Under the pieces are notes generated by a model. The model did no database searches, was not told the DNA's origin, and was given only the letters and a program-made list of their open reading frames with translations. A stretch of DNA of 64,000 bases from Paracoccus aminophilus JCM 7686 (GTDB lineage Bacteria > Pseudomonadota > Alphaproteobacteria > Rhodobacterales > Rhodobacteraceae): positions 248,001-312,000 of the forward strand of contig NC_022049.1 in the NCBI RefSeq assembly GCF_000444995.1, in the 5' to 3' direction. The stretch's first letter is position 1. Every line of letters starts with the position of its first letter. A program made the position numbers and the translations under genes. Below, in pieces: positions 1-64,000 of the stretch.

Positions 1-90
1 GGATGTGGGGCCTAATCTTCTGCGCCCCCCTGCCGGATTTCGCCTTGCCCCGGCGCGAGGCAATGCGATCCCGCCCGAGATGCAAGCGAA

Positions 91-121
91 AGCGGGCCGG
101 CCCTGAGCCGGCCAGCCCGCT
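91..121 (-). terminator. Rho-independent-like terminator
   Basis: A GC-rich inverted repeat (AGCGGGC.GGCC pairing with GGCC.GCCCGCT around a 7-base loop, one mismatch) lies just past the stop codon of the minus-strand gene at 128-454. On the minus strand the stem is followed by a short T-run (CTTTCGCTT), so it probably ends that transcript. Confidence 0.6.
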
Positions 122-127
122 TTGGCC

Positions 128-454
128 TCAGGCCTCGTCCAGACCCTGCTCGCAGGCCAGAATCATCTCGGCGGTGAAGTTCACCATCTGCTCTTCCGCC
201 GCCGCCGCATCCTGCGACAGATCGAGCGCATAGGCCGCATCGACAATCGCGGTGATCATCTCGCTCAGATCCTGATCGTCGCTCTGATCGGCGAGCTTAC
301 GGGCCTCTGCCGTCGGCACCCCGCTCGCGCGCGCCTCGAACACCGCTGCGGTGATTTCGCCCACGCCTTGACAGGTCGGGTCCAGCTCTGTCTCGGCAAA
401 AGCCGCGCCAGAGCCAGCGAGCAAGAGCGCCGCTGCCGCCGAAAGAATCTTCAT
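128..454 (-). CDS. small secreted protein of unknown function
   Basis: This 108-residue protein starts with a clear Sec signal peptide (MKILSAAAALLLAGSGAAFA), so it should be exported to the periplasm. The mature part is acidic and helical in character, with Cys in the DPTCQG and ILACEQG segments that could form a disulfide. An in-frame ATG eight codons upstream exists, but a GAGGG Shine-Dalgarno sits in front of the chosen ATG, so I prefer this start. I do not recognise a family. It is a single gene with its own terminator, not obviously linked to its neighbours. Confidence 0.6.
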   Translation of the reverse strand: MKILSAAAALLLAGSGAAFAETELDPTCQGVGEITAAVFEARASGVPTAEARKLADQSDDQDLSEMITAIVDAAYALDLSQDAAAAEEQMVNFTAEMILACEQGLDEA

Positions 455-664
455 CCGCCATCCCTCATTTTTCGTCATACCGCGATGCCGCGGCAGCTCA
501 CGAAACCGTCATATAGCAGATAAGAAGCTGAAACCTATTGTTATTTCACGCCCATCAACAAAGGCGCTGGCCGGGACCGCGCCCGTTGTGCGAGCGGCGC
601 GGGGCCACAGTTGCGCGGGCCAGAGCGGGCAACTGCGCCCCGCCTCCAGCCAGCCCATGCCGCG

Positions 665-1429
665 TCAGTAAAACCCGCGCGCCTTCTCCTCCAGCGCCGC
701 GATCATGCTGCGATAGGGCGCGGGGCCAAGGCTGACGCGCCCGACGCCAAGCGCGGCCACCTCGCGCAGCCCCGCCGGATCATCCGGCATCATCACATTG
801 ACCGGCAGTGCCAGCGCCGTGCAGATCTCGGCGATCAGCGCGCGGTCGGTCAGACCCGGCACGAAAATGCCATCCGCGCCCGCCTCGGCATAGGCTTTGC
901 CGCGCGCGATCGCCTCATCGCGCAGCGCGGCGGGATCGGCCTCTGGCGCGGCTTTGAGAAAGACATCGGTGCGCGCATTCACAAAGGCCGGAACCCCCAA
1001 GGCATCGGCGGCCCGCCGCACCGCGCTGACCCGTGCGACCTGATCCGAGACACTGTGAAGGCCCGTGCCCGCGACGATCTGATCCTCGAAATTCAGCCCG
1101 ACGACGCCGAGTTCAAGCAGCCTGCGCACATTCTCGCCCACCGCTTGCGGATCTGCGGCATAGCCGCCCTCGAAATCCACCGTGACCGGCAGATCGACGC
1201 TGGCGACGATCCGCGCGGCGATCACCAGCGCCTCTTCCAGCGGCAGCGCCTGCCCGTCCTTATAGCCCTGCGCGCCCGCAACCGACCAACTGCCGGTCGC
1301 GATCGCCTTGGCGCCTGCCCGGGCAACCGCCGCCGCACTGCCCGCGTCCCAGATGTTGTAAAGGATCACCGGGTCGGAGGGTTTGTGCAGGCTGTGAAAC
1401 AGCTGCGCCTTGTCGCGATGTGAGCTCAT
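665..1429 (-). CDS. isocitrate lyase/PEP mutase family protein
   Basis: A 254-residue TIM-barrel protein of the isocitrate lyase/phosphoenolpyruvate mutase superfamily. Family hallmarks are ILYNIWDAGSA near the N-terminus, the metal-binding region VTVDFEGGY, the LNFEDQ strand, VNARTDVFL and the late GADGIFVPGL strand. It lacks the KKCGH catalytic loop of true isocitrate lyase, so it more likely cleaves or rearranges a small 2-hydroxy or 2-oxo acid (oxaloacetate hydrolase, 2-methylisocitrate lyase-like or a carboxyvinyl-phosphonate relative). The start was chosen at MSSHRDKAQ because AAAGGA lies nine bases upstream; the frame is open further upstream without supporting signals. It stands alone. 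Confidence 0.75.
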   Translation of the reverse strand: MSSHRDKAQLFHSLHKPSDPVILYNIWDAGSAAAVARAGAKAIATGSWSVAGAQGYKDGQALPLEEALVIAARIVASVDLPVTVDFEGGYAADPQAVGENVRRLLELGVVGLNFEDQIVAGTGLHSVSDQVARVSAVRRAADALGVPAFVNARTDVFLKAAPEADPAALRDEAIARGKAYAEAGADGIFVPGLTDRALIAEICTALALPVNVMMPDDPAGLREVAALGVGRVSLGPAPYRSMIAALEEKARGFY

Positions 1430-2082
1430 GTCATCGGTCCTTTCTGCGGGTTGGCGAGGTCTCGTTCGATCTTGGCATGCGCGCCCGCTGAAACGGAAGT
1501 CGGGCAGATCGAACGACATGACGCGAGTCTAGCCTGAACCGCGCGCCAATGCCGCCGATTTTCGGGCGCCTCTTCTTTTTTTGACGACCGGACGGGGGTG
1601 GAGCGGGGATGCGGCTGGTCTGGCGGCGGACCCGGCGACCGCGCCGCCCTAAGGAAATGTTCTGCTCTCCCCGCCGCACACAGGCAACCGGAAGGCGCGG
1701 CGGCGCGGACAGAAGGCGCGGCAAAGCCAAACCCGCCGCCACGCCCAAGCGCAAATGAAAGTTACTGCCTGTGCCGCCAAACCCGCCATTATATTCCCTT
1801 GATAATTTTATCTTAATTTGCGATGGCGGCAGCAGAGGGGCGCGCGAAGGCCGACCCGTATCTCTCACGCGGATCACAGCTATGGGCGTCACATCGACAG
1901 GCGACAGAGCGCAAATCTCACCGATGCTTGACCAAAGCGCGGCGCGCGCCGCGGCCTCGGTCAACCTTTTGTTCCGCTTGCCGCAACCCAGCGCGCTGCT
2001 GCCTTGGCTCGGGCGTTGGCTCGGTTGTCCGCGCCGATGACACGCCCACAGCGCATCCTGCAGCCCATCCTTCGGAGGTCAC
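1430..2082. other. intergenic region, no gene seen
   Basis: About 650 bases between the minus-strand PEP mutase-like gene and the plus-strand DUF218 gene. Only short, unconvincing open frames occur. A markedly AT-rich patch around 1785-1820 stands out from the GC-rich surroundings and could hold promoter elements for the downstream operon; I cannot assign -35/-10 boxes reliably. A GGAGG ribosome site at the right edge belongs to the next gene. Confidence 0.4.
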
Positions 2083-2646
2083 ATGGATCCCTATGAAAGC
2101 CGCCGCGCGATCAGCCGCTTCCTCTTCGTCAAAGACCCGCCCGAGCCGGTCGATCTGGCCTTTGTCTTCTGCAGCCCGACGATCAGCAGCCTCGCCCCGG
2201 CGCTCGCGCTTTACAAATCCGGCCTGACGCCGCGCCTGCTTATCACCGGGGCGGGCACGGCCGAGGACGGCTCGCCCGAATGGGCCTTTTATCGCGCCCA
2301 CGCGCAGGCCGCGGGCGTGGCCGAGGAGGCGCTGCTGATCGAGCCCACCGCCCGCCACACCGGCGAGAATGCGGCGCTCGGCGCGGCGCTGATCGAAACC
2401 ACGCTCGGCTGGGCGCAGGTCCGCAGCATGGCGGTCTGCGCCAAGCCCTTCCACATGCGCCGCGCCATCATGACCCTGCGCAAACATATTCCCGCCGAGG
2501 TGCGGCTGATCGCCCAGCCGCCCGAGGATCCGCGCGATCTTGCGGCCGAGAGCTGGTGGCAGAGCGCGCAGGGCCGCCAGCGCGTCCTGACCGAGCTGGG
2601 CAAGATCAGCGAATATGCGCTGAGGGGAGATCTCGGCGATGTCTGA
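2083..2646 (+). CDS. YdcF/DUF218-family protein
   Basis: A 187-residue DUF218 (YdcF/SanA/ElyC-like) domain protein. The family pattern is visible: a first strand followed by SPTISSLAPALALYKSG, the LLITG strand with a Gly turn, ARHTGENAALGA (the conserved T-x-E-N segment) and AVCAKPFHMRRAI, matching the usual 'pyHm.Ra' motif. Relatives act in envelope or peptidoglycan homeostasis, but their reaction is not established. There is no signal peptide, so it is probably cytoplasmic. A GGAGG site precedes the ATG. Its stop codon overlaps the start of the Mur-ligase/NRPS gene by eight bases, implying translational coupling and a shared process. Confidence 0.8.
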   Translation: MDPYESRRAISRFLFVKDPPEPVDLAFVFCSPTISSLAPALALYKSGLTPRLLITGAGTAEDGSPEWAFYRAHAQAAGVAEEALLIEPTARHTGENAALGAALIETTLGWAQVRSMAVCAKPFHMRRAIMTLRKHIPAEVRLIAQPPEDPRDLAAESWWQSAQGRQRVLTELGKISEYALRGDLGDV

Positions 2647-5600
2647 GCGCGCCAACCTCCATCTCATCGGCATCGGCGGCAGCGGGATGCTGCCTCTGGC
2701 GCTGTTGCTGAAAGAGGCGGGCCATCGGGTTACCGGCAGCGACAATCTCTGCCCGCCCGCGCGGCTGGCCGCGCTTGAGGCGCAGGGGATTGTGGCGGTC
2801 GCGGGCGCCGATCCGCGCCATATCCTCGCCGCCGATTGCGTGGTGGTCAGCCCCGCCATCCCCGAGACCCATGTCGAGCGCCGCGCCGCACGCCGCGCGG
2901 GCCTGGCGGTGAAGACCCGCGCCGAGGCTCTGGCCGAGCTGATCGCCGCGCGCCCGAGCATCTGCGTCGCGAGCAGCCACGGCAAATCGACGACCACGGC
3001 CATGCTGATCGAGATCCTGAGCGCGGCTGCCCGCAACGACGCCATGCTGAGGGGCATGGCGCGGACTGATGGGGCGCAGGCTGATGGGGCACAGACCGGC
3101 GGACCTCAGACCGGGGCGGCGGAAGGCGCGTTCGGCTATATGCTCGGGGCGTCGTTTCCCGGCTCGGGCAGCAGGCCCGCGCGGCCCTCTGCGCGGTGGG
3201 GCGCGCCGGATGCGCCTTTCGTGACCGAGGCCTGTGAGGCTCACGGCGCCTTGCCATTTTGGCGCCCGACCCATGCCATTCTGACCAATCTCGACGACGA
3301 TCACGCCGATCATTATGGCGGGCTTTCCGGGCTGCGGCAGGCCTTTGCGGGCTTTGTCGCGCGCCTGCCGCCCGAGGGGCAGCTCGTGGCCTGCGGCGAT
3401 GATCCGCATCTGCGCGAGATCCTGCGCGCGGCGGCGATGACCGGCGGCAGGCGGGCGCTCACCTATGGCTTTGGCGCGGCCAATGCGCTGCGCGCCCGCG
3501 AAGATAGGACCGGCCGCACCGACATCTTTCTCTACGGCACCCGGCTCGGCGCCTTGGCGCTGGCGATCCCGGGGCGGCACAATCTTTTGAACGCGCTGGC
3601 GGCGCTCGGGATGGCGCTGGGACTTGGCGTGGCCTTTCCGATTGCGGCCAATGCTCTGGCCGGATTTCACGGGATTGCGCGGCGTTTGCAACGCATCCCC
3701 GCGCCGAAAGCCCTGCGCCTCTTTGACGATTTCGCCCATCACCCAGCCGAAATCGCGGCCTCGCTTCGGGCGCTGAAGGACGGGGCTTGGCGGGACGGGA
3801 CGGCCCGCGCCGAGGCTGGGCCATCGCGGCTGATCGCGGTGCTTGAGCCGCAGCTTCACAGCCGCGTCGCCCAGATGGCGCAGCCTTTCGCGCGCGCCTT
3901 GGCCGCGGCTGATCAAAGCTATCTTCTGCCGGTCGCAGCCCTTGGCGAAACCGCGCCCCGCCGCGACGGCGCACCGCAGGACGGCGCCACCCAAGACGGC
4001 AATACCGCTTTGGCCGAGGCCTGCCGCGCCGAGGGGATCGCCTTTCGGCAGGTCGCCGACCGCGACCAGTTGTTGCGGCATCTGCGCCGCGATTTGCGCC
4101 GCGATTTCCGCCCCGGCGACACGCTGATCGTCATGGCCGGGGCGAGCGGCGCGGATCTGGCGCCTTGGCTCGCACGCGCCCTGTCGCGCCCGAGCAAAAC
4201 CAGCGCCGCACCCGCCCTTTTACTGGGCGCGCGCCGGGCCGCGCCGCCCGATCTGCTGGCGCTGGTGGCCGCCCATGCCGCGCGTGACCCCGCAGCGCCC
4301 GCCGTCGAAATGGGCACGCGCCGCCTGAGCTACGGCGATCTGATGAACCGGGTCGCGGATCTTGCGGCGGCGCTGCGGGCTGCGGGCATCCAGCCGGGCG
4401 AGAGCCTCGGCGTCTGCCTTGGCCGCTCTGTCGATCGCGTCACCGCCTTTCTGGGCGCACTGCGCCTTGGCGCGGTTTTCGTGCCGCTCGACCCCGCTTT
4501 GCCCGAAGAGCGGCTGCGCCTCATGCTGGAAACCGCGGGCGTGCGCCGGGTCGTCGTCAATGCCGCAAGCCCGGCCTTGCCCGAGATGGGCCTTGGCTTC
4601 ATCAATTGCGGGTTGCTGCCCGAGCGCGCGCCGGGTGCTACCGCGCATCTGCTCCCCATCGAGCCTCACGTCGAGCCCCCCATCGAATCTCCCGCGCAGG
4701 CGCTCGCCTATATGATCTTCACCTCGGGCACGACCGGGCGGCCAAAGGCGGTCGAGATCTCGCGCGCGGCTTTGGCCCATTACGCCACCGCCGCCGCGCG
4801 CCATTTCGAGATCACCCCGGCGGCGCGGGTCTCGCAGCTTTCTGGCTTCGGCTTTGACGTTTCGCTCGGCGATATGGCGATGGCTTTGGCGGCGGGGGCC
4901 ACGCTGGTCTATCCGACGGATGTGCTGGCCCTGCCCGGCCCGCCGCTTGGCCGCTTCATCTCCGAGGCGCGGCTGACCCATCTGTCGCTGACCCCCTCGG
5001 CGCTGTCGGCCATCCCGCCGATCACAGCGCCCGCGCTCAGCCATGTCATCACCGCAGGCGAGGCCTGCCCGCCTGCTTTGGTCGCGCGTTGGGGCGCGGG
5101 TCGCCGCTTCATCAACGCCTATGGCCCGACCGAAGCGACGGTCGAGGCGCTCTTTGCCGATTGCACCCCCGGCGCGCCGATCACCATTGGCCAGCCCATC
5201 GACAATATGGGCGCCTGCGTGATGGATGCGACCCTTGCGCCGCTGCCAGCCGGTGCACCGGGCGAGCTGTGTCTTTTCGGCCCGGGCCTTGCCCTCGGCT
5301 ATCGCGACCAGCCCGAGCTGACCGCCGCGCGTTTCCCGACCGTCGATCTGCCGGGTCTCGGCCCGACCCGGATCTATCGCAGCGGCGACCGCGTGGTCTT
5401 GGGGCCGGATGGTCGGGTGGTCTATCTTGGCCGCATCGACAACCAGTTGAAATTCAAGGGATACCGCATCGAGGCGGGCGAGATCGAGGCGGCGCTGTGC
5501 GATCTGCCCGGCATCGCCGAGGCCGTGGTCTCGCTCTTCAAGGCGCCGCAGATGCCCGACCGGCTGATCGCCCATCTCGTGGCCGCGCCCGGCGCCCCTG

Positions 5601-6742
5601 CGCCCGATCCAGCCGATCTGCGCGCGCGGCTGTCGCTGCGACTGCCCGCCTATATGGTGCCCTCAGTCTTCCTGCCGGTGCCTGAAATCGCGCGCAACGC
5701 CAATGGCAAGCGCGACCGGGGCGCGCTGCCCGTGCCGCCGCAACTGAGCGAACCGGCCCCCCCGCGCCGCATCGGCACGCGGACCGAGGCGCGGATCATG
5801 ACGCTGATCGACGCGCTCTTCGGGGCTGGTCTCGTCACCGGCACCCGCGACAGCCTGCACGACATCGGGCTCGATTCCCTTGCCATGGCGAACCTGCTCT
5901 TTGCGATCGAGGAGCGTTTCGCGGTTACGCTGGACGCCAGTTTCGAGGCCGGCCTCGACACGGTCGAGATGCTGGCGCTGATGGTCGATGCGCAGGCCAA
6001 GGCCGCGCCCGAAGCGGCAGCGCCCGGGCTGGAGGATCGGCTGATCGCCCGGATCATGCCCTATCTCGCCGCTTGGCCCGGCGAGGCTTTCGGCCCGCGC
6101 GGGCTGGTGCGCAGCCTGAGCGCCAATCCGATGCGCAAGACGCTTTTCTGGTGCTTTCAAGGCGGGCACGAGCTTGCGCATCTGAGCGCGAGCCTTGGTG
6201 AGGCGCTTTCGCTTTACGGTCTGCGCTCGGGCCATCTGGCGATTGACTACAGCGGCGAAAACCTCGCCACACTCGGCCGTATTTACGCCGATGAGATCGC
6301 CGCGCTCGCGCCTTCGGGGCCGCTTTACCTTGGCGGGAATTGTCAGGGCGGGCTGGTCATGCGCGAGACCGCGCTCGAGCTTATGCGGCGCGGGCGCGAG
6401 ATCGCGCTGACCGTGCTGATGGAGCAGGGCCGCTTCCTGCATTACCCGGGCGCGACGCTCTTGCTCTTCGGCGCGCAGAGCTATCTCAACCCCTATGCCC
6501 AGCTTGAGGCGCCCGATCAGCTGTTCCGCACCGCCTATCCCGGCGGCCATCAGGTCGAGATCCTGCCCGGCGCGCATGGCCGCTATTTCACGCCGCAGCA
6601 TGTCGATGCGCTGGCAGCGGTGCTGCAGCGTCAGATCGCGCGGCATCCGGGTCACGCCGAGGTGGACGGGGCTGAGCCGGGTAGCAGCGCGGACTGCGGA
6701 ACAGTCCAACCCGAGCGCCTGCTTCGTCTGGAGCCAGTCTGA
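2639..6742 (+). CDS. Mur ligase-NRPS fusion (Mur ligase / adenylation / carrier / thioesterase)
   Basis: One 1,367-residue chain with two unrelated halves. Residues about 1-510 form a MurC/Mpl-type ligase: Rossmann start HLIGIGGSGM, ATP loop ASSHGKSTTT near 115, TNLDDDHADHYGG, and the C-domain DDFAHHPAEI, which resembles Mpl (recycling ligase) slightly more than MurC. Residues about 535-1030 are an amino-acid adenylation domain with IFTSGTTGRPKAVE, FGFDVSLGD (the Asp that contacts an alpha-amino group), NAYGPTEATVE, YRSGDRV and the NGKRDR lysine. A carrier domain (HDIGLDSLAM, Ser near 1080) follows. The last 200 residues are a thioesterase fold with GGNCQGG at the nucleophile elbow, so Cys replaces the usual Ser. 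No condensation domain is present. It likely loads an amino acid and joins it to a UDP-muramyl-type or related acceptor; this is inference. Confidence 0.85.
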   Translation: MSERANLHLIGIGGSGMLPLALLLKEAGHRVTGSDNLCPPARLAALEAQGIVAVAGADPRHILAADCVVVSPAIPETHVERRAARRAGLAVKTRAEALAELIAARPSICVASSHGKSTTTAMLIEILSAAARNDAMLRGMARTDGAQADGAQTGGPQTGAAEGAFGYMLGASFPGSGSRPARPSARWGAPDAPFVTEACEAHGALPFWRPTHAILTNLDDDHADHYGGLSGLRQAFAGFVARLPPEGQLVACGDDPHLREILRAAAMTGGRRALTYGFGAANALRAREDRTGRTDIFLYGTRLGALALAIPGRHNLLNALAALGMALGLGVAFPIAANALAGFHGIARRLQRIPAPKALRLFDDFAHHPAEIAASLRALKDGAWRDGTARAEAGPSRLIAVLEPQLHSRVAQMAQPFARALAAADQSYLLPVAALGETAPRRDGAPQDGATQDGNTALAEACRAEGIAFRQVADRDQLLRHLRRDLRRDFRPGDTLIVMAGASGADLAPWLARALSRPSKTSAAPALLLGARRAAPPDLLALVAAHAARDPAAPAVEMGTRRLSYGDLMNRVADLAAALRAAGIQPGESLGVCLGRSVDRVTAFLGALRLGAVFVPLDPALPEERLRLMLETAGVRRVVVNAASPALPEMGLGFINCGLLPERAPGATAHLLPIEPHVEPPIESPAQALAYMIFTSGTTGRPKAVEISRAALAHYATAAARHFEITPAARVSQLSGFGFDVSLGDMAMALAAGATLVYPTDVLALPGPPLGRFISEARLTHLSLTPSALSAIPPITAPALSHVITAGEACPPALVARWGAGRRFINAYGPTEATVEALFADCTPGAPITIGQPIDNMGACVMDATLAPLPAGAPGELCLFGPGLALGYRDQPELTAARFPTVDLPGLGPTRIYRSGDRVVLGPDGRVVYLGRIDNQLKFKGYRIEAGEIEAALCDLPGIAEAVVSLFKAPQMPDRLIAHLVAAPGAPAPDPADLRARLSLRLPAYMVPSVFLPVPEIARNANGKRDRGALPVPPQLSEPAPPRRIGTRTEARIMTLIDALFGAGLVTGTRDSLHDIGLDSLAMANLLFAIEERFAVTLDASFEAGLDTVEMLALMVDAQAKAAPEAAAPGLEDRLIARIMPYLAAWPGEAFGPRGLVRSLSANPMRKTLFWCFQGGHELAHLSASLGEALSLYGLRSGHLAIDYSGENLATLGRIYADEIAALAPSGPLYLGGNCQGGLVMRETALELMRRGREIALTVLMEQGRFLHYPGATLLLFGAQSYLNPYAQLEAPDQLFRTAYPGGHQVEILPGAHGRYFTPQHVDALAAVLQRQIARHPGHAEVDGAEPGSSADCGTVQPERLLRLEPV
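3065..3109 (+). repeat. in-frame 15-bp tandem repeat in the Mur domain
   Basis: Three 15-base units encode the pentapeptides TDGAQ, ADGAQ and TGGPQ inside the Mur-ligase part of the fusion gene. A second set at 3965-4000 encodes DGAPQ, DGATQ and DGN. All units keep the reading frame. Both sit in positions expected to be surface loops of the ligase. Confidence 0.7.
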
Positions 6743-6743
6743 C

Positions 6744-7973
6744 ATGGCCCGCCTGTTCCGGCTGGTCGAAACCCTGCGCAAAGCCGCCCGCCAAACCCGA
6801 CAAGACCCGCGCGTGGCGCTGCAACGCGGGCGGCGCGCGCTCAAGGCCGGGCTTGGCATGGCGCGCGGCATGACCGCTTATCCCGCCGCATGGTTTGGCC
6901 TCTTGCGGCCGCGCGACGCTTTGGCTCAAGCCGTCTCGGAACTGCTGATCGTCGGCTTTTACGGCGCGAATGCGCGCTCGGCCTCGGCGCGGCTTCTGGC
7001 GCGTCAGGTCGCGCGCGGCCAGCTTGGCGCGGTGTTTTTCGTCACGCAAAATATCGGCACACGCGCGGAATTGCAGGGCCTGCTTGGGCTTTTCCGCGCG
7101 AATGGCGCGGCGCCGCTGATCGCGGTCGATCAAGAGGGCGGCGTGGTTCAGCGCATCACCCCGGCGCATGGCGCGGCCCGCCTGCCCGCCGCGCTGACCC
7201 TCGCCGCGACCCTGACCCCCGAGGCCGCGCGCGACCTTTATGCCCAAGCCGGTGCCGAGCTGGCCGCGCTTGGCTTTACCGTCAATCTTGGCCCGGTGCT
7301 CGATGTCCACGAGCCCGACAATCCCGCGATCGGGCGCCCCAAACGCGCCTATGGCAGCGATCCCGCCGAGATCGCGCGCTTTGCCGAGGCCTTCACGGCG
7401 GGTTTTGCCAGCGCGGGCATTCTCTGCGCCGCGAAGCACTTCCCCGGCCAGGGCCGCGCGCGCGACGACAGCCATTATGGGGTCGCCGATATTTCCGCGC
7501 GCTGGTCTGAGGCCGAGCTTGCCCCCTATGCCCGGCTGTTCGCCTCGCCCCATCCGCCCGAGATGGTGATGATGGGCCATCTGCGCCATGACGGTCTGGC
7601 CCCGGACGGGCGGCCCGCGACGGTCTCGCCCGAGATCGTGACCGGGCTTTTGCGCGAGAAACTGGGCTTTACCGGCGTCATTCTGACCGATGATGTCGAT
7701 ATGGATGCGGTCAGCCATCTGATGAGCCGGGAAGAGGCGGTGGTGCAAGCGCTGGCCGCCGGCAACGACCTGATCATGGTCAAGAACCTCTTTCGTTACG
7801 ACCCTTTGCTGCCCGAACATGCGGTGCGCTGGGTGCGCCGGGCGATTGCGCGCGGGGTCCTGAGCGAGGCGCAGATCCTCGCCTCGGCCGCTCGGGTGCG
7901 CGCGCTGCGGGCGCGGCTGCGGGGCGGTCCCGAAGACCCGCCGCCCGAGCGCGCCCCTGATAACCGGCCCTGA
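6744..7973 (+). CDS. glycoside hydrolase family 3 protein, NagZ-like
   Basis: A 409-residue GH3 catalytic domain resembling beta-N-acetylhexosaminidase NagZ, which removes GlcNAc from muropeptides. Motifs in order are LIAVDQEGG, VNLGPVLDV, the KHFPGQG loop (NagZ usually has KHFPGHG), RDDSHYGV with the Asp-His general acid/base pair, and ILTDDVDMDAV, where the first Asp of DVDM aligns with the nucleophile. An N-terminal basic stretch of about 45 residues precedes the barrel and no signal peptide is seen. It starts one base after the Mur/NRPS stop, so the two are co-translated. The pairing with a Mur ligase suggests a cell-wall fragment as substrate. The His-to-Gln change may alter specificity. 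Confidence 0.8.
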   Translation: MARLFRLVETLRKAARQTRQDPRVALQRGRRALKAGLGMARGMTAYPAAWFGLLRPRDALAQAVSELLIVGFYGANARSASARLLARQVARGQLGAVFFVTQNIGTRAELQGLLGLFRANGAAPLIAVDQEGGVVQRITPAHGAARLPAALTLAATLTPEAARDLYAQAGAELAALGFTVNLGPVLDVHEPDNPAIGRPKRAYGSDPAEIARFAEAFTAGFASAGILCAAKHFPGQGRARDDSHYGVADISARWSEAELAPYARLFASPHPPEMVMMGHLRHDGLAPDGRPATVSPEIVTGLLREKLGFTGVILTDDVDMDAVSHLMSREEAVVQALAAGNDLIMVKNLFRYDPLLPEHAVRWVRRAIARGVLSEAQILASAARVRALRARLRGGPEDPPPERAPDNRP

Positions 7974-7998
7974 GCGCGCGCCCTGAAAGGCCCCCGCC

Positions 7999-8105
7999 TC
8001 AAGCCCTCACGCGCAGCACGATCTTGCCGAAATGCGCGCCGCTTTGCAGGTGATCAATCGCGGCGCCCGCCTCTGCAAAGGCAAAGCCGCTGTCGATGAC
8101 CCCTG
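7999..8105 (-). pseudogene. C-terminal remnant of zinc-type quinone oxidoreductase
   Basis: The last 33 codons read VIDSGFAFAEAGAAIDHL then QSGAHFGKIVLRVRA and stop, the standard ending of medium-chain alcohol dehydrogenase/quinone oxidoreductase proteins (AxxHLxSGxHFGKIVL). Upstream, homology stops abruptly at about 8105, exactly where IS30-like coding sequence starts on the other strand. The rest of the gene is missing, so this is a dead fragment left by insertion and deletion. Confidence 0.7.
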
Positions 8106-8414
8106 CCCCAAGATACCCGCCAGAGCCTGACCTTCGATCGCGGGCTGGCGTTCGTGTCCTGGCGCGAACTGAAGCGCGGGCTTGGCGCGCAGGCCTTGCT
8201 CTGCGATCCGCAGGGAGGCTGGCAGAAGCCGAGGGTCGCGAACGCCAATCGGAGGATCCGGCGCTGTTTGCCACGCGACACCATCCTCCTGAAGATGCGA
8301 CCACGTGACCTGACCGAACTTGCTCGCAAAATAAACGCAAGCCCCCGCAACTGCCTCGACTTCCGAACGCCCGCCGAGGTGTTCGGGGAGCAAGTGGCGA
8401 GGGGCGCAGCATAG
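8106..8414 (+). pseudogene. IS30-family transposase fragment (C-terminal)
   Basis: About 100 codons match the end of IS30-type transposases: SLTFDRGLAF (where intact copies keep an acidic residue near here), ALLCDPQGGWQKPRVANANR in place of the usual CDPHSPWQKGSVENANG, RRCLPRDT, LARKINASPRNCLDFRTPAEVF. The catalytic Glu of the ENANG motif is Ala here and the N-terminal two thirds are absent. It abuts the truncated oxidoreductase at 8105. Non-functional remnant. Confidence 0.7.
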
Positions 8415-8483
8415 GGATAAGGTCCGCTTTGCGGGACGAAGCGGTCGTTTGCACGTGTGGCGACGTGCGCTTTGTTGCGGGCC

Positions 8484-9047
8484 TCAACGAGCTGTCACCT
8501 CGGGAAGAACCTTGCCGAGCGCTGTTTTGAACTTGCCAGCCTCGGGGTCCCGCATCGCACGAGTCACCCAGCTTTCAAATGAAAGCTTTGAACTGTTTTT
8601 TAGATGCTTCGCCCCCAATGCTAGTAGGGCCTTGTTGTCGAAGTTGGCCAACAGAGCGGGCAGGTCGCCTTTAGTAACGGCTTCCTCGATCCTTTCGCGG
8701 GCTTCTTTAGCAACGCTCGCGACATCAAGAGCCGCGGTCCGTTCAGCATATATCGTAGCTAAGTCTGCTGAGTTTTCAGCATCCTTCAAATCTATCTTTT
8801 TCAGTGTTCTATCAATCCGGCGACGACAGTAGCGCAGCACGACCTCCTCAATTGACCCAGGTCTGCTGACTTCTGATAGCACCTCTAAAGTTAGTGTTTT
8901 CAACTTGGCTCGCAGTTCTTCCCCATCATATTTCTCTTCCTGCAAAATTGCGGCGGCAATATCCGGGAGCAAAAACAGGTTCTCAATCTCCGACACAGGC
9001 AGCACCGCTACTCCAAGGGAGGAAAGCTGCTTCTTCTCGTCGTCGTT
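8484..9047 (-). pseudogene. 5'-truncated DUF4435-like protein
   Basis: The frame runs open from the left edge of the IS3 element to a stop at 8484, giving about 187 residues with no credible start of its own. Near its beginning it has DDEKKQLSSLG, AVLPVSEIENLFLLP, resembling the 'LPxxxIENxLL' element in the second half of DUF4435/TOPRIM-type proteins often found with AAA ATPases in defence loci. The rest is helical and charged. Base composition is clearly lower in GC than the flanks, pointing to foreign origin. The IS3 insertion removed its N-terminal half. The family assignment is tentative; truncation is well supported. Confidence 0.5.
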
Positions 9048-9118
9048 GGGTAATCCTCCCCATGGTTAAGGGGCTGCATAAGTAGAATTTTCTCGTAGCG
9101 TGAGCTGAGGAGATTCGA

Positions 9119-9382
9119 ATGAGAAAGAGCCGTTTCACCGAGCCGCAGATCATGGCCGTGCTTCGTCAGGCCGAGAGCGGCGTGGCCGTGCCTGAACTTT
9201 GCCGCGAGCATGGGATCAGCACAGCGAGCTTTTACAAATGGCGCTCGAAGTATGGCGGCATGGACGCGTCCATGATGAGCCAGATGAAGACGCTTGAGGA
9301 CGAGAACCGGCGGTTGAAGCGCATGTTTGCGGACCTGAGCATGCAGGCCGAACTGCTCAAGGAAGCACTAGGAAAAAAATGA
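9119..9382 (+). CDS. IS3-family transposase OrfA
   Basis: This 87-residue protein has the N-terminal helix-turn-helix of IS407-type OrfA ([40 protein letters not shown]) followed by a leucine-zipper-like coil ([23 protein letters not shown]). It binds the element ends and pairs with OrfB. Its 3' end contains a run of seven A (9373-9379) overlapping the ATGA junction with OrfB, a likely -1 frameshift site producing the OrfAB transposase. Confidence 0.88.
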
Positions 9383-10206
9383 CACGGCCAGTTCAACGCC
9401 GGGAGCTGGCCGAGAAGGCTGTGGCGACGAAGGGGGTCAGCATCGCGCTGGCCTGCCGGGCCTTTGGCGTGAGCGAGACCTGCTTTCGCTACAGCCCGAA
9501 GCGCGATGCCGAGAACGAGTTTATCGCGGACCTGTTGGAAGGGCTGACCAAGGTGCACCGGACCTGGGGCTTTGGGCTATGTTTCCTGCACATGCGCAAC
9601 GTCCAAGGGCATCCTTGGAACCACAAGCGCGTCCATCGGATCTATTGCGAGTTGGAACTGAACCTGCGGATCAAGCCGCGGCGGCGGATCAAGCGTGACA
9701 AGCCTGAAGAGCTTAGCGTCCCTGACGCGCCGAACACGGTCTGGTCAATGGACTTCATGGCTGATCGATTGGCCGATGGCCGTCAATTCCGCCTCTTGAA
9801 CGTGCTGGACGACTTCAACCGTGAGGGCCTCGGCATTGAGGTCGACTTCTCGCTCCCGGCCGAGCGGGTGGTCCGGTCCCTCAATCAGATCATCGAGTGG
9901 CGCGGAAAGCCCCTGGCCATCAGGGTAGACAATGGCCCTGAATACATCAGCTCCACGCTGATGATCTGGGCCGAGAAGCAGGGCATTGCCCACAACCACA
10001 TCCAGCCTGGGAAACCACAGCAGAACGCCTACGTCGAGCGTTACAACAGGACAGTCCGCAATGAATGGCTGGACCTATACATCTTTGAAACCATCGAGGA
10101 GGCGCAGGAGATCGCAACCGACTGGCTATGGACTTACAACAATGAGCGCCCCAACATGGGCATCGGCGGCATCACACCCGCCCAGAAACTGAAGATGGCT
10201 GCCTGA
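9379..10206 (+). CDS. IS3-family transposase OrfB (DDE integrase)
   Basis: A 275-residue DDE transposase with an rve-type integrase core. The catalytic triad is visible as Asp in WSMDFMAD, Asp in RVDNGPEY and Glu in [17 protein letters not shown], with the usual [14 protein letters not shown]-terminus. No internal stop or obvious damage is present, so the element may still be active. The ATG overlaps the OrfA stop, and the A7 tract just upstream suggests programmed frameshifting rather than independent translation. Confidence 0.88.
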
Positions 10207-10309
10207 AGTCTACTTCTGCACCCCGTTAAAACGGGGAGGATTACCCCTCCTAAACGTCGATGACTGACCGGGCTGCGATGCGTATGTCTCCGCCCGCCCG
10301 GATCATGCT

Positions 10310-11235
10310 ATGCTGACAGAACGTGTCGCGTTTCGATTTGAAGTCGCATTCCATCTTGCTCGGGGCCGGCTCTCCCTGAATCACGGCTCGGAAGCTGCCG
10401 CGGGCGCGATGGACATCTCGCCGCAGATGGTCGCGAAACATGTCGTGCATCTGGAAACCCGGCTGGGCACGGTGCTCCTCAGCCGCACGACGCGGCGCCA
10501 AAGCCTGACCGAGATCGGGCGCAGCTCTTACGAACGCTGCAAGCTCATCCTCGCCGAAACCGAAACCGCCGAGACGCTGGCGCGCGAGATGCGCCGCCAG
10601 CCGAAGGGGCTCTTGCGGATCTCGGCGCCGGTCACGTTCGGCTCCTCGGCGCTGGTGCCTTTCCTGCTGCGCTATCTCGCGCTTTATCCCGAGGTGCAGG
10701 TCGAGCTGGTGCTGTCCGACCGCCGCGTCGATGCGCTTGAGGACGGGTTCGAGGTGATCTTTCGCCTGGGCGAGGTGCGCGCCGCCAGCCTGACCGCCGT
10801 GCCCTTGCGGCCTTACCGCATTCTTGCCTGTGCCGCGCCCGCCTATCTGGCGGCGCATGGCCTGCCCGCGCGCGCGGTGGTCTTCATGCCTGTCTGGCCT
10901 ATGTCTATGGCCAGCCCTCGGCCTTCAGACATTGGCAATTCAGCCGCGACGGCAAGAGCGAAGAGATCCCGGTCAGCGGCCCCTTTCGCAGCAATGACTG
11001 GCCTGCGCTTCTCGGGGCCACCCTTGCCGGGCATGGCGTGGTGCTGGGCCCCGAGCATCTGCTGGCCGAGGTGCTGAAGGCGGGGCAGCTCGTGCAGGTC
11101 CTGCCCGATTATGCGGGGCAGACCCGACCGCTCCATCTGCTCTCTCTCGCCGGGCGCGCGCCGACGGCGAAGCTGCGCAGCGTCATCAAGGCGACGGTGG
11201 CGGAATTCGGCGGCCTACCCGCACGTGAGGCGTGA
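10310..11235 (+). pseudogene. LysR-family regulator broken by frameshift
   Basis: The first frame carries a LysR helix-turn-helix (AMDISPQMVAKHVVHLETRLG, LLSRTTRRQSLTEIG) and the start of the effector domain (LLRISAPVTFGSSALVPFLLRYLALYPEV). After PAYLAAHGLPAR, near 10865-10885, the homologous sequence continues in another frame as CLAYVYGQPSAFRHWQFSRD through VVLGPEHLLAEVLKAGQLV to a stop at 11235. The first 30 residues also do not match the family, suggesting a second lesion near the IS3 right end. A single-base sequencing error is an alternative explanation for the internal frameshift. Confidence 0.7.
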
Positions 11236-11307
11236 TGCAGCGCATTGCGGCCGGGCAGGCTCCCGGTGCATAGGCAGCGCGACCGCATTCGCCGAAGGAC
11301 CCCGCCG

Positions 11308-11748
11308 ATGGACCGCCAAGACGTGGACCGACCGACTATCGACCGCCAAAACATCGTGCCGCCCGAAATGCAGGCCCTCGTCGAGCGCGCGGGCTATCTG
11401 CCCGGGGTGCGCGTAGGCCATCTGCTCTTTTGCGCGGGTCAGGTCGGGCGCGACGCGGATCTGGCGGTCATCGCCGATCCCGAGGCGCAATTCGAGGCCT
11501 GTTGGCACAACCTCGCCCGCGTGCTTGCGGCGGCGGGTTGCGGTTTTGAGGATGTCATCGACATGACCAGCTATCACATTGACATGGCGCGTCACCTGCC
11601 GCTCTTCCGGCAGGTCAAGGATCGGGTGTTCCCGCGCGGGACCTGCGCCTGGACTTGCCTTGGCGTCTCGGAGCTGGCGGTGCCGGGGCTGCTTGTCGAG
11701 ATCAAGGTGACGGCGCTGATCCCCGAGGCGGCGCGGGCGGGCCTTTAG
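11308..11748 (+). CDS. RidA family protein
   Basis: A 146-residue YjgF/RidA/UK114 fold protein. The pattern G.RVGHLLFCAGQVGRD, a central helix QFEACWHNLARVLAAAGCGFEDVIDMTSYHID and the C-terminal LLVEIKVTALIP are typical. Canonical RidA deaminates reactive enamine/imine intermediates via an Arg near the C-terminus; that Arg (RxxVEI) is not evident here (PGLLVEIKV), so it probably belongs to a non-canonical Rid subgroup. The ATG is preceded by AAGGA. It converges with the sulfotransferase gene, overlapping it by four bases. Confidence 0.75.
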   Translation: MDRQDVDRPTIDRQNIVPPEMQALVERAGYLPGVRVGHLLFCAGQVGRDADLAVIADPEAQFEACWHNLARVLAAAGCGFEDVIDMTSYHIDMARHLPLFRQVKDRVFPRGTCAWTCLGVSELAVPGLLVEIKVTALIPEAARAGL

Positions 11749-12512
11749 CCCAAAGCGGCGCTGTCGGCGCGAAACCGCGCGGCCCAGTCGCGGTTCAACC
11801 CGTCGGCCAACCGGGCGACCTCGGGCACGAGATGGACCGACGCGGGCAGCGTCACGCCCAAGGCGCGGCAGATCGCGGCGATGGTCTCGGTCGGGCGCGC
11901 GGCAAGCTCTTCGTAAGCGACGGTCATGGGCGTGATGCCTTGCGCGGCGAACCACGCGCGCCAGGCCGCGTCATAAGCCTCGAGCGCCGCGAGCTTCGCG
12001 CGGATCCGGGCAAAGTCATATTCGGGCGCTTGCGGGGGCGAAAGCCGTTCAAGCTCGCGGCCATCCGCCGCCCGGTGCCAGAGCCCGGTCTGCTCGGCCT
12101 TGACCAGCGAAATCGCCTGACCGAGCTTGTCGCTGCGCGTCAGATGCAGGTAGCTCACCCGCCCGAAAGCCGCCGCCAGCCGCGCCTGATCCGAGCCCGC
12201 GCCGGGATGAACCGCGCCAATCAGCGCGAGCAACCCCGCGAGATCCTTTTGCATCAAACGCAACCCGAAAACCCCGGTGCCCCCGCTGCCCGCCGCAATC
12301 GCCGCGTCGAGATAGGCGGCGGCATAGCCCTTCGTCCTGGACAACTCCGGCGCGGGCAGCTTCCACTCAGCGCGCCAGACCGGATCAACCGGGTCCATGA
12401 AGAAGGAATCGGGCGTTCCCGCGACACCCGAGGCCGCGAGAAGCTCGCACAGCAAGGTGCTGCCGCTGCGCGGGGTCGCGCAGATGAGATAGCTCACTGA
12501 GGCAGAGGACAT
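11745..12512 (-). CDS. Stf0-type sulfotransferase
   Basis: A 255-residue protein with the Stf0/PAPS-dependent sulfotransferase layout: an N-terminal 5'-phosphosulfate loop CATPRSGSTLLCELL, then FGLRLMQKDL, a 3'-phosphate motif region YLHLTRSDKLGQAISLVKAEQT and the ELERLSPPQAPEYDFARI segment. Stf0 enzymes sulfate trehalose or related sugars and lipids; the acceptor here is unknown. The start at MSSASVSYLIC places the P-loop at the usual distance from the N-terminus; upstream in-frame codons look non-coding. No carbohydrate or PAPS-synthesis gene is adjacent. Confidence 0.75.
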   Translation of the reverse strand: MSSASVSYLICATPRSGSTLLCELLAASGVAGTPDSFFMDPVDPVWRAEWKLPAPELSRTKGYAAAYLDAAIAAGSGGTGVFGLRLMQKDLAGLLALIGAVHPGAGSDQARLAAAFGRVSYLHLTRSDKLGQAISLVKAEQTGLWHRAADGRELERLSPPQAPEYDFARIRAKLAALEAYDAAWRAWFAAQGITPMTVAYEELAARPTETIAAICRALGVTLPASVHLVPEVARLADGLNRDWAARFRADSAALG

Positions 12513-12602
12513 GGCCGACCTTTGATGACATCCAAAGCCGCTTTGCCCGAATTTCCCCGCCGCCACAATGCGCCCGCATCGGTGGCGCGGATGGCGCTGG
12601 GA

Positions 12603-12962
12603 TCAGCCGCGCTCGGGCAAAGCCGCGATGCTCGCGATCTCGATCAGGCGGCGCGGATCGCCGAGATCGGCGACCCCGATCGTGGCGCGGGCGGGCAGGT
12701 CCGCGCCGTCGAGCCAAGCCAGCCAGACCTCGTTCATCGCCGCTTTCTGCGACATGTCGGTGAGGTAAATCCGGGCCTGCAACAGCTGCGTCTTATCGGT
12801 GCCGCAATCGGCCAGCAGCCGGTCGAGCTTGTCGCAGATTTCCTGCGTTTGGCCCTTGATGTCTTGGTCGATGTCATGGGCGGCGTGGCCGCTGATATAG
12901 AGCACGCCCTGATGTTGGACGGCGGCGTGAAGATGGGCGGCCTTGCGGTGGCGTTGGATCAT
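12603..12962 (-). CDS. RidA family protein (imine deaminase-like)
   Basis: A 119-residue RidA-fold protein beginning MIQRHRKAAHLHAAVQHQG. GVLYISGHAAHDID, QTQEICDKLDRLLADCGTDKTQLLQARIYLTD and LPARATIGVADLGDPRRLIEI follow family order. Canonical activity is hydrolysis of 2-imino acids to 2-keto acids. Its gene follows the DadA-like oxidase (13007-14110) by about 45 bases on the same strand, and an oxidase that makes imino acids next to an imine deaminase is a coherent catabolic pair. Confidence 0.8.
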   Translation of the reverse strand: MIQRHRKAAHLHAAVQHQGVLYISGHAAHDIDQDIKGQTQEICDKLDRLLADCGTDKTQLLQARIYLTDMSQKAAMNEVWLAWLDGADLPARATIGVADLGDPRRLIEIASIAALPERG

Positions 12963-13006
12963 GGTCTGTCCTGTCTGTCGTCTGATTTTGATGTGTTTTC
13001 GCGCGC

Positions 13007-14110
13007 TTACGCGCCCGGCGCATAGGGCGAGAGATCTTGCTCGGCGGGCGCGCCGGTCAGCAGATCGGCGAGCAGTTTCCCGGCATAGGGGCCGATCGAA
13101 ATCCCGCCCGCGCCCAGCCCGTTTGCGACCGAAAGCCCCGCGATCCCCGGCACCCGGCCAAAGATCGGCTTGATCGTCGGCCCGGCTGGGCGAAAGCCGA
13201 TGCGGGTCTCGATCAGCTCGGCCTGCGCGAGCCCCGGGCAAAGCGCCATGCCCGCGCCCAGAACCTCGGCCTGACCGGCGGCGGTGACGCGGTAGTCAAA
13301 GCCCGAGTCGTTTTCGCGCGTTGCCCCCACCACGACGCGGCTGTCGTCGAAGGTCAGCATGTAATAGCTGCTCATCGGCAAAAGCACCGGCCAATCAGCG
13401 GTCGCGGTGCCATTGAGGCGCAGATGCACGATCTGGCCCTTTTGCGGCTTCACCGGATGGTCAATGCCAAGCGGCGCGAGGATCTGCGCCGCCCAAGCGC
13501 CGCCCGCGACGATGATCTCATCGGCCTCAAGCCGCGCGCCCTGACCGTCGCGCAAGATCACGCCATCCTCGCGGCGTTCCAGCGTGACGTAATCGCTGTG
13601 ATAGCGCGCGCCCAAAGCGACCGCCGCGCGCAGCATTGCCGCCGAGAGAAGGCGCGCATCGACGCGCGCACCTCCGGGCAGGAACCAGGCGGGCAGATCG
13701 CCCTTGAGGACCGGGAATTTCGCCTGCGCCTCGGCGGGGCTGAGAAGCTGGACCTCGCCCGCCTCGGGCGCGGTCTTGACGCGAGCGGCAATGCGCGCGC
13801 CCGCCGCGTCGAAATCGGCGCGGTTTTCCGAAGTTACCAGCGCGCCGACCTTGCGATAGCCGAGATCGCGCTCGCCCTGCGCATCAAGATAGCCGACGAG
13901 ATCGCCGTAAAAGCGCGCGCCTGCGGCATACATCTCGTACCATTTCGGCTCTTCGACCTGCGTGGCCCAAGGGCAGACGATCCCCGCCCCGGCCATGGTC
14001 GCCTTGCCGGGATGGCCGTGGTCATAGACCGTGACCTCGACTCCCGAGCGCGCCAGTTGCAGCGCGGTGCTTGCGCCAAACATCCCCGCGCCAATCACGA
14101 TTGCTCGCAT
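13007..14110 (-). CDS. FAD-dependent oxidoreductase, DadA/DAO-like
   Basis: A 367-residue D-amino-acid-oxidase-fold flavoprotein. The N-terminus MRAIVIGAGMFGASTALQLA is the FAD Rossmann motif; GAGIVCPWATQ, GGARVDARLLSAAMLRAAVALG, EIIVAGGAWAAQIL and the C-terminal GLSVANGLGAGGISIGPYAGKLLADLL match glycine/D-amino-acid dehydrogenase proteins. It should oxidise an amine or amino acid to an imine. Downstream is a RidA protein and upstream, on the same strand, a dipeptide-type binding protein, so the set may import and oxidise a D-amino acid, small peptide or opine-like compound. Confidence 0.85.
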   Translation of the reverse strand: MRAIVIGAGMFGASTALQLARSGVEVTVYDHGHPGKATMAGAGIVCPWATQVEEPKWYEMYAAGARFYGDLVGYLDAQGERDLGYRKVGALVTSENRADFDAAGARIAARVKTAPEAGEVQLLSPAEAQAKFPVLKGDLPAWFLPGGARVDARLLSAAMLRAAVALGARYHSDYVTLERREDGVILRDGQGARLEADEIIVAGGAWAAQILAPLGIDHPVKPQKGQIVHLRLNGTATADWPVLLPMSSYYMLTFDDSRVVVGATRENDSGFDYRVTAAGQAEVLGAGMALCPGLAQAELIETRIGFRPAGPTIKPIFGRVPGIAGLSVANGLGAGGISIGPYAGKLLADLLTGAPAEQDLSPYAPGA

Positions 14111-14127
14111 CTTTCGTCCTTCCTTGC

Positions 14128-14143
14128 GCCCCCGCGCGGGGGC
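14128..14143. terminator. perfect GC palindrome between two genes
   Basis: GCCCCCGCGCGGGGGC, a perfect 16-base palindrome, lies between the end of the binding-protein gene (14185, minus strand) and the start of the oxidase gene (14110). It could weaken or end the binding-protein transcript, or stabilise its 3' end. No T-run follows immediately on the minus strand, so a strong terminator is not certain. Confidence 0.4.
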
Positions 14144-14184
14144 CGTCTTGCTGCTTTGCCGGAAGCGCGCCCCCGGCGAAGCGA

Positions 14185-15846
14185 TCAGTCCACGCTCACG
14201 CCCGACATCCGCCCGGTGCCAAAGACCGCAGGCACATAGCCTTTCACATCCTTCGACACGACGATCAGCTGATCCGAGCCGCCAAACATCACCGCCGGAA
14301 CCTGATCATAGAGGATATGCTGCGCCTCATCATACAGCTTGGCGCGCTCGGCCTGATCGCTGATCGCACCGGCCTTGGCCATGACCGCGTTGAAGTCGGG
14401 ATCGCACCACGAGCCGACATTCGACGGGCTGGGCACGCCCTTGGAATCGCAGGTGAAATAATTGTTCGGGATCTGGCTCGGATCGGGGAAATCCCAAGTG
14501 CCGCCAAACATCGCGACCTCGGCCTCGTGGTTGCGAGCGCGCTGGATATATTCCGCCCATTCATAGCTCACGATCTCGGCCTTGACCCCGATCGCGGCCC
14601 AATCGGCCTGCACCATCTCGGCGGCGCGGCGGCCATTGGGCATATAGGGCCGCGCGACCGGGATCGCCCAAAGCTCGGTCGACAGCCCATCGGGATAGCC
14701 CGCCTCGGCCAGCAGCTTCTTGGCAAGCGCGGGGTCATAGCTATAGGGCTTGAGATCATCGGCATGGCCCCAAAGCGAGGCCGGGATGACTGAGCCGGTG
14801 GGCTTGCCGAGCCCGCTGAACACGACCTCGACCAGCGCATCCATATTGATCGCATGGCCAAGCGCCTGCCGCACGCGCAGATCCTTGAACTTGTCGAGCC
14901 CGAAGTTGAAGCTGATGAAGCCGGTCGAGGGGATCGGGACATGGACGAGATCGAGCTTCTCCGAAGCCTCGATCTGAGGCGCGTCGGTCAGGTTCGGATA
15001 AAAGGCGATGCCGCATTCCCCCGCGAGCGCGCGCTGGACGCGGACCGAGGCATCGGGGCTGATCGCCATAATGATCGCATCGACCTTGGGCATGGCGCTG
15101 TCTTTGCCCGCCGCCACGCCCCAAGTGCCCGCGAAGGGCAGCAGCCGCACGATCGAGTCGCTCTGATAGGCCTGAAGCTGGAAGGGGCCGGTGCCAATCG
15201 GCTCGCGGTCGAATTGTTCGGGCTTGCCCGCCTTGAGCAGAACATCGGCATATTCCGCCGAGGTCATCGCGATCGAGCCATGCGACATGATGCCGATAAA
15301 CGGCGCGAGCGGCGCCTTGAGGTGGAAAACCACCGTATAATCATCGCGCTTTTCGACGCTGTCGATCGCATCGGCAAGCTTGGTCGCGAAGGTGATGTAA
15401 TTGCCGCCGTTGATCTCGTGATAGGGATGGCCCGGGTCCATCATGCGCTGGAAGGTGAAAAGCACGTCATCGGCGTTGAAGGGGCGGCTCGGGGTGAAAT
15501 CGGCATTGGCCTGCCACGCCACATCCTTGCGCAGATGGAAGGTGTAATCCTTGCCGTCGGCGCTGACCTCCCAGCTTTCGGCGAGCGAGGGCTCGATGGT
15601 CGAGCCGCCCGGCGCGACCTCGACCAAAGTGTCATAGATCTGGCCAAGAACGGTCGCGGTGGTGCCGCTGCTCGACAGATGCGGGTTGAAGACCTCGGGC
15701 GAGCCCTCGAGGCAGACGGTCAGCGTCCCGGCCATCGCAGGCGCGACCCCCAGCGTCAGCGCGGTTCCCCCCAGCGTCAGCGCGGTCCTCAATGTCAGCG
15801 CGGCCCCCAATCTCAGCGCAGTTAAAGCCGGAACTGGCAATTTCAT
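14185..15846 (-). CDS. periplasmic substrate-binding protein, dipeptide/DppA type
   Basis: A 553-residue family 5 extracellular binding protein of peptide/nickel ABC importers. A signal peptide of about 40 residues ends at VAPAMA; mature features are TLTVCLEGSPEVFNPHLSS, LAESWEVSADGKDYTFHLRKDVAW, DDVLFTFQRMMDP, EPIGTGPFQLQAY and LRVRQALGHAINMDAL, as in DppA. The signal region is built from imperfect 18-21-base repeats (about 15745-15820). The start was chosen after GAGGGAGAG. No permease or ATPase genes adjoin it, so it is an orphan receptor that probably shares a transporter encoded elsewhere. The LysR gene at 16004 is divergent and probably controls it. Confidence 0.88.
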   Translation of the reverse strand: MKLPVPALTALRLGAALTLRTALTLGGTALTLGVAPAMAGTLTVCLEGSPEVFNPHLSSSGTTATVLGQIYDTLVEVAPGGSTIEPSLAESWEVSADGKDYTFHLRKDVAWQANADFTPSRPFNADDVLFTFQRMMDPGHPYHEINGGNYITFATKLADAIDSVEKRDDYTVVFHLKAPLAPFIGIMSHGSIAMTSAEYADVLLKAGKPEQFDREPIGTGPFQLQAYQSDSIVRLLPFAGTWGVAAGKDSAMPKVDAIIMAISPDASVRVQRALAGECGIAFYPNLTDAPQIEASEKLDLVHVPIPSTGFISFNFGLDKFKDLRVRQALGHAINMDALVEVVFSGLGKPTGSVIPASLWGHADDLKPYSYDPALAKKLLAEAGYPDGLSTELWAIPVARPYMPNGRRAAEMVQADWAAIGVKAEIVSYEWAEYIQRARNHEAEVAMFGGTWDFPDPSQIPNNYFTCDSKGVPSPSNVGSWCDPDFNAVMAKAGAISDQAERAKLYDEAQHILYDQVPAVMFGGSDQLIVVSKDVKGYVPAVFGTGRMSGVSVD

Positions 15847-16003
15847 CTCGATCTCTCCCTCTTGCGCGCCCCATGCGGGCAGATCGGCACTTCCGGCTGT
15901 CTCGCTCGGTTGGCGCACCGCTTTCTCGAAAAGTCACATTGCGCAACATGAAGGTCAAATGCATTGTTGGCCGAGCTGCATAACCAAAACTCATGGGACC
16001 GCG

Positions 16004-16888
16004 ATGAATATCCGCCAGATCGAAGCCTTTCACGAGACGATGGAGACCGGCTCTGTCACGCGTGCAGCGGAACGGCTGGGCGTGTCCCAGCCCGCGATTT
16101 CGAAACTGCTCAAGGCCTTGATGGAGGATTGCGGCTTCCAGCTTTTCCATCGCAAGGGCGGGCAGCTGGTGCCGACGCGCGAGGCTCAGCTGTTCGCGAC
16201 CGAGGTCGCGGCGCTGTTCAACGGAACGCGGCGGTTGAAGAAAGTCGCGCAGGCGATCCGCCAGAACGAGCTGGGCGAGGTCAGCGTCGCCGCGCCCCCT
16301 GCGGTGGTGACGCGGTTTTTGCCGACCGCGCTGGCCGAAGGTTTGCAGGACCTGCCCGATCTTCTGGTGCAAATCGTCTCGCGCCCCTCGCCTCAGATCA
16401 TCGACATGGTTGGGGCGGGGCTGCTGGATCTCGGCGTGGTCACGATGGCAACGGATCGCCCCGATCTTGAGGCCGAGCATCTGGCGACGCTGCCGCTCAT
16501 CTGCCTCTTGCCCGCGGACCATCCGCTGACCGCGAAGGCTGAGCTCTGCATCGAGGATCTGCGCGAGCAGCCCATCGTCACTTTGCCCTCAAGCGATTGC
16601 ACCTTCAGCCGCACCGATCGCAGCTTTCAGATGCGCAGCGTGCCGATGGGGCGGCGCATCGAAGTGCCCTATTCGGAAACCGCCGCCCATATGGTCGCGC
16701 AGGGCGTCGGCGTGGCGATTGTCGCGCCTTTCGTCGGTCTGGAATATGGCCCCGACCGCATCGCGCGGCGCCCCTTGCTGCCTGCCGATCACATTGATCT
16801 GTGGCTGCTGCGTCCCCGCAACCGCGCGCTGTCTTTGGCGGCGGCGCGGGTGCGTCAGGTCATCCTTGCAGCCTTCGCGCCCGACTGA
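16004..16888 (+). CDS. LysR-family transcriptional regulator
   Basis: A 294-residue LysR regulator. The winged helix-turn-helix is MNIRQIEAFHETMETGSVTR, AAERLGVSQPAISKLLKALM, and the effector-binding part runs from LGEVSVAAPPAVVTRFLPTAL to the end. It resembles NocR/OccR-type regulators that sense opines or amino acids (TAHMVAQGVGVAIVAPFVG is typical), which fits the divergent binding-protein gene and the downstream oxidase/RidA set. The roughly 157-base gap to the binding-protein start should carry the shared operator. Confidence 0.85.
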   Translation: MNIRQIEAFHETMETGSVTRAAERLGVSQPAISKLLKALMEDCGFQLFHRKGGQLVPTREAQLFATEVAALFNGTRRLKKVAQAIRQNELGEVSVAAPPAVVTRFLPTALAEGLQDLPDLLVQIVSRPSPQIIDMVGAGLLDLGVVTMATDRPDLEAEHLATLPLICLLPADHPLTAKAELCIEDLREQPIVTLPSSDCTFSRTDRSFQMRSVPMGRRIEVPYSETAAHMVAQGVGVAIVAPFVGLEYGPDRIARRPLLPADHIDLWLLRPRNRALSLAAARVRQVILAAFAPD

Positions 16889-16912
16889 GCCAAGAGGGGC
16901 GCGCAAACGAAA

Positions 16913-16933
16913 AGGACGGGCCAAGCCCGTCCT
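16913..16933. terminator. bidirectional terminator
   Basis: AGGACGGGC, three bases, GCCCGTCCT: a perfect nine-base-pair stem between convergent genes (LysR ending at 16888 and PepSY ending at 16973). On the minus strand the stem is followed by TTTTCG, so it best serves the PepSY transcript. Confidence 0.75.
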
Positions 16934-16972
16934 CGTCACATTCGCTTTTCATGCCAATCCGAAAGGAACGGA

Positions 16973-17344
16973 TCAGTTTGATTTCGGCGTACCGAGATTG
17001 CGGAAATCGGTGTAAGCGCCCTGCTCGCCGGTCTTGCCGTCGACGGTCAGAAGCTTGCCGCTTTCGAGATCATAGACCAGAGCAATCGCCCGCCCATCCT
17101 TGCGGCCGGTCGCATTGATCTTGCCATCGCCGCGCGTCACCTTGATGTCGGTGAGGCCCTTCGAGGTCAGGAAATCAGTGACTTGGGTGTCGCTGAGCCG
17201 CTCGGTCGAGGCCGGAAGCGAATCTGCGGGAACGGTTGTCACCGTGGTTGTGGTGGTCTGCGCCACAGCGGCGCCTGCCAGAAGCAGGCTGATCGCGCCC
17301 ACTTTCACCCCGGTGCGAATGATCGAATATTTGTCTTTCAGCAT
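16973..17344 (-). CDS. PepSY-domain-like secreted protein
   Basis: A 123-residue exported protein. After a signal peptide (VGAISLLLAGAAVAQ) comes a Thr-rich linker (TTTTTVTTVPA) and a single PepSY-like module: LSDTQVTDFLTSKGLTDIKV, GKINATGRKDGRAIALVYD, LESGKLLTVDG. PepSY modules in the periplasm are thought to modulate proteases or act as small binding domains. The ATG follows a GGAGG site; the long upstream extension of the frame lacks support. Single-gene unit with a strong terminator. Confidence 0.75.
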   Translation of the reverse strand: MLKDKYSIIRTGVKVGAISLLLAGAAVAQTTTTTVTTVPADSLPASTERLSDTQVTDFLTSKGLTDIKVTRGDGKINATGRKDGRAIALVYDLESGKLLTVDGKTGEQGAYTDFRNLGTPKSN

Positions 17345-17638
17345 AGGTGCCTCCAATATTTCGATTATCATCCTCAACGCGAAACCCCGGCTTGGGATGC
17401 ACCGGGTCACGGATATGTGAGGACGGATCGCGCGGCGCCACGGCGCTGCTTGGACTGATTCCCGCCCTGCCCAGAGCGGCAGCCGCGCGGAAATCCGCGC
17501 CGCGCCCGGCCGCGAAAAAATCGCCCAACCGGGCACGCCTTGGCGCGAATCGCAAAGATTTCGGCGCGCGTTGCACATCGCGCCCCCGCCGCCTCCCGCA
17601 GAGTTTGGCAGTTACAAAAATATTCTTGGGAGGATTTT

Positions 17639-19414
17639 ATGCATAAAATTGCAGCCGGATTGTGCTTTCTGCTGACCAGCACCGCGCTTGGCCATGCCGC
17701 GCCGCGCACCGATCTGAGCGCCGCGCAACTGCGCGCGCCCGCCGCAGAAGCAGGCACCGAAGCCGCCACGGAAACCCGGCTTGTCGAGAACGCGGCCTTT
17801 GTCGCGCCAGAGGGCGCGGCGGCGGCCTCGGACGGGTTCGAGGGGACGCTGCACTTGGGCGAAACCTTGATGACGACAGAGCCCGCCAAGCTGAAAAGCG
17901 ACAATCTGCTGGGCAAGGATCCGGCCTATTTCCCGAAAATCGCGATCTCCTTCACCACGGTTAACGGCAATCTCGTGCCGCTGACGCAAGATGTGATCCG
18001 CGCGGGCTCGCTGCCCGAGGGCAAGAGCTTTTGGGACACGATCGTCCAGCCCGGCGCCGTCTGGTCCGAGCCCGGCGACGACGGCTGGAACCGCGCCTCT
18101 TTCCCCTTCGCGCTGATGCACAGCATCGAGGGCGAGACCCATAACGGCGTCGCGACCTTTCTCTACAAGGGCTCCGAAGTCAGCGCGGTCCGGATGCAGA
18201 TCGTGAACCAAACCGCACCCTTCTATGTCGAGGATCGCTTCACCGCGGCGGCGACCCTGCCCGCGAGTTTCTCGCCCGAGGTCACCGGCGACGCCAAAGC
18301 CGCAAGGCAGACCTTCGAGGCCGCCGAAAAGGACGCCTATCCGACCGCCCCCTGGAGCGAATTCGTCGCGAAATATGGCCAAGAGGTGGCGGATGGTTTC
18401 GATGGCACCATCGGCGCGGATGAGCGCGTCGCGGCCGCGATCACCGTCGATGGCACGATGTATGTCAAATATTGCCCGACGCCGATGGGCGAGCTGCCCT
18501 ATTGCGCGCGCCAGCGCTTCGGCGTCTGGTCGGTGACCAAGGCCGCGACCAACGAGATGGCGATGCTCTCGCTCGCCCAGAAATTCGGCGCCGGGATCTA
18601 TGACCAAAAGCTGGTCGAGCTGATCCCCGAAGCGAAAGGTCTTGAGGGCTGGGACCGGGTCACGCTTGGCAATCTGGTGAATATGAGCTCGGCCATGGGC
18701 TATGGCTCGCATCAGGCCAAGCCCTATACGGTCAGCGATCCCTTCGACGATCATTACTACGCCTGGTATGAAGCGCCAACCACCGCCGACAAGCTCGCGG
18801 TCCTGCTGCCCGCCGCCAAGCCCTATCCTTGGCTGCCGGGCGAAGTGATCCGCTACCGCGACGAAGATATGTTCCTGCTCGGCGTCGGCCTGACCCGCGT
18901 CGTGCAAAAGCATGGCTATGCCAATGTCTGGGATTATCTCGAAAAAGAGGTCTATGGCCCGATCGGCATTCATTACGCGCCGACCAACAAGACCATCGAA
19001 AGCGAGCCCTCCAAGGATCAGTCGCTGATGGCCTATGGTTATTATCCGACGCTTGGCGATATGGCGAAATTGGCCGAGTTGATCCATCAGGACGGCAAAT
19101 TCGGCGGCAAACAGATCCTTTCGGCCGAAAAGGTCAAGGAGCTGCAGCCGCGCGAGGGCCATATCGGTTTGCCGACCGGCGAGCGGGAGCGGCCCTATTA
19201 TCACGAGGCCTTCTGGTACAGTCAGATGGATTCGAAATGGGGCTGCGCGCTTTATTATCCGGCGATGACCGGCTTTGGCGCGAATTACGTCGCGATCTTC
19301 CCGAAAGACATCACCACGATCCGGATTGCCAAAAACCTCGACAACACCCGGCCCTCACGCACGATGGACAATTTCGAAGAAACCGCCGATGCCATCGCCG
19401 ATTTGTGCGAGTGA
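17639..19414 (+). CDS. secreted beta-lactamase-fold serine hydrolase
   Basis: A 591-residue exported protein: signal peptide MHKIAAGLCFLLTSTALGHA, an N-terminal beta-rich region of about 250 residues, then a class C beta-lactamase/DD-peptidase-like domain. The SxxK motif is in GVWSVTKAATNEM near residue 298 and the second motif appears as YRDED near 405, in place of Tyr-x-Asn. NLVNMSSAMGYGS, LTRVVQKHGYANVWDYLEKEVYGPIGI and DMAKLAELIHQDGKFGGKQILS are typical of 'serine hydrolase' proteins (EstB/6-aminohexanoate hydrolase relatives). It likely hydrolyses an ester or amide in the periplasm. GGGAGG precedes the ATG. Confidence 0.8.
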   Translation: MHKIAAGLCFLLTSTALGHAAPRTDLSAAQLRAPAAEAGTEAATETRLVENAAFVAPEGAAAASDGFEGTLHLGETLMTTEPAKLKSDNLLGKDPAYFPKIAISFTTVNGNLVPLTQDVIRAGSLPEGKSFWDTIVQPGAVWSEPGDDGWNRASFPFALMHSIEGETHNGVATFLYKGSEVSAVRMQIVNQTAPFYVEDRFTAAATLPASFSPEVTGDAKAARQTFEAAEKDAYPTAPWSEFVAKYGQEVADGFDGTIGADERVAAAITVDGTMYVKYCPTPMGELPYCARQRFGVWSVTKAATNEMAMLSLAQKFGAGIYDQKLVELIPEAKGLEGWDRVTLGNLVNMSSAMGYGSHQAKPYTVSDPFDDHYYAWYEAPTTADKLAVLLPAAKPYPWLPGEVIRYRDEDMFLLGVGLTRVVQKHGYANVWDYLEKEVYGPIGIHYAPTNKTIESEPSKDQSLMAYGYYPTLGDMAKLAELIHQDGKFGGKQILSAEKVKELQPREGHIGLPTGERERPYYHEAFWYSQMDSKWGCALYYPAMTGFGANYVAIFPKDITTIRIAKNLDNTRPSRTMDNFEETADAIADLCE

Positions 19415-19986
19415 TCCCCGCGCCGTTTTGAGCCGTCCTATGCGTATGGCTTTCAAATCGGACCGAAAGGCGAATTGACATGGCACGGGCGGCATTGACG
19501 CGCGGATAGCGCGCCACCGTCCTGATCGAGAGCCGCCCGCCTTGCACGTGCAGGGCGGGCGTTTTGATGCCCGCGCCTTTTGCGACTCAGCCCTGTCAGC
19601 CTGATTCGCTGCACGCGAATCGCTTTGACTTGCGCCGCGCTGCTCTTTGCCAATGCCGGGCGAGCTTTCGCCGAGACTTGATTCCGCCCGGCGGGGGCGT
19701 CGCATCCCTTGCACGACGCTCTAAATATTACCGATATCTATCATAGCGTTACCAAGATAATTTCGCTAAAAATTCAGAAATTGCACGGCTTGCAAAAAAC
19801 ATTTGTCGTCTGGCCGGGCAATCGCGTAACATCAAATGGCGTTCAACAACGAACGCGACCCATCAGCCCCATGCCTTGCGCATTTGCTGATGAAAAACCT
19901 TCCACATAATCAAATGCAATCGGTCACTCCGCGTTTTGCCGCGTCGTGATTCTCATTTCCTCACCCAAATCAAAAGGAATTGCATA
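19415..19986. other. intergenic region with terminator and AT-rich promoter zone
   Basis: About 570 bases without a convincing gene. A hairpin at 19535-19560 ends the upstream transcript. From about 19715 to 19900 the sequence is unusually AT-rich (CTCTAAATATTACC, GATAATTTCGCTAAAAATTC), which is where the hydantoinase operon promoter should lie. AAAAGGAATTGCATA in front of the hyuA ATG is its ribosome site. Confidence 0.5.
19535..19560 (+). terminator. Rho-independent terminator
   Basis: GCCCGCCTTGCA pairs with TGCAGGGCGGGC around a two-base centre (one G-T pair), followed by GTTTTG. It lies about 120 bases past the serine-hydrolase stop. Confidence 0.75.
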
Positions 19987-22059
19987 ATGAGCATGGACGG
20001 AGCGGGCATTGGCTCGGGGCCGAAGCGTGCGCGCATGCGCTTGGCTATCGATGTTGGCGGCACTTTTACCGATGTTTTCGTCCTCGATTCGGATGGAAAT
20101 CAGACGGTTGCCAAAGTCCCCAGCACTTCAAATCCCATCGACGCGATTATGAATGGCGCAGAGGCCGCCAATATTGATTGGCATGATGTCGAGCTGTTTA
20201 CCCACGGCACGACGGTCGCCACGAATGCGCTCATCACCCGCAATTTCAAACCCGCCGCCATGGTCACGACCGAAGGCTTTCGCGATGTTTTGGAAATCGG
20301 ACGCGGCACGCGAGAGGATCCTTGGGACGCTTATAAAGAGGGCACGCCGCCCTATGTGCGCCGCCGCGACCGTTTTGTTGTCTCCGAGCGCATCAATTAT
20401 CGCGGCGAGATCATCGAGCCTTTGGACGAGGTTCAGGCCCGCGAAGTCGCCCGCATTTTGCGCAAGCGCGGCGTGACGGCGGTCGCGGTTTGTTTCATCA
20501 ACGCCTATGTCAATGGCGTGCATGAGGCGCGCATGGCCGAGATCCTCGCCGAAGAGCTGGGCCCCGAGGTCGCGATCACCACCTCGCATGAAACCCATCC
20601 CGAGATCTTCGAGGATGACCGTTTCTCGACCACGGTGGCGAATACGATCCTCGCGCCAATCATCCGCCCCTATGCGCGCGACATCGCCCGGCGCACCCGC
20701 GATGCGGGCTATGAGGCCGATGTCTTGCTGCTCCATTCGGGCGGCGGCGTGATGACCCCGGCCACGGCCGAGAAATATGCCGCGCGTCTGGCCGCCTCGG
20801 GCATTGCGGCAGGCGCGATTGCCAGCAAATATTTCGCCGAGCTCTGCGGCTATTCCAATGCGATCGGGCTCGATATGGGCGGGACCTCCGCCGATATTTC
20901 GCTGGCCGAGAACGGCCATCTGCGCACCACCGACAAATGGGAGGTCGATTGGGGCCATCCGATCTGTTTCCCCTCGATCGAGGTTCTGACCATCGGCGCA
21001 GGCGGCGGCTCGATCTCTTGGCTCGACAAAGCGGGCTCGCTTCGGAATGGGCCGCAATCGGCGGGCTCGACCCCCGGCCCGGCTTGCTACAAGGCGGGCG
21101 GCACCGAGCCCACGAACACCGATGCCAATATCATCCTTGGCCGCGTCGGCAGCTCGCTTGCGGGCGGCAAGAAGGCGCTGGACCGCGACGCGGCGCTCAC
21201 CGCGATGACCCGGATCGCCGAGCCGCTGGGGCTGGACCATGTCGAGGCCTCGCTTGCGACTTTGCGGGTGGCCAATGCCAATATGGCCGATGCGGTGCGT
21301 CTGATCTCGATCGCCCGCGGCCATGATCCGCGCGATTTCGCGCTGGTGGCTTTTGGCGGGGCGGGGCCGCTTCACGGCGTCGATATTGCGCGCGAGCTCA
21401 ATATCCCAGTGGTCATCGTTCCGCCCAATCCGGGCGTGACTTCGGCGGTCGGCTGTATGCTGGTCGATGTCCAACATGATGTCACTCAGATGTTCTTCCA
21501 AGATGCCGCCTCGGCGGAGCCCAAGGACATCGAGGCCGCCTTCAAACTGCTGGAGCTTGAGGGCCGCGACCGTCTGGAGCGCGACGGCGTTGCTGCGAAA
21601 GACATGACGTTCCAGCGTTTTGTCGACATGCGCTATCGCGGGCAATGGCGCTCGCTCGCGGTGCCGGTGCCGGGCGAGGTCAAATCGATGGACGAGGCTT
21701 TGGCGATCTTTCACGACGAATATGAGAAAGCCCATAACTTCCGCCGCGAGGATTTCCCGGTCGAGATCTACCGCCTCACGGTGCGCGCGATCGGCGTCAC
21801 CCCGAAGCCGACCTTCCCCAAAGTCGCGATCGACCCGAGCCGCGAGGCCGTCTCGAAAGGCACGCGCGAGGTCTGGTTCCACGGCCAGCAACAGGCGCTG
21901 ACGACCACGCTTTACGACCGCGAGAACCTGCCTGCGGGCGTCACCATCAACGGCCCCGCGATCATCGACCAGCTCGATTCGACCACCGTCATCCCGCCCG
22001 GCGACGTGGCCTATATCGACCAGTGGCTCAACATCCAGATCAAGCTGGGCGCGGCATGA
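19987..22059 (+). CDS. hyuA: hydantoinase/oxoprolinase subunit A
   Basis: A 690-residue HyuA-type subunit of ATP-dependent N-methylhydantoinase/5-oxoprolinase. The actin-like ATPase core shows RLAIDVGGTFTDVFVLD at the N-terminus and IGLDMGGTSADISL in the middle. THGTTVATNALI, ALVAFGGAGPLHGVDIAREL and VVPPNPGVTSAVGCM are family signatures. With subunit B it opens a cyclic amide (hydantoin, oxoproline, caprolactam or similar) using ATP; the real substrate cannot be read from sequence. AAGGAA precedes the selected ATG; an upstream in-frame ATG has no such site. Forms an operon with hyuB 46 bases downstream. Confidence 0.9.
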   Translation: MSMDGAGIGSGPKRARMRLAIDVGGTFTDVFVLDSDGNQTVAKVPSTSNPIDAIMNGAEAANIDWHDVELFTHGTTVATNALITRNFKPAAMVTTEGFRDVLEIGRGTREDPWDAYKEGTPPYVRRRDRFVVSERINYRGEIIEPLDEVQAREVARILRKRGVTAVAVCFINAYVNGVHEARMAEILAEELGPEVAITTSHETHPEIFEDDRFSTTVANTILAPIIRPYARDIARRTRDAGYEADVLLLHSGGGVMTPATAEKYAARLAASGIAAGAIASKYFAELCGYSNAIGLDMGGTSADISLAENGHLRTTDKWEVDWGHPICFPSIEVLTIGAGGGSISWLDKAGSLRNGPQSAGSTPGPACYKAGGTEPTNTDANIILGRVGSSLAGGKKALDRDAALTAMTRIAEPLGLDHVEASLATLRVANANMADAVRLISIARGHDPRDFALVAFGGAGPLHGVDIARELNIPVVIVPPNPGVTSAVGCMLVDVQHDVTQMFFQDAASAEPKDIEAAFKLLELEGRDRLERDGVAAKDMTFQRFVDMRYRGQWRSLAVPVPGEVKSMDEALAIFHDEYEKAHNFRREDFPVEIYRLTVRAIGVTPKPTFPKVAIDPSREAVSKGTREVWFHGQQQALTTTLYDRENLPAGVTINGPAIIDQLDSTTVIPPGDVAYIDQWLNIQIKLGAA

Positions 22060-22105
22060 CGCGCGCCCCCGCACTCACCCCAATCGCAACAGGAGGAGGA
22101 CCGGT

Positions 22106-24193
22106 ATGACCCGCTCAACGAAATTTACCGCTTTGTCTGACCAAGGCATCCAACATCCCCCGCCGCCCGAAAAGCGGATGACGGTGTTCAAATCCGAGCT
22201 TGACCCGATCACCTTCGAGGTCCTGCGCAACGCCTTCGTCAATATCGTCGATCAGATGGCCGAGCAGCTTTTGCGCACCTGCTATTCCTTCGTGATCTAT
22301 TGCCGGGACTTTTCCTCCGGGCTCAGCGATCCGCAGGGCAATCTGGTGATGCAGGGCACGGGCGATATCGCCGCCCATGTCGGCACGCTCCATTATACCT
22401 GCAAGGCGATCATCGAGGAATTCGGCGATGACATCCATCCGGGCGATGTCTTCATCATCAATGATCCCTTCCGGGGCGGCAGCCATTTCAACGACACCCG
22501 CATCCTGCGCCCGATGTTCTACAAGGGCGAGCTGATCGGCTATTCGCAGGCCAATGGCCATTGGGCCGATATGGGCGGCGCGACGCCGGGCTCGTTCAAC
22601 ATCACCGCGCTTGACCATATGGGCGAGGGGCTGCGCATCACGCCGGTTCGGGTCTGGAGCAAGGGCGTCTGGCTTGATGATGTTGCGCGCATGATTGCCG
22701 CCAATACCCGCAATCCCGGCGATGTCATCGGCGATATGCAGGCGCAGGCCGAGGCGACCGCCGTCGCCGAGCGCGAGATCCAGCGGCTTTGCGACAAATA
22801 CGGGGTCGAGACGATCAAGACTGCCTTCCGCGAGGTGCAGGATTGGGTCGAGGTCTTGATGCGCAACCGGCTCGCGGAATTGCCGGACGGGACCTGGTAT
22901 GCCGAGGATTACATTGATCAGGATCCGAAACTCGAAGAGGGGCTGATCCCGATCAAGATCAAATTCACCATCGACGGCAATCATGCCCATTACGACCTCT
23001 CGGGCTCGCATCCCCAGATCTCGACCTTCCTCAATGCGGCCTATGGCGGCTCGTTTGCCGGGATCGTCGCGGGGACGAAATACCAGTTCCCGGACCTGCC
23101 GCTGAACTCGGGGCTTTACCGCGCGGTCACGGTCAATGTCGGCGAGCCCGGCACGGTCGTGAATGCCGAATGGCCAAGCCCCTGCGCCGGTTTCTGCTCG
23201 GGGCCCTTCGAGAAGCTGATGAATTCGGTCTTTGGCCTTTGGGCCAATATCCTGCCCGAGCGCACGATGGGCTGTGCCTTCAACCTCGAATATCTGCTGG
23301 TTGGCGGGCGCGATACCCGGATCAAGGGCCGGCCCTATTTCATGTGGTATGACTGGATGGCCGGCGGCTGGGGCGGGCGCAATGGCCGTGACGGCTTCAA
23401 CGCCACCGCGCCGGTCTTTGGCGCGCAATATGGCGTCCAGCCGCTTGAAGGTCAGGAAAGGCTCGCGCCGGTGCTGACCAAATGCCACGATTTCGTGCAG
23501 GATTCCGCCGGTCCGGGCGAGTCGCGCGGCGGGCTTGGCGCGGAAAAGGGCGGCGCGGTTTTCGAGGGCGAACGCATCGTCGTCTCGTATTGCTGCGACC
23601 GCGAGCGCTCGGTGACCTGGGGGATGTGGGGCGGGCTGCCCTCGATCCCGCATGGCGTCTGGCTGAACAAGGGGACCGAGCGCGAGCGCTACCTCGGCTC
23701 GATCTTCTCGAACCTGCCGATCGAGCTCGACGATGTCTTCACCCGGCCTTCAGCGGGCGGCGGCGGCGTCGGAGATCCGCTGATGCGCGATCCCCAGCTC
23801 GTCTGCGAGGATGTCGCCGATGAATATGTCAGCGTCAAACGCGCGCGGATTGACTACGGCGTCGTCATCCGGGTCATCGACAAGGATCTTTCGCAATACG
23901 AGGTCGATGAAGAAGCCACCGTCGCAGAGCGCAAACGCATCGCCGAGGCGCGTCTGGGCTGGCTCGACGAGGATGCGGAATCGGTGGCGGCGCGCTATCG
24001 CTCGGGCGAATTCATCGACATGGATTGCATCCGGCAATATGGCGTCATTCTCGATTGGGGCAATGGCAAGCTTCTGGAAAACACCACCCGGCAATTCCGC
24101 GAGATGATGAAGCGGCGGGTTGTGCCCTATTGGGGCAAGACGCTGGCGGTGCTGAGCCGCGAAGCCTCGGATCGCGCCCGGGTCGCGGCCTGA
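22106..24193 (+). CDS. hyuB: hydantoinase/oxoprolinase subunit B
   Basis: A 695-residue HyuB-type subunit. LDPITFEVLRNAFVNIVDQM, ARDFSSGLSD-like YCRDFSSGLSDPQGNLVMQG, HPGDVFIINDPFRGGSHFNDTRI, GHWADMGGATPGS and PSAGGGGVGDPLMRD are strongly conserved family elements. It carries the metal-dependent amidohydrolase half of the complex with HyuA. A strong AGGAGGAGG site precedes the ATG. The following NCS1 permease supplies a likely nitrogen-ring substrate. Confidence 0.9.
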   Translation: MTRSTKFTALSDQGIQHPPPPEKRMTVFKSELDPITFEVLRNAFVNIVDQMAEQLLRTCYSFVIYCRDFSSGLSDPQGNLVMQGTGDIAAHVGTLHYTCKAIIEEFGDDIHPGDVFIINDPFRGGSHFNDTRILRPMFYKGELIGYSQANGHWADMGGATPGSFNITALDHMGEGLRITPVRVWSKGVWLDDVARMIAANTRNPGDVIGDMQAQAEATAVAEREIQRLCDKYGVETIKTAFREVQDWVEVLMRNRLAELPDGTWYAEDYIDQDPKLEEGLIPIKIKFTIDGNHAHYDLSGSHPQISTFLNAAYGGSFAGIVAGTKYQFPDLPLNSGLYRAVTVNVGEPGTVVNAEWPSPCAGFCSGPFEKLMNSVFGLWANILPERTMGCAFNLEYLLVGGRDTRIKGRPYFMWYDWMAGGWGGRNGRDGFNATAPVFGAQYGVQPLEGQERLAPVLTKCHDFVQDSAGPGESRGGLGAEKGGAVFEGERIVVSYCCDRERSVTWGMWGGLPSIPHGVWLNKGTERERYLGSIFSNLPIELDDVFTRPSAGGGGVGDPLMRDPQLVCEDVADEYVSVKRARIDYGVVIRVIDKDLSQYEVDEEATVAERKRIAEARLGWLDEDAESVAARYRSGEFIDMDCIRQYGVILDWGNGKLLENTTRQFREMMKRRVVPYWGKTLAVLSREASDRARVAA

Positions 24194-24830
24194 TCGGTTG
24201 GCGTGATCGGTTGGCCTAAGGCGGGTGGTCTCCACCAGATGCCCCCGCCGGAAGCCCGAACCGACGCCGCCACCAGATGCCCGAACCCGATGCCTGAGCG
24301 GGGCGCTCCGCTCAGGCAATCCGGCCCGAAGCTGGTCCAACTCTCGGCTAACGCTTTGGCCAAGCCCTTGATCCAGCCCTCGACCAAGCTTTCGGGCCAG
24401 CCTCGGGCGATCCCTCCGGGCGATCCCTTCGGCGATCTCTCGGACCCGCCCCCGGCACAGCTCTCCCTGACCAACTGGGCGGCGCGACCCGCCGCCCCTC
24501 TCTGGCCCTCGGGCCGATCCTGCGGATTTCCTTTGAACGCCTGACGCGCCCTGCCTTTGCCGCAAAGCCCTTACTTCCGCCCCATCCCGAGACCGCTGTC
24601 CTGCCGCAACCCGCGCCAATCCGAGCGCCCGAAGTCGCGGCCCGCAGTCCGGTTCTCATCGCCAAAATGGCAGGCCGAACCCACCTATCACCGATCTCAC
24701 CCGGAGACCTCTCGCCGGGACCATCTCTCGCGCAAGGCACTGCGGCCGATGGCATCGCAGTCATTCCGCCTTCCGGTTGCCGTCCCCGAAACCGGGTCGT
24801 GAAGGCAGTTCACCTTGAGGAGTCGGACCA
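24194..24830. other. 640-base gap with local repeats, no gene seen
   Basis: Between hyuB and the permease gene I see only weak frames with no family similarity. TGATCGGTTGGC occurs twice in tandem at 24191-24215 (the first copy includes the hyuB stop), and GGCGATCCCT/CGGCGATCTC-type imperfect repeats occur around 24410-24440. Promoter or transcript-processing signals may lie here but are not identifiable. Confidence 0.35.
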
Positions 24831-26459
24831 ATGATCAATGCCAAACCCTTTCACGACCTCGATGTCATCTATCACGACGAGCCCGAGGTCCTGCGGCAAG
24901 CCGCCGCCGAGGATTTCTCGCTTCATATCGTGCCGCCAAGCTGGCGAAGTTCGCGCTTTTCGCTCTCGATGGCCTGGTTCGGGCTGATGAGCGCGATGTT
25001 CTGGGTCGTGGTCGGCAGCACCGTGGCGCTCACCGTCGGCACGATCAACACGCTGATCGGCATCGCACTTTCGACCGTGGTTTACGGCGTCCTTTGCGGG
25101 ATCGCGGCGCGCTTTGCCGCGCGCAGCGGCACCAGCGTCGCGCTGTTTTCGCGCGCGGTCTTCGGGCAGGTCGGCGCGACCTTCGCGGCTTTGCTCTTTG
25201 GCGTCACCATCACCTATTACGCCATTGCCGAGGGCTCGATTGTCGCGATCGCGCTTCAGGATTATTTCGGCGGGCCGATGAGCCTGTGGTATTTCATCGT
25301 CTGCCTTTACAGCGCGCCGCTGGTGATGCGCGGCGTGCGAACCTGGCTTGACCGGATCAACGGCATCCTTCTGCCGCTTTACGTCTTCGGCCTGCTGGCC
25401 TGCGTGATCTGGGCCATCGCCAAACACGGCTATTCCGGGGCGTGGCTGACCCAGCTTCCCGCCGGTCATGCCGATCTTGGCGTGCCCGGTTGGTGGTTTG
25501 CCTTCACCGTCTATATGGGCGTCTGGGTCGTGGTGATGATGACCTGGGATGTCGCGCGCTTTGGCCGCCCCGCAGATGCGCGCTACAATGGCCGCGTCAC
25601 TTTCGGCATCCCCTTCTTCTTCGTGACCCTGCTCATCAATGGCGCGGTCGGCATGTTCATCGCGGCGACGATCCCGATCAATGGCCCGCTCTCCGAGACC
25701 TCGGCGATCATCGGCATTGTCGCGCTGATGGGACCTTTCGGGGTGCTGCTGGTCTGGGCGAGCCAGACGCGGATCAACACGATCAACTTCTATCTCTCCT
25801 CGACCAATATGCAGAATTTCTTTGCCCGCGCCTTCAAGATCTCTTGGCCGCGCACGGTCTGGGTGGTGATTATGACCGTGGTTATCTTCCTGATCATGCT
25901 GACGAATGTCTTCGGCTATCTGCTGGTCACGCTGCAATTCCAAGGCGTCATTATCGTGGCTTGGGTCGGGGTGGCGATGACCCATATCGCCTGGTGCAAG
26001 CTACGCGGCATCCGCGCCGATCAGCTCGAATTCCGCCCCGGACGCGTGCCGCTGGTCAATCCGGGCGGGCTCGGCGCCTGGGTGATCGCCTCGGCGATGG
26101 GCTGCTATCTCATGGTCTTTGGCGGCAGTTTCGGCGGCATCTGGGCCCCGCCGATCACGCTGGCGATTGCGGTTGCGATCTATGCCGGCGCGCTTGGCGT
26201 GGCGCGGCGCGGCTGGTTTGTCGAGGATCGCCCGCATGATCCGCGCACCGAGGTCGATGACCCGTGGCAGGCCCGCATCCGCTGTCATCATTGCCAGCAG
26301 GCCTATATCGCCCATGAGATGGACCGCGACCCTTCCGCCGATCATCAGCCGATCTGTCTGGCCTGCGCCGCCGATCGCAGCGAATTCCTGATCGCCGCCC
26401 GCGCCGAGGCCCGCGCCTTTGCCGAGCCGACCGAGGAAACCGGCCTCGCGACGCCCTGA
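24831..26459 (+). CDS. NCS1-family permease with C-terminal zinc ribbon
   Basis: A 542-residue membrane transporter of the nucleobase-cation-symport-1 type (cytosine, allantoin, hydantoin, uracil permeases). About 12 transmembrane segments lie between residues 50 and 465; PPSWRSSRFSLSMAWFGLMSAMFWVVVGS corresponds to helix 1 and the GVTITYYAIAEG region to helix 3. The unusual part is the cytoplasmic tail after residue 480, containing CHHC and, 24 residues later, CLAC: a probable four-Cys zinc ribbon not usual in this family. Following hyuAB, it probably imports the hydantoin-like substrate. A TTGAGGAGTC site precedes the ATG. Confidence 0.85.
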   Translation: MINAKPFHDLDVIYHDEPEVLRQAAAEDFSLHIVPPSWRSSRFSLSMAWFGLMSAMFWVVVGSTVALTVGTINTLIGIALSTVVYGVLCGIAARFAARSGTSVALFSRAVFGQVGATFAALLFGVTITYYAIAEGSIVAIALQDYFGGPMSLWYFIVCLYSAPLVMRGVRTWLDRINGILLPLYVFGLLACVIWAIAKHGYSGAWLTQLPAGHADLGVPGWWFAFTVYMGVWVVVMMTWDVARFGRPADARYNGRVTFGIPFFFVTLLINGAVGMFIAATIPINGPLSETSAIIGIVALMGPFGVLLVWASQTRINTINFYLSSTNMQNFFARAFKISWPRTVWVVIMTVVIFLIMLTNVFGYLLVTLQFQGVIIVAWVGVAMTHIAWCKLRGIRADQLEFRPGRVPLVNPGGLGAWVIASAMGCYLMVFGGSFGGIWAPPITLAIAVAIYAGALGVARRGWFVEDRPHDPRTEVDDPWQARIRCHHCQQAYIAHEMDRDPSADHQPICLACAADRSEFLIAARAEARAFAEPTEETGLATP

Positions 26460-26787
26460 CGCCTCGCGATCCTCGCGGGCAAGACCCTCGCCGCGCGCCC
26501 CGGTCTCATGGCCAAGGGCGCGCGGCTTTCGTGCAACGCAGCCGTGGCGCAAAGCGCGCGCAGCTTGGCGCTTTCCTTGACAGACGCGCGCGGCTTTCCC
26601 AGATTGCCCGCATGAGACAGACCCAATCTGAGACCGTATAAAGCCCCGCGCCATCCTCTCGCCGTCGCAAGGACGTAAGCCAAGAGAGATGACGAGGGGC
26701 CGTCTTCAAACGTCACCGCGGGCCAAGCGCCCGCAAGTTTGAATGATGCGCCATGAGCACGCTCATGGCGGACGGTAGGATTCCATC
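26460..26787. other. intergenic region upstream of yjhX
   Basis: About 330 bases with no credible reading frame. The only clear element is the perfect palindrome at 26749-26770 directly upstream of the yjhX ribosome site (listed separately). Confidence 0.4.
26749..26770. promoter_or_regulatory. perfect 10-bp inverted repeat before yjhX
   Basis: CGCCATGAGC, two bases, GCTCATGGCG. The 22-base palindrome ends 17 bases before the yjhX ATG, where a repressor could block transcription or an RNA hairpin could mask the ribosome site. The binding partner is unknown. Confidence 0.5.
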
Positions 26788-27042
26788 ATGAATATCTCGA
26801 AAATCGAGCGCCGCGCGCTCGAAATGCTGTCCTTTGGCGGCAGGATCATCGTTGAAAAAGCCGGGCGCACCACTTTGGTCGAGGTCAGTTTCGTCAGCCG
26901 CGAGGGCTGGTTTCTCGACGGGATCGGGGAAAAAGAGTTCCGCGCTTTGCGCAGCAAAAAGCTGATCCTGTCGCGCAATGGCGGCGATTACCGCATCACC
27001 CGCAAGGGGATCGAGGCCCTGCAACAAGCGCGCCGCCCCTGA
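26788..27042 (+). CDS. yjhX: YjhX family toxin (UPF0386)
   Basis: An 84-residue protein that matches YjhX/TopAI along its full length: MNISKIERRALEMLSFGGRI at the start, LVEVSFVSREGWFLDG, FRALRSKKLILSRNGGDYRIT and RKGIEALQ at the end. In Escherichia coli the homologue inhibits DNA topoisomerase I and is neutralised by YjhQ. No YjhQ-like acetyltransferase gene is adjacent here, so it may be a solitary housekeeping version, as is common in alphaproteobacteria. GGTAGGA precedes the ATG. Confidence 0.85.
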   Translation: MNISKIERRALEMLSFGGRIIVEKAGRTTLVEVSFVSREGWFLDGIGEKEFRALRSKKLILSRNGGDYRITRKGIEALQQARRP

Positions 27043-27303
27043 GTGCGTCCCTGAGCCAGCCCCGGAGCGCGCCTGTGATCGCGCGGGCCTGTCCCTCGGC
27101 ACCAGCCGCGCAGGGGCAGGCTTTCCAAGACCCGGGGGGCCGCGCTCAGCCGCGCGGCCCTCTTCTCAGGTGCAAACCCAAGCCTTGCAATGCCGCGCGC
27201 GACCTCTTAGGTTCGGGCCTCCCAATCATCGGAGATGCCCTGAACATGGATAAAACCCTCGCCGCCTTCGCCCTTCCGGTTCCGCAGCGAGATGTTTTGC
27301 CCC

Positions 27304-28923
27304 ATGACCTCCCCGATTTCTTCCCCGTTTTCCGCCTCCGCCTCCGCCACCGTCACGCTTGCCGGGCTCTCCTGGTCCACGCCTGACGGCCGCGCGCTTT
27401 TCAGCGGGCTCGACCTTGGCTTCGGCCCTGAACGCACCGGCATCGTCGGGCGCAATGGCACGGGCAAAAGCACGCTTCTGCGGCTGATCGCGGGCGATCT
27501 CGCGCCAGCCTCGGGGCGGGTGCAGGTCACGGGCCGGATCGCGATGATGCGCCAAGAGGCGATGGTCGCGCGCCATGACACGATTGCCGATCTCTTTGGC
27601 CTGCGCGCGGCGCTGACGCTGCTGGATCGTGCGGAGGCCGGGCTTGCCTCGCTCGAAGAGCTCGCCGAGGCCGATTGGACCCTGCCCGCGCGGCTGGACG
27701 CCGTGCTTGAACGCAGCGGCCTTGCCATCAGCCCCGAGACCCCGCTTGCGACGCTGTCGGGCGGGCAGCGCAGCCGCGCGGCTTTGGCCGGGCTGATCCT
27801 CGATGCGCCCGATCTTTTGCTGCTCGACGAACCGACGAACAACCTCGACCGCGCCGGGCGCGCGGCGGTGATCGGGCTGTTGCGCGACTGGACGGGCGGC
27901 GCGATCATCGTCAGCCATGACCGCGAACTCCTTGAGGAAATGGATGCGATCGTCGAGCTGACCTCGCTTGGCGCGACGCGTTATGGCGGCAATTACAGCG
28001 CCTTCCGCCAGAAAAAGGACGAGGAGCTGGCCACTGCCGCGCGCGGTCTAGCCCATGCCGAAAAGACCCGCAGCGAGATCGCGCGCCGCGCCCAGGACGC
28101 CGTCGAGCGCAAGGCGCGCCGCGACAGCGCGGGCGCGCGCGGCCGGGCCAAGGGCGATCAGCCGAAGATCCTGATGGATGCCGCCAAGGGCCGGGCCGAG
28201 GCTTCGGCGGGGGCCGGGGCGCGGCTGCGCGAGGCGCGGGGCGCCGCCGCCGATCAGGCCTTTGAGCGCGCGCGGGCGCGGATCGAGATCCTGACGCCGC
28301 TTGCGATGGAGGTGCCGCCAAGCGGGCTCGCAGCGGGCCGCGTCGCGCTGCGGCTGAGCGATCTGTGCGGCGGCCATGACCCCGCGCGCCCGCTGATCCG
28401 GGGCCTGTCGCTGACGCTCACCGGGCCCGAACGCGTCGTGCTGACGGGTCCGAACGGCAGCGGCAAGACCACGCTTCTCAAGCTCATCACCGGCGAGATC
28501 GCGCCGCAATCGGGCCGGGTCGAGCGCCCGGTTCCGATGGCGCGTCTCGATCAGCATATGGCGCTGCTCGCGCCGGGCGAGAGCCTGCGCGACAATTACC
28601 GCCGCCTGAACCCCGGCAGCGATGCGGGTCAGGCCCATGCCGCGCTGGCGCGGTTCGGCTTTCGCGCCGCTGATGCGCTGCGCCCGGCGGGGCAACTCAG
28701 CGGGGGCGAGCGGCTGCGCGCGGGGCTCGCCTGCACGCTCGGCGGCGCGCCGGTGCCGATGCTTCTGATCCTCGACGAGCCGACGAACCATCTCGACCTC
28801 GACGGCATCGCCGCGCTGGAGGCCGCGCTCGCCCGCTATGACGGCGCGGTGCTGGTCGTCTCGCATGACGAAAGTTTCCTGGCCGCGCTTGGGCCAAGCC
28901 GTCGGATCACGCTTGGGGCGTGA
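27304..28923 (+). CDS. ABC-F family ATPase
   Basis: A soluble 539-residue protein with two ABC ATPase domains and no membrane segment. First domain: GRNGTGKST, LSGGQRSR, LLLLDEPTNN; second: GPNGSGKTT, LSGGERLR, LLILDEPTNHLDLDG. An Arg/Ala-rich linker (residues about 240-330) joins them, shorter on motif content than classical EttA linkers. ABC-F proteins act on the ribosome (translation factors or antibiotic protection). Another ATG four codons upstream is possible; neither has a strong ribosome site. It converges with the MFS gene. Confidence 0.85.
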   Translation: MTSPISSPFSASASATVTLAGLSWSTPDGRALFSGLDLGFGPERTGIVGRNGTGKSTLLRLIAGDLAPASGRVQVTGRIAMMRQEAMVARHDTIADLFGLRAALTLLDRAEAGLASLEELAEADWTLPARLDAVLERSGLAISPETPLATLSGGQRSRAALAGLILDAPDLLLLDEPTNNLDRAGRAAVIGLLRDWTGGAIIVSHDRELLEEMDAIVELTSLGATRYGGNYSAFRQKKDEELATAARGLAHAEKTRSEIARRAQDAVERKARRDSAGARGRAKGDQPKILMDAAKGRAEASAGAGARLREARGAAADQAFERARARIEILTPLAMEVPPSGLAAGRVALRLSDLCGGHDPARPLIRGLSLTLTGPERVVLTGPNGSGKTTLLKLITGEIAPQSGRVERPVPMARLDQHMALLAPGESLRDNYRRLNPGSDAGQAHAALARFGFRAADALRPAGQLSGGERLRAGLACTLGGAPVPMLLILDEPTNHLDLDGIAALEAALARYDGAVLVVSHDESFLAALGPSRRITLGA

Positions 28924-28935
28924 GGGCGGGCGGCC

Positions 28936-30159
28936 TCAGCCGCCCTGCCCGACCCGCGCGCGCCCCTGCCGCGCGGCGAGCCAGATCAGCGCCAGCGCGG
29001 CGGCGGCGAGCCAAGGCAGCAGCATCAGGTTCAGCCGCTGCCAGCCGAGATGGTTCAGCAGCGTCGCCGCGCCAAAAGAGCAACCGATCCCGATCGCGAA
29101 AATCGTCATGTCATTGGTGGCCTGCGCGCGGCCGCGCTCGGCTGCGGTGTAAGTCGTGGTCAGCAGCGTCGTGCCACCGATGTACAGGAAGTTCCAGCCA
29201 ATCCCGAGCAGCACCAAGGCGCTGGCAAAAGAGGAAAATCCGGTGCCGGTCATAGTCAAAAGGACATGGCCGGTCAGCACCGCGACCCCGGTCAGCATGA
29301 TGCGCAAGGTGCCAAAGCGGGAAACCAGCGCGCCGGTGAAGAAGGATGGCAGGAACATGCCCAAAACATGCATCTGGATCACCGTGGTCGAGGCGTCGAG
29401 CCCGTGGTGATGCGCCTTCATCGCCAAAGGCGTCGCGGTCATGGCAAGGATCATCACGCCATAACCCGTCGCCGCGCCAAAGAGCGCGACAAGATAGGCG
29501 GGCTGGCTCACGATCTCGCGCCAGCTTCGCCCGGAGCCCACGGCGGCGACGGGGGCCGCGCCGCCGCGGCCCAGCCCCAAAAGCACCAGCATCGCCGCGA
29601 TGGAAATCGCGGAAAGCAGCAGGAAAGAGCCCGAATATTCGACCGCCAGAAGCCCCGCGCCATAGCGGCCAAGCAAAGGCCCGAAGAGCGCGGCAATGAC
29701 GCCGCCCGCCATGACCAGCGAAATCGCGCGGGCGCGGAAGGCGTCATCGGCAACCTCTCCGGCGGCGAAACGGTAAAATTGCGCGAAAGATTGATAGGTG
29801 CCGATCAGGAAGGTGCCAAATGCGAGCAGGATCAGCGAGCTGATCCAGATCCCCGCCGCCGCGACCAGCCCGCCCGCGACGCCAAGCCCTGCGCCCAGGA
29901 GGAATCCCGGCCGCCGTCCGACCCGCGCCATCCACATCGAGGCGGGAAACATCGCCGCCGCCGTGCCCAGAAACATCGCGCCGACCGGCAGGGTCGCGAG
30001 CGCCGGATGGGGCGCGATCTTCGCCCCCGCAAGCGCGCCCACCGCCATCACCATGACCGAGGCGGTCTGGAAGAGGGCCTGTGCGGCGGCAAGGACGAAA
30101 ACCTGAGCCCGCGCCGGGCTCGCCGAGATCGGACGGGGGGAAATCTGGGGGTCGGGCAT
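28936..30159 (-). CDS. MFS transporter
   Basis: A 407-residue major facilitator with about 12 transmembrane helices. The MWMARVGRRPGFLLGAGLG segment is the loop 2-3 signature, and a long cytoplasmic loop follows helix 6 (LGRGGAAPVAAVGSGRS). It is probably an exporter of a small molecule. GGAG lies before the chosen ATG. It is divergent from the ArsR-rhodanese gene with an inverted repeat between them, so its expression is likely controlled by that repressor. Confidence 0.82.
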   Translation of the reverse strand: MPDPQISPRPISASPARAQVFVLAAAQALFQTASVMVMAVGALAGAKIAPHPALATLPVGAMFLGTAAAMFPASMWMARVGRRPGFLLGAGLGVAGGLVAAAGIWISSLILLAFGTFLIGTYQSFAQFYRFAAGEVADDAFRARAISLVMAGGVIAALFGPLLGRYGAGLLAVEYSGSFLLLSAISIAAMLVLLGLGRGGAAPVAAVGSGRSWREIVSQPAYLVALFGAATGYGVMILAMTATPLAMKAHHHGLDASTTVIQMHVLGMFLPSFFTGALVSRFGTLRIMLTGVAVLTGHVLLTMTGTGFSSFASALVLLGIGWNFLYIGGTTLLTTTYTAAERGRAQATNDMTIFAIGIGCSFGAATLLNHLGWQRLNLMLLPWLAAAALALIWLAARQGRARVGQGG

Positions 30160-30205
30160 CAGCGCGCTCCTGCGGCATTGCCGGAGGACAGGCCGCATGT
30201 TATGA

Positions 30206-30231
30206 TTCATTCAATAATTATGTTGAATGAA
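30206..30231. promoter_or_regulatory. ArsR-type operator
   Basis: TTCATTCAA, eight bases, TTGAATGAA: a perfect 9-bp inverted repeat in an AT-rich segment between the divergent MFS and ArsR-rhodanese genes. ATTCA-type dyads are characteristic of ArsR/SmtB operators. The position, 12 bases before the ArsR ATG and about 47 from the MFS ATG, would allow control of both. Confidence 0.75.
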
Positions 30232-30242
30232 ATAACGTTCCC

Positions 30243-30959
30243 ATGTCCAACCTGTCAATCGCCAATCCGAAAGCGGCGCTCTATGAGCAATTCGCAGGCG
30301 TCGCCAAGTCGCTGGGAAATCCGCAACGCCTTGAAATCATCGAACATCTTGCCCAAGCACCGCGCAGCGTCGAGGCCCTGGCGGCTAAGCTGTCTTTGCC
30401 CGTCGCCAATGTCTCGCAGCATCTTCAGGCGATGCGCCGGGCCGGGCTTTTAAGCACGAGGCGCGACGGGAAGTTCGTGATTTATCACCTCTCGGGTGAC
30501 AGCGTGCTCGCGGCTTTCGCTGCGATTCGCGCGGTGGCCGAGCAGCAATCCGCCGAGGTCGAGCGCGTCGTGCGCGGCTGGTTCGACGCCCGTGACGATG
30601 CCGAGCCGGTCTCGCATGAGGAACTCTCCGCGCGGATGGAGGCCGATCTCGTCACCGTCATCGACGTGCGCCCCGCCGATGAATTCGCGCTTGGCCATCT
30701 GCCCGGCGCGATCAATCTGCCGCTGCAAGAGCTGGTGGAGGATCTGCGGCAGGATCTCGAGGGACATCTCGGGCGGCTTGGCGCGCGGCTTGGCGGGCAG
30801 CTTGGCGCGGGCCGTGAAATCGTCGCCTATTGTCGCGGCCCGTGGTGCGTTTTGTCCTTCGAGGCGGTCGCGATGCTGCGCCAGCATGGGCTGCAAGCGC
30901 GCCGTCTGAAGGACGGCCTGCCGGAATGGCGCGCGGCGGGCTATGCGGTCGAGACCTGA
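30243..30959 (+). CDS. ArsR-type repressor fused to rhodanese
   Basis: A 238-residue two-domain protein. Residues about 15-95 are an ArsR winged helix (LGNPQRLEIIEHLAQAPRSV, LSLPVANVSQHLQAMRRAG); residues about 130-235 are a rhodanese domain with VTVIDVRPADEFALGHLPGAINLP and the active-site loop AYCRGPWCVLSFEAV (Cys near 196, with a second Cys four residues later). The linker of the rhodanese domain holds three 12-base repeats (30774-30809). Such fusions sense reactive sulfur or related stress. It probably represses itself and the divergent MFS gene. Confidence 0.88.
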   Translation: MSNLSIANPKAALYEQFAGVAKSLGNPQRLEIIEHLAQAPRSVEALAAKLSLPVANVSQHLQAMRRAGLLSTRRDGKFVIYHLSGDSVLAAFAAIRAVAEQQSAEVERVVRGWFDARDDAEPVSHEELSARMEADLVTVIDVRPADEFALGHLPGAINLPLQELVEDLRQDLEGHLGRLGARLGGQLGAGREIVAYCRGPWCVLSFEAVAMLRQHGLQARRLKDGLPEWRAAGYAVET

Positions 30960-31052
30960 CGCGCCCCGCTCTAAGGCGCCCGGCCAAAGCGCTTGACCCG
31001 GCCCTGCGATTGGCAAAAGCCTGACCGCATCGCTGACAACAGGAACTGCCCC

Positions 31053-31424
31053 ATGCCCCAGATCATCGACACCGCAACGCGCAAGCTGCTGGTTCTGGAA
31101 GAGACCGGCCCGGCGCTCGAAAAACCGAGCGATGCCAATGACATCCTGTCTCTGGCCAGCGCGGCAGGGGCGGATTTCGTTGCGATTCCAGCGAGCCGGC
31201 TCGGCCCCGATTTCCTGCGGCTTGAAACCCGGCTTGCGGGCGAGGTCTTTCAGAAATTCGTAAACTACCGCCTTGGCTGCGCCATTCTGGGCGATCTGTC
31301 CGCGGCACTGGCGGCGAGCAAGGCTCTGCGTGATTTCGTCGGCGAGACCAACAAGACCGCGAACAAAGACGGCGCGATCTGGTTCGCGCAAGATCTCGAC
31401 GCACTTCTGGCGCGGCTGGCCTAG
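31053..31424 (+). CDS. DUF4180 domain protein
   Basis: A 123-residue protein matching the DUF4180 family: KLLVLEETGPALEKPSDAND, ILSLASAAGADFVAIPASRL, FLRLETRLAGEVFQKFVNYR, LGCAILGD, FVGETNKTANKDGAIWF. Function is unknown. There is no signal peptide or membrane segment. CAGGAACTGCC lies before the selected ATG. It is the last ordinary gene before the low-GC flank of the peptide cluster. Confidence 0.75.
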   Translation: MPQIIDTATRKLLVLEETGPALEKPSDANDILSLASAAGADFVAIPASRLGPDFLRLETRLAGEVFQKFVNYRLGCAILGDLSAALAASKALRDFVGETNKTANKDGAIWFAQDLDALLARLA

Positions 31425-31940
31425 GGCTGCTGGTCGGGGTCAACCGTCCGTCGCCAATCCGTTCGACAAGCTCCCTTCTGGAGCATTCAAGATGATTACC
31501 CTCGCCGTCTTACGCTTCGCATCCAGGGTTTGATGCTGTCGCCCATGGTTACACTCATTGCGACGCTCTCCCTCGTCGAATGAGCAGAATTTCGCTGGGA
31601 AATACCAAGGTCATGATCTTGATTTCACTCGATGCGCATTCAAACTGAACCGAGTTCCGCTCAAATGGCGAAGTAAATTTCACCTTTTTGTGATGCAGGC
31701 AAAATTCCGCCGCAAGTGCGAAAAGCTAAGCGAAGTATCGCAACGGACTGCCTTCCGATTACCGGCATGAATTCCATTAAATCCGACAGTTAGCCGAAGT
31801 TATCCATTGTCGAATTAGACGGCAGAATAGACTGAAAGTTTTCTTTTGCGCACGCGGCAGCAATGTTAGCTTCGAAATTGTCAAGAAATAGAAATTGAAT
31901 TGCTGTTTCTTGATTTAATTCTGCAAATGGAGGACTAAAC
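31425..31940. other. low-GC upstream region of the peptide cluster
   Basis: About 515 bases whose GC content drops sharply compared with the rest of the window, especially from 31550 on. A 70-codon frame at 31558-31770 has no recognisable similarity or ribosome site. The promoter of the cluster must lie here; TTGTCA at 31879-31884 is a possible -35 element, but I cannot assign a matching -10. The composition suggests a transferred segment border. Confidence 0.5.
31881..31913. promoter_or_regulatory. 8-bp inverted repeat before precursor gene
   Basis: TCAAGAAA, 17 bases, TTTCTTGA. It ends 27 bases before the precursor ATG and immediately upstream of its GGAGG ribosome site. It could be an operator or a leader-RNA hairpin. 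No regulator gene is present in the cluster to pair with it. Confidence 0.45.
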
Positions 31941-32129
31941 ATGACGAAAGACACTTTCGACACCCATGTCTTCGACATTGCCGGAGACGATCATCTGGAC
32001 CTCTTCGCTGAAGAGCTTCCCGAACAAGTGCAACTGCTGTCCGACTGCCTCAGCTCGGCAAGTTCGGCAAGCTGCTGCACCTGTACGGGCAGCTTCGGCT
32101 CGGTTGGGTCTGTGATCAGCTGCGGCTAA
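31941..32129 (+). CDS. RiPP precursor peptide (azole/dehydroamino-acid type)
   Basis: A 62-residue peptide with the leader/core split expected of a modified peptide. Residues 1-35 are acidic (DTHVFDIAGDDHLDLFAEEL) and resemble thiopeptide leaders with their VFELAD-like motif. The C-terminal part is built only from Cys, Ser, Thr, Gly and small hydrophobics: DCLSSASSA followed by SCCTCTGSFGSVGSVISCG. Five Cys, twelve Ser and two Thr (residues 34-62) are candidate sites for azoles and dehydroalanines. GGAGG lies nine bases upstream of the ATG. It is the first gene of the cluster, separated from the rest by a putative hairpin. The exact leader cleavage point cannot be read; after Ser34 or Ala43 are both plausible. 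Confidence 0.85.
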   Translation: MTKDTFDTHVFDIAGDDHLDLFAEELPEQVQLLSDCLSSASSASCCTCTGSFGSVGSVISCG

Positions 32130-32148
32130 GCAGATCAGCCAAAACGAA

Positions 32149-32194
32149 CGAGAGATAACCATTCGTCTTTTACAAGGCGCATGATCATCTCTCG
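32149..32194 (+). promoter_or_regulatory. possible attenuator hairpin after precursor
   Basis: CGAGAGAT and ATCTCTCG flank a 30-base loop between the precursor stop and the sulfur-carrier gene. Such a structure could make the small precursor transcript more abundant than the downstream enzyme mRNA. The long loop makes it a modest prediction. Confidence 0.4.
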
Positions 32195-32362
32195 CCGCGA
32201 TGGCTTGGCTGGCGGATCTGTTTTCGAGACCGAATCCGTCAGCCTCCACACATATTCTTCATACCATAGCACGATATAAAAGTCCACTGATTCCGCTTTT
32301 GCGGGCTCGGAGAAGTTTTCCCAAAAGGCGGCGAAATCCCGCCCATGGAAGGAGAAGTTCCG

Positions 32363-32641
32363 ATGCAGATTACAATCGAAGTGCCATCCGGATTACGCCA
32401 ATATTGTAATGGCGCGCGAGAAATCAGAGTCTCCGATTCCACGAATTTCCCTACAATGATCATGCAATTGTCGGCGCATTATCCCGGCCTGACCCGACGC
32501 ATTGTTGCCCCTGGTGGCGGATTTTATGACTTCGTCGGTGTCTTTCTCAATCAGAAAAGTCTCGCCGGAACGGCCTCGGACGAAATCAAGCTTCAGGACG
32601 GTGATGTGGTCTCATTGATCCCCGCAATGGCGGGAGGCTAA
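32363..32641 (+). CDS. MoaD/ThiS-like sulfur-carrier protein
   Basis: A 92-residue ubiquitin-fold protein. MQITIEVPSGLRQYC starts the first strand, followed by STNFPTMIMQLSAHYPGL, VGVFLNQKS and DEIKLQDGDVVSLIPAMAGG; the protein ends exactly in Gly-Gly, the C-terminus that E1-like enzymes adenylate and thiocarboxylate. Its gene is followed one base later by an E1-rhodanese fusion. The role inferred here is to deliver sulfur as a C-terminal thiocarboxylate to the TfuA/YcaO pair encoded 16 kb downstream in the same cluster. An ATG six codons earlier overlaps the AAGGAG ribosome site, so the later ATG is correct. GC is lower than average. Confidence 0.85.
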   Translation: MQITIEVPSGLRQYCNGAREIRVSDSTNFPTMIMQLSAHYPGLTRRIVAPGGGFYDFVGVFLNQKSLAGTASDEIKLQDGDVVSLIPAMAGG

Positions 32642-32642
32642 G

Positions 32643-33767
32643 ATGGGACATTTCGACCGGATTGGTGGACGGCGCCCGAAGATCGGGAGCCTCAACCCGC
32701 AGCAATTCGCGCGCTACCGTCGGCAACTCATCCTCGATCAGATCGGTGTTGGCGGCCAACTCGCGCTGACGAGATCGCGGGTTCTGGTGATCGGCACAGG
32801 CGGTCTGGGCGCGCCCGCACTTCTCTATCTTGTCGCGGCGGGGGTCGGACAGATCGTCCTCGTTGATTTCGACACAGTCGATGAATCCAATCTGCACCGC
32901 CAAATTCTCTTTGCAGAACAAGATATTGGCCGCGCCAAAACGCTGGCCTCACAGGAGCGCCTGGGCGCGCTCAACAGCGACGTCGAGATCGTCGTAATCG
33001 AAGAGCGGTTGAGCGACGACAATGCCCGAAGCATCATCCGCGACTGCGATGTCGTGGTTGACGGCACCGATAATTTCCGCGCCCGCTACGCGATCAACGA
33101 CGCAGCCGTCGCGGCGGGGATCCCGATTGTATCCGCGTCGGTCATGCAGTTCGAAGCCCAACTAAGCGTGCTCGATCCCGCCGCGGGCGGTCCCTGCTAT
33201 CGCTGTCTCTATCCCAATGCTCCGCCACCCGATTTAGCGCCAAGCTGTGCAGAAGCCGGAGTCGTTGGGGTATTGCCCGGCATTATTGGCTGCCTGCAAG
33301 CGAATGAGGTTATCAAGCTGATTTGTGGTTTCGGCAGGCCAATGATCGGGCGTCTGCTGACCTTTGAAGCGACAGAAACCACGTTTCGCGAATTCGCAAT
33401 TCGCCGCCGAATGGATTGCCCCTGTTGCGCTGAAGTGCAGCCCCGGCTCCCGCGTGAAACTCACCGCGAGGTGACCGAAATCTCCTGCGCCGAGTTACGC
33501 GAACTTCTGGGCGAGAACAGGGCCTTGACGCTTCTTGATGTGCGGGATGAGAATGAACGCATCTACCGTATCGCCGCATCTCAAGGCATTCCCCTTAGCG
33601 AAATCATCGACCGACTGGCCGAAATCCCCAAAGACCGCGCTATCATTTGCATTTGCCAAAAGGGCAAACGCTCGCATCTGGCCGCGCAAATATTGATGTC
33701 CGCCGGGTTTACGGAAGTTTACAGCGTCAAAGGCGGTATGGATGAATGGGGGCGCCGCAATGCGTGA
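32643..33767 (+). CDS. E1-like ThiF/MoeB protein with rhodanese domain
   Basis: A 374-residue sulfur-activating enzyme. Residues about 20-265 are the adenylating domain: VLVIGTGGLGAPALLYL, LVDFDTVDESNLHRQ, DGTDNFRARYAIND, the Cys of PSCAEAGVVGVLPG near 201, and zinc pairs CYRC and CPCC. Residues about 280-374 are a rhodanese with LLDVRDENERIYRIAASQGIP and active loop CICQKGKRSHLAAQIL (Cys of CQKGKRS near 336), ending GGMDEW. This is the complete MoeBR/MOCS3 architecture, able to adenylate the adjacent carrier's Gly-Gly and transfer persulfide sulfur. Its inclusion in a peptide cluster points to sulfur supply for peptide modification. Confidence 0.9.
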   Translation: MGHFDRIGGRRPKIGSLNPQQFARYRRQLILDQIGVGGQLALTRSRVLVIGTGGLGAPALLYLVAAGVGQIVLVDFDTVDESNLHRQILFAEQDIGRAKTLASQERLGALNSDVEIVVIEERLSDDNARSIIRDCDVVVDGTDNFRARYAINDAAVAAGIPIVSASVMQFEAQLSVLDPAAGGPCYRCLYPNAPPPDLAPSCAEAGVVGVLPGIIGCLQANEVIKLICGFGRPMIGRLLTFEATETTFREFAIRRRMDCPCCAEVQPRLPRETHREVTEISCAELRELLGENRALTLLDVRDENERIYRIAASQGIPLSEIIDRLAEIPKDRAIICICQKGKRSHLAAQILMSAGFTEVYSVKGGMDEWGRRNA

Positions 33768-33778
33768 CACGGCGATAT

Positions 33779-33931
33779 TTACCCCTTTCGCGATTTCGTC
33801 GCTGCCCAGATTGCAACGGCAACACCCACGCCGACCGCAATCGAGACGCCAGCATTGCTTGAACGCGACATGGCCAAGGCCACAGCAAGGCCAACAGCTA
33901 TCGCAACAGCCGTCGAGGTTGATCCGCGCAT
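33779..33931 (-). CDS. 50-residue two-helix membrane protein
   Basis: On the strand opposite to the cluster, a frame with a good ribosome site (AAGGGAGAACACG then ATG) encodes 50 residues: TAVAIAVGLAVALA forms one hydrophobic segment, a polar MSRSSNAG turn follows, then VSIAVGVGVAVAIWAA and a basic tail KSRKG. The two small-residue helices suggest a membrane hairpin. Its stop is 12 bases past the E1-rhodanese stop, so the genes converge. Possible roles are immunity to the product, a small membrane regulator or a helper of the exporters; none is shown by the sequence. Small size keeps confidence moderate. Confidence 0.5.
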   Translation of the reverse strand: MRGSTSTAVAIAVGLAVALAMSRSSNAGVSIAVGVGVAVAIWAATKSRKG

Positions 33932-34028
33932 CGTGTTCTCCCTTCGCTGACAGGAACGGCTTTTCCCGTTTCCGTCGGCGAGGCTAGCACGGACGCTTTT
34001 CGTCTACCACCGACCCAAGGAGGTCCCA

Positions 34029-35048
34029 ATGACCCCGAGAACCGGCCTTTCCACGCTCGCCTATTCCGCCCCGCATATTCAGGATTCCGAGAGCCTTGCC
34101 GCAACAGAAAACCGCCCCTTCGCGATTAAAACATCGAACCTTTTCAAGACCTACCGAAATGGCGGTAAAGTCGTCGATGCTCTGGGCGGGGTGGAACTCG
34201 CAGTCGAGCGTGGCGAGTTCATCGGCGTGCTTGGTCCGAATGGTGCAGGCAAAACCTCGCTCATCGAAATCCTCGAAGGGATCCGTCAACCCGATCAAGG
34301 CGAGGTCGAGGTTTTGGGAACAAAGGTGCAGGATCAAAAGGCCATGCAAAAGGTCCGGGCTCGGATCGGGATCGCGCTGCAACATTCGGTTCTTCCCCCC
34401 TTAACCACAGTCGCCGAGCTCTTGTCATTCCAGCGCGGGCTTTATGACAGCAAAGTCGATCCCGAAATGATCATGGACCTTGTCGGGCTCAGCGATCAGC
34501 GTGCCAAGCGGGTTGGCGGCCTGTCGGGCGGGCAGCAGCAACGCGTCGCGATTGCGATGGCTTTGATGGGCGATCCCGATCTGATGTTTCTCGACGAGCC
34601 CACATCGCAACTCGATCCCCATGCCCGGTTGGCGCTTTGGGAAATCCTCTATGCACAGCGCAACCGCCGCAACACATCGGTGCTGATCACCACCCATCAG
34701 ATGGAAGAGGCGCAGCGGATCTGTGACCGCGTCTTGATCATCGACAAGGGCAAGATCATTGCCGAAGGCGCGCCGAACGATTTGATCCGCCGCCATTTTC
34801 GCCATCGCCGCGTCTATTTCGTGACCGCGGGCGATGTGCAGATAGAGACCAGCCAGAGCGATCATCAGGTCATCCAGCTTCGCGACGGGCGCGCCCAACA
34901 TCAGATCCTCTCGAGCGCGCCGCTAGAGATGCTTGCAGAGATGTCCGCGCGATATGGCGACAAGCTGACCGAAGTCAGCATCGCTGAGCCGACGCTTGAA
35001 GATCTGTTCTTGAAACTTACCCCACATGCAGCCCGGAGGGTTCAGTGA
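34029..35048 (+). CDS. ABC transporter ATPase (ABC-2 exporter)
   Basis: A 339-residue DrrA/CcmA-type ATPase: GPNGAGKTSLIEILEG (Walker A, near 74), LSGGQQQRVAIAMAL (signature), LMFLDEPTSQLDP (Walker B) and THQMEEAQRICDRV (H-loop). A 40-residue polar N-terminal extension and a C-terminal dimerisation-type region (about 260-335) flank the core. AAGGAGG precedes the ATG. Its stop overlaps the start of the permease gene (TGATG). Together they should export the mature peptide or confer self-resistance. Confidence 0.88.
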   Translation: MTPRTGLSTLAYSAPHIQDSESLAATENRPFAIKTSNLFKTYRNGGKVVDALGGVELAVERGEFIGVLGPNGAGKTSLIEILEGIRQPDQGEVEVLGTKVQDQKAMQKVRARIGIALQHSVLPPLTTVAELLSFQRGLYDSKVDPEMIMDLVGLSDQRAKRVGGLSGGQQQRVAIAMALMGDPDLMFLDEPTSQLDPHARLALWEILYAQRNRRNTSVLITTHQMEEAQRICDRVLIIDKGKIIAEGAPNDLIRRHFRHRRVYFVTAGDVQIETSQSDHQVIQLRDGRAQHQILSSAPLEMLAEMSARYGDKLTEVSIAEPTLEDLFLKLTPHAARRVQ

Positions 35049-36145
35049 TGTCGCGCAGCCGGATCCTTGCCTTAATGCAATCGCAATTCATCGAGATGCG
35101 CCGCGATTTCGGCGCGATGTTCCTGACGTTCCTGTTCCCGCTGTTTTTCGTCGTGATCCTGACCGGCTCGGCGCTGGTGCGATCCAATCCAACTTTTGAC
35201 TTCGGCTTTGTCGATCAGACCAAAAGCGCCGAGGCCCAGCAATTCGCCGATGCGCTTGCCTCGCAAAATATCGCAATCAAAACCTATTCCGACGAGGCCA
35301 CCCTTCGGTCCGCGCTCACGCGGCGCGACGTGACGGCCGCCGTGATCCTGCCCGAGGGCTGGACTCCCACGGCGACAGGCCCGCGCGTGCGCGTCGTCGC
35401 GGATACGACGACGGCGGGCCTTGCGGAAACCGTGGTGAACGCCGCCCGCGCCAAAATCAAGTTGGGCCAAGGCGAGACGGCCGATGCCATCCCGTTTGAG
35501 ATGACGACGGTCGAAGGCAGCAATGCCGAATTCAACTTCATCTATCCCGGGATGCTCGCGCTGGCCTTGGTGCAGATGGGGCTATTCATGACCGCGACGC
35601 CGATCCTGAAGGCGCGCGAACGCGGAACGCTGCGCTACATCCTGCTCACGCCGACCACCACGCGAGAGCTGGTCGTCAGTCAGGTCCTGTTCCGCGTCCT
35701 GATCGCCAGCGTCCAACTCACGCTGCTGCTTGCTGCTGGCGCGTTCATCATAACGCTCAGCCCAAGCGCCTGGCTTGCGACCTTCGGGATCTCGATCCTC
35801 GGCACTATCATGCTGGTGAGCATTGGCTACGCCCTTGCCGGGATCGCGCGCAGCACCGAAAGCGGCATGGCTTTGATCATGATCGCCAATTTTGCGATGC
35901 TCTTTGGCGGCAATGTCTTTTGGAACCCAGAGGGCTCGGCGGTCCTGACGGCGGTCGCGCGGATCATGCCCGTCAGCTACCTCGCCGATGCCTACCGCCA
36001 GATCATCAGCGGAGCGCAGGGTCTTTGGCCGATCTGGCAAGACATCGCCATGATGCTCGGCTTCACGCTGCTGGCGCTGCTGATCGCCAATCGCACCTTC
36101 ACTTTCGACATGCGCAGTCGTGACGTTCAGGCTCAGCGCGCCTGA
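35048..36145 (+). CDS. ABC-2 type permease
   Basis: A 365-residue ABC-2 membrane subunit: one N-terminal transmembrane helix (FGAMFLTFLFPLFFVVILTGS), a long external loop of about 130 residues containing DQTKSAEAQQFADAL and LPEGWTPTA, then five C-terminal helices (from FIYPGMLALALVQMGLFM to the end). ATPILKARERGTLRYILLTPTT is the typical cytoplasmic gate. A GTG one codon upstream is an alternative start. Partner of the preceding ATPase. Confidence 0.86.
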   Translation: MSRSRILALMQSQFIEMRRDFGAMFLTFLFPLFFVVILTGSALVRSNPTFDFGFVDQTKSAEAQQFADALASQNIAIKTYSDEATLRSALTRRDVTAAVILPEGWTPTATGPRVRVVADTTTAGLAETVVNAARAKIKLGQGETADAIPFEMTTVEGSNAEFNFIYPGMLALALVQMGLFMTATPILKARERGTLRYILLTPTTTRELVVSQVLFRVLIASVQLTLLLAAGAFIITLSPSAWLATFGISILGTIMLVSIGYALAGIARSTESGMALIMIANFAMLFGGNVFWNPEGSAVLTAVARIMPVSYLADAYRQIISGAQGLWPIWQDIAMMLGFTLLALLIANRTFTFDMRSRDVQAQRA

Positions 36146-36186
36146 AACCCTCAATGCATCACACCAAAACCAAGAGGAGTCTGAAG

Positions 36187-37122
36187 ATGAATGTCGAAGC
36201 AACGCCTCAGATCCCCAATCCCTCTGACTGGGTCTATTTGCGTCTGTATCTGGGCGCCGCGATGGACCGGATGGACTGGCTGCTCATCGAGATCCAGAAG
36301 CTCGTCAACGCCAATCCCCGCATCGGGCGCTGGTTCTACATCCGATATGTCGATGACGGCGGGATACATATTCGTCTCCGCGCGCAGGCCTTGCCCGAGG
36401 ACGCGGCCAGGCTTTCCATCGAATTGAATGATGGCGTCGCCATGATCCTCGCGCGGATCAGCAGCCAGCCGCCCGGCAATTATGCCCCGATGGTCGCGGC
36501 CCCCGGCTATACCGAGCAGATCGAGACACTGTCGATCGCCCATAATGACATTCGCCTCAAGCTGACCACCTACGAGCCCGAATATGACAAATTCGGCGGT
36601 CCGGTCGGGATGCCGATCGCCGAAGAGCTGTTCCATGTCTCCTCGGAAATCGCCTGCGATCTCTTGCAGGCAGAGGCTGTGGGCCAACTCTCGCGCAAGT
36701 CAGTGCTGCCCGCCCTCATGCGCGCTTGTTTTGACGCCTTCCAACCGCAGACCGACCCCGTCGTCTTTTGGCGCGAATACGCCTATTACTGGCTGGGCAG
36801 CAAAACGCCCGCCGCCGAGGATTGGCGCGATCGCTTCCGTCGCAAAGCGGAAGAACTCGACGCATCCGGCATCTCGACCTTCGATCCAGATCCCCGGATC
36901 CGCGCGCTGACCCAGCCACTAATCGCGCGCTGGACCGAAGCGCTGGGACAGGCCGCGTCCGCCTATGCGGCAGCGGGCACCACGACCGACGCCGATGCCG
37001 AGGTGCTGACCTTCAACATCGCGCATCTCATGAACAACCGCTTGGGTATCGCGGTCCTCGAGGAGGCTTACATTGCCTCCCTTCTTGAGGGCGCGATCGC
37101 GCGGGAGGCGCTGGCCGCATGA
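36187..37122 (+). CDS. LanB-type elimination domain protein (thiopeptide-type dehydratase C-domain)
   Basis: A 311-residue protein of the 'thiopeptide-type bacteriocin biosynthesis' (SpaB C-terminal) family. Hallmarks: WVYLRLYLGAAMDRMDWLL at the start, RWFYIRYVDDGGIHIRLRAQ, YEPEYDKFGGPVGMPIAEELFHVSSEIACDLL and a C-terminal LMNNRLGIAVLEEAY. In split LanB systems such a domain removes glutamate from glutamylated Ser/Thr to give dehydroalanine/dehydrobutyrine; the same fold is also used by thiopeptide [4+2] pyridine synthases. As the only copy beside a LanB glutamylation protein, elimination is the likelier role. AAGAGGAG supports the start used. It overlaps the YcaO gene by ATGA. Confidence 0.85.
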   Translation: MNVEATPQIPNPSDWVYLRLYLGAAMDRMDWLLIEIQKLVNANPRIGRWFYIRYVDDGGIHIRLRAQALPEDAARLSIELNDGVAMILARISSQPPGNYAPMVAAPGYTEQIETLSIAHNDIRLKLTTYEPEYDKFGGPVGMPIAEELFHVSSEIACDLLQAEAVGQLSRKSVLPALMRACFDAFQPQTDPVVFWREYAYYWLGSKTPAAEDWRDRFRRKAEELDASGISTFDPDPRIRALTQPLIARWTEALGQAASAYAAAGTTTDADAEVLTFNIAHLMNNRLGIAVLEEAYIASLLEGAIAREALAA

Positions 37123-38462
37123 CCCCTCAGATGGATCTGGACGACGCAAAGCTGCGGGCGCGCCATTCAGTGTGGCGGCTGCTGATGCCCTCAGGTGGGA
37201 TCATGTCGGGCGTCACCCGCATGACCGGCGAAAACGGCGCGCCGGACCTGCATATCGCCGTGAGCAAGCTTGGAAATCTTTCCAAGGTCTTTCCCCATGT
37301 CATCCGCCCCGACGGCACCGAGGTGGCGAATGAACCGCTTGGCGGAGCCGGTGCGGATCTCGACGAGGAACTCGCCTGGATCCGCGCGGTGATGGAAGGG
37401 GCCGAGCGCTACGCCAACATGGCCTATGCCCCCGAGGATTTCCTCGTGACCTCTGCCAATCAGCTTGGCGCGGCGGCGATCGACCTCGACCGGATCGCGC
37501 GCTGCTCGAAAGCCGAGCTGGCGCAACCGGGCTGCCCCTATATCGCCCCGGACAAAAGCGAGGCGATCCGCTGGACGCGCGGCTGGTCGCTCAGCCAGAA
37601 ATGCGAACGCTGGGTGCCGACCGTCATGACGCATCTTTATGCGCGTCCCGCCCGCAACGAGCGGTTCTGGCAGGAAATTTCCACCGGGGTTGCCGCGCAT
37701 TTCTGCCTGCAAACCGCGATCGTCTCGGCTCTGTGCGAGGTCATCGAACGCGACGCCATCTCGATCCTGTGGCTGGCGCGTTTGGGCTTGCCCAAAATCC
37801 AGATCGATCGCCCCGCCCCCCCTGCCCTCGCCGGAGAGCTTGGCCAGCTCGAGCGGTCACTGATCAATCAAAGCTTCTTTGATGCGACCAGCGATATCGG
37901 CGTGCCGACCGTCTATTCGCTGCAGCGTGTGCCGGGCCATCCCGCGACCGCGCAATATGTGAACTGTGCGACCGGCTTCGACCCCGCCGCCCTTTGTGCA
38001 AAGACCATTCGCGAGGCCGCGCCCGCGCGTCCCGTCCTGCGTCTGGTCGAGGACGTGCCCGCCGACAGCAACGACTTTCGCGCGCTGTATGACGGGGCCC
38101 ATCTTCTGGGCCGCCCTGAACACGAACCCGCCTTCGACTTTCTGACCCACAGCACACGTTCGGTCCTGTTGTCGCAGATGCTGCGCCCAGAGGCCGAAAG
38201 CCCGTCAGAGCGGCTGAGCTACATCGTCGCCCGGCTGGAGGCGCTTGGCATGGAGCCGGTGATCGTCGATCTGACAACCGACGAATTGCGCGACCTCGGC
38301 ATCTGGGTCGTGCGCGCCGTCATTCCGGGGCTGATGCCGATGAGCTCGGTCCAGAAGGGCCGCTTTCTCGGAACGCCACGCCTTTACGACTACCCCGCAA
38401 AAGCCGGCTTCGGAACGCTTTGCGAAGCCCAGATCAACCCTTTGCCGCAGCCATTCGCATGA
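37119..38462 (+). CDS. YcaO cyclodehydratase (azoline-forming)
   Basis: A 447-residue YcaO-domain protein of the thiazole/oxazole maturase type. The ATP-binding elements are LGGAGADLDEELAWIRAVME, GAERYA and ISTGVAAHFCLQTAIVSALC, EVIERDAISILW, followed by the CATGFDPAALCAKTIREA segment. It ends NPLPQPFA, a weakened form of the Pro-rich C-terminus that matters for catalysis in azoline-forming YcaO proteins. It should phosphorylate the peptide backbone and cyclise Cys (and possibly Ser/Thr) of the precursor. It is translationally coupled on both sides: to the elimination protein and to the E1-like partner protein. Confidence 0.9.
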   Translation: MTPQMDLDDAKLRARHSVWRLLMPSGGIMSGVTRMTGENGAPDLHIAVSKLGNLSKVFPHVIRPDGTEVANEPLGGAGADLDEELAWIRAVMEGAERYANMAYAPEDFLVTSANQLGAAAIDLDRIARCSKAELAQPGCPYIAPDKSEAIRWTRGWSLSQKCERWVPTVMTHLYARPARNERFWQEISTGVAAHFCLQTAIVSALCEVIERDAISILWLARLGLPKIQIDRPAPPALAGELGQLERSLINQSFFDATSDIGVPTVYSLQRVPGHPATAQYVNCATGFDPAALCAKTIREAAPARPVLRLVEDVPADSNDFRALYDGAHLLGRPEHEPAFDFLTHSTRSVLLSQMLRPEAESPSERLSYIVARLEALGMEPVIVDLTTDELRDLGIWVVRAVIPGLMPMSSVQKGRFLGTPRLYDYPAKAGFGTLCEAQINPLPQPFA

Positions 38463-39124
38463 CACGCATCCTGTTTCTCGCTCTTGGAGAGTTCGGTCAC
38501 GCCGTAGCAACCCGCGCGGCAAAGGCCGAGGACCAGATCACCGCTTTTCCGCTGGACGACCCCACCGGTCTTGCGACGATGGTCGAGGCCGCCGAGTTCA
38601 TCGCCGTCGCCGCCTTCCGGCCCTACCCCGAGGCCTTTCACGCGCTCAACAGCCTTTGCAATGCGCTTGCAAAGCCGTGGTCGCTCGCTGAACTCAGCGG
38701 GACACGCCTGACAATCGGCCCCTTGGTGATACCGGGCGGCAAGGGGTGCTATGCCTGCTACCGCAAGCGCCGGGGCACGCATTACCCGACCCCAGAGCGG
38801 GAAGCGGCGCTTGAGGCCCACTATCTTTACCGCCCCGAAACAGGTCCGCGCGGCTATTCCCCACCCGCCGCAGCCTTTGCGGCCGCAGCACTGCGCCACG
38901 ATGCCGAAACGGCGCTGGGTGAGGGTCGGGCGGCTCTTGATGCCGCGGGCGGCCTGCGGGTCGCGGACATGCTTACGGTCACAGTACTCGAAAGCGCAGT
39001 GCTGCCCGTTCATGCCTGCCCCCATTGTTTCCCCGCCTCCGGTGCAGGCGAAATCGGCGCGCGCTTCGTGAATTGCCTCGTGCCAGCCCTTCAGGAGCCA
39101 GCCCTTCAGGAGAATGCAGGATGA
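38459..39124 (+). CDS. E1-like cyclodehydratase partner protein
   Basis: A 221-residue protein of the kind that accompanies YcaO and dehydrogenase in azole clusters (C/F-protein, Ocin-ThiF-like). It starts with a Rossmann-like strand MTRILFLALGEFGHAVATRA; a zinc site is visible as CYACY near residue 100 and CPHC near 195. It lacks the ATP-site GxGGLG of true E1 enzymes, so it is probably a scaffold that presents substrate to YcaO. Its last codons are a perfect duplicated 15-base unit (39083-39112, encoding PALQE twice). Both ends overlap neighbours by ATGA. The frame is open upstream inside YcaO, but coupling supports this start. Confidence 0.75.
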   Translation: MTRILFLALGEFGHAVATRAAKAEDQITAFPLDDPTGLATMVEAAEFIAVAAFRPYPEAFHALNSLCNALAKPWSLAELSGTRLTIGPLVIPGGKGCYACYRKRRGTHYPTPEREAALEAHYLYRPETGPRGYSPPAAAFAAAALRHDAETALGEGRAALDAAGGLRVADMLTVTVLESAVLPVHACPHCFPASGAGEIGARFVNCLVPALQEPALQENAG

Positions 39125-41463
39125 ACAAGGTCACCGCCGACATGATGCAAAGCAGCTTCACGCGCGATCCTGAGCTGAAGCTTCCAGTCTTCCCGAAATT
39201 TCCGCGCGAAATCGTCATGGCGCCCTTCGGCGCAAGTGGCATCCTCTTTGACGGCATCGACGGGCTTCAGCTGATATCGGGCGCTGGCGCCCGCCATTTC
39301 ATCCCGCGCCTGATCGAAAAGCTCGACGGAAGCCGCGGCCTGCCCGAAATCGTGGCAGAGTTCCCATCCGTGAGGCCCGACAAGATCATGGGTGCGGTCG
39401 CGCTGCTTTACAGCCGCGGGCTGCTCGAAGACGGCGGCGACCTCGTCCCGGAAACGCCGCTCGCGGGGTTTCTCGGGCGTCATATCGACGCCACGCGGGT
39501 CAACGGCAACCGGGCCGAGGCACTGGCGCGGCTGAACGGGGCGCGCGTCGCGCTGATCCCCTCGGACGGTGCGCAAATGCTCGCAGAAGCCTTGGCCGAT
39601 TGTGGTCTGGGCGAGGTGATGACACTGGGCGACCCTTCGGATTTGTCCTGTCGCCCGGATCTGGTCATCGCATTTCATGACGCGAAAACTTCGGCAGATG
39701 ACTGGCTCGCGCAGGCCTGGTCGCTTGGTCTCCCCGCCCTGCATCTGTGCGTGGGGGAAACTCTGGTGGAAGTCGGCCCGCTGTTCGTCCCCGGCCTTTC
39801 GGCCAGCCCCGCCTGCTTTCGCCGCCTTCAATCCGAGCGCCCCGAAGGGGTCCCGCGCGATCTCGAGATCTGGGCCGCCGTCGCCGCCATGCATGTCCAA
39901 AACATCATCAGCCGGATTGGGCGGATGTCGCTTTACAACCTCTGCCATCTCCACCGCCGCCACCCGGGCGAGCCGCCGAGCTATGCCGAGGTTAAACTGA
40001 CCCGTTGGCCCGGAGAAATCACCGCCGGACTTGGCCATATAGAAGCGGCGCCCGCCGCCGATCCAGAGCATCTGGTCTGGCGGCTGCACAACGCGGCCAA
40101 TGGGATGCCGCCGCGCAGCTTCCTCAGCCCCCGTGACTATCAGATGCACTATTCTGCGGCCAATCTCAGAGCCACCGCGCAGCGTCCCGACCCCTATTTC
40201 GGTGCGCCTGCGCAAGCGCTGCCCGGCTCGTTGGATCTGGACCTCGGCGCTGGGGCAGACGTCGATATGGCCCGGTTGGCCGCACTTTTGCGCTTTGCCG
40301 CCGGTTACGATGGCCCCCACCGCATCACGCCGAGCGCGGGCGGTCTTGGCGCGGTCAACCTCTACGTTGTCACCCGCAATGTCGCGGGCCTGCCCCCGAG
40401 AACCGGCTGGCATTATGACGCCACCGAACATCAGCTGTGCCGCCTTGGCAGTGTCAGCGACGAAGACCTGTGCGCAATGCTGGGGGTCACTTTGGACGAG
40501 CTGCCCGCCGTTGTGGCGTTCGGCATTGCCACGACCGAAAAATCGCAACGGAAATACAACAGCTTCGCGTTCCGCTTTGCGCAACTCGACTCTGGCATCA
40601 TGCGCGCGGTGCTTTCCGGCCTTGCGGAAAAGATGGGGATCGAGCTTCGCGACTATCCCAATCTGCGCGACATTTCCGCGGCGCAGGCGCTTGGGGTGGC
40701 CTTGCGGGGAACAGCGAATATCGTCACCTTCGCGGCTGGCTTCGGCCGGGGCGCCGAGACCATGCGCGCGGCCTATCCAGATCTGCGTCAGGGGCAAGAG
40801 GTCACGCAACTGGCCGAACTCGCCGCGCATTTGCCCCTCACCAAAGCGCAACCGCTGCCCGATTTGGCACCGTCTGACCTTACGGCCGCCGATTTCCCGC
40901 GACGCCTGCTGTCGCGCCGCTCTGTCCGGATTTTCGCCAAAGCGCCACTGCCGCTGCACAGCCTTGCGCAGATCGCCCACAGCGTCTCCGCCCTTGACCT
41001 GCGCCTTGATGCGCAGGGCGCGCTGCCCGCGCGGACGACATTGTGGTTCGCCATTCCCGCGCATATCGACGCCGAAAATCAGGGGATTTGGCGCAAGGGC
41101 CCGACCGGCGAGCTGGTCCGCATCCGCCAAAACCTGACCTCGGATGAGCTGGCGCAGGGGATGCTTCAGCGTTCGCTGGCGGATGCCCCGCTCACGATCC
41201 TGATCACCGGGCGCTTCCACGATGCCGTCGATCTTTGGGGCGCGCGCGGCTATCGCGAGCTTTATGCCCGCGCCGGTGCTGCCGCGATGCAGGCGCTTCA
41301 GGTCGGGCTTAGCCTCGGTCTCGGTGGCTGCCCTTGGGGCGGGATCAGCGAATCCGCATGGGGCGAGCTCCTCGGGATCGACCGATATACGGACTGCCCC
41401 CTGTTTGGGGTCAGCATGGGCGTGCCCGCAGATGCGCAAACCGCCGGGGGCCTGCATGTCTGA
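39121..41463 (+). CDS. SagB-type azoline dehydrogenase fused to leader-binding domain
   Basis: A 780-residue multidomain enzyme. Residues about 30-110 (ILFDGIDGLQLISGAGARHF, DKIMGAVALLYSRGLLEDGG) look like the winged-helix leader-recognition element (RRE) of azole C-proteins. A degenerate E1-like middle (about 125-260, VALIPSDGAQMLAEALADCG) follows. Two nitroreductase-fold domains end the chain: one from about 300 (SPRDYQMHYSAANL, TPSAGGLGAVNLYVV) and one from about 590 (LLSRRSVRIFAKAPLPL to GLGGCPWGG). The second carries the FMN-binding RRSVR motif. It should oxidise azolines to azoles with FMN. Fusing recognition and oxidation in one chain is uncommon. Confidence 0.88.
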   Translation: MNKVTADMMQSSFTRDPELKLPVFPKFPREIVMAPFGASGILFDGIDGLQLISGAGARHFIPRLIEKLDGSRGLPEIVAEFPSVRPDKIMGAVALLYSRGLLEDGGDLVPETPLAGFLGRHIDATRVNGNRAEALARLNGARVALIPSDGAQMLAEALADCGLGEVMTLGDPSDLSCRPDLVIAFHDAKTSADDWLAQAWSLGLPALHLCVGETLVEVGPLFVPGLSASPACFRRLQSERPEGVPRDLEIWAAVAAMHVQNIISRIGRMSLYNLCHLHRRHPGEPPSYAEVKLTRWPGEITAGLGHIEAAPAADPEHLVWRLHNAANGMPPRSFLSPRDYQMHYSAANLRATAQRPDPYFGAPAQALPGSLDLDLGAGADVDMARLAALLRFAAGYDGPHRITPSAGGLGAVNLYVVTRNVAGLPPRTGWHYDATEHQLCRLGSVSDEDLCAMLGVTLDELPAVVAFGIATTEKSQRKYNSFAFRFAQLDSGIMRAVLSGLAEKMGIELRDYPNLRDISAAQALGVALRGTANIVTFAAGFGRGAETMRAAYPDLRQGQEVTQLAELAAHLPLTKAQPLPDLAPSDLTAADFPRRLLSRRSVRIFAKAPLPLHSLAQIAHSVSALDLRLDAQGALPARTTLWFAIPAHIDAENQGIWRKGPTGELVRIRQNLTSDELAQGMLQRSLADAPLTILITGRFHDAVDLWGARGYRELYARAGAAAMQALQVGLSLGLGGCPWGGISESAWGELLGIDRYTDCPLFGVSMGVPADAQTAGGLHV

Positions 41464-42514
41464 TCTTGCGTTCCAACCCCGGCCAATGACCGCCGCGCCG
41501 GATGAGAATGAGGTCTTCGCGATGCGCCCCGGCATTGCCCGCGTCCGGCGCAACCATATGACGATCCTGGTCCAGCCGGATGACGGGCGCTCGATGCGCA
41601 TAAGCCCAGTAGGCGCGGAATTGGTCCCGCTGCTCGCGCAAGGCGCCACGCTGCACGAACTGGAAAGCCACCTTCGCCGTCGCTTTCCTGCCGCGAGCGA
41701 TGTCAATTTCAAGCTGCGCCAATTCCTTGGTCAGCTCGTGACGGCGGGGTTTTTGGGCCATGCGGAGGCGACCCCGATCCGGCGCACGACCCATCGCCTC
41801 GTGCTTTTCAATCCCGACCCGGTGGCGCGTGCGATCGCGGCAGTCCTGCTTGGCCTGCCGTCTTTCCTGCGCGGACTTCTGCTCGGCGTCCTTCTGGGGG
41901 CGGCAGGTGTCGCGCTGACGGCTTTGGTGCTCTCGCCTGCGCTGCCTCATCCGCGCGAGATCGTCACCCGTTTTTCATGGGGCGGCCTCGCCTTTCTGCT
42001 GCTCGTCCTGCTGCCGATCCATGAGCTTGCCCATGCCGTCGCCGCCCGTATGGCAGGTATCCCTGTGACCTCGGCAGGGCTTTTGATCCACGGGCTCACG
42101 CCCGGGCCTTTCGTCGACACCAGCGGCGCCTATCGCGTGACGGATCGGCGCAAGCGGTTCTGGATCCCTGCGGTCGGCCCGCTGGTCGATCTGCTGTGCT
42201 GCGCGCTGGCGGCGGGACTTTTGGTCTTTGGCCCAGATTGGGGCCTTGATCCGCGCGTGACCTCGGCCCTGCCGTTCGTCTTTCTGGGATCGGCGCTCCT
42301 TTTGACGCTGAACCTCAACCCGATCATGCCCTCGGACGGCAGTCATATGATCGAGGCTTTGCGCGATGACGAGTTGCTGCGCCGCTCGGCTCTCAGCCGT
42401 CGCGGGGCAAAGATGTCGCGACCCATGGATGTCGCTTTGTATCGCGCGCTTGCCTCGATGTTTTGGCAGGGGCTGGCGGTTCTTCTCTGGTTTTGGTGGT
42501 TTCATGCAGCTTGA
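41456..42514 (+). CDS. M50 membrane metalloprotease with PqqD-like N-domain
   Basis: A 352-residue protein. Residues about 15-105 (VFAMRPGIARVRRNHMTIL, RISPVGAELVPLLAQGATLH, FLGQLVTAGFLG) resemble PqqD/RRE winged helices that bind leader peptides. From about 125 on it is a site-2-protease-like intramembrane metalloprotease: LLPIHELAHAVAARM holds the HExxH zinc motif near 187, and LNLNPIMPSDGSHM near 287 the second zinc-ligand motif. About five to six transmembrane helices. It is the likely leader peptidase, bringing recognition and cleavage together at the membrane next to the exporters. It starts inside the end of the dehydrogenase gene and overlaps the LanB gene by 11 bases. Confidence 0.85.
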   Translation: MSDLAFQPRPMTAAPDENEVFAMRPGIARVRRNHMTILVQPDDGRSMRISPVGAELVPLLAQGATLHELESHLRRRFPAASDVNFKLRQFLGQLVTAGFLGHAEATPIRRTTHRLVLFNPDPVARAIAAVLLGLPSFLRGLLLGVLLGAAGVALTALVLSPALPHPREIVTRFSWGGLAFLLLVLLPIHELAHAVAARMAGIPVTSAGLLIHGLTPGPFVDTSGAYRVTDRRKRFWIPAVGPLVDLLCCALAAGLLVFGPDWGLDPRVTSALPFVFLGSALLLTLNLNPIMPSDGSHMIEALRDDELLRRSALSRRGAKMSRPMDVALYRALASMFWQGLAVLLWFWWFHAA

Positions 42515-45044
42515 CCTGCCCTCTCACATCACGTCGACGCGGCACGCCGCGACCGATCTTCCCGAACTGGCGGATTTCGCGCTGCTCAGGGTCTCCTCTC
42601 TGCCCTTTGCCGCCATCGAAGCCTTGCGTCTGCGGGAAACCGAGGCGCTTCTGGACCGGATCAGCCGCGCGGAAGCGACAATGAATGCGCTGCGTGAAAA
42701 TCTGGCCGAGGCTCTCCATCGGCTGGTTCCAGCGCTGGAACTTGATCAGGACTTGCGCCGCACCGTCATCAATTTGCGCCGCCATATCCATAACGGGCGC
42801 ACCCATCGCCCAAAGGAGCGGCATCTTCAGGCGTTGCGGGGCCTGATGACCGATCCCGAGGAGCTGCGGCTGCTCGAGCACTGGCTTGCCGCGCAGGCCG
42901 ATCTGGCCAAGGCCGAGGCGCAGCTTGACACCACCATCGCGCGGGAGATCCAGACCGTCTTGCGCCCCAATCTGCGCGCGCCCTTGGCTGTGCCGCATTT
43001 CGCGCGCGCCGTGGCCTTGGCCAATCTGCGGGTGCTCAAAGACGCAAACCACGAACGCAAACTGCCGAAGACGCCTTGGCCCGACAAGCTGGAGCGCTCG
43101 CTTCTGGGGTATCTGGCGCGCGCTTCCGTAAAGACCAGCCCGTTTTCAAGCTTCATGGGCAACGCGATCGTCGACATCAATCCGATGGCGACAGGTCTTG
43201 TTCACGCGGGCAGCAGCGCCAGATTTACCGGCCAATCCGTTCTGAATCGCGGCGTGACAAGCCAATTGGCCGAGGCCAGTTTCGCGGCAATCGCACGCAC
43301 AACAGCGCTTCCCCTGATGGTCAATCCGACGCTGCGCGCCATGGGGGGTGGGCGGCAGGTCGGCCTGTGCGGGCGCCAAATCGTCTTGGGTGGGCGCGCC
43401 TGGTATGAGCAACGATGGGCGCAATTCCTGCTTCAACCCGAGCTGGAGGCTCTGTTGCCGCCGGGCCGCAGCCTTGGCTGGCGCGGGTGGCGGCAGGCGC
43501 TTCTTGACATCGGGCTGACACCCGCGACCGCAGAGACAACTTTGTCAAAGCTGGTCGAGCGCGGCATCTTGATTGCCGTCCCTGTGGCGGACGGATTCGA
43601 GCCAAATCCCGCGGCTCGCCTCAGCGAGAGATGCCGGACCAGCGCTGATCTGACCCCACTCGCCTTAGCCGTGACAAAGCTCGATGAGGTTGCACGCAGC
43701 ATCGGTCAGCTCGACGCGCAACAGCGGATCCCTGCGCTTGGCGAAGTTGACGCTCTGCATCAGCACGCCAATGCGCTTGCCGGGATGCCGAAGGGCGCGG
43801 AAACGCTGCAAAACATCGTCACCGAAGACTGTTGGCTGGAAGGGGTCCAGGGCGAGATCGGCGGCGCTTTGCTGTCGCCCTTGGCCGATCTGCAAGACTT
43901 CCTGAGTGGGCAGGTCGCTATTTCTCCGGTCTATACCCGGCTGGTTCGGGCCTTTCTGGAGGTCTATGGCCCGGATGGCACCTGCGACGATGTCGTCTCC
44001 TTCCTTCTCGCCGTCGTGGGCCAGCTTATCGACCTGCCCGAATTCGGGGCGCGCACGGATCAAGCGATGCCCGAACCCGCGCCTCCCGGCGTGCGGGTTC
44101 CCGTGACCGCCCATGCGCAGATCGCCTTGCAATCGGGTTCTGAGGCCCGGCTGGTCATCAACCGAATGTTTGACGGCGCGGGCTGGCTTGCGACACGCTT
44201 CACCCATGGCACGCTCGATCAGCAGACGCGTCTGACCCAAGGGCTGCGCAACTGGAGCAGGCACATCGCGGGCGCGGGCGAGCCGGTCGAGATGCCGGTG
44301 AGCAGCCATTGCAGCGACCTGCAGGCGCATCGCAAGATCACCGACCGTATCCTCGACTGGCCCGGAGAGCCGACGACCCGCCCCGCCGATCAGCTTATCC
44401 GCGCGGACGATCTGCGGTTGCGCCATGACAGCGAGACCGGCTTTCTTCGGCTCGTGGACCGGCAGGGTCAGGCCATTGACCTGCAATATCTGGGCAACAC
44501 GCTGCCAACAGCGACATGGGGCGTTCGCTATGCGCTCAGCGTGCTGACACGTCCGTTCACGCTGGCCCGGCCGCGTCTGGCGCCGCAGGATCTGGACGCC
44601 AAACCTGCCATTTTTGCGCGCCCCGGCGTCACGCATGGCCGCGTTGTGCTGCGTCGGGACGCATGGTGGGTCCGCGCCTCGCATGTGCTTGAGCACTGGC
44701 TCGAGGGCACGCCCGCCGCGCAGTTGCGCGCCGTCCGCCGCGACTGCGACAGACACGCGCTTCCGCGCCAATTGTTCGCGCAGGCGCATGTCCCAGAGCG
44801 GCGGAACTCGTTGATCATGCAGGACATGATGGATGTGAACCGCAAGCCGATCTGGCTCGATCTGGCCAACCCATTCTGGCTCGCAATGCTGGGACGGATC
44901 GCGCGGAAGTCGGACTGGATCGTGCTGAGCCGGGCTCAACCCGGCCCCGAAGAGCTGTGGTTTCGCATCGGCGACCAACCTCATGCCACCGAGCTTCACC
45001 TTGAAATGACGATTACCGCCGGACAGCGCCAGAGATCATCCTGA
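42504..45044 (+). CDS. LanB-type glutamylating dehydratase
   Basis: An 846-residue lantibiotic dehydratase N-terminal-type protein. DFALLRVSSLPFAAIEAL opens it, LLGYLARASVKTSPFSSFMGNA is the conserved (R/T)xxxKTSPxSxF signature, and VYTRLVRAFLEVYGPDGTCDDVVSFLL and RRDAWWVRASHVLEHWLEG lie later. In this family glutamate from Glu-tRNA is transferred to Ser/Thr of the core peptide. It lacks the C-terminal elimination domain, which is provided separately by 36187-37122, as in thiopeptide and goadsporin pathways. With many Ser in the core, it should install dehydroalanines. Its start overlaps the protease gene. Confidence 0.9.
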   Translation: MQLDLPSHITSTRHAATDLPELADFALLRVSSLPFAAIEALRLRETEALLDRISRAEATMNALRENLAEALHRLVPALELDQDLRRTVINLRRHIHNGRTHRPKERHLQALRGLMTDPEELRLLEHWLAAQADLAKAEAQLDTTIAREIQTVLRPNLRAPLAVPHFARAVALANLRVLKDANHERKLPKTPWPDKLERSLLGYLARASVKTSPFSSFMGNAIVDINPMATGLVHAGSSARFTGQSVLNRGVTSQLAEASFAAIARTTALPLMVNPTLRAMGGGRQVGLCGRQIVLGGRAWYEQRWAQFLLQPELEALLPPGRSLGWRGWRQALLDIGLTPATAETTLSKLVERGILIAVPVADGFEPNPAARLSERCRTSADLTPLALAVTKLDEVARSIGQLDAQQRIPALGEVDALHQHANALAGMPKGAETLQNIVTEDCWLEGVQGEIGGALLSPLADLQDFLSGQVAISPVYTRLVRAFLEVYGPDGTCDDVVSFLLAVVGQLIDLPEFGARTDQAMPEPAPPGVRVPVTAHAQIALQSGSEARLVINRMFDGAGWLATRFTHGTLDQQTRLTQGLRNWSRHIAGAGEPVEMPVSSHCSDLQAHRKITDRILDWPGEPTTRPADQLIRADDLRLRHDSETGFLRLVDRQGQAIDLQYLGNTLPTATWGVRYALSVLTRPFTLARPRLAPQDLDAKPAIFARPGVTHGRVVLRRDAWWVRASHVLEHWLEGTPAAQLRAVRRDCDRHALPRQLFAQAHVPERRNSLIMQDMMDVNRKPIWLDLANPFWLAMLGRIARKSDWIVLSRAQPGPEELWFRIGDQPHATELHLEMTITAGQRQRSS

Positions 45045-45095
45045 CATCCCGCATTCAGATCACACTTCTTTCATCGACAGGAGTTTTAGGTAAAA

Positions 45096-45854
45096 ATGGT
45101 GTACACTCTTTCCCCCACATTCCGCGATCTCGCCTCCGCGTCAGAGGGAGCGAAGGCACGGCCTTTGGACGCCAATGGCCTTGGTGCTTTCGCGTCGGTG
45201 CAGGACGTCACCAAGACCTATTTCAAGGGCAAGATCCGTGTTCCTGTCCTCAATCACATCAGCTTCGAGGTTCAACCCGGGGAAGTTTTGGCGATCATGG
45301 GCACGTCGGGCAGCGGTAAAACCACGCTGCTCAACCTGCTTGGCGGGATCGATCGCCCCGATACAGGCCGCATCCAGGTGGCGGGCAGCAATCTGACGGC
45401 CTTGGGTGACGGGGCTTTGGCGCGGTGGCGCAGCCGGAATGTCGGGTTCATCTTCCAGTTCTACAACCTGCTTCCCGCACTCAGCGCCGCGCGCAACGTC
45501 GAATTGCCTCTGCTTCTGTCAAGCTTGAACGCCTCAGAGCGGCGCTCGCGGGTGATGGAGGCGCTCAACCTGGTCGGCCTGTCAGATCGCGCCGAACATC
45601 GTCCCGAGGAACTGTCCGGGGGCCAGCAGCAACGCGTCGCAATTGCCCGCGCCTTGGTCGCGGAGGGCGACCTGCTGCTCTGCGATGAGCCGACCGGAGA
45701 CCTCGATCGGGAATCGTCGATCCAGGTGATGGATCTCTTTCGGGTCCTGAACCAGGAATTCGGAAAGACCATCGTCATGGCGACCCACGATGCGGATGTC
45801 GCCAATTGCGCCCATCGCACCATGCATCTGACCCGAGCCGAAAGCTCAAGCTGA
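45096..45854 (+). CDS. MacB/LolD-type ABC ATPase
   Basis: A 252-residue ATPase of the MacB/LolD class: GTSGSGKTTLLNLLGGIDRP (Walker A), NVGFIFQFYNLLPALSAARN (Q-loop), LSGGQQQRVAIARALV (signature), LLCDEPTGDLD (Walker B). A 35-residue N-terminal extension precedes the core. With the two following permeases and the adaptor at 50799 it makes a type VII mechanotransmission-type efflux system. It begins 51 bases after the LanB stop. Confidence 0.9.
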   Translation: MVYTLSPTFRDLASASEGAKARPLDANGLGAFASVQDVTKTYFKGKIRVPVLNHISFEVQPGEVLAIMGTSGSGKTTLLNLLGGIDRPDTGRIQVAGSNLTALGDGALARWRSRNVGFIFQFYNLLPALSAARNVELPLLLSSLNASERRSRVMEALNLVGLSDRAEHRPEELSGGQQQRVAIARALVAEGDLLLCDEPTGDLDRESSIQVMDLFRVLNQEFGKTIVMATHDADVANCAHRTMHLTRAESSS

Positions 45855-45864
45855 GGAGGAAGCA

Positions 45865-47031
45865 ATGGCTGATCTCGCCCTCATCACCACCTATCTCAAA
45901 CAGAGCAAACTGCGAACCGCCTTCACTGCGGGTTCGATCATTGTCGCCTTCATCCTCTTGGGATTGTTCCTTCCGGTTCTGCGGGTCTTCGACTCGCGGG
46001 TGGATTTCGGCGATGCGGATCGGCTGATGGTCGTCAGCAAGACCTCGGTGATGACGCCGCTGCCCGTCGGTCTTGGCGAGCGGATCAAGCAAATCGACGG
46101 GGTGCGGGAGGTCAGTCATTTCACCTTCTTCGGGGGCACATACCGCGCCGCCTCGAACCGGATCGCCGCGATTGTCACCGACCCGGCACTCTTTCCGAAC
46201 ATGGTCGACGAGGTCGCCTTCAACGATTCCGAAGGCTATCGCCGCTGGCTGGCCGAGCCGGCGAGTGTCGCAGTCGGTCGCGAAATGGCCAATGCGCAAG
46301 GCTGGAAGGTCGGAGACCTGATCCCGATCCGATCGCTGATCTACATTCGCAAGGATGGCAGTCCAATCTGGACCTTTCGCATCGCGACAATCTTCGATCC
46401 CGCCACCAAGGATAGCGTGACCAATTCGATGGTCATCAATTACAGCTATTTCAATCACGAACGCAGCAGTGGCGCGGATACGGTCGGATGGTTTGCGGTC
46501 CGCGTCGATGACCCCCGTCACGCGGAAGCCGTCGCCGCGGCGATCGACAAGGCTTTCGCCAACTCGCCGAACGAAACCACGGCAACCACCGAGAAGGCCT
46601 ATGCGCAAAGCTTCCTGAAGCAGGTTGGCAACTTCAAGGCCATGATCACGGTGGCGCTGGCTTTGGTCTTCTGGACATTGATCCTGATTACCTCGAACGC
46701 GGTCATGCAAGGGATCCGCAGCCGGTTCAGTGACTTTGCCATCATGCGCACCCTTGGCTTTGCCTCGGGCCGCATCGCGAGGCTGATCTTTTCCGAGGTC
46801 GCCGTGCTGATGGCGGCGGCGGGACTGCTCGGCATGGCGATCGCCAATATCGTGGTCCTGATCGTCGCGACCCGAACCGACCAGCTTCTGTCTCTGATGC
46901 GGCTGGACTGGCGGGATTGGGCGATTGCCTTCGGGCTCATCACGCTTTGCACGCTCGTGATCTCGATCACGCCGATCGTCCAAGAGCGTCGCCAGAAAAT
47001 CATCAGCGGATTGGGAGAGGCGGTACAATGA
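45865..47031 (+). CDS. FtsX/MacB-like permease, first subunit
   Basis: A 388-residue permease: an N-terminal transmembrane helix (TAGSIIVAFILLGLFLPVLRV), a periplasmic domain of about 220 residues, then three helices starting at FKAMITVALALVFWTLILIT with MRTLGFASGRIARLIFSEVAVLMAAAG and ending near ISITPIVQERR. The topology fits MacB/LolC/E permeases. AGGAGGAAGCA precedes the ATG; the stop overlaps the next start (ATGA). Confidence 0.86.
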   Translation: MADLALITTYLKQSKLRTAFTAGSIIVAFILLGLFLPVLRVFDSRVDFGDADRLMVVSKTSVMTPLPVGLGERIKQIDGVREVSHFTFFGGTYRAASNRIAAIVTDPALFPNMVDEVAFNDSEGYRRWLAEPASVAVGREMANAQGWKVGDLIPIRSLIYIRKDGSPIWTFRIATIFDPATKDSVTNSMVINYSYFNHERSSGADTVGWFAVRVDDPRHAEAVAAAIDKAFANSPNETTATTEKAYAQSFLKQVGNFKAMITVALALVFWTLILITSNAVMQGIRSRFSDFAIMRTLGFASGRIARLIFSEVAVLMAAAGLLGMAIANIVVLIVATRTDQLLSLMRLDWRDWAIAFGLITLCTLVISITPIVQERRQKIISGLGEAVQ

Positions 47032-48218
47032 GCGTTATTCGTCAGATGATCACCTCGCTGCTGATCGCAGCCCTTAGCCTGCAGGGGCGGTTGTGGTCGT
47101 CCCTGAACACGGTGCTTGGCACAGCGGTCGTTGTCGCGGTCATGGTCGCGATCTTGTCCATCGGCGCGGGCTATCGGCAGGCGATGCAACTGTCCGAGGT
47201 CGAGGATAGCTGGATGATCCTGCGCGGCGGTGCGCAGTCCGAAATGGAAAGCACGCTCACCGCTGAAGAGGTGAGCCTCATCCAATCCAATCGCCGCAAT
47301 GGCCAGAGCTCCGATCAATCTGTGACCAGTTCGGAATCCTATGCCGTCGTGGCGCTTGATGGCCCGTCGGGCGCCTCGCTCAATGTCGCGCTGCGCGGCG
47401 TCGGCCCGGAGGCGCAAAAGTTGCGCGGTGATTTTCACATCATCGAAGGCCGCGACTTTACGCCAGGGCGGCGCGAACTCGTCGTCGGGCGCCGGGCACA
47501 GCAACATTTCGGCGGTCTTGCTCTGGGCGAAACCTTGCGCATTTCGGGTGCGAATTGGACGGTTGTCGGGGTTTTCGAAGCGGGCGGCAATATTTCGGAA
47601 TCCGAGCTTTGGACGGATCGCGGCATGTTGCAGCAGGCCTTGAACCGCGGAGACAACGTTCAAGTCGTTCTGACGCCCCGCCGCGACGGAGAAAGCGCGC
47701 TTGACCTTCAAAATGCCTTGAACCGCGACGGAAGGCTGAATGTGTCGGTCGTCAGCCGCAGGGATTATTATGCCGGACAGGCAGAAAACATGCAGCGCTT
47801 CGTGCGCATTCTGGGTTCGGTCATCGTCGCCCTGATGAGCCTTGGTGCCGTCTTTGCCGCGCTGAATACCGGATACAGCCACGTCAAATCCCGCGCGAAA
47901 GAGCTGGCAACCCTGAATGTGCTGGGCTGGACCAATGGCGCGCTCGCGCTGTCGATCGCGGCCGAGGCGGTCATTCTGAACCTGCTGGGGGCCTGCGTTG
48001 GCGTCGCCGTCAGCTATCTGCTCTTCAACGACAAACTCGTGTCGACGCTCTTTTTTGCCAATGACTTCACGCAGGTCGTTTTCACCTTCGCGGTGACGCC
48101 GCGAATTATGGTCGAGGCCGTCATCCTTGCCTTCATCATCGGGATCGCAGGCAGCCTTGGCCCGGCAATGCAGTTGCGCCGCCTGCCGGTCGCGCGCCTG
48201 CTCGTGCAACGCAACTGA
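47028..48218 (+). CDS. FtsX/MacB-like permease, second subunit
   Basis: A 396-residue paralogue-like partner of the preceding permease: N-terminal helix LNTVLGTAVVVAVMVAILSIG, a periplasmic MacB core-like domain (LRGVGPEAQKLRGDFHIIEG, RELVVGRRAQQHFGG, WTVVGVFEAGGNISESELW), then three helices including RAKELATLNVLGWTNGALALSI and LAFIIGIAGSLGPAMQLRRLPVARLL. Two different permeases imply a heterodimeric transporter. Immediately followed by the second YcaO gene. Confidence 0.88.
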   Translation: MSVIRQMITSLLIAALSLQGRLWSSLNTVLGTAVVVAVMVAILSIGAGYRQAMQLSEVEDSWMILRGGAQSEMESTLTAEEVSLIQSNRRNGQSSDQSVTSSESYAVVALDGPSGASLNVALRGVGPEAQKLRGDFHIIEGRDFTPGRRELVVGRRAQQHFGGLALGETLRISGANWTVVGVFEAGGNISESELWTDRGMLQQALNRGDNVQVVLTPRRDGESALDLQNALNRDGRLNVSVVSRRDYYAGQAENMQRFVRILGSVIVALMSLGAVFAALNTGYSHVKSRAKELATLNVLGWTNGALALSIAAEAVILNLLGACVGVAVSYLLFNDKLVSTLFFANDFTQVVFTFAVTPRIMVEAVILAFIIGIAGSLGPAMQLRRLPVARLLVQRN

Positions 48219-48230
48219 GGGAATGAGATC

Positions 48231-49469
48231 ATGCAGATCGCCGGTCAGGACCTTTCCGCGCAGAAAGCCTATTTCGACGGCACGCATCGACTCTGCGAGC
48301 CCGCCGAAACCATCGCCCGCGTCACCCCCCATCTGGCGCGGATGGGGATCACGCGGGTGGCGGATATCACCGGGCTGGACCGGATCGGCCTGCCTGTCAG
48401 TGTGGCGATCAGACCGAACGCGCGGGCGCTATCGACCTCGCAAGGCAAGGGTCGGACCCGAGAGGCCGCGCAGGCATCGGCTTTGATGGAATCGATCGAG
48501 GGCTGGCATGGCGAGCGCATCTCGCTGCCGCTGCGCATCGAGAGCTGGAACACGATGGCGTCCGAACGGGACCTGCCCGATCCTCTGGCCTTCGGTCTGC
48601 GCGCGGATGCCCATCTGGATCCGGCGCTGCCGCTGGTCTGGGCCAAGGTCTGGGATCTGATGACCGAGAGCCCTGCCTGGGTCCCTTATGAAACCCTCTC
48701 GACCGCCTTTGTCGAGAGCGAGGACCAGCGCCCGCTGCTTCTGAAGACGACGAACGGACTTGCCTCGGGCAACCATCTGCTGGAAGCCATCGTTCACGCA
48801 CTTTTCGAGCTGATCGAGCGCGACGCGCTGACCTTGGCCTCGCTTGCCCGCGCGCCACGGCGGTTCATTGCGCAAGACATGATCCCCGACCCCTATTTCC
48901 AGGCGCTCGCGGCGCGGCTCGACAAGGCCGGGATCGTGATGGTGATCGAGGATGTGACCAGCGATCTTGCTGTGCCGACCTTCACTTGCGAGATGATCGA
49001 CGACCCCCGTCGCGGCAATTGGCGCGCGCTGCCATCGGCGAGTGGGCATGGCACCCATTCTGATTTCACGGTTGCGCTCTCGCGCGCGGTCCACGAGGCC
49101 ATTCAAAGCCGCGTCACGATCATTTCCGGGAGCCGCGACGATCTGTTCCCCCATGACTATGCAGACGCGCTGAGCCTTGAGGCGCAACTCGCTTTGACGG
49201 AAGCGGCCAACAGGACACAAAGCTGGATGCCGCCGATTTTGCCGACGACGCACATGCGGTTCGAGGATGAGTTGCAAGCATTGCTCGACCGCTTGCGCGC
49301 TCTGGGCATCGATCATGCCTATCTGGCCGATCTCAGCCGCGACGACGTGGGGATCCCGGTCGTCAAACTGGTGGTGCCGGGGCTCGAGCCGCCGCGTAGC
49401 GCGGTTTACCGTCCGGGCGCGCGCGCCGCCAGCGTCACCGCAGCAGCCGCGAAAGGACGTCTCACATGA
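48231..49469 (+). CDS. second YcaO, TfuA-partnered (thioamide-type)
   Basis: A 412-residue YcaO protein. ATP-site elements are stronger than in the first YcaO: LSTSQGKGRTREAAQASALM, ESIEGWHGE, NGLASGNHLLEAIVHALFEL and IERDAL, with SRAVHEAIQSRVTIISGSRDD and VVKLVVPGLEPP later. It ends in KGRLT without a Pro-rich tail, as expected for YcaO proteins that are not azoline cyclodehydratases. It overlaps the tfuA gene by ATGA; YcaO-TfuA pairs are the established signature of peptide backbone thioamidation. The alternative is a trifolitoxin-like role, where TfuA also occurs. Confidence 0.88.
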   Translation: MQIAGQDLSAQKAYFDGTHRLCEPAETIARVTPHLARMGITRVADITGLDRIGLPVSVAIRPNARALSTSQGKGRTREAAQASALMESIEGWHGERISLPLRIESWNTMASERDLPDPLAFGLRADAHLDPALPLVWAKVWDLMTESPAWVPYETLSTAFVESEDQRPLLLKTTNGLASGNHLLEAIVHALFELIERDALTLASLARAPRRFIAQDMIPDPYFQALAARLDKAGIVMVIEDVTSDLAVPTFTCEMIDDPRRGNWRALPSASGHGTHSDFTVALSRAVHEAIQSRVTIISGSRDDLFPHDYADALSLEAQLALTEAANRTQSWMPPILPTTHMRFEDELQALLDRLRALGIDHAYLADLSRDDVGIPVVKLVVPGLEPPRSAVYRPGARAASVTAAAAKGRLT

Positions 49470-50818
49470 CCCGTCCAATCGTCATTTTCCTTGGCCCGAC
49501 CCTGCCTGTCGCCGAGGCGCGCCGCATCCTTGCCGCCGACTATCTGCCGCCCTGCCGCATGGGCGATATCTACCGTGTCACCCGCGACCTCGCTCCTGCA
49601 GCGATCGGCATCGTCGATGGCTATTTCGAATCCACGCCCGCCATCTGGCATAAGGAGATCCTGCACGCCTTGTCGCAAGGCATCCCGGTCTTTGGCGCAT
49701 CGAGCATGGGTGCGCTGCGCGCTGCCGAACTTGCCGCCTTCGGCATGGAGGGCGTTGGCCAGATTTTCGCCGATTTTGCTGCGGGGCGGCTGACCGATGA
49801 TGACGAAGTCGCGGTCGCTCATGCCACCGCCGAGGACGGCTATCGGCTGGCCAGCACCCCGATGGTCAACCTGCGTTTTGGCCTCGGTGCAGCGGTCGCA
49901 AACGGCGTGCTGACCGCCGATGAAGCCGCAACGATCATCGCGAGGCTCAAGGCCGCATATTACCCGACGAGATCTTGGGAGATGCTGTGGTCCGAGCGCG
50001 AAAACCTCGGACAATCCGCCGACAAACGCGTCAGGTTGCGCGAATTCATCGAGGCGGGTGATTTCGACCTCAAGCGTCAAGATGCCGTGCGGCTGCTCGA
50101 GCGTGTTCGGGGCTGGATCGCCGAAGGCAGCCCGCCGCATCGTGCAGATTTTAGCTTCGAGCCGACGATCTTCTGGGATCACATGCGCGAGCTGATTGAT
50201 ACAGAGAGCGGGTCAAACGGCCCCGGTGCGCAGCGCCTGTCCGAACATGTGCGGATTGCGGATCCCCGCAGACACGAGATGCTGCGCGAGGCGCTCGCCA
50301 ACCGGCTGATTGATCGCGAAGCGCGACGGATGCAGCTGGTCGTGACCGATGACCGCGCCGCGCTCACGCGCTTCCGCCAGGACCGCGGGCTCGCAAGCGC
50401 CCAGCAGCTTTCCGGTTGGATGGCTGCGAATGACATGGATGCCGATGCGTGCCTGCGCCTTGCGCGGCACGAGGAACTGGCGCGGATGATTGCGCGACGG
50501 GTCATGCCCGATCTCTTGAGCCGCATCCCCGACGTGCTGCGCCGCATGGGGGCCTATGAACAGGTCAAGACACAGGCCAACACCGTCGCCGCGGTGATGT
50601 CGGACCTCGGCATCACCTCCCCCTCGCCCGAACATGTGCCGGGCCTCGACGGTGCGCTTGACTGGTATCAAAGCCAGCAAGGCCCGGTGCAGCAGCCCCT
50701 CGACGATCACATTGCCGAACTTGGCTTCGGCAGTCGCCAGCAATTCACCCGTGCGCTGATAGCCTCGTATCTCGGCGCCCGTCAAAGGGAGGTCTCGCAT
50801 GATCCAGCAGCCATCTGA
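49466..50818 (+). CDS. tfuA: TfuA protein
   Basis: A 450-residue TfuA-family protein. The core domain is complete: IVIFLGPTL at the start, YLPPCRMGDIYRVT, IGIVDGYFESTPAIWHKEIL and GIPVFGASSMGALRAAELAAFGMEGVG. Lys63 (WHKEIL) and Ser79/Ser80 (GASSMG) are candidates for the Ser-Lys pair that, in work on the methanogen TfuA, hydrolyses thiocarboxylated ThiS to release sulfide for YcaO. A helical extension of about 220 residues follows (about 230-450) with no known domain and several basic/acidic helices; it is longer than minimal TfuA proteins. It overlaps the upstream YcaO and, by 20 bases, the downstream adaptor gene. Confidence 0.9.
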   Translation: MTRPIVIFLGPTLPVAEARRILAADYLPPCRMGDIYRVTRDLAPAAIGIVDGYFESTPAIWHKEILHALSQGIPVFGASSMGALRAAELAAFGMEGVGQIFADFAAGRLTDDDEVAVAHATAEDGYRLASTPMVNLRFGLGAAVANGVLTADEAATIIARLKAAYYPTRSWEMLWSERENLGQSADKRVRLREFIEAGDFDLKRQDAVRLLERVRGWIAEGSPPHRADFSFEPTIFWDHMRELIDTESGSNGPGAQRLSEHVRIADPRRHEMLREALANRLIDREARRMQLVVTDDRAALTRFRQDRGLASAQQLSGWMAANDMDADACLRLARHEELARMIARRVMPDLLSRIPDVLRRMGAYEQVKTQANTVAAVMSDLGITSPSPEHVPGLDGALDWYQSQQGPVQQPLDDHIAELGFGSRQQFTRALIASYLGARQREVSHDPAAI

Positions 50819-52055
50819 GCAACCCGCCCAGCCCAACTCAGAACAGCCCAACTCAATACAGCCCGACTCCGCACAGCCCGACTCGGCACAGGGCTTCACG
50901 AAGTTGGACAAGGTGGAACGAGACCGAATTGGCACGGTTCTGGGCAACATGCGCCGCAATGACCCCCTGCCCGCACCTCAGCCAAGCCGTCGTCGCAATC
51001 TGTTGCTCTTGCCGCTTTGCGCGATTGCCGTGGCCGGGATTTATCTGGGCACGGGCGCGCGGAGAGATGGCGCCGAGGTCGTAAGACCGGCGATGGCCGC
51101 GACGCTTGCGACCGCCCCCGTCGCTGCACCCGTGGCTGCCCCCCCCGCTGCACCCGTCGCTGAAACGACCTCCCCCCAGCCGACATCGGCGCCAATCGCC
51201 TCGGCCAATTCAGCGACACCCGCGAACGAAACGGCAAAGACGGTCGAGCCACCCAGCGCGCAAATTGCGCTCGAGGCTTCGGGGACCGTGGTTGCCAAGC
51301 GGGTCGCGACCGTATCGTCAAGCGTCACCGGGCGGCTTGCCAAAATCCTTGTCGAAGAGGGTGAACATGTCACCGAGGGCCAACCCATCGCCCTGCTTGA
51401 CACCGAACAGGCCTTGCGCGCCACGCGCGGCGCCGAGGCACGGATGCGCGCCGCCGAAATCGCGGCTGAAGTCGCCGATGCAAAAGCCGTTCAGACCCGG
51501 ATCTCGCTCGACCGCACGAATGTCCTCGCCGATCGTGGGCTGGTGCCAAAGCAGCAATTGCAGGATGCGGTGGCGCTGAACAACGTCTCTCAAGCCGAGG
51601 TGCGCGCACAGCGCCAACAAATCGACGTTCAGCGCGAAGAGGTGGAGATCGCCCGACAGGCGATCGACGACGCCACCATCCGCGCGCCATTTTCCGGGGT
51701 CGTGACCGAGCTGAACGCCAATCTCGGCGAGATCGTTTCGCCGCTGTCCTCGGGAGGTTTTACCCGCACCGGTGTCGGAACGATTGTCGATTTTTCGTCG
51801 CTTCTGGTCGAAGTGGATGTGAGCGAACAATATCTCGACAAGTTGCGGACGAACCAAAAGGTGACGCTGACGACGCCAGCCTATCCCGACCTGACGCTGG
51901 ATGGACGCATCAAGCTGATCACACCAAACGTCGACCCCGCGACCGCAGCAATCAAGGTCTCGATCGCCTTCGACGCGCCAGATCCGAGGTTTTTCCCCGG
52001 TATGCGCGTTGACGCCTCTTTTCTCGCGCCCGACCGCACCGCGCGTGCGGATTGA
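50799..52055 (+). CDS. HlyD/RND-type periplasmic adaptor
   Basis: A 418-residue membrane-fusion protein. The cytoplasmic N-terminus consists of four 15-base tandem repeats (50829-50888; QPNSE, QPNSI, QPDSA, QPDSA). A transmembrane anchor (NLLLLPLCAIAVAGIYLGTG) near 70-90 and an Ala/Pro-rich linker follow, then the lipoyl halves (GTVVAKRVATVSSSVTGRL, LVEEGEHVTEGQPIALLDTEQ, DATIRAPFSGVVTELNANLGEIV), an alpha-hairpin, and the beta-barrel (VDVSEQYLDKLRTNQKVTL). It links the MacB-type transporter of this cluster to an outer-membrane channel encoded elsewhere. GGGAGG precedes the ATG. Confidence 0.88.
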   Translation: MIQQPSEQPAQPNSEQPNSIQPDSAQPDSAQGFTKLDKVERDRIGTVLGNMRRNDPLPAPQPSRRRNLLLLPLCAIAVAGIYLGTGARRDGAEVVRPAMAATLATAPVAAPVAAPPAAPVAETTSPQPTSAPIASANSATPANETAKTVEPPSAQIALEASGTVVAKRVATVSSSVTGRLAKILVEEGEHVTEGQPIALLDTEQALRATRGAEARMRAAEIAAEVADAKAVQTRISLDRTNVLADRGLVPKQQLQDAVALNNVSQAEVRAQRQQIDVQREEVEIARQAIDDATIRAPFSGVVTELNANLGEIVSPLSSGGFTRTGVGTIVDFSSLLVEVDVSEQYLDKLRTNQKVTLTTPAYPDLTLDGRIKLITPNVDPATAAIKVSIAFDAPDPRFFPGMRVDASFLAPDRTARAD

Positions 52056-52077
52056 ACCGAACCAGAAAGGGAAAGCC

Positions 52078-52995
52078 ATGAACGCAAGAAACCTGATTGC
52101 CGTGACATTGCTGATGAGCGGCACATTGATCTGGCAGCCTGTCCCTGCGCAGCCGAGCGTGACCACGGATACCAGCGAAAGCGCCGCCGCGGTCAAACCG
52201 GCCAGCAATATCGTGACAATGGACCGCATTTCCGTCGAAGTTCTGGGCGATCATGGACCCGATGTCATCCTGTTGCCCGGTCTGGCCACTCCGCGCGATG
52301 TCTGGAAAGGTCTCGCCGACAATCTGGCTGGAAAGGCGCGATTGCATCTGGTGCAGATCACCGGATTTGACGGCCAAGAGAGCCCGGTCAATGCCGCCGG
52401 AGGCCTGCTTCAGGGTGTCGCCGACGAAGTGGCCGCCTATGCCAAGGAAAACAAATTGGACCATCCGGCGGTGATCGGCCACAGCCTCGGCGGCACGGTT
52501 GCCTTGCTGTCGGCCTTGGACCATCCCGAGGCCTATAGCAAGGTGATGGTCGTCGACACCTTGCCGTTTCTGACGCTGCTCTTTGACGCCAACGCGACGG
52601 CGGCTTCGGCGGAGCCCATGGCCGAGCGCATGAAGACAATGATGGCCGCCGCACCTCAGGGAAAGGTCGATCCCGCGACCCTGCGCGGCATGTCCCTGAC
52701 CCAAGCCGGGCTGGATCAGGTCGAGACCTGGGTCGCGGCATCGCGCAACGAGGTGAGTGCGGAAGCGATGAAAGAGATGCTGACCTTGGACCTTCGCCCC
52801 CGCCTTTCATCTCTGAGCATTCCGATGGTATTGGTTTACCCCGAAAGCGCGCGCGCGACCGCGCTTTACACCGATCTCTATAAGCCTGTTCGCGATCACA
52901 AGCTTGATGGCATTGAGGGAACCGGTCATTTCGTCATGCTGGACCAGCCCGCCAACTTCGAGACCGCCGTGAAGCGCTTTCTGGATTTGCAGTGA
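52078..52995 (+). CDS. secreted alpha/beta hydrolase
   Basis: A 305-residue protein with a signal peptide (NLIAVTLLMSGTLIWQPVPAQ). The alpha/beta hydrolase fold shows DVILLPGLATPRDVW (oxyanion loop), VIGHSLGGTVALL with the nucleophile Ser near 138, VLVYPESARATALY (acid region) and GTGHFVMLDQP with the catalytic His near the end. It is the last gene of the cluster, 22 bases after the adaptor. Possible roles are trimming, hydrolysing an ester on, or detoxifying the exported peptide in the periplasm; the sequence does not decide. Confidence 0.85.
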   Translation: MNARNLIAVTLLMSGTLIWQPVPAQPSVTTDTSESAAAVKPASNIVTMDRISVEVLGDHGPDVILLPGLATPRDVWKGLADNLAGKARLHLVQITGFDGQESPVNAAGGLLQGVADEVAAYAKENKLDHPAVIGHSLGGTVALLSALDHPEAYSKVMVVDTLPFLTLLFDANATAASAEPMAERMKTMMAAAPQGKVDPATLRGMSLTQAGLDQVETWVAASRNEVSAEAMKEMLTLDLRPRLSSLSIPMVLVYPESARATALYTDLYKPVRDHKLDGIEGTGHFVMLDQPANFETAVKRFLDLQ

Positions 52996-53038
52996 GCTGA
53001 GACCCGCGCCGGGTTTGCCGGAGGCTGATTCCGGTTCG

Positions 53039-53128
53039 TTACGCGGCGATGGGTTCGGTTTGCAGGGCCTTGTAGACGTTGGCTTCGGCTTTCGAAGGTG
53101 GGATGTTCCTGATCGGCCCGACCCTATC
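53039..53128 (-). pseudogene. possible IS3-type transposase C-terminal scrap
   Basis: The final codons of a minus-strand frame read VGPIRNIPPSKAEANVYKAL and a short tail to a stop, similar to the 'IGNIPPAEAEAxYY' ending of IS3-family OrfB proteins. No further transposase sequence follows upstream. It sits 44 bases after the peptide cluster and marks its right edge. Confidence 0.4.
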
Positions 53129-53135
53129 AGACCAC

Positions 53136-53470
53136 GAATTGTTCAAGGGAATGCTGGAGTTTCTGGCCGTTGCGCCGGGGATAAGCTTGGCGTGACAGCG
53201 GTGGCGGTCGGCGCGGTGGCGCGCCAGCTTGAAGAGCGGCTCGGCATAACGCTGTGTCATCGCACGACGCGGCGGGTCGAGCAGACGTCGGGGGCGCGAT
53301 CATCAACATCTGCTGTCGGGAGAGCTGCGGATCTGCGCGCAATCGCTCGCGCTGATCGCCTTCAACGCCGCCCATCCCGATGTTGCGGTCGAGGGCGATA
53401 TCCGCGAGGGCCGCACCGATCTGATCGGCCCGACCAAGCGCGAGAACACCGCATCCGCGCCTTTTTGAAG
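53136..53470 (+). pseudogene. decayed LysR regulator fragments
   Basis: Short pieces in shifting frames recall a LysR gene: ELFKGMLEFLAVA (start of the helix-turn-helix domain), AVARQLEERLGITLCHRTTRRVEQT (recognition helix and wing) and RICAQSLALIAFNAAHPDVA, VEGDIREGRTDLIG (effector domain). Stops and frameshifts separate them, so this is a relic. The remaining sequence up to 53666 holds nothing I can support. Confidence 0.5.
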
Positions 53471-53666
53471 TGTATGCGCCCGCTGATGGCCGGACAGGGT
53501 AAAGCCGCGCATTCGAGGCGCGGGGCTCGGCTCTCATGGCGCGCCTGTCATCTCCGGTTTAATGGCCGTCATCGGCTCTTTCTTTGCGAAAAATCCCGCG
53601 CGCGCTGGCCCCGGGATGGTTGGCCAAAAGCGGCTGGCCCCCCGCTCGGGCCAGCCGCTGCGCCGC

Positions 53667-54623
53667 TTAGAGGTCCAGCACCAGAAGCGGCGTCTTGGCG
53701 CGCGAGCAGCAGATCGTCATCTGATCGCCCGCCTCTTGTTCCGCCGCGCTTAGGACGATGTCGCGGTGATCGGGCGTGCCTTCAAGGACGCGCGTGAGAC
53801 AGGCCCCGCACATGCCTTGTTCGCAGGAAAGATCGACCGCGATGCCGTGCCGTTGCAACACGCTCGCGATGCTTTCCTCGGCGCCGATCGCGAAACTCTG
53901 CCCGCTCGAGGCAAGGCGGACCTCGAAGGATGCGGCCTCCGTCCCCTCGGGCACGGCGAGCGGCAGCGGCTGGAAGCGTTCCGAATGAAACTGCCCGTCT
54001 TGCCAGCCCGCCTCTGCCATGCGCCCGGCCAGAAGGTCGAGAAACGGCCCCGGCCCGCAAGCGAGAACCACCGCATCCGCATCGGGCGCGCTCAGACAAT
54101 CGGGCGTGCCAGCAAGGATATTCGCGCCCTCCTCGTCGAGATGCAGCTTCACCACCGCGCCAAAGGGCGGCGTCGTCAGCTCGTCCAGAAAGGCCACGCG
54201 GGCGCGGCTGCGCTCGTAATGATGCCATTCGAGATCGGCGCCCCCGGCCATCAGCCGCCGCGCCATCGCCATGATCGGGGTGATGCCGATCCCCGCCGAG
54301 AAGAGGATATAGCGCCCCGCCTCGGGCAGCGGAAAGAGGTTGCGCGGCTGGGAAACCTCGACCCGGTCGCGCACCCGCAGTTCGCGGTGCAGCGAGCGCG
54401 AGCCGCCGCGCGAGGTCGCATCCTGGCGCACGCAGACCAGATACCGGCGCTCCTCCTCGGCCCGCCCGCAGAGCGAATATTGCCGCAACATCCCCGAAGG
54501 CGTGCGCAGGTCGATATGGGCGCCGGGGGCATAGGGCGGCAGCGCCGCCCCATCCGGCGCCATCAGCTCGATGTCGAGATTGTCGTCGCCATTGATGCGC
54601 AGCGCCGAAACGATGAGTTCCAT
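53667..54623 (-). CDS. VanB-type ferredoxin oxidoreductase
   Basis: A 318-residue reductase of the phthalate dioxygenase reductase/VanB class. An FMN-binding barrel (PGAHIDLRTPSGMLRQYSLCG), an NAD domain (YILFSAGIGITPIMAMARRL, VVLACGPGPFLDLL) and a C-terminal plant-type 2Fe-2S ferredoxin domain (CEQGMCGACLTRVLEG then MTICCSRA) appear in that order. It passes electrons from NAD(P)H to the Rieske oxygenase encoded just upstream (54633-55733) nine bases away on the same strand. Confidence 0.88.
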   Translation of the reverse strand: MELIVSALRINGDDNLDIELMAPDGAALPPYAPGAHIDLRTPSGMLRQYSLCGRAEEERRYLVCVRQDATSRGGSRSLHRELRVRDRVEVSQPRNLFPLPEAGRYILFSAGIGITPIMAMARRLMAGGADLEWHHYERSRARVAFLDELTTPPFGAVVKLHLDEEGANILAGTPDCLSAPDADAVVLACGPGPFLDLLAGRMAEAGWQDGQFHSERFQPLPLAVPEGTEAASFEVRLASSGQSFAIGAEESIASVLQRHGIAVDLSCEQGMCGACLTRVLEGTPDHRDIVLSAAEQEAGDQMTICCSRAKTPLLVLDL

Positions 54624-54632
54624 GGCACCCCC

Positions 54633-55733
54633 TCAGGCAATGAAGAAATGGCTGAGACCAAGATCGCGCAGGCCCCGACGATAGTTGATCGAGCTGCGGT
54701 CGGCGGGGATATGCGCCTCCATCCGGGGATCGAGCGGCAGGTTTTCGGGCTTTTGCTGCTCGACCATCTCGGCATCCTCGGCAAAGACGCGCAGGTTAAA
54801 CTCATGGACCTCTTCGACCGGGCGGTCGGTGTCGAAATTGCGCGCAATCGGGCAGAAAAGCCGGGTCTGGCGGGCCGAGACCGGCGAGGCCGCATTCAGG
54901 ATCACCAGCCGCTTTCCTTCCGGGAAATGCACGGTCAGCGTCGCCGAAAACGGCAGATGGCAGTGGAAATGACGCAGCCATTGAAAGCCCTCGGGCGAGG
55001 GATCGGGCACGCCATTCGGGTAGTTGCTGATGCTCGACCAATATTCCGCCTCAAAGCCGGTTGCGGTTGGCTTGGTCTCGTAATTCGGCACGACCGGATC
55101 GTCGGGATCGGCAAAGGTCGCGGCATGGATGAAGGCGAAATGCGCGACATCGAGAAAGCCCTCAAGCTGGCGCCCGGCAAAACCGGCGATGTCGAAGGCG
55201 GGCACGTTGATGAGCTGATAGCCCGCCTCGCCCCAATGCGGCATCGGCGGCACGGCGGTGGTGGTGGTGGCGGTGGTGGCGGTGGTGGCGGTGGCCCCCT
55301 CGCCCTCAGCCGGGCGCAGGCAGGTCCAGACCAGCCCATAGGCGAGCTGGACCGGGTAGGATTTCAGATGCAGCTTGGCAGGAATCGCGGTCGCGGGATG
55401 GGCGGGCACCTCGATGCATTTGCCGCCCGCGCCGAATTTCAGCCCGTGATAGGGGCAGCGCACGCCCAGACAATCCTTGTTTGCGCCCATGGTCAGCGGC
55501 ACGCCGCGATGGGTGCAGATATCATTGGCGACCACGACCTCGTCACCCACGCGGTAGACCACCAAGGGCTCGTCCAAAAGCCGCGCGCCGACCAGCCCCT
55601 TGGCGTCGAGATCGCGGATCAGCGCGACCGGATACCAATGCCGCGCCAGAATGCGCCAGTCGTCGGGATCAAAGCTGCAATGGCGCGGCAGGTCGCTGTG
55701 ATCGGGGGAATTCGGGCGCACCTGGACATTCAT
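54633..55733 (-). CDS. VanA-type Rieske oxygenase alpha subunit
   Basis: A 366-residue aromatic ring-hydroxylating/O-demethylating oxygenase. The Rieske cluster ligands are in NDICTHRGVPL and VRCPYHGLKF; the mononuclear iron site follows with EGFLDVAHFAFIHAATF (Asp-x-x-His) in the catalytic domain. It is related to vanillate O-demethylase and chlorinated or methoxylated aromatic oxygenases; the substrate is undetermined. A run of 13 Thr/Ala codons (55253-55295) forms an odd low-complexity insertion between the Rieske and catalytic domains. Expression is probably governed by the divergent LysR gene. Confidence 0.86.
   Translation of the reverse strand: MNVQVRPNSPDHSDLPRHCSFDPDDWRILARHWYPVALIRDLDAKGLVGARLLDEPLVVYRVGDEVVVANDICTHRGVPLTMGANKDCLGVRCPYHGLKFGAGGKCIEVPAHPATAIPAKLHLKSYPVQLAYGLVWTCLRPAEGEGATATTATTATTTTAVPPMPHWGEAGYQLINVPAFDIAGFAGRQLEGFLDVAHFAFIHAATFADPDDPVVPNYETKPTATGFEAEYWSSISNYPNGVPDPSPEGFQWLRHFHCHLPFSATLTVHFPEGKRLVILNAASPVSARQTRLFCPIARNFDTDRPVEEVHEFNLRVFAEDAEMVEQQKPENLPLDPRMEAHIPADRSSINYRRGLRDLGLSHFFIA
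55253..55295. repeat. trinucleotide-like GGT/GGC repeat in coding sequence
   Basis: A pure GGT/GGC array (about 14 triplets on the plus strand) lies inside the oxygenase gene, giving an in-frame Thr/Ala stretch on the minus strand. Slippage would change length without breaking the frame. Confidence 0.8.
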
Positions 55734-55751
55734 CTGGGCATCCTCTGCTTG

Positions 55752-55775
55752 CGTTATGTTTTATTGGATATAACG
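55752..55775. promoter_or_regulatory. inverted repeat in divergent LysR/oxygenase promoter
   Basis: CGTTAT, twelve bases, ATAACG, in an AT-rich spot (GTTTTATTGGATATAACG) 19 bases from the oxygenase start and 67 from the LysR start. The size and position fit a LysR recognition site (T-N11-A type). Confidence 0.5.
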
Positions 55776-55842
55776 TTGTCCGCCGAACCCCATCGCGGCA
55801 AACAGCAAATTTCGCTGAGGCCATTGCAAAAATTGGAACGCC

Positions 55843-56745
55843 ATGCAGCCCTTCTCGCGGATGCTGACCTATTTCGTCGAAGTGGCCCGGCAGGGCTCGA
55901 TCCGCAAAGCCTCGGAAAAGCTGAATGTCTCGGCCTCGGCCATCGACCGGCAGGTGCTGTTGGCCGAGGAGATGCTGGGCGTGCGGCTTTTCAACCGCTT
56001 GCCGGGCGGGATGCAGCTCACCTCACCGGGAGAGCTGATGCTGCGCGGCGCTTTGGAGTGGCGGCGCGATTTCGCCGCGATTGAGCGCCAGATTGCCGAT
56101 CTGAGCGGGCTGCGGCGCGGTCATGTCCGTCTGGGCATCATCGGCGCCTTGGCCACTGGCTTCCTGCCGCGCCTGCTCGCGCGGTTGCGTCAGGATTACC
56201 CGGGCGTGACGGTCGAGGTCACGGTGCTCGCCAATGACGCGGTCGGGCTTGCGATTGCCGCGGGACAAGTCGAGCTTGGCCTCTGCCTCAACCCCCGCCC
56301 CTCGCGCGAGACCGAGATCCATGCCCATCGCGAGATCCCGCTTGGCCTTGCCCTGCCCCCCGGCCATGCTTTCGCGCAAAAGCCGCGCCCGCGCTTTGCC
56401 TGGCTCGCCGAATGCGAGGTGATCCGCCCGCAAGAGCCGCTGGAAATCGCCGAATTGTTTGACGCGCTCGAAGCCGCATCCGGGCTCAGCATCACGCCGG
56501 TTGCACGCGCCAATGACATCTCGATGATCCGCGCGCTCATTCGCGCGGGCGCGGGCGTCAGCCTGATGAGCCAGCTTGATCTGGCCGAGGACGAAAGCGC
56601 GGGGCGCATCGTTTTCGTGCCGCTGGCCGAGCCGCTGCTGCGCCCGACCCGGCTGGCGCTCTGCCACGGCCGCCATGCGCCGCTCTCGACGGCGGCGACG
56701 CTGGTTTTGCACGCGATCACCGCCGAGGAAGGATGGCAGTTTTAG
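55843..56745 (+). CDS. LysR-family transcriptional regulator
   Basis: A 300-residue LysR regulator: HTH SRMLTYFVEVARQGSIRKAS, EKLNVSASAIDRQVLLAEEM, wing LFNRLPGGMQLTSPGE, and an effector domain from RRGHVRLGIIGALATGFLPRLL. It is transcribed away from the VanA/VanB-type oxygenase genes with the operator-like dyad in between, so it probably controls that pair in response to an aromatic ligand. Confidence 0.86.
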   Translation: MQPFSRMLTYFVEVARQGSIRKASEKLNVSASAIDRQVLLAEEMLGVRLFNRLPGGMQLTSPGELMLRGALEWRRDFAAIERQIADLSGLRRGHVRLGIIGALATGFLPRLLARLRQDYPGVTVEVTVLANDAVGLAIAAGQVELGLCLNPRPSRETEIHAHREIPLGLALPPGHAFAQKPRPRFAWLAECEVIRPQEPLEIAELFDALEAASGLSITPVARANDISMIRALIRAGAGVSLMSQLDLAEDESAGRIVFVPLAEPLLRPTRLALCHGRHAPLSTAATLVLHAITAEEGWQF

Positions 56746-56895
56746 GCGAATTTCCACCGGCAAATCGGCCAATTTTCTCTGGTCGGAAAAGGATTCTGCG
56801 CAGCAGCGAGAAACCCGCCGCTTTGGGCGTGACCTCACCTTTTTCGGGGTGTAAGAGGACCGCGCCCCAATCCCGCTTCCCGAAAGGAGAGCCTG

Positions 56896-59184
56896 ATGAA
56901 ATTCCGCTTCCCCATTGTCATCATCGACGAGGATTTCCGTTCGGAAAACTCCTCTGGTTTGGGCATTCGGGCCCTTGCAGATGCCATCGAATCCGAAGGA
57001 TTCGAGGTGCTGGGCGTGACCAGCTTTGGCGATCTGTCGCAATTCGCCCAGCAGCAATCGCGCGCCAGCGCCTTCGTGCTGTCCATCGACGACGAGGAAT
57101 TCGGCCCCGGCCCTGAGCTTGGCCCGATCGTCAATGATCTGCGCGCCTTCATCGAGGAAGTGCGCTGGAAAAACGCCGATGTGCCGATCTATCTGCATGG
57201 CGAGACCAAGACCGCGCGGCATCTGCCGAATGACATCCTGCGCGAGCTGCATGGCTTTATCCATATGTTCGAGGATACGCCGGAATTCGTCGCCCGCCAC
57301 ATCATCCGCGAGGCGAAAACCTATCTCGAAGGGATCCAGCCGCCCTTCTTCCGCGCGCTTCTCGATTACGCCGAGGACGGCTCTTATTCCTGGCACTGCC
57401 CCGGCCATTCCGGCGGCGTCGCCTTCCTGAAATCGCCAATCGGGCAGATGTATCACCAGTTCTACGGTGAAAACATGCTGCGCGCCGATGTCTGCAACGC
57501 GGTCGAAGAGCTCGGCCAGCTTCTCGACCACAACGGCGCAATCGGCGCCTCGGAACAGAATGCGGCGCGGATCTTCAACGCCGATCACTGCTTCTTCGTC
57601 ACGAATGGCACCTCGACCTCGAACAAGATGGTCTGGCACCATACCGTCGCGCCGGGCGATATCGTCGTCGTGGACCGCAACTGCCACAAGTCGATCCTGC
57701 ACAGCATCATCATGACGGGCGCGGTGCCGGTTTTCCTCAAGCCCACGCGCAACCATTTCGGCATCATCGGCCCGATCCCCTATAGCGAATTCGAGATCGA
57801 GACGATCAAGGCGAAAATCGCCGCGAACCCGCTCTTGGCCGGGGTCGATGCCGAGGCGGTGAAGCCGCGCATTATGACGCTGACCCAATCGACCTATGAC
57901 GGGGTGCTTTACAACACCGAGGCGATCAAGGGCCTGCTGGACGGCTATGTCGAGAACATGCATTTCGACGAGGCTTGGGTGCCGCACGCCGCCTTCCACC
58001 CCTTCTATGGCACCTTCCACGCCATGGGCCGCAAGCGCCCGCGCACCCAGAAATCGGTGGTCTATGCGACCCAGTCGATCCACAAGCTGCTGGCCGGGAT
58101 TTCTCAGGCGAGCCATGTGCTGGTCCAAGATGCGCAGGAAACCAAGCTCGACCGGCATCTCTTCAACGAAGCCTATCTGATGCATATCTCGACCAGCCCG
58201 CAATATTCGATCATTGCGAGCTGCGATGTCGCGGCGGCGATGATGGAGCCTCCGGGCGGCACGGCTCTGGTCGAGGAAAGCATTGCCGAGGCGCTCGATT
58301 TCCGCCGCGCCATGCGCAAGGTCGATGCCGAATTCGGCGACGACGATTGGTGGTTCCAGGTCTGGGGCCCCGATGAGCTGGAAGACGAGGGCATTGGCCG
58401 CACCAAGGATTGGGTGCTGCGTCACACCGATGCCGATGGCGTCCAGCGCGACGGCGAGGACAGCTGGCACGGCTTTGGCGATATGGCGCCGGGCTTCAAC
58501 ATGCTCGACCCGATCAAGGCCACGATCATCACCCCCGGCCTCAATATCGACGGGCGGTTCGAGGAGTGGGGCATCCCGGCCTCGATCGTCACGAAATATC
58601 TGGCCGAGCACGGCGTTGTCGTTGAAAAGACGGGGCTTTACAGCTTCTTCGTGCTCTTCACCATCGGCATCACCAAGGGCCGCTGGAACACGCTTCTGAC
58701 CGCCCTTCAGCAGTTCAAGGACGATTTCGCCCGCAACCAGCCGATGTGGCGGATCATGCCGGAATTCTGCCAGAAGCAGCCGCGCTACAAGCAGATGGGG
58801 CTGAAGGATCTCTGCCAGCACGTCCATGCGCTTTATGCGAAATACGACGTGGCCGTGCTTTCGACCGAGATGTATCTGAGCGATCTCACCCCCGCGATGA
58901 AGCCGAGCGATGCCTTTGCCCATATCGCGCGCCGCACCACCGTGCGCGTGCCGATCGACGAGCTGGAAGGCCGCATCACCACGAGCCTTGTCACGCCCTA
59001 TCCGCCGGGCATCCCCCTGCTGATCCCGGGCGAGGTCTTTAACCACAAGATCGTCGAATATCTGCGCTTCAACCGTGAATTCGCCCGCGAGTGCCCGGGG
59101 TTCGAGACCGATATCCACGGGCTCGTGCAGGAAACCGCGGATGACGGCACGGTGCATTATTTCGCGGATTGCGTCGCCGAATAA
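56896..59184 (+). CDS. Orn/Lys/Arg decarboxylase family enzyme
   Basis: A 762-residue PLP enzyme with the three-part layout of the large bacterial basic amino acid decarboxylases: an N-terminal response-regulator-like wing domain (IVIIDEDFRSENSSGLGIRALADAIE), the PLP core (SWHCPGHSGGVAFLKSPIG, FFVTNGTSTSNKMVWHH, FDEAWVPHAAFHPFYGTFHAM and the Lys of YATQSIHKLLAGISQ), and a C-terminal domain (LVTPYPPGIPLLIPGE). The pattern fits arginine decarboxylase best, but lysine or ornithine specificity cannot be excluded. It would make a polyamine precursor or consume acid. AAGGAG precedes the ATG; a hairpin terminator follows, so it is monocistronic. Confidence 0.88.
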   Translation: MKFRFPIVIIDEDFRSENSSGLGIRALADAIESEGFEVLGVTSFGDLSQFAQQQSRASAFVLSIDDEEFGPGPELGPIVNDLRAFIEEVRWKNADVPIYLHGETKTARHLPNDILRELHGFIHMFEDTPEFVARHIIREAKTYLEGIQPPFFRALLDYAEDGSYSWHCPGHSGGVAFLKSPIGQMYHQFYGENMLRADVCNAVEELGQLLDHNGAIGASEQNAARIFNADHCFFVTNGTSTSNKMVWHHTVAPGDIVVVDRNCHKSILHSIIMTGAVPVFLKPTRNHFGIIGPIPYSEFEIETIKAKIAANPLLAGVDAEAVKPRIMTLTQSTYDGVLYNTEAIKGLLDGYVENMHFDEAWVPHAAFHPFYGTFHAMGRKRPRTQKSVVYATQSIHKLLAGISQASHVLVQDAQETKLDRHLFNEAYLMHISTSPQYSIIASCDVAAAMMEPPGGTALVEESIAEALDFRRAMRKVDAEFGDDDWWFQVWGPDELEDEGIGRTKDWVLRHTDADGVQRDGEDSWHGFGDMAPGFNMLDPIKATIITPGLNIDGRFEEWGIPASIVTKYLAEHGVVVEKTGLYSFFVLFTIGITKGRWNTLLTALQQFKDDFARNQPMWRIMPEFCQKQPRYKQMGLKDLCQHVHALYAKYDVAVLSTEMYLSDLTPAMKPSDAFAHIARRTTVRVPIDELEGRITTSLVTPYPPGIPLLIPGEVFNHKIVEYLRFNREFARECPGFETDIHGLVQETADDGTVHYFADCVAE

Positions 59185-59198
59185 GGCGCGCGGACGCG

Positions 59199-59224
59199 GC
59201 CTCTCCCGCTGTGGCGGGGGAGGC
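59199..59224 (+). terminator. Rho-independent-like terminator
   Basis: GCCTCTCCCGC and GCGGGGGAGGC form an 11-bp stem (one T-G pair) around a four-base loop, 14 bases past the decarboxylase stop. It also faces the end of the minus-strand phosphoesterase gene. Confidence 0.65.
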
Positions 59225-59258
59225 GCTTATGGCCAACTTCGCCGGCTCAGGCGGCGGT

Positions 59259-60026
59259 TCAGTCTGTGGCTAACGTGATCTGATGGCTGATGACCAGCGG
59301 GCCTTCGCGCTCGGTTGCGCCGCGCAGATCATGCAGCTCGAACCCCGGTGCGCCGGGCGCGGGCAGATGTTTCGCGCCCGCGAAAGACAGCCCCAAACCG
59401 TGACCAAGCGCGGGCGCGACGCTCGCCTCGACGCCCGCCCAGCTCCGGCGGATGCCGCGATGAGCATGGCCCGCGATCACGCGACAGATGGCCGAGCCCG
59501 CCACCAGCCGCGCCAGATCCTCGGCCCCGGCAAAGCCCTGCCGGTCAAGATGGGGCAGCCCGGTCGCGAAGGGCGGATGATGCAGCGCCAGAAGCACCGG
59601 CGCATCGCTCTCGGCCAGCACGCGCGCGAGCCAATCGAGGCGCAAAGGATCAACCCCGCCCTTCCCCCCCGCGAGATTGCTATCAAGCGCCACCAGCCGC
59701 ATCGGGCCAATGCGCTGGGTAAAGCTCAGATGATCCACCGCGAAGGGCGCCCAATCGGCAAAGGCCGCGCGAAAGGCCTCGGGCCGGTCATGGTTGCCGG
59801 GCATCGGCCAAAGGGCCACGGGGGCGGCGCGCAAAAGCGCCAGCGCGCGGCTGTAATCGGGCGCGCTGCGGTCGATGACATCGCCGCTCATCAAGATCGC
59901 CTCGGGGCGCAGATCGAGCCCCGCGATCACCTCAAACGCGGCGTGAAGCGCGCGGGCCGGATCATGGCAGGGATCGCCCCCATCCGCGCGCAGATGCAGG
60001 TCGCTGAGTTGCGCCAGCAGCGTCAC
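59259..60026 (-). CDS. calcineurin-like metallophosphoesterase
   Basis: A 255-residue phosphodiesterase of the CpdA/GpdQ class. All five metal motifs are visible: QLSDLHL, LMSGDVIDR, MPGNHDR, ALHHPP and AGHAHRG. Likely reactions are cleavage of phosphodiesters such as glycerophosphodiesters, phosphonate esters or cyclic nucleotides. The GTG start overlaps the permease stop (GTGA), so it is translated with the ABC importer genes, which suggests it acts on the imported compound. No signal peptide, hence cytoplasmic. Confidence 0.85.
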   Translation of the reverse strand: MTLLAQLSDLHLRADGGDPCHDPARALHAAFEVIAGLDLRPEAILMSGDVIDRSAPDYSRALALLRAAPVALWPMPGNHDRPEAFRAAFADWAPFAVDHLSFTQRIGPMRLVALDSNLAGGKGGVDPLRLDWLARVLAESDAPVLLALHHPPFATGLPHLDRQGFAGAEDLARLVAGSAICRVIAGHAHRGIRRSWAGVEASVAPALGHGLGLSFAGAKHLPAPGAPGFELHDLRGATEREGPLVISHQITLATD

Positions 60027-61702
60027 AAGAGGCTCCCGCGTCGGCCCATCAGGCTCAGGACGATCAGCGGCAGCGCGGTGGTGATCAGGATGGTAACAAA
60101 GGCCATGGCCATGCCCAGCCCGACCGAGCCCTGCTCGAACTGACGCCAGATATAGGTCGAGATGGTCGAGACCCCGACCGGCGCGACCACCACCGAGGCG
60201 ACCAGCTCGCGCGTGGCCACGGCAAAGACCAGCAGCATCGAGGCAAGCAGGCTCGGCAGGATCAGCGGCAGAAGGATGCGGCGGAAGGCGGTCAGGGGCG
60301 AGGCGCCAAAGACCCGCGCGGCGGCTTCCAGATTGTCGCCGATCTGGTGGAAAGCGGCGGTCGAATAGCGCACCGGCTGCGGCAGCAGGATGCAGCAATA
60401 AGCCAGCAGCAGGATCAGCACGGTGTTATAGGGCGTGACCGGCAGCCAGGGCTGGTTCCAGGCAAGGATCAGCCCGACCGCGACAACGATGCCCGGCAAG
60501 GCATTCGGAAGGATCGTCAGCCCGTCCAGCAGGCCGCGCCCGCGCATCTTGGCCTTGACCACCGCATAGGCCGACAGCGCGCCGAGAATGCCGGTGATCA
60601 GCGCCGCCGCAAGGCCAAGGCTGAGGCTCGTGCTCAAGGCGCGCAGCGCGCCGGTGCTGTCGCTTAGGATCGCGGTGAAGTTCGAGAGCCCGAGGTTCGA
60701 CCAGACCAGCCCGCCCGAGATCGTGCGCGAAAGCGCGGTCGCGAGGATCGCCAAAAGCGGCAGCGCGGTCGCGACAAAGGCCACGGTCGCGAAGAGCGCG
60801 ATGACCGGCAGGCGCCAGCGGCCAAGCTCGCGCTTGGCGCTTTCCTGCGGCTTGCCGGTCGTGGTCTGGAACGAGCGCCGGGTCAGGATCCAGCGTTGCA
60901 GAAGGAAGGCCGCGAATGAGAGCATGACCAGCACCAGCGACAGGATCGCGGCGCCCGGCAGGTCGATCGGCCAGTCCGAGACCCGCAGATCAATCGCCGT
61001 GACCAGCACGTCGAAACCGGCGCGGCGGCCCAAAGCGGCGGGCGTGCCATATTCCTCGATCGCCATGGCGAAGACGAGCAGAAGGCTCGCGGCCAGCCCC
61101 GGCGTCGAGAGCGGCAGAGTGATGCGCCAAAAGGCGCGCGCCGGTCCCGCGCCAAAGACGCGGGCGACATCGGCGTAACGCGAGCCCACGGTCTCGACCG
61201 TGCGCGAGACCGCGAAATAGACCACCGGAAAGGTGTTCAGCGTCATCACGAAGACAATGCCCGGGACCGAGAACAGAAAGGCTGCCAGATCAAAGCCCAG
61301 AAGCTGGGCGAGATAGCCCTTGGGTTGCAGCGTCATGATCCAGCCAAGCGTCGCAATATAGGGCGGGATCATGAAGGGGATGAGGAACAAAAGATCCCAT
61401 AAAAGCGCCCCCGGCACCCGAAAGAGCGCGCGCAGCACCGCCAAAGGCACCGCGATCAGCGCCGACAGGGCCACGACCAAAGCGCCGAGCAGCAGCGTGT
61501 TCAGCGCCATGCCGAGAAGGCGCGCATCGCCAAGCGCACCCGAGACCGCCGAGAAAGGCGCGGCCAGCGAGCCGCGCCCCAAAGCGGGAAAAACCGCTTG
61601 CAGCAGGATGAAGAGAAACGGCACCGCGACGACAAGGACCAGCCCCCCGGCCGCAAGAATGACAGTGGGGCTCAGCCCTTCAGAGGCGCGCGCGCGGGCC
61701 AT
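60023..61702 (-). CDS. fused ABC importer permease (FbpB/PhnV-like)
   Basis: A 559-residue membrane protein made of two permease halves, about 12 transmembrane helices in all. Each half has the cytoplasmic coupling loop: ARVFGAGPARAFWRITLPLSTPGL in the first and ARVFGASPLTAFRRILLPLILPSL in the second. This fused layout is typical of iron(III), thiamine and 2-aminoethylphosphonate importers. AAGGAG precedes the ATG. It lies 9 bases from the binding-protein gene. Confidence 0.9.
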   Translation of the reverse strand: MARARASEGLSPTVILAAGGLVLVVAVPFLFILLQAVFPALGRGSLAAPFSAVSGALGDARLLGMALNTLLLGALVVALSALIAVPLAVLRALFRVPGALLWDLLFLIPFMIPPYIATLGWIMTLQPKGYLAQLLGFDLAAFLFSVPGIVFVMTLNTFPVVYFAVSRTVETVGSRYADVARVFGAGPARAFWRITLPLSTPGLAASLLLVFAMAIEEYGTPAALGRRAGFDVLVTAIDLRVSDWPIDLPGAAILSLVLVMLSFAAFLLQRWILTRRSFQTTTGKPQESAKRELGRWRLPVIALFATVAFVATALPLLAILATALSRTISGGLVWSNLGLSNFTAILSDSTGALRALSTSLSLGLAAALITGILGALSAYAVVKAKMRGRGLLDGLTILPNALPGIVVAVGLILAWNQPWLPVTPYNTVLILLLAYCCILLPQPVRYSTAAFHQIGDNLEAAARVFGASPLTAFRRILLPLILPSLLASMLLVFAVATRELVASVVVAPVGVSTISTYIWRQFEQGSVGLGMAMAFVTILITTALPLIVLSLMGRRGSLL

Positions 61703-61711
61703 GTCCGCTCC

Positions 61712-62665
61712 TTATTTCGCGAAGGTCTTGGCGAAGGTTTCGAGCGTCTCGGCGCGTTTGCCGTAAACGGCTTCGGCGTCGAGCGGCAGGATCTTCAGAT
61801 CGGCGATCAGCGGGCGGTCGGCTTTGACATCGCTGCGCGCCGGCATCAGGTTTTCGCCCGCGACAATCGCCTGACCCGCGTCCGAGAGGACGTAATCGAC
61901 GAATTTCTTGGCGTCATCCTGCTGTTTGGACCAGTTCAGGATCATCATCGGACGCGGCGCGATCACCGTGCCCGATTGCGGGAAGATCACCTCGATTGAC
62001 TCGCCCTTGGCCTTGCCGTTGAGCGAGATGTAATCGACCGCGCCGAAAACGGCGGCCTTGGCGCCTTGCAGCACCGGGTTCAGCGCCTCGGCATTGGCGC
62101 CCGCGACGCTCGCGCCATTGGCGGCGAGCTCGTCAAAGAGCCCCCAGCCCTGCGCGCCCGACAAAGCCGCGACCAGCTCGAAGGTCGCGCCCGATTGCGC
62201 GGGATCGGGCAGGTTGACGAGATCCTTATATTCGGGCTTGGCGAGATCGGCCCATTCCGCCGGCTTCGGCGTGCCCGAAGCCGGGTTCCAGGCAATCGCC
62301 AGCGCGGAAACGCCTTGTGCGACCGCAGTCTCGGTCTTGAGGAAATCCGGCACATTGGCCGCATTCGGGCTGGTATAGGGCACGAGCCAGCCGCGCTTGT
62401 CGAAATCGCTCGCGGTGTCCCATGAGGCCGAGATCAGCACATCGACGACCGGATTGGCGGCCTCGGCCTCGATCCGGGCCATGACCTTGCCGGTGGTGGC
62501 CTGAAAGGCCTCGACCTTGATGCCGGTTTCCGCGGTGAAGCCCGCCGCCAGCTTGTCGATCAGCGAGGCGGGACCGGCGGTATAGACCGTGACATCGGCC
62601 AAAGCCGCGCCAGCCGAGAAGAGGGCGGCGGCGGCAACACCGGCGCGCAGAAGAGAGTTCAGCAT
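61712..62665 (-). CDS. periplasmic binding protein (family 1 / FbpA-like)
   Basis: A 317-residue exported receptor: signal peptide MLNSLLRAGVAAAALFSAGAALA, then DVTVYTAGPASLIDKLAAGF, TTGKVMARIEAEAANPVVDVLI, YKDLVNLPDPAQSGATFELVAA and IEVIFPQSGTVIAPRPMMILNWSKQ. Its layout fits binding proteins for ferric iron or organophosphonates. The Tyr pair that binds iron in FbpA is not evident near the C-terminus (no YY), and with the phosphoesterase next door an organophosphorus ligand is the better guess. Confidence 0.85.
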   Translation of the reverse strand: MLNSLLRAGVAAAALFSAGAALADVTVYTAGPASLIDKLAAGFTAETGIKVEAFQATTGKVMARIEAEAANPVVDVLISASWDTASDFDKRGWLVPYTSPNAANVPDFLKTETAVAQGVSALAIAWNPASGTPKPAEWADLAKPEYKDLVNLPDPAQSGATFELVAALSGAQGWGLFDELAANGASVAGANAEALNPVLQGAKAAVFGAVDYISLNGKAKGESIEVIFPQSGTVIAPRPMMILNWSKQQDDAKKFVDYVLSDAGQAIVAGENLMPARSDVKADRPLIADLKILPLDAEAVYGKRAETLETFAKTFAK

Positions 62666-62674
62666 GAATAGACC

Positions 62675-63802
62675 TCAGGCTTTCAGGGGTTCCACCGGCG
62701 CGGGAAACCAGCGCAGGCGCTCGGAGAGAAGCTCCAATCCGACGCGCTCCCCGAGGCGCGGCCGGATATTGCTGGACAATTGCAGGCTCTGGGCGGCGGG
62801 GCCGTCCAGACGCACGCTAACCGCATAGGCGGTGTCCCGATAATGGATCGCGGTGATTTCGCCGGTGAGACGCGCGGCTTCCGGCGCAGTTTCCGGCGCA
62901 GTGACGCGCAGCGCGCGCGGCGTGATCAGAAGATCGGCCGCAGCCGCCTCGGGCGCGCCGGGCAGCGGGCCGAGATCATGGGGGCCAAAGCGCCAACCCG
63001 CCGCGTGGCGGGTGAGGCGCAAGACCGCGCCGAGCCGCAGGAATTCGGCGACTTTGGGGCTGTTTGGCTCTTCGACCAGCTGGTCGGGCGCGGCAAGCTG
63101 GGCGATCTGGCCCGCAGCCATCACCGCAACGCGGTCGGCCAAGGTCAGCGCCTCGGATTGGTCATGGGTGACATAGATCGCGGTGAGGCCAAGGCCCCGG
63201 ATCAGCGCGCCAAGCTCTTCGACCATGGTCTCGCGCAGCTCGCGGTCGAGGTTCGACAGGGGTTCGTCAAAGAGCACGATCTTCGGTTCGGCGACAATCG
63301 CGCGGGCAATCGCCACGCGCTGCTGCTGCCCGCCCGAGAGCGCCGAGGGGCTGCGCGTGGCCATCGCCGCCAGCCCGACGCGGTCGAGCGCGGCCATGGT
63401 GCGGCGCTCGCGCTCGGCCCCGCGCACCCCGGCCATATCGAGCGGAAAGGCGACATTGCCCGCAACGCTCAGATGCGGCCAGAGCGCGTAATCTTGAAAG
63501 ACCATGCCAAGGCCGCGCTTTTCGGGCGGAAGGAAAAGGCCCGGCCCGGCGACCACCTGCCCGCCAATCGCGACCTCGCCCGAGCTGGGCGACAAAAGCC
63601 CCGCGACCAGCCGCAAGAGCGTGGTCTTGCCGCAGCCCGAGGGCCCGAGCAGCGCCAAGGTCTGGCCCGGCGCGAGCGCGAGATCAATGCCGCGCAGGAT
63701 CTGGGTCTCGCCATAAGACAGGGTCAGCGCGCGCGTCGAGACGGCAGCTTCGGCGCGGTTCGCGGTCGGGTCGGTCATCCCGGAAGGTTGAAAATTCATC
63801 AT
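62675..63802 (-). CDS. ABC importer ATPase with TOBE domain
   Basis: A 375-residue ATPase: GPSGCGKTTLLRLVAGLL (Walker A), LSGGQQQRVAIARAIV (signature), KIVLFDEPLSNLD (Walker B), TAIYVTHDQSEALTLADRV (H-loop), and a C-terminal TOBE-like ligand/regulatory domain from about 245. A GTG one codon earlier and an ATG eight codons later are alternative starts; none has a strong ribosome site. A 12-base duplicated unit (62879-62902, encoding TAPE-like repeats) lies in the TOBE region. First gene of the four-gene importer operon. Confidence 0.88.
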   Translation of the reverse strand: MMNFQPSGMTDPTANRAEAAVSTRALTLSYGETQILRGIDLALAPGQTLALLGPSGCGKTTLLRLVAGLLSPSSGEVAIGGQVVAGPGLFLPPEKRGLGMVFQDYALWPHLSVAGNVAFPLDMAGVRGAERERRTMAALDRVGLAAMATRSPSALSGGQQQRVAIARAIVAEPKIVLFDEPLSNLDRELRETMVEELGALIRGLGLTAIYVTHDQSEALTLADRVAVMAAGQIAQLAAPDQLVEEPNSPKVAEFLRLGAVLRLTRHAAGWRFGPHDLGPLPGAPEAAAADLLITPRALRVTAPETAPEAARLTGEITAIHYRDTAYAVSVRLDGPAAQSLQLSSNIRPRLGERVGLELLSERLRWFPAPVEPLKA

Positions 63803-64000
63803 CACGGCCCGGTCTTTAGCCGCGAGCGGTGACGGAAATGCGGCGGTGGCGTGACGGTTTCGTGACGCGGCGAGGCCTCCGCTTTGGTTTAGCGGGCGCG
63901 GGCCGGGATCAATTCGGGGTTGTTGGCGCGGTGGGGTGGGTTCGGTGGCGCGATCCGGGGGGATCTGGAAATGCGCGCGCCGCGTAGGCAGATTGCCTGA
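63803..64000. other. right edge, no gene seen
   Basis: About 200 bases upstream of the importer operon. No convincing reading frame; the operon promoter should lie here but I cannot place it. Confidence 0.35.

What the first reader, a model, noticed from the sequence alone, without database searches (positions are those of the whole stretch)
31941..52995. Hybrid RiPP cluster combining azole, dehydroamino acid and thioamide chemistry
Within 21 kb of co-directional, mostly overlapping genes I find a precursor peptide, azoline YcaO + E1-like partner + dehydrogenase, a split LanB dehydratase, and a separate YcaO-TfuA pair. Each module is known; TfuA-YcaO means backbone thioamidation in characterised systems, and LanB with azole enzymes means goadsporin- or thiopeptide-like maturation. 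All three modules plus a private sulfur relay in one alphaproteobacterial operon is a combination I do not know as a described product class. Trifolitoxin from Rhizobium is the nearest familiar relative in spirit.
Basis: partly seen in the sequence, partly recalled or inferred. Interest (0 to 1): 0.92.

Follow-up and report, generated by a model that had tools for sequence, protein, structure and literature searches.

The report
Three-chemistry modified-peptide gene cluster
A conserved bacterial gene cluster appears to make a small antibiotic-like peptide carrying three different chemical changes (rings, dehydrated residues and a sulfur swap in the backbone), with its own sulfur supply line; genome surveys have flagged the general type, but we found no described product.

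Summary
From 31941 to 52995 lies one co-directional RiPP operon: 62-aa precursor, ThiS-like carrier, MoeB/ThiF-rhodanese, azoline YcaO with E1-like partner and RRE/dehydrogenase, split LanB (glutamylase plus one stand-alone PF14028), M50 protease, two ABC exporters and a YcaO-TfuA pair. It is a co-inherited unit: nine further genomes (alpha-, beta- and gammaproteobacteria) carry the core set, although gene order differs in four. The precursor is 75-88% identical in seven of the nine, where LanB is 39-48% identical; 81 precursor relatives were found. The single PF14028 protein keeps the elimination histidine where pyridine synthase PbtD has tyrosine, and no second stand-alone copy was found in ten genomes, so I predict a linear, goadsporin-like azole/dehydroalanine peptide plus thioamide, not a macrocyclic thiopeptide. 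ThiS with MoeB-rhodanese most likely feeds TfuA, a known sulfur route. My searches found no described linear product with all three. A new variant of a known kind.

The parts
31941..32129 (+). precursor peptide, 62 aa; conserved leader LDLFAEELPEQVQLLSDC, Ser/Cys-rich C-terminal half
   Evidence: (NF033482 thiocillin family RiPP, 21.7 bits, cut-off 25)
32363..32641 (+). ThiS/MoaD-like sulfur carrier, C-terminal GG (start moved from 32345 by ribosome-binding site and relatives)
   Evidence: PF02597 36.6 bits; GG in 7 of 7 aligned
32643..33767 (+). MoeB/ThiF adenylyltransferase fused to rhodanese
   Evidence: (Cys338 in the rhodanese loop and Cys185/188/259/262 invariant in 7 of 7 aligned)
34029..35048 (+). 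ABC transporter ATPase (DrrA-like)
35045..36145 (+). ABC-2 type permease
36154..37122 (+). stand-alone PF14028 protein, predicted glutamate-elimination half of split LanB
37119..38462 (+). azoline-forming YcaO (SagD family), C-terminus PLPQPFA
   Evidence: (TIGR03604 263.8 bits, cut-off 219.25)
38459..39124 (+). E1-like TOMM leader-binding/partner protein
   Evidence: TIGR03882 57.7 bits, cut-off 36.9
39121..41463 (+). 780-aa protein: weak PbtF-like RRE (39-103, E 0.05), SagB dehydrogenase and a second nitroreductase domain
41456..42514 (+). M50 metalloprotease with PqqD-like domain, candidate leader peptidase
   Evidence: scanned from 41459
42504..45044 (+). LanB glutamylation half (846 aa)
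45096..45854 (+). MacB/LolD-type ABC ATPase
45865..47031 (+). FtsX/MacB permease 1
47028..48218 (+). FtsX/MacB permease 2
48231..49469 (+). second YcaO, thioamide type by its TfuA neighbour and relatives
   Evidence: (TIGR00702 218.7 bits over cut-off; methan_mark_1 207.9, below its cut-off 365)
49466..50818 (+). TfuA, with an extra C-terminal helical region
50799..52055 (+). HlyD/MacA-type periplasmic adaptor for the MacB exporter
52078..52995 (+). alpha/beta hydrolase with signal-peptide-like start; matched in 5 of 10 genomes within the stretches held, all alphaproteobacterial, so probably accessory

Best explanation
The cluster makes a linear RiPP. (1) The leader (LFAEELPEQ region) is bound by the E1-like/RRE proteins [inferred]; the SagD-type YcaO turns some core Cys/Ser/Thr into azolines and the SagB-type protein oxidises them to azoles [families shown, reactions inferred]. 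(2) The LanB half glutamylates remaining Ser/Thr with Glu-tRNA and the single PF14028 protein eliminates glutamate to give dehydroalanine/dehydrobutyrine; without a pyridine synthase the peptide stays linear, as in goadsporin [inferred from anatomy and the active-site histidine]. (3) MoeB-rhodanese loads the ThiS-like carrier as a thiocarboxylate; TfuA releases its sulfur to the second YcaO, which puts one or more backbone thioamides into the same peptide [mechanism known in other TfuA systems, inferred here]. (4) The PqqD-M50 protease removes the leader and the MacB/FtsX/HlyD and ABC-2 exporters send the product out and protect the producer [inferred]. The product is most likely an antibacterial; its target is unknown.
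For: Family assignments. Co-inheritance: precursor, ThiS, MoeB-rhodanese, PF14028, azoline YcaO, LanB, YcaO-TfuA, dehydrogenase, M50 and the ABC-2 and MacB/FtsX exporter genes in 10 of 10 genomes (window + 9), the E1-like gene and HlyD in 9 of 10 each (the missing ones would lie past a contig end), with order changed in the beta MAG, P. rubra and gamma MAGs G301 and G302. Precursor mostly under purifying selection. PF14028: His291 invariant in 8 of 8, aligned to the corresponding His of the NisB-like nasB, while PbtD has Tyr; NisB H961A abolishes dehydration (PMC4341554, passages; that His291 corresponds to H961 is inferred). The Arg pair HxRxR that aligns with NisB 784/786 is also invariant. 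One stand-alone PF14028 per genome in 10 of 10; P. rubra's extra match lies in a 1049-aa frame on another contig. TfuA Ser80 and Lys203 invariant in 6 of 6 aligned and in 6xp8. ThiS GG 7 of 7 aligned. ThiS-homologue + TfuA delivery stated in PMC13063428 (passage). One contrast: a related cluster on an Anoxybacillus plasmid has no TfuA on that plasmid and no ThiS or MoeB match in the 18.8 kb read.
Confidence: 0.72

Rival explanations
1. A true macrocyclic, thioamidated thiopeptide (saalfelduracin/thiopeptin-like) in which the single PF14028 protein, or an unrecognised enzyme, forms the pyridine by [4+2] cycloaddition.
For: Precursor has a weak match to the thiocillin family model (21.7 bits, cut-off 25) and some relatives are named 'thiocillin family RiPP' by NCBI or UniRef; Foldseek ranks [4+2] enzymes among the top matches of the PF14028 model.
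Against: Only one stand-alone PF14028 in 10 of 10 genomes; His291 as in elimination domains, Tyr in PbtD; core lacks the dense Ser-Cys pattern of thiopeptide rings (recalled).
Confidence: 0.13
2. The YcaO-TfuA pair and relay modify something other than this peptide (a host protein, or another peptide), and are only genetic neighbours.
For: TfuA matches lie on 351 plasmid records, and in 5 of 5 neighbourhoods read there was no LanB or PF14028 match; the genome has a second pair on contig C1.
Against: The pair belongs to the set in 10 of 10 genomes across three proteobacterial groups despite rearrangement (in G303 it is on a separate contig), with ThiS-MoeB close to the precursor.
Confidence: 0.1
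3. The ThiS/MoeB-rhodanese pair serves another use: a C-terminal thioacid on the peptide, or molybdopterin/thiamin sulfur supply.
For: ThiS-like proteins also serve molybdopterin and thiamin (general knowledge); the pair is not adjacent to TfuA in the window.
Against: The genome has two further ThiS-family genes on contig C1; apart from this pair the Pfam scans of the 18 proteins show no molybdopterin or thiamin genes; no ThiS or MoeB match beside the Anoxybacillus cluster, whose plasmid lacks TfuA; a ThiS gene accompanies TfuA in a Rhizobium cluster without a LanB match.
Confidence: 0.1
4. The LanB half acts as a peptide aminoacyl-tRNA ligase that adds an amino acid instead of glutamylating Ser/Thr for elimination.
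For: It is LanB-like without a fused elimination domain and lies outside Pfam's model.
Against: A stand-alone elimination-type partner is present in 10 of 10 genomes; closest solved relatives are 6ec7 and the goadsporin enzyme.
Confidence: 0.05

Closest known systems
Goadsporin pathway (GodA-H, Streptomyces)
   Same: azole enzymes plus split LanB (GodF/GodG) acting on one linear peptide (PMC5303826, passages); LanB half matches the goadsporin protein 9jhq; no [4+2] enzyme
   Different: its PTM genes as listed (godB, D-H) include no YcaO-TfuA or ThiS/MoeB; fused cyclodehydratase (PMC4603692, passage) and acetyltransferase GodH, neither seen here; actinobacterial
Thioamidated thiopeptides (saalfelduracin, thiopeptin, Sch 18640)
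   Same: azole + dehydroamino acid + YcaO-TfuA thioamide; LanB half closest to 6ec7, TbtB of thiomuracin by recall
   Different: they are macrocyclic and need a [4+2] enzyme; only one PF14028, of elimination type, here
TfuA clusters with azole enzymes and split LanB in the survey PMC8120280 (Figs 4C, 5C; figures not held, text and legends read)
   Same: same combination, proteobacterial members with thiopeptide-like precursors, MoeB, ThiS and thiopeptide F RRE among labels
   Different: bioinformatic only; Roseivivax, Paracoccus and Pseudoalteromonas not in the main text; no product described; whether these clusters are in its figures or supplement could not be seen
Coryneazolisins (PMC4603692, passage)
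   Same: azole + lanthipeptide-like dehydratase, no [4+2] protein, inferred non-macrocyclic
   Different: no TfuA mentioned in the passage read
Dehydrazoles (carnazolamide; PMC10676384, passages)
   Same: azole + Dha hybrids; one Nakamurella cluster adds YcaO-TfuA
   Different: dehydration by a LanM-like DUF4135 enzyme, long NHLP-like leader
Tha-1 thioamitide from Desulforegula (PMC9576775, passages)
   Same: a thioamidated RiPP made from a cluster the paper lists under Pseudomonadota
   Different: one thioamide only was observed; glycosyltransferase and methyltransferase in the cluster; no azole or dehydration reported in the passage

Membership tests
Azole + dehydro linear RiPPs (goadsporin-like) | YcaO cyclodehydratase + partner + dehydrogenase | tested here: met
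   YcaO and dehydrogenase in 10 of 10 genomes, E1-like gene seen in 9 of 10
Azole + dehydro linear RiPPs (goadsporin-like) | split LanB: glutamylase + elimination protein | tested here: met
   (by sequence; Arg826 of NisB is Lys here)
Azole + dehydro linear RiPPs (goadsporin-like) | no pyridine synthase | tested here: inconclusive
   one stand-alone PF14028 per genome with elimination-type His; a very divergent enzyme could be missed
Azole + dehydro linear RiPPs (goadsporin-like) | linear product with azoles and Dha | not testable with these tools
   needs mass spectrometry/NMR
Thiopeptide | [4+2] pyridine synthase | tested here: inconclusive
   no second stand-alone PF14028 in 10 of 10 genomes; fold alone cannot tell
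Thiopeptide | thiopeptide-type precursor | tested here: inconclusive
   NF033482 21.7 bits, below cut-off 25
YcaO-TfuA thioamidation | adjacent ycaO and tfuA with catalytic Ser-Lys pair in TfuA | tested here: met
   adjacent, overlapping 4 nt; PF07812 152.4 bits, cut-off 30; Ser80/Lys203 conserved; that these two are the catalytic pair is recalled/inferred
YcaO-TfuA thioamidation | thioamide in the product | not testable with these tools
   needs +15.977 Da by MS
ThiS-COSH sulfur relay to TfuA | ThiS-like GG carrier and E1/rhodanese encoded with TfuA | tested here: met
   both genes in 10 of 10 genomes; GG 7 of 7 aligned; rhodanese-loop Cys 7 of 7 aligned; sulfur transfer itself not testable here
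Trifolitoxin | tfx-type precursor and operon | not tested
   link is by the name TfuA only; the trifolitoxin genes were not compared
Dehydrazoles | LanM-like DUF4135 dehydratase | tested here: not met
   no DUF4135 among the Pfam matches of the 18 cluster proteins at E<=0.1; dehydratase is LanB-type

The most novel reading that the evidence does not exclude
An uncharacterised RiPP class of Gram-negative bacteria: linear peptides that carry azoles, dehydroamino acids and backbone thioamide together, made by a co-inherited set that includes a complete dedicated ThiS-E1-rhodanese-TfuA sulfur relay, with a product conserved from alpha- to gammaproteobacteria strongly enough to imply one conserved target.
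Probability: 0.55. Interest if true: 0.75.

Novelty: new variant of a known kind. Interest (0 to 1): 0.55.

Why it matters
A preprint (PMC13174530, passages) lists thioviridamide-like peptides, thiovarsolins, thioamidated thiopeptides and chimeric lanthipeptides as the YcaO-TfuA classes characterised before its own; a linear dehydro-azole thioamide peptide is not among them. Several carriers are cultured isolates (Roseivivax, Paracoccus onubensis, Pseudoalteromonas rubra; not known to me as pathogens), so it is directly testable. The self-contained sulfur relay could be a portable system for making thioamides, and the cluster a test of how two YcaOs and a dehydratase share the Ser/Thr/Cys residues of one peptide. 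The core's conservation across distant hosts suggests a common target worth finding.

Tried and rejected
Idea that some relatives lack TfuA: after three gamma loci (L010, L011, L012) showed no TfuA within the stretch held; longer stretches and a family search showed it in all three genomes. Rejected.

TfuA C-terminal region (about 235-443): Foldseek on the whole model gave only the known TfuA 6xp8 at E<=0.001; the region was not predicted alone, so nothing can be said of its fold.

Prevalence: the precursor profile found only the window genome in 385 alphaproteobacteria and in 398 Pseudomonadota, samples that overlap; the LanB profile found the window and 1 weak further match (E 5.2e-6, positions 711-840) in 295 same-family genomes. 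At most 16 candidates per listed genome were scored in the precursor searches and 3 in the LanB search, so these are lower bounds. The genome-contig scan used two peptide patterns only; 10 of 170 matching stretches were kept. No plasmid record held the precursor at E<=0.01. The distant Acidobacteria locus L013 (LanB residues 25-256 only) was left out of the counts; its genome has no TfuA match and was not searched for the precursor. Of the ten genomes, two are Paracoccus onubensis and two Roseivivax, so about eight lineages are independent; G295, G302 and G303 are split over contigs. The LanB alignment A1 used to find the loci contains some of the same proteins, so LanB presence itself is not independent evidence.

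Papers: searches; none listed holds both Roseivivax and thiopeptide. The library lacks most subscription papers. Liu 2021 on TfuA is not held; its content is recalled and supported by a passage in PMC13063428.

Full report
What is there. The region 31941-52995 holds 18 co-directional genes on the + strand; 9 of 17 junctions overlap. In order: a 62-aa precursor; a ThiS/MoaD-like carrier; a MoeB/ThiF-rhodanese fusion; an ABC-2 exporter pair; a stand-alone PF14028 protein; a SagD-type YcaO; an E1-like TOMM protein; a 780-aa protein with a weak PbtF-like RRE and two nitroreductase-type domains; an M50 protease with a PqqD-like domain; a LanB glutamylation half; a MacB-type ATPase with two FtsX permeases; a second YcaO; TfuA; an HlyD adaptor; and an alpha/beta hydrolase. 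The LanB half escaped Pfam and NCBIfam at E<=0.1 but matches 6ec7 (TbtB by recall; E 6.5e-20) and the goadsporin protein 9jhq (E 6.9e-16). The genome has 4.87 Mb in 6 contigs; the cluster lies on a 438-kb contig with a RepC gene near its start, so probably on a repABC plasmid or chromid (inference).

Is it one pathway? A LanB profile (19 proteins) found ten loci among the species genomes held: two Paracoccus onubensis, Roseivivax halodurans and sediminis, a betaproteobacterial MAG, Pseudoalteromonas rubra, two gammaproteobacterial MAGs, a Lysobacterales MAG and a distant Acidobacteria locus. Leaving the last out, the window and nine relatives carry the precursor (10 of 10), TfuA (10 of 10), PF14028 (10 of 10), and ThiS, MoeB-rhodanese, azoline YcaO, dehydrogenase, M50, LanB, the ABC-2 and MacB/FtsX exporter genes and the second YcaO (10 of 10 each, some cut by contig ends); the E1-like gene and HlyD were seen in 9 of 10 each, the missing one lying past a contig end. 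The hydrolase was matched in 5 of 10 within the stretches held, all alphaproteobacterial. Gene order differs in the beta MAG (precursor after MoeB), in P. rubra (precursor-ThiS-MoeB on the opposite strand beyond HlyD), in gamma MAG G301 (HlyD-MacB-FtsX-YcaO-TfuA divergent, two precursors) and in G302 (TfuA block upstream of the precursor). A set that stays together through such shuffles is a functional unit. About eight of the ten genomes are independent lineages.

The precursor. Identity to the window over the matched part is 75-88% in seven of the nine relatives and 58-61% in the other two, while LanB is 33-48% identical. From the leader motif to the end, 46 codons compared with P. rubra show 31 silent and 5 amino-acid changes, with differences mostly at third positions (34 against 8 and 5); Paracoccus gives 17 and 4, Roseivivax 17 and 5, the beta MAG 19 and 3, G301 23 and 8. 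G302 and G303, whose cores differ in length, give 22 and 17 of 43 and 9 and 25 of 44 without gaps. A protein search gave 81 relatives. All 82 including the window have the [SA]DCxS[ST] motif, and 75 of 82 the C-terminal GSxxS pattern used; 26 of 82 have the window's SCCTC core type. Other core types, with the same enzymes, occur in G301, G302 and G303. The family was not found in 384 other alphaproteobacteria or 397 other Pseudomonadota sampled: rare but scattered, which suggests horizontal spread (inference).

Thioamide and sulfur. TfuA matches the solved Methanosarcina TfuA (E 1e-35; Foldseek E 8e-13), with Ser80 and Lys203 conserved in 6 of 6 aligned. The second YcaO is closest in the PDB to MJ1094 and matches the McrA thioamidation model, though it and TfuA score below the equivalog cut-offs of the archaeal pair. 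ThiS ends in GG in 7 of 7 and the rhodanese-loop Cys is kept in 7 of 7 aligned. The genome has two further ThiS-family genes on contig C1, so this is an extra, cluster-bound copy. PMC13063428 states that organisms outside high-sulfide settings tend to use a thiocarboxylated ThiS homologue with TfuA (passage); PMC9576775 and PMC5589413 note ThiF/ThiS or moaD, moeB and rhodanese genes with or near YcaO-TfuA (passages). A natural contrast: an Anoxybacillus plasmid cluster with a similar leader (LELFAEELPEQ), LanB, PF14028 and SagB genes has no TfuA match on the whole plasmid and no ThiS or MoeB match in the 18.8 kb read. No YcaO match was seen in that stretch either, and the host's other replicons were not searched, so this one contrast is weak evidence; it fits the relay belonging to the thioamide module.

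Compared with what is known. The three chemistries together are known in thioamidated thiopeptides, and TfuA clusters with azole enzymes and split LanB were reported in a genome survey, with MoeB and ThiS among the labels (PMC8120280, sections 12 and 13 and passages). That survey's figures are not held, so I cannot say whether these very clusters are shown; the hosts found here are not named in its main text. A thioamidated peptide from a cluster listed under Pseudomonadota has been made (Tha-1, PMC9576775, passages). The YcaO-TfuA classes listed in PMC13174530 (passages) do not include a linear azole/dehydro peptide. Hence: a new variant of a known kind, with a well-supported family, a predicted structure class and clear tests, but no product.

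Noticed in passing
G000:C1:2886859-2888375 (L001; L057 about 7083-9949): A second, separate TfuA-YcaO pair in the same genome; its substrate is unknown, and LanB, ThiS and MoeB queries had no match within the 16 kb taken.
   Followed up: partly
49466-50818, residues about 235-443 of TfuA: TfuA here has an extra C-terminal region, predicted all-helical and present in the five aligned relatives, beyond the part matched by the archaeal structure; function unknown.
   Followed up: partly
L045 (Anoxybacillus amylolyticus plasmid pDSM15939_1): A thiocillin-family RiPP cluster with the same kind of leader but no TfuA on the plasmid and no relay genes in the stretch read; a natural comparison for what thioamidation adds.
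   Followed up: partly
L031 (G301:C2) 6633-6806 and about 7199-7372: The gammaproteobacterial MAG has two tandem precursor genes with slightly different cores, a possible two-peptide or two-product system.
   Followed up: no
G000:C5:613-1125: RepC near the start of the 438-kb contig carrying the cluster: it probably is a plasmid or chromid.
   Followed up: no
L048 (Rhizobium johnstonii plasmid pRlX2) 6505-12766: A Nif11-type precursor with two YcaO genes, TfuA and a MoaD/ThiS gene: another TfuA cluster with its own sulfur carrier.
   Followed up: no
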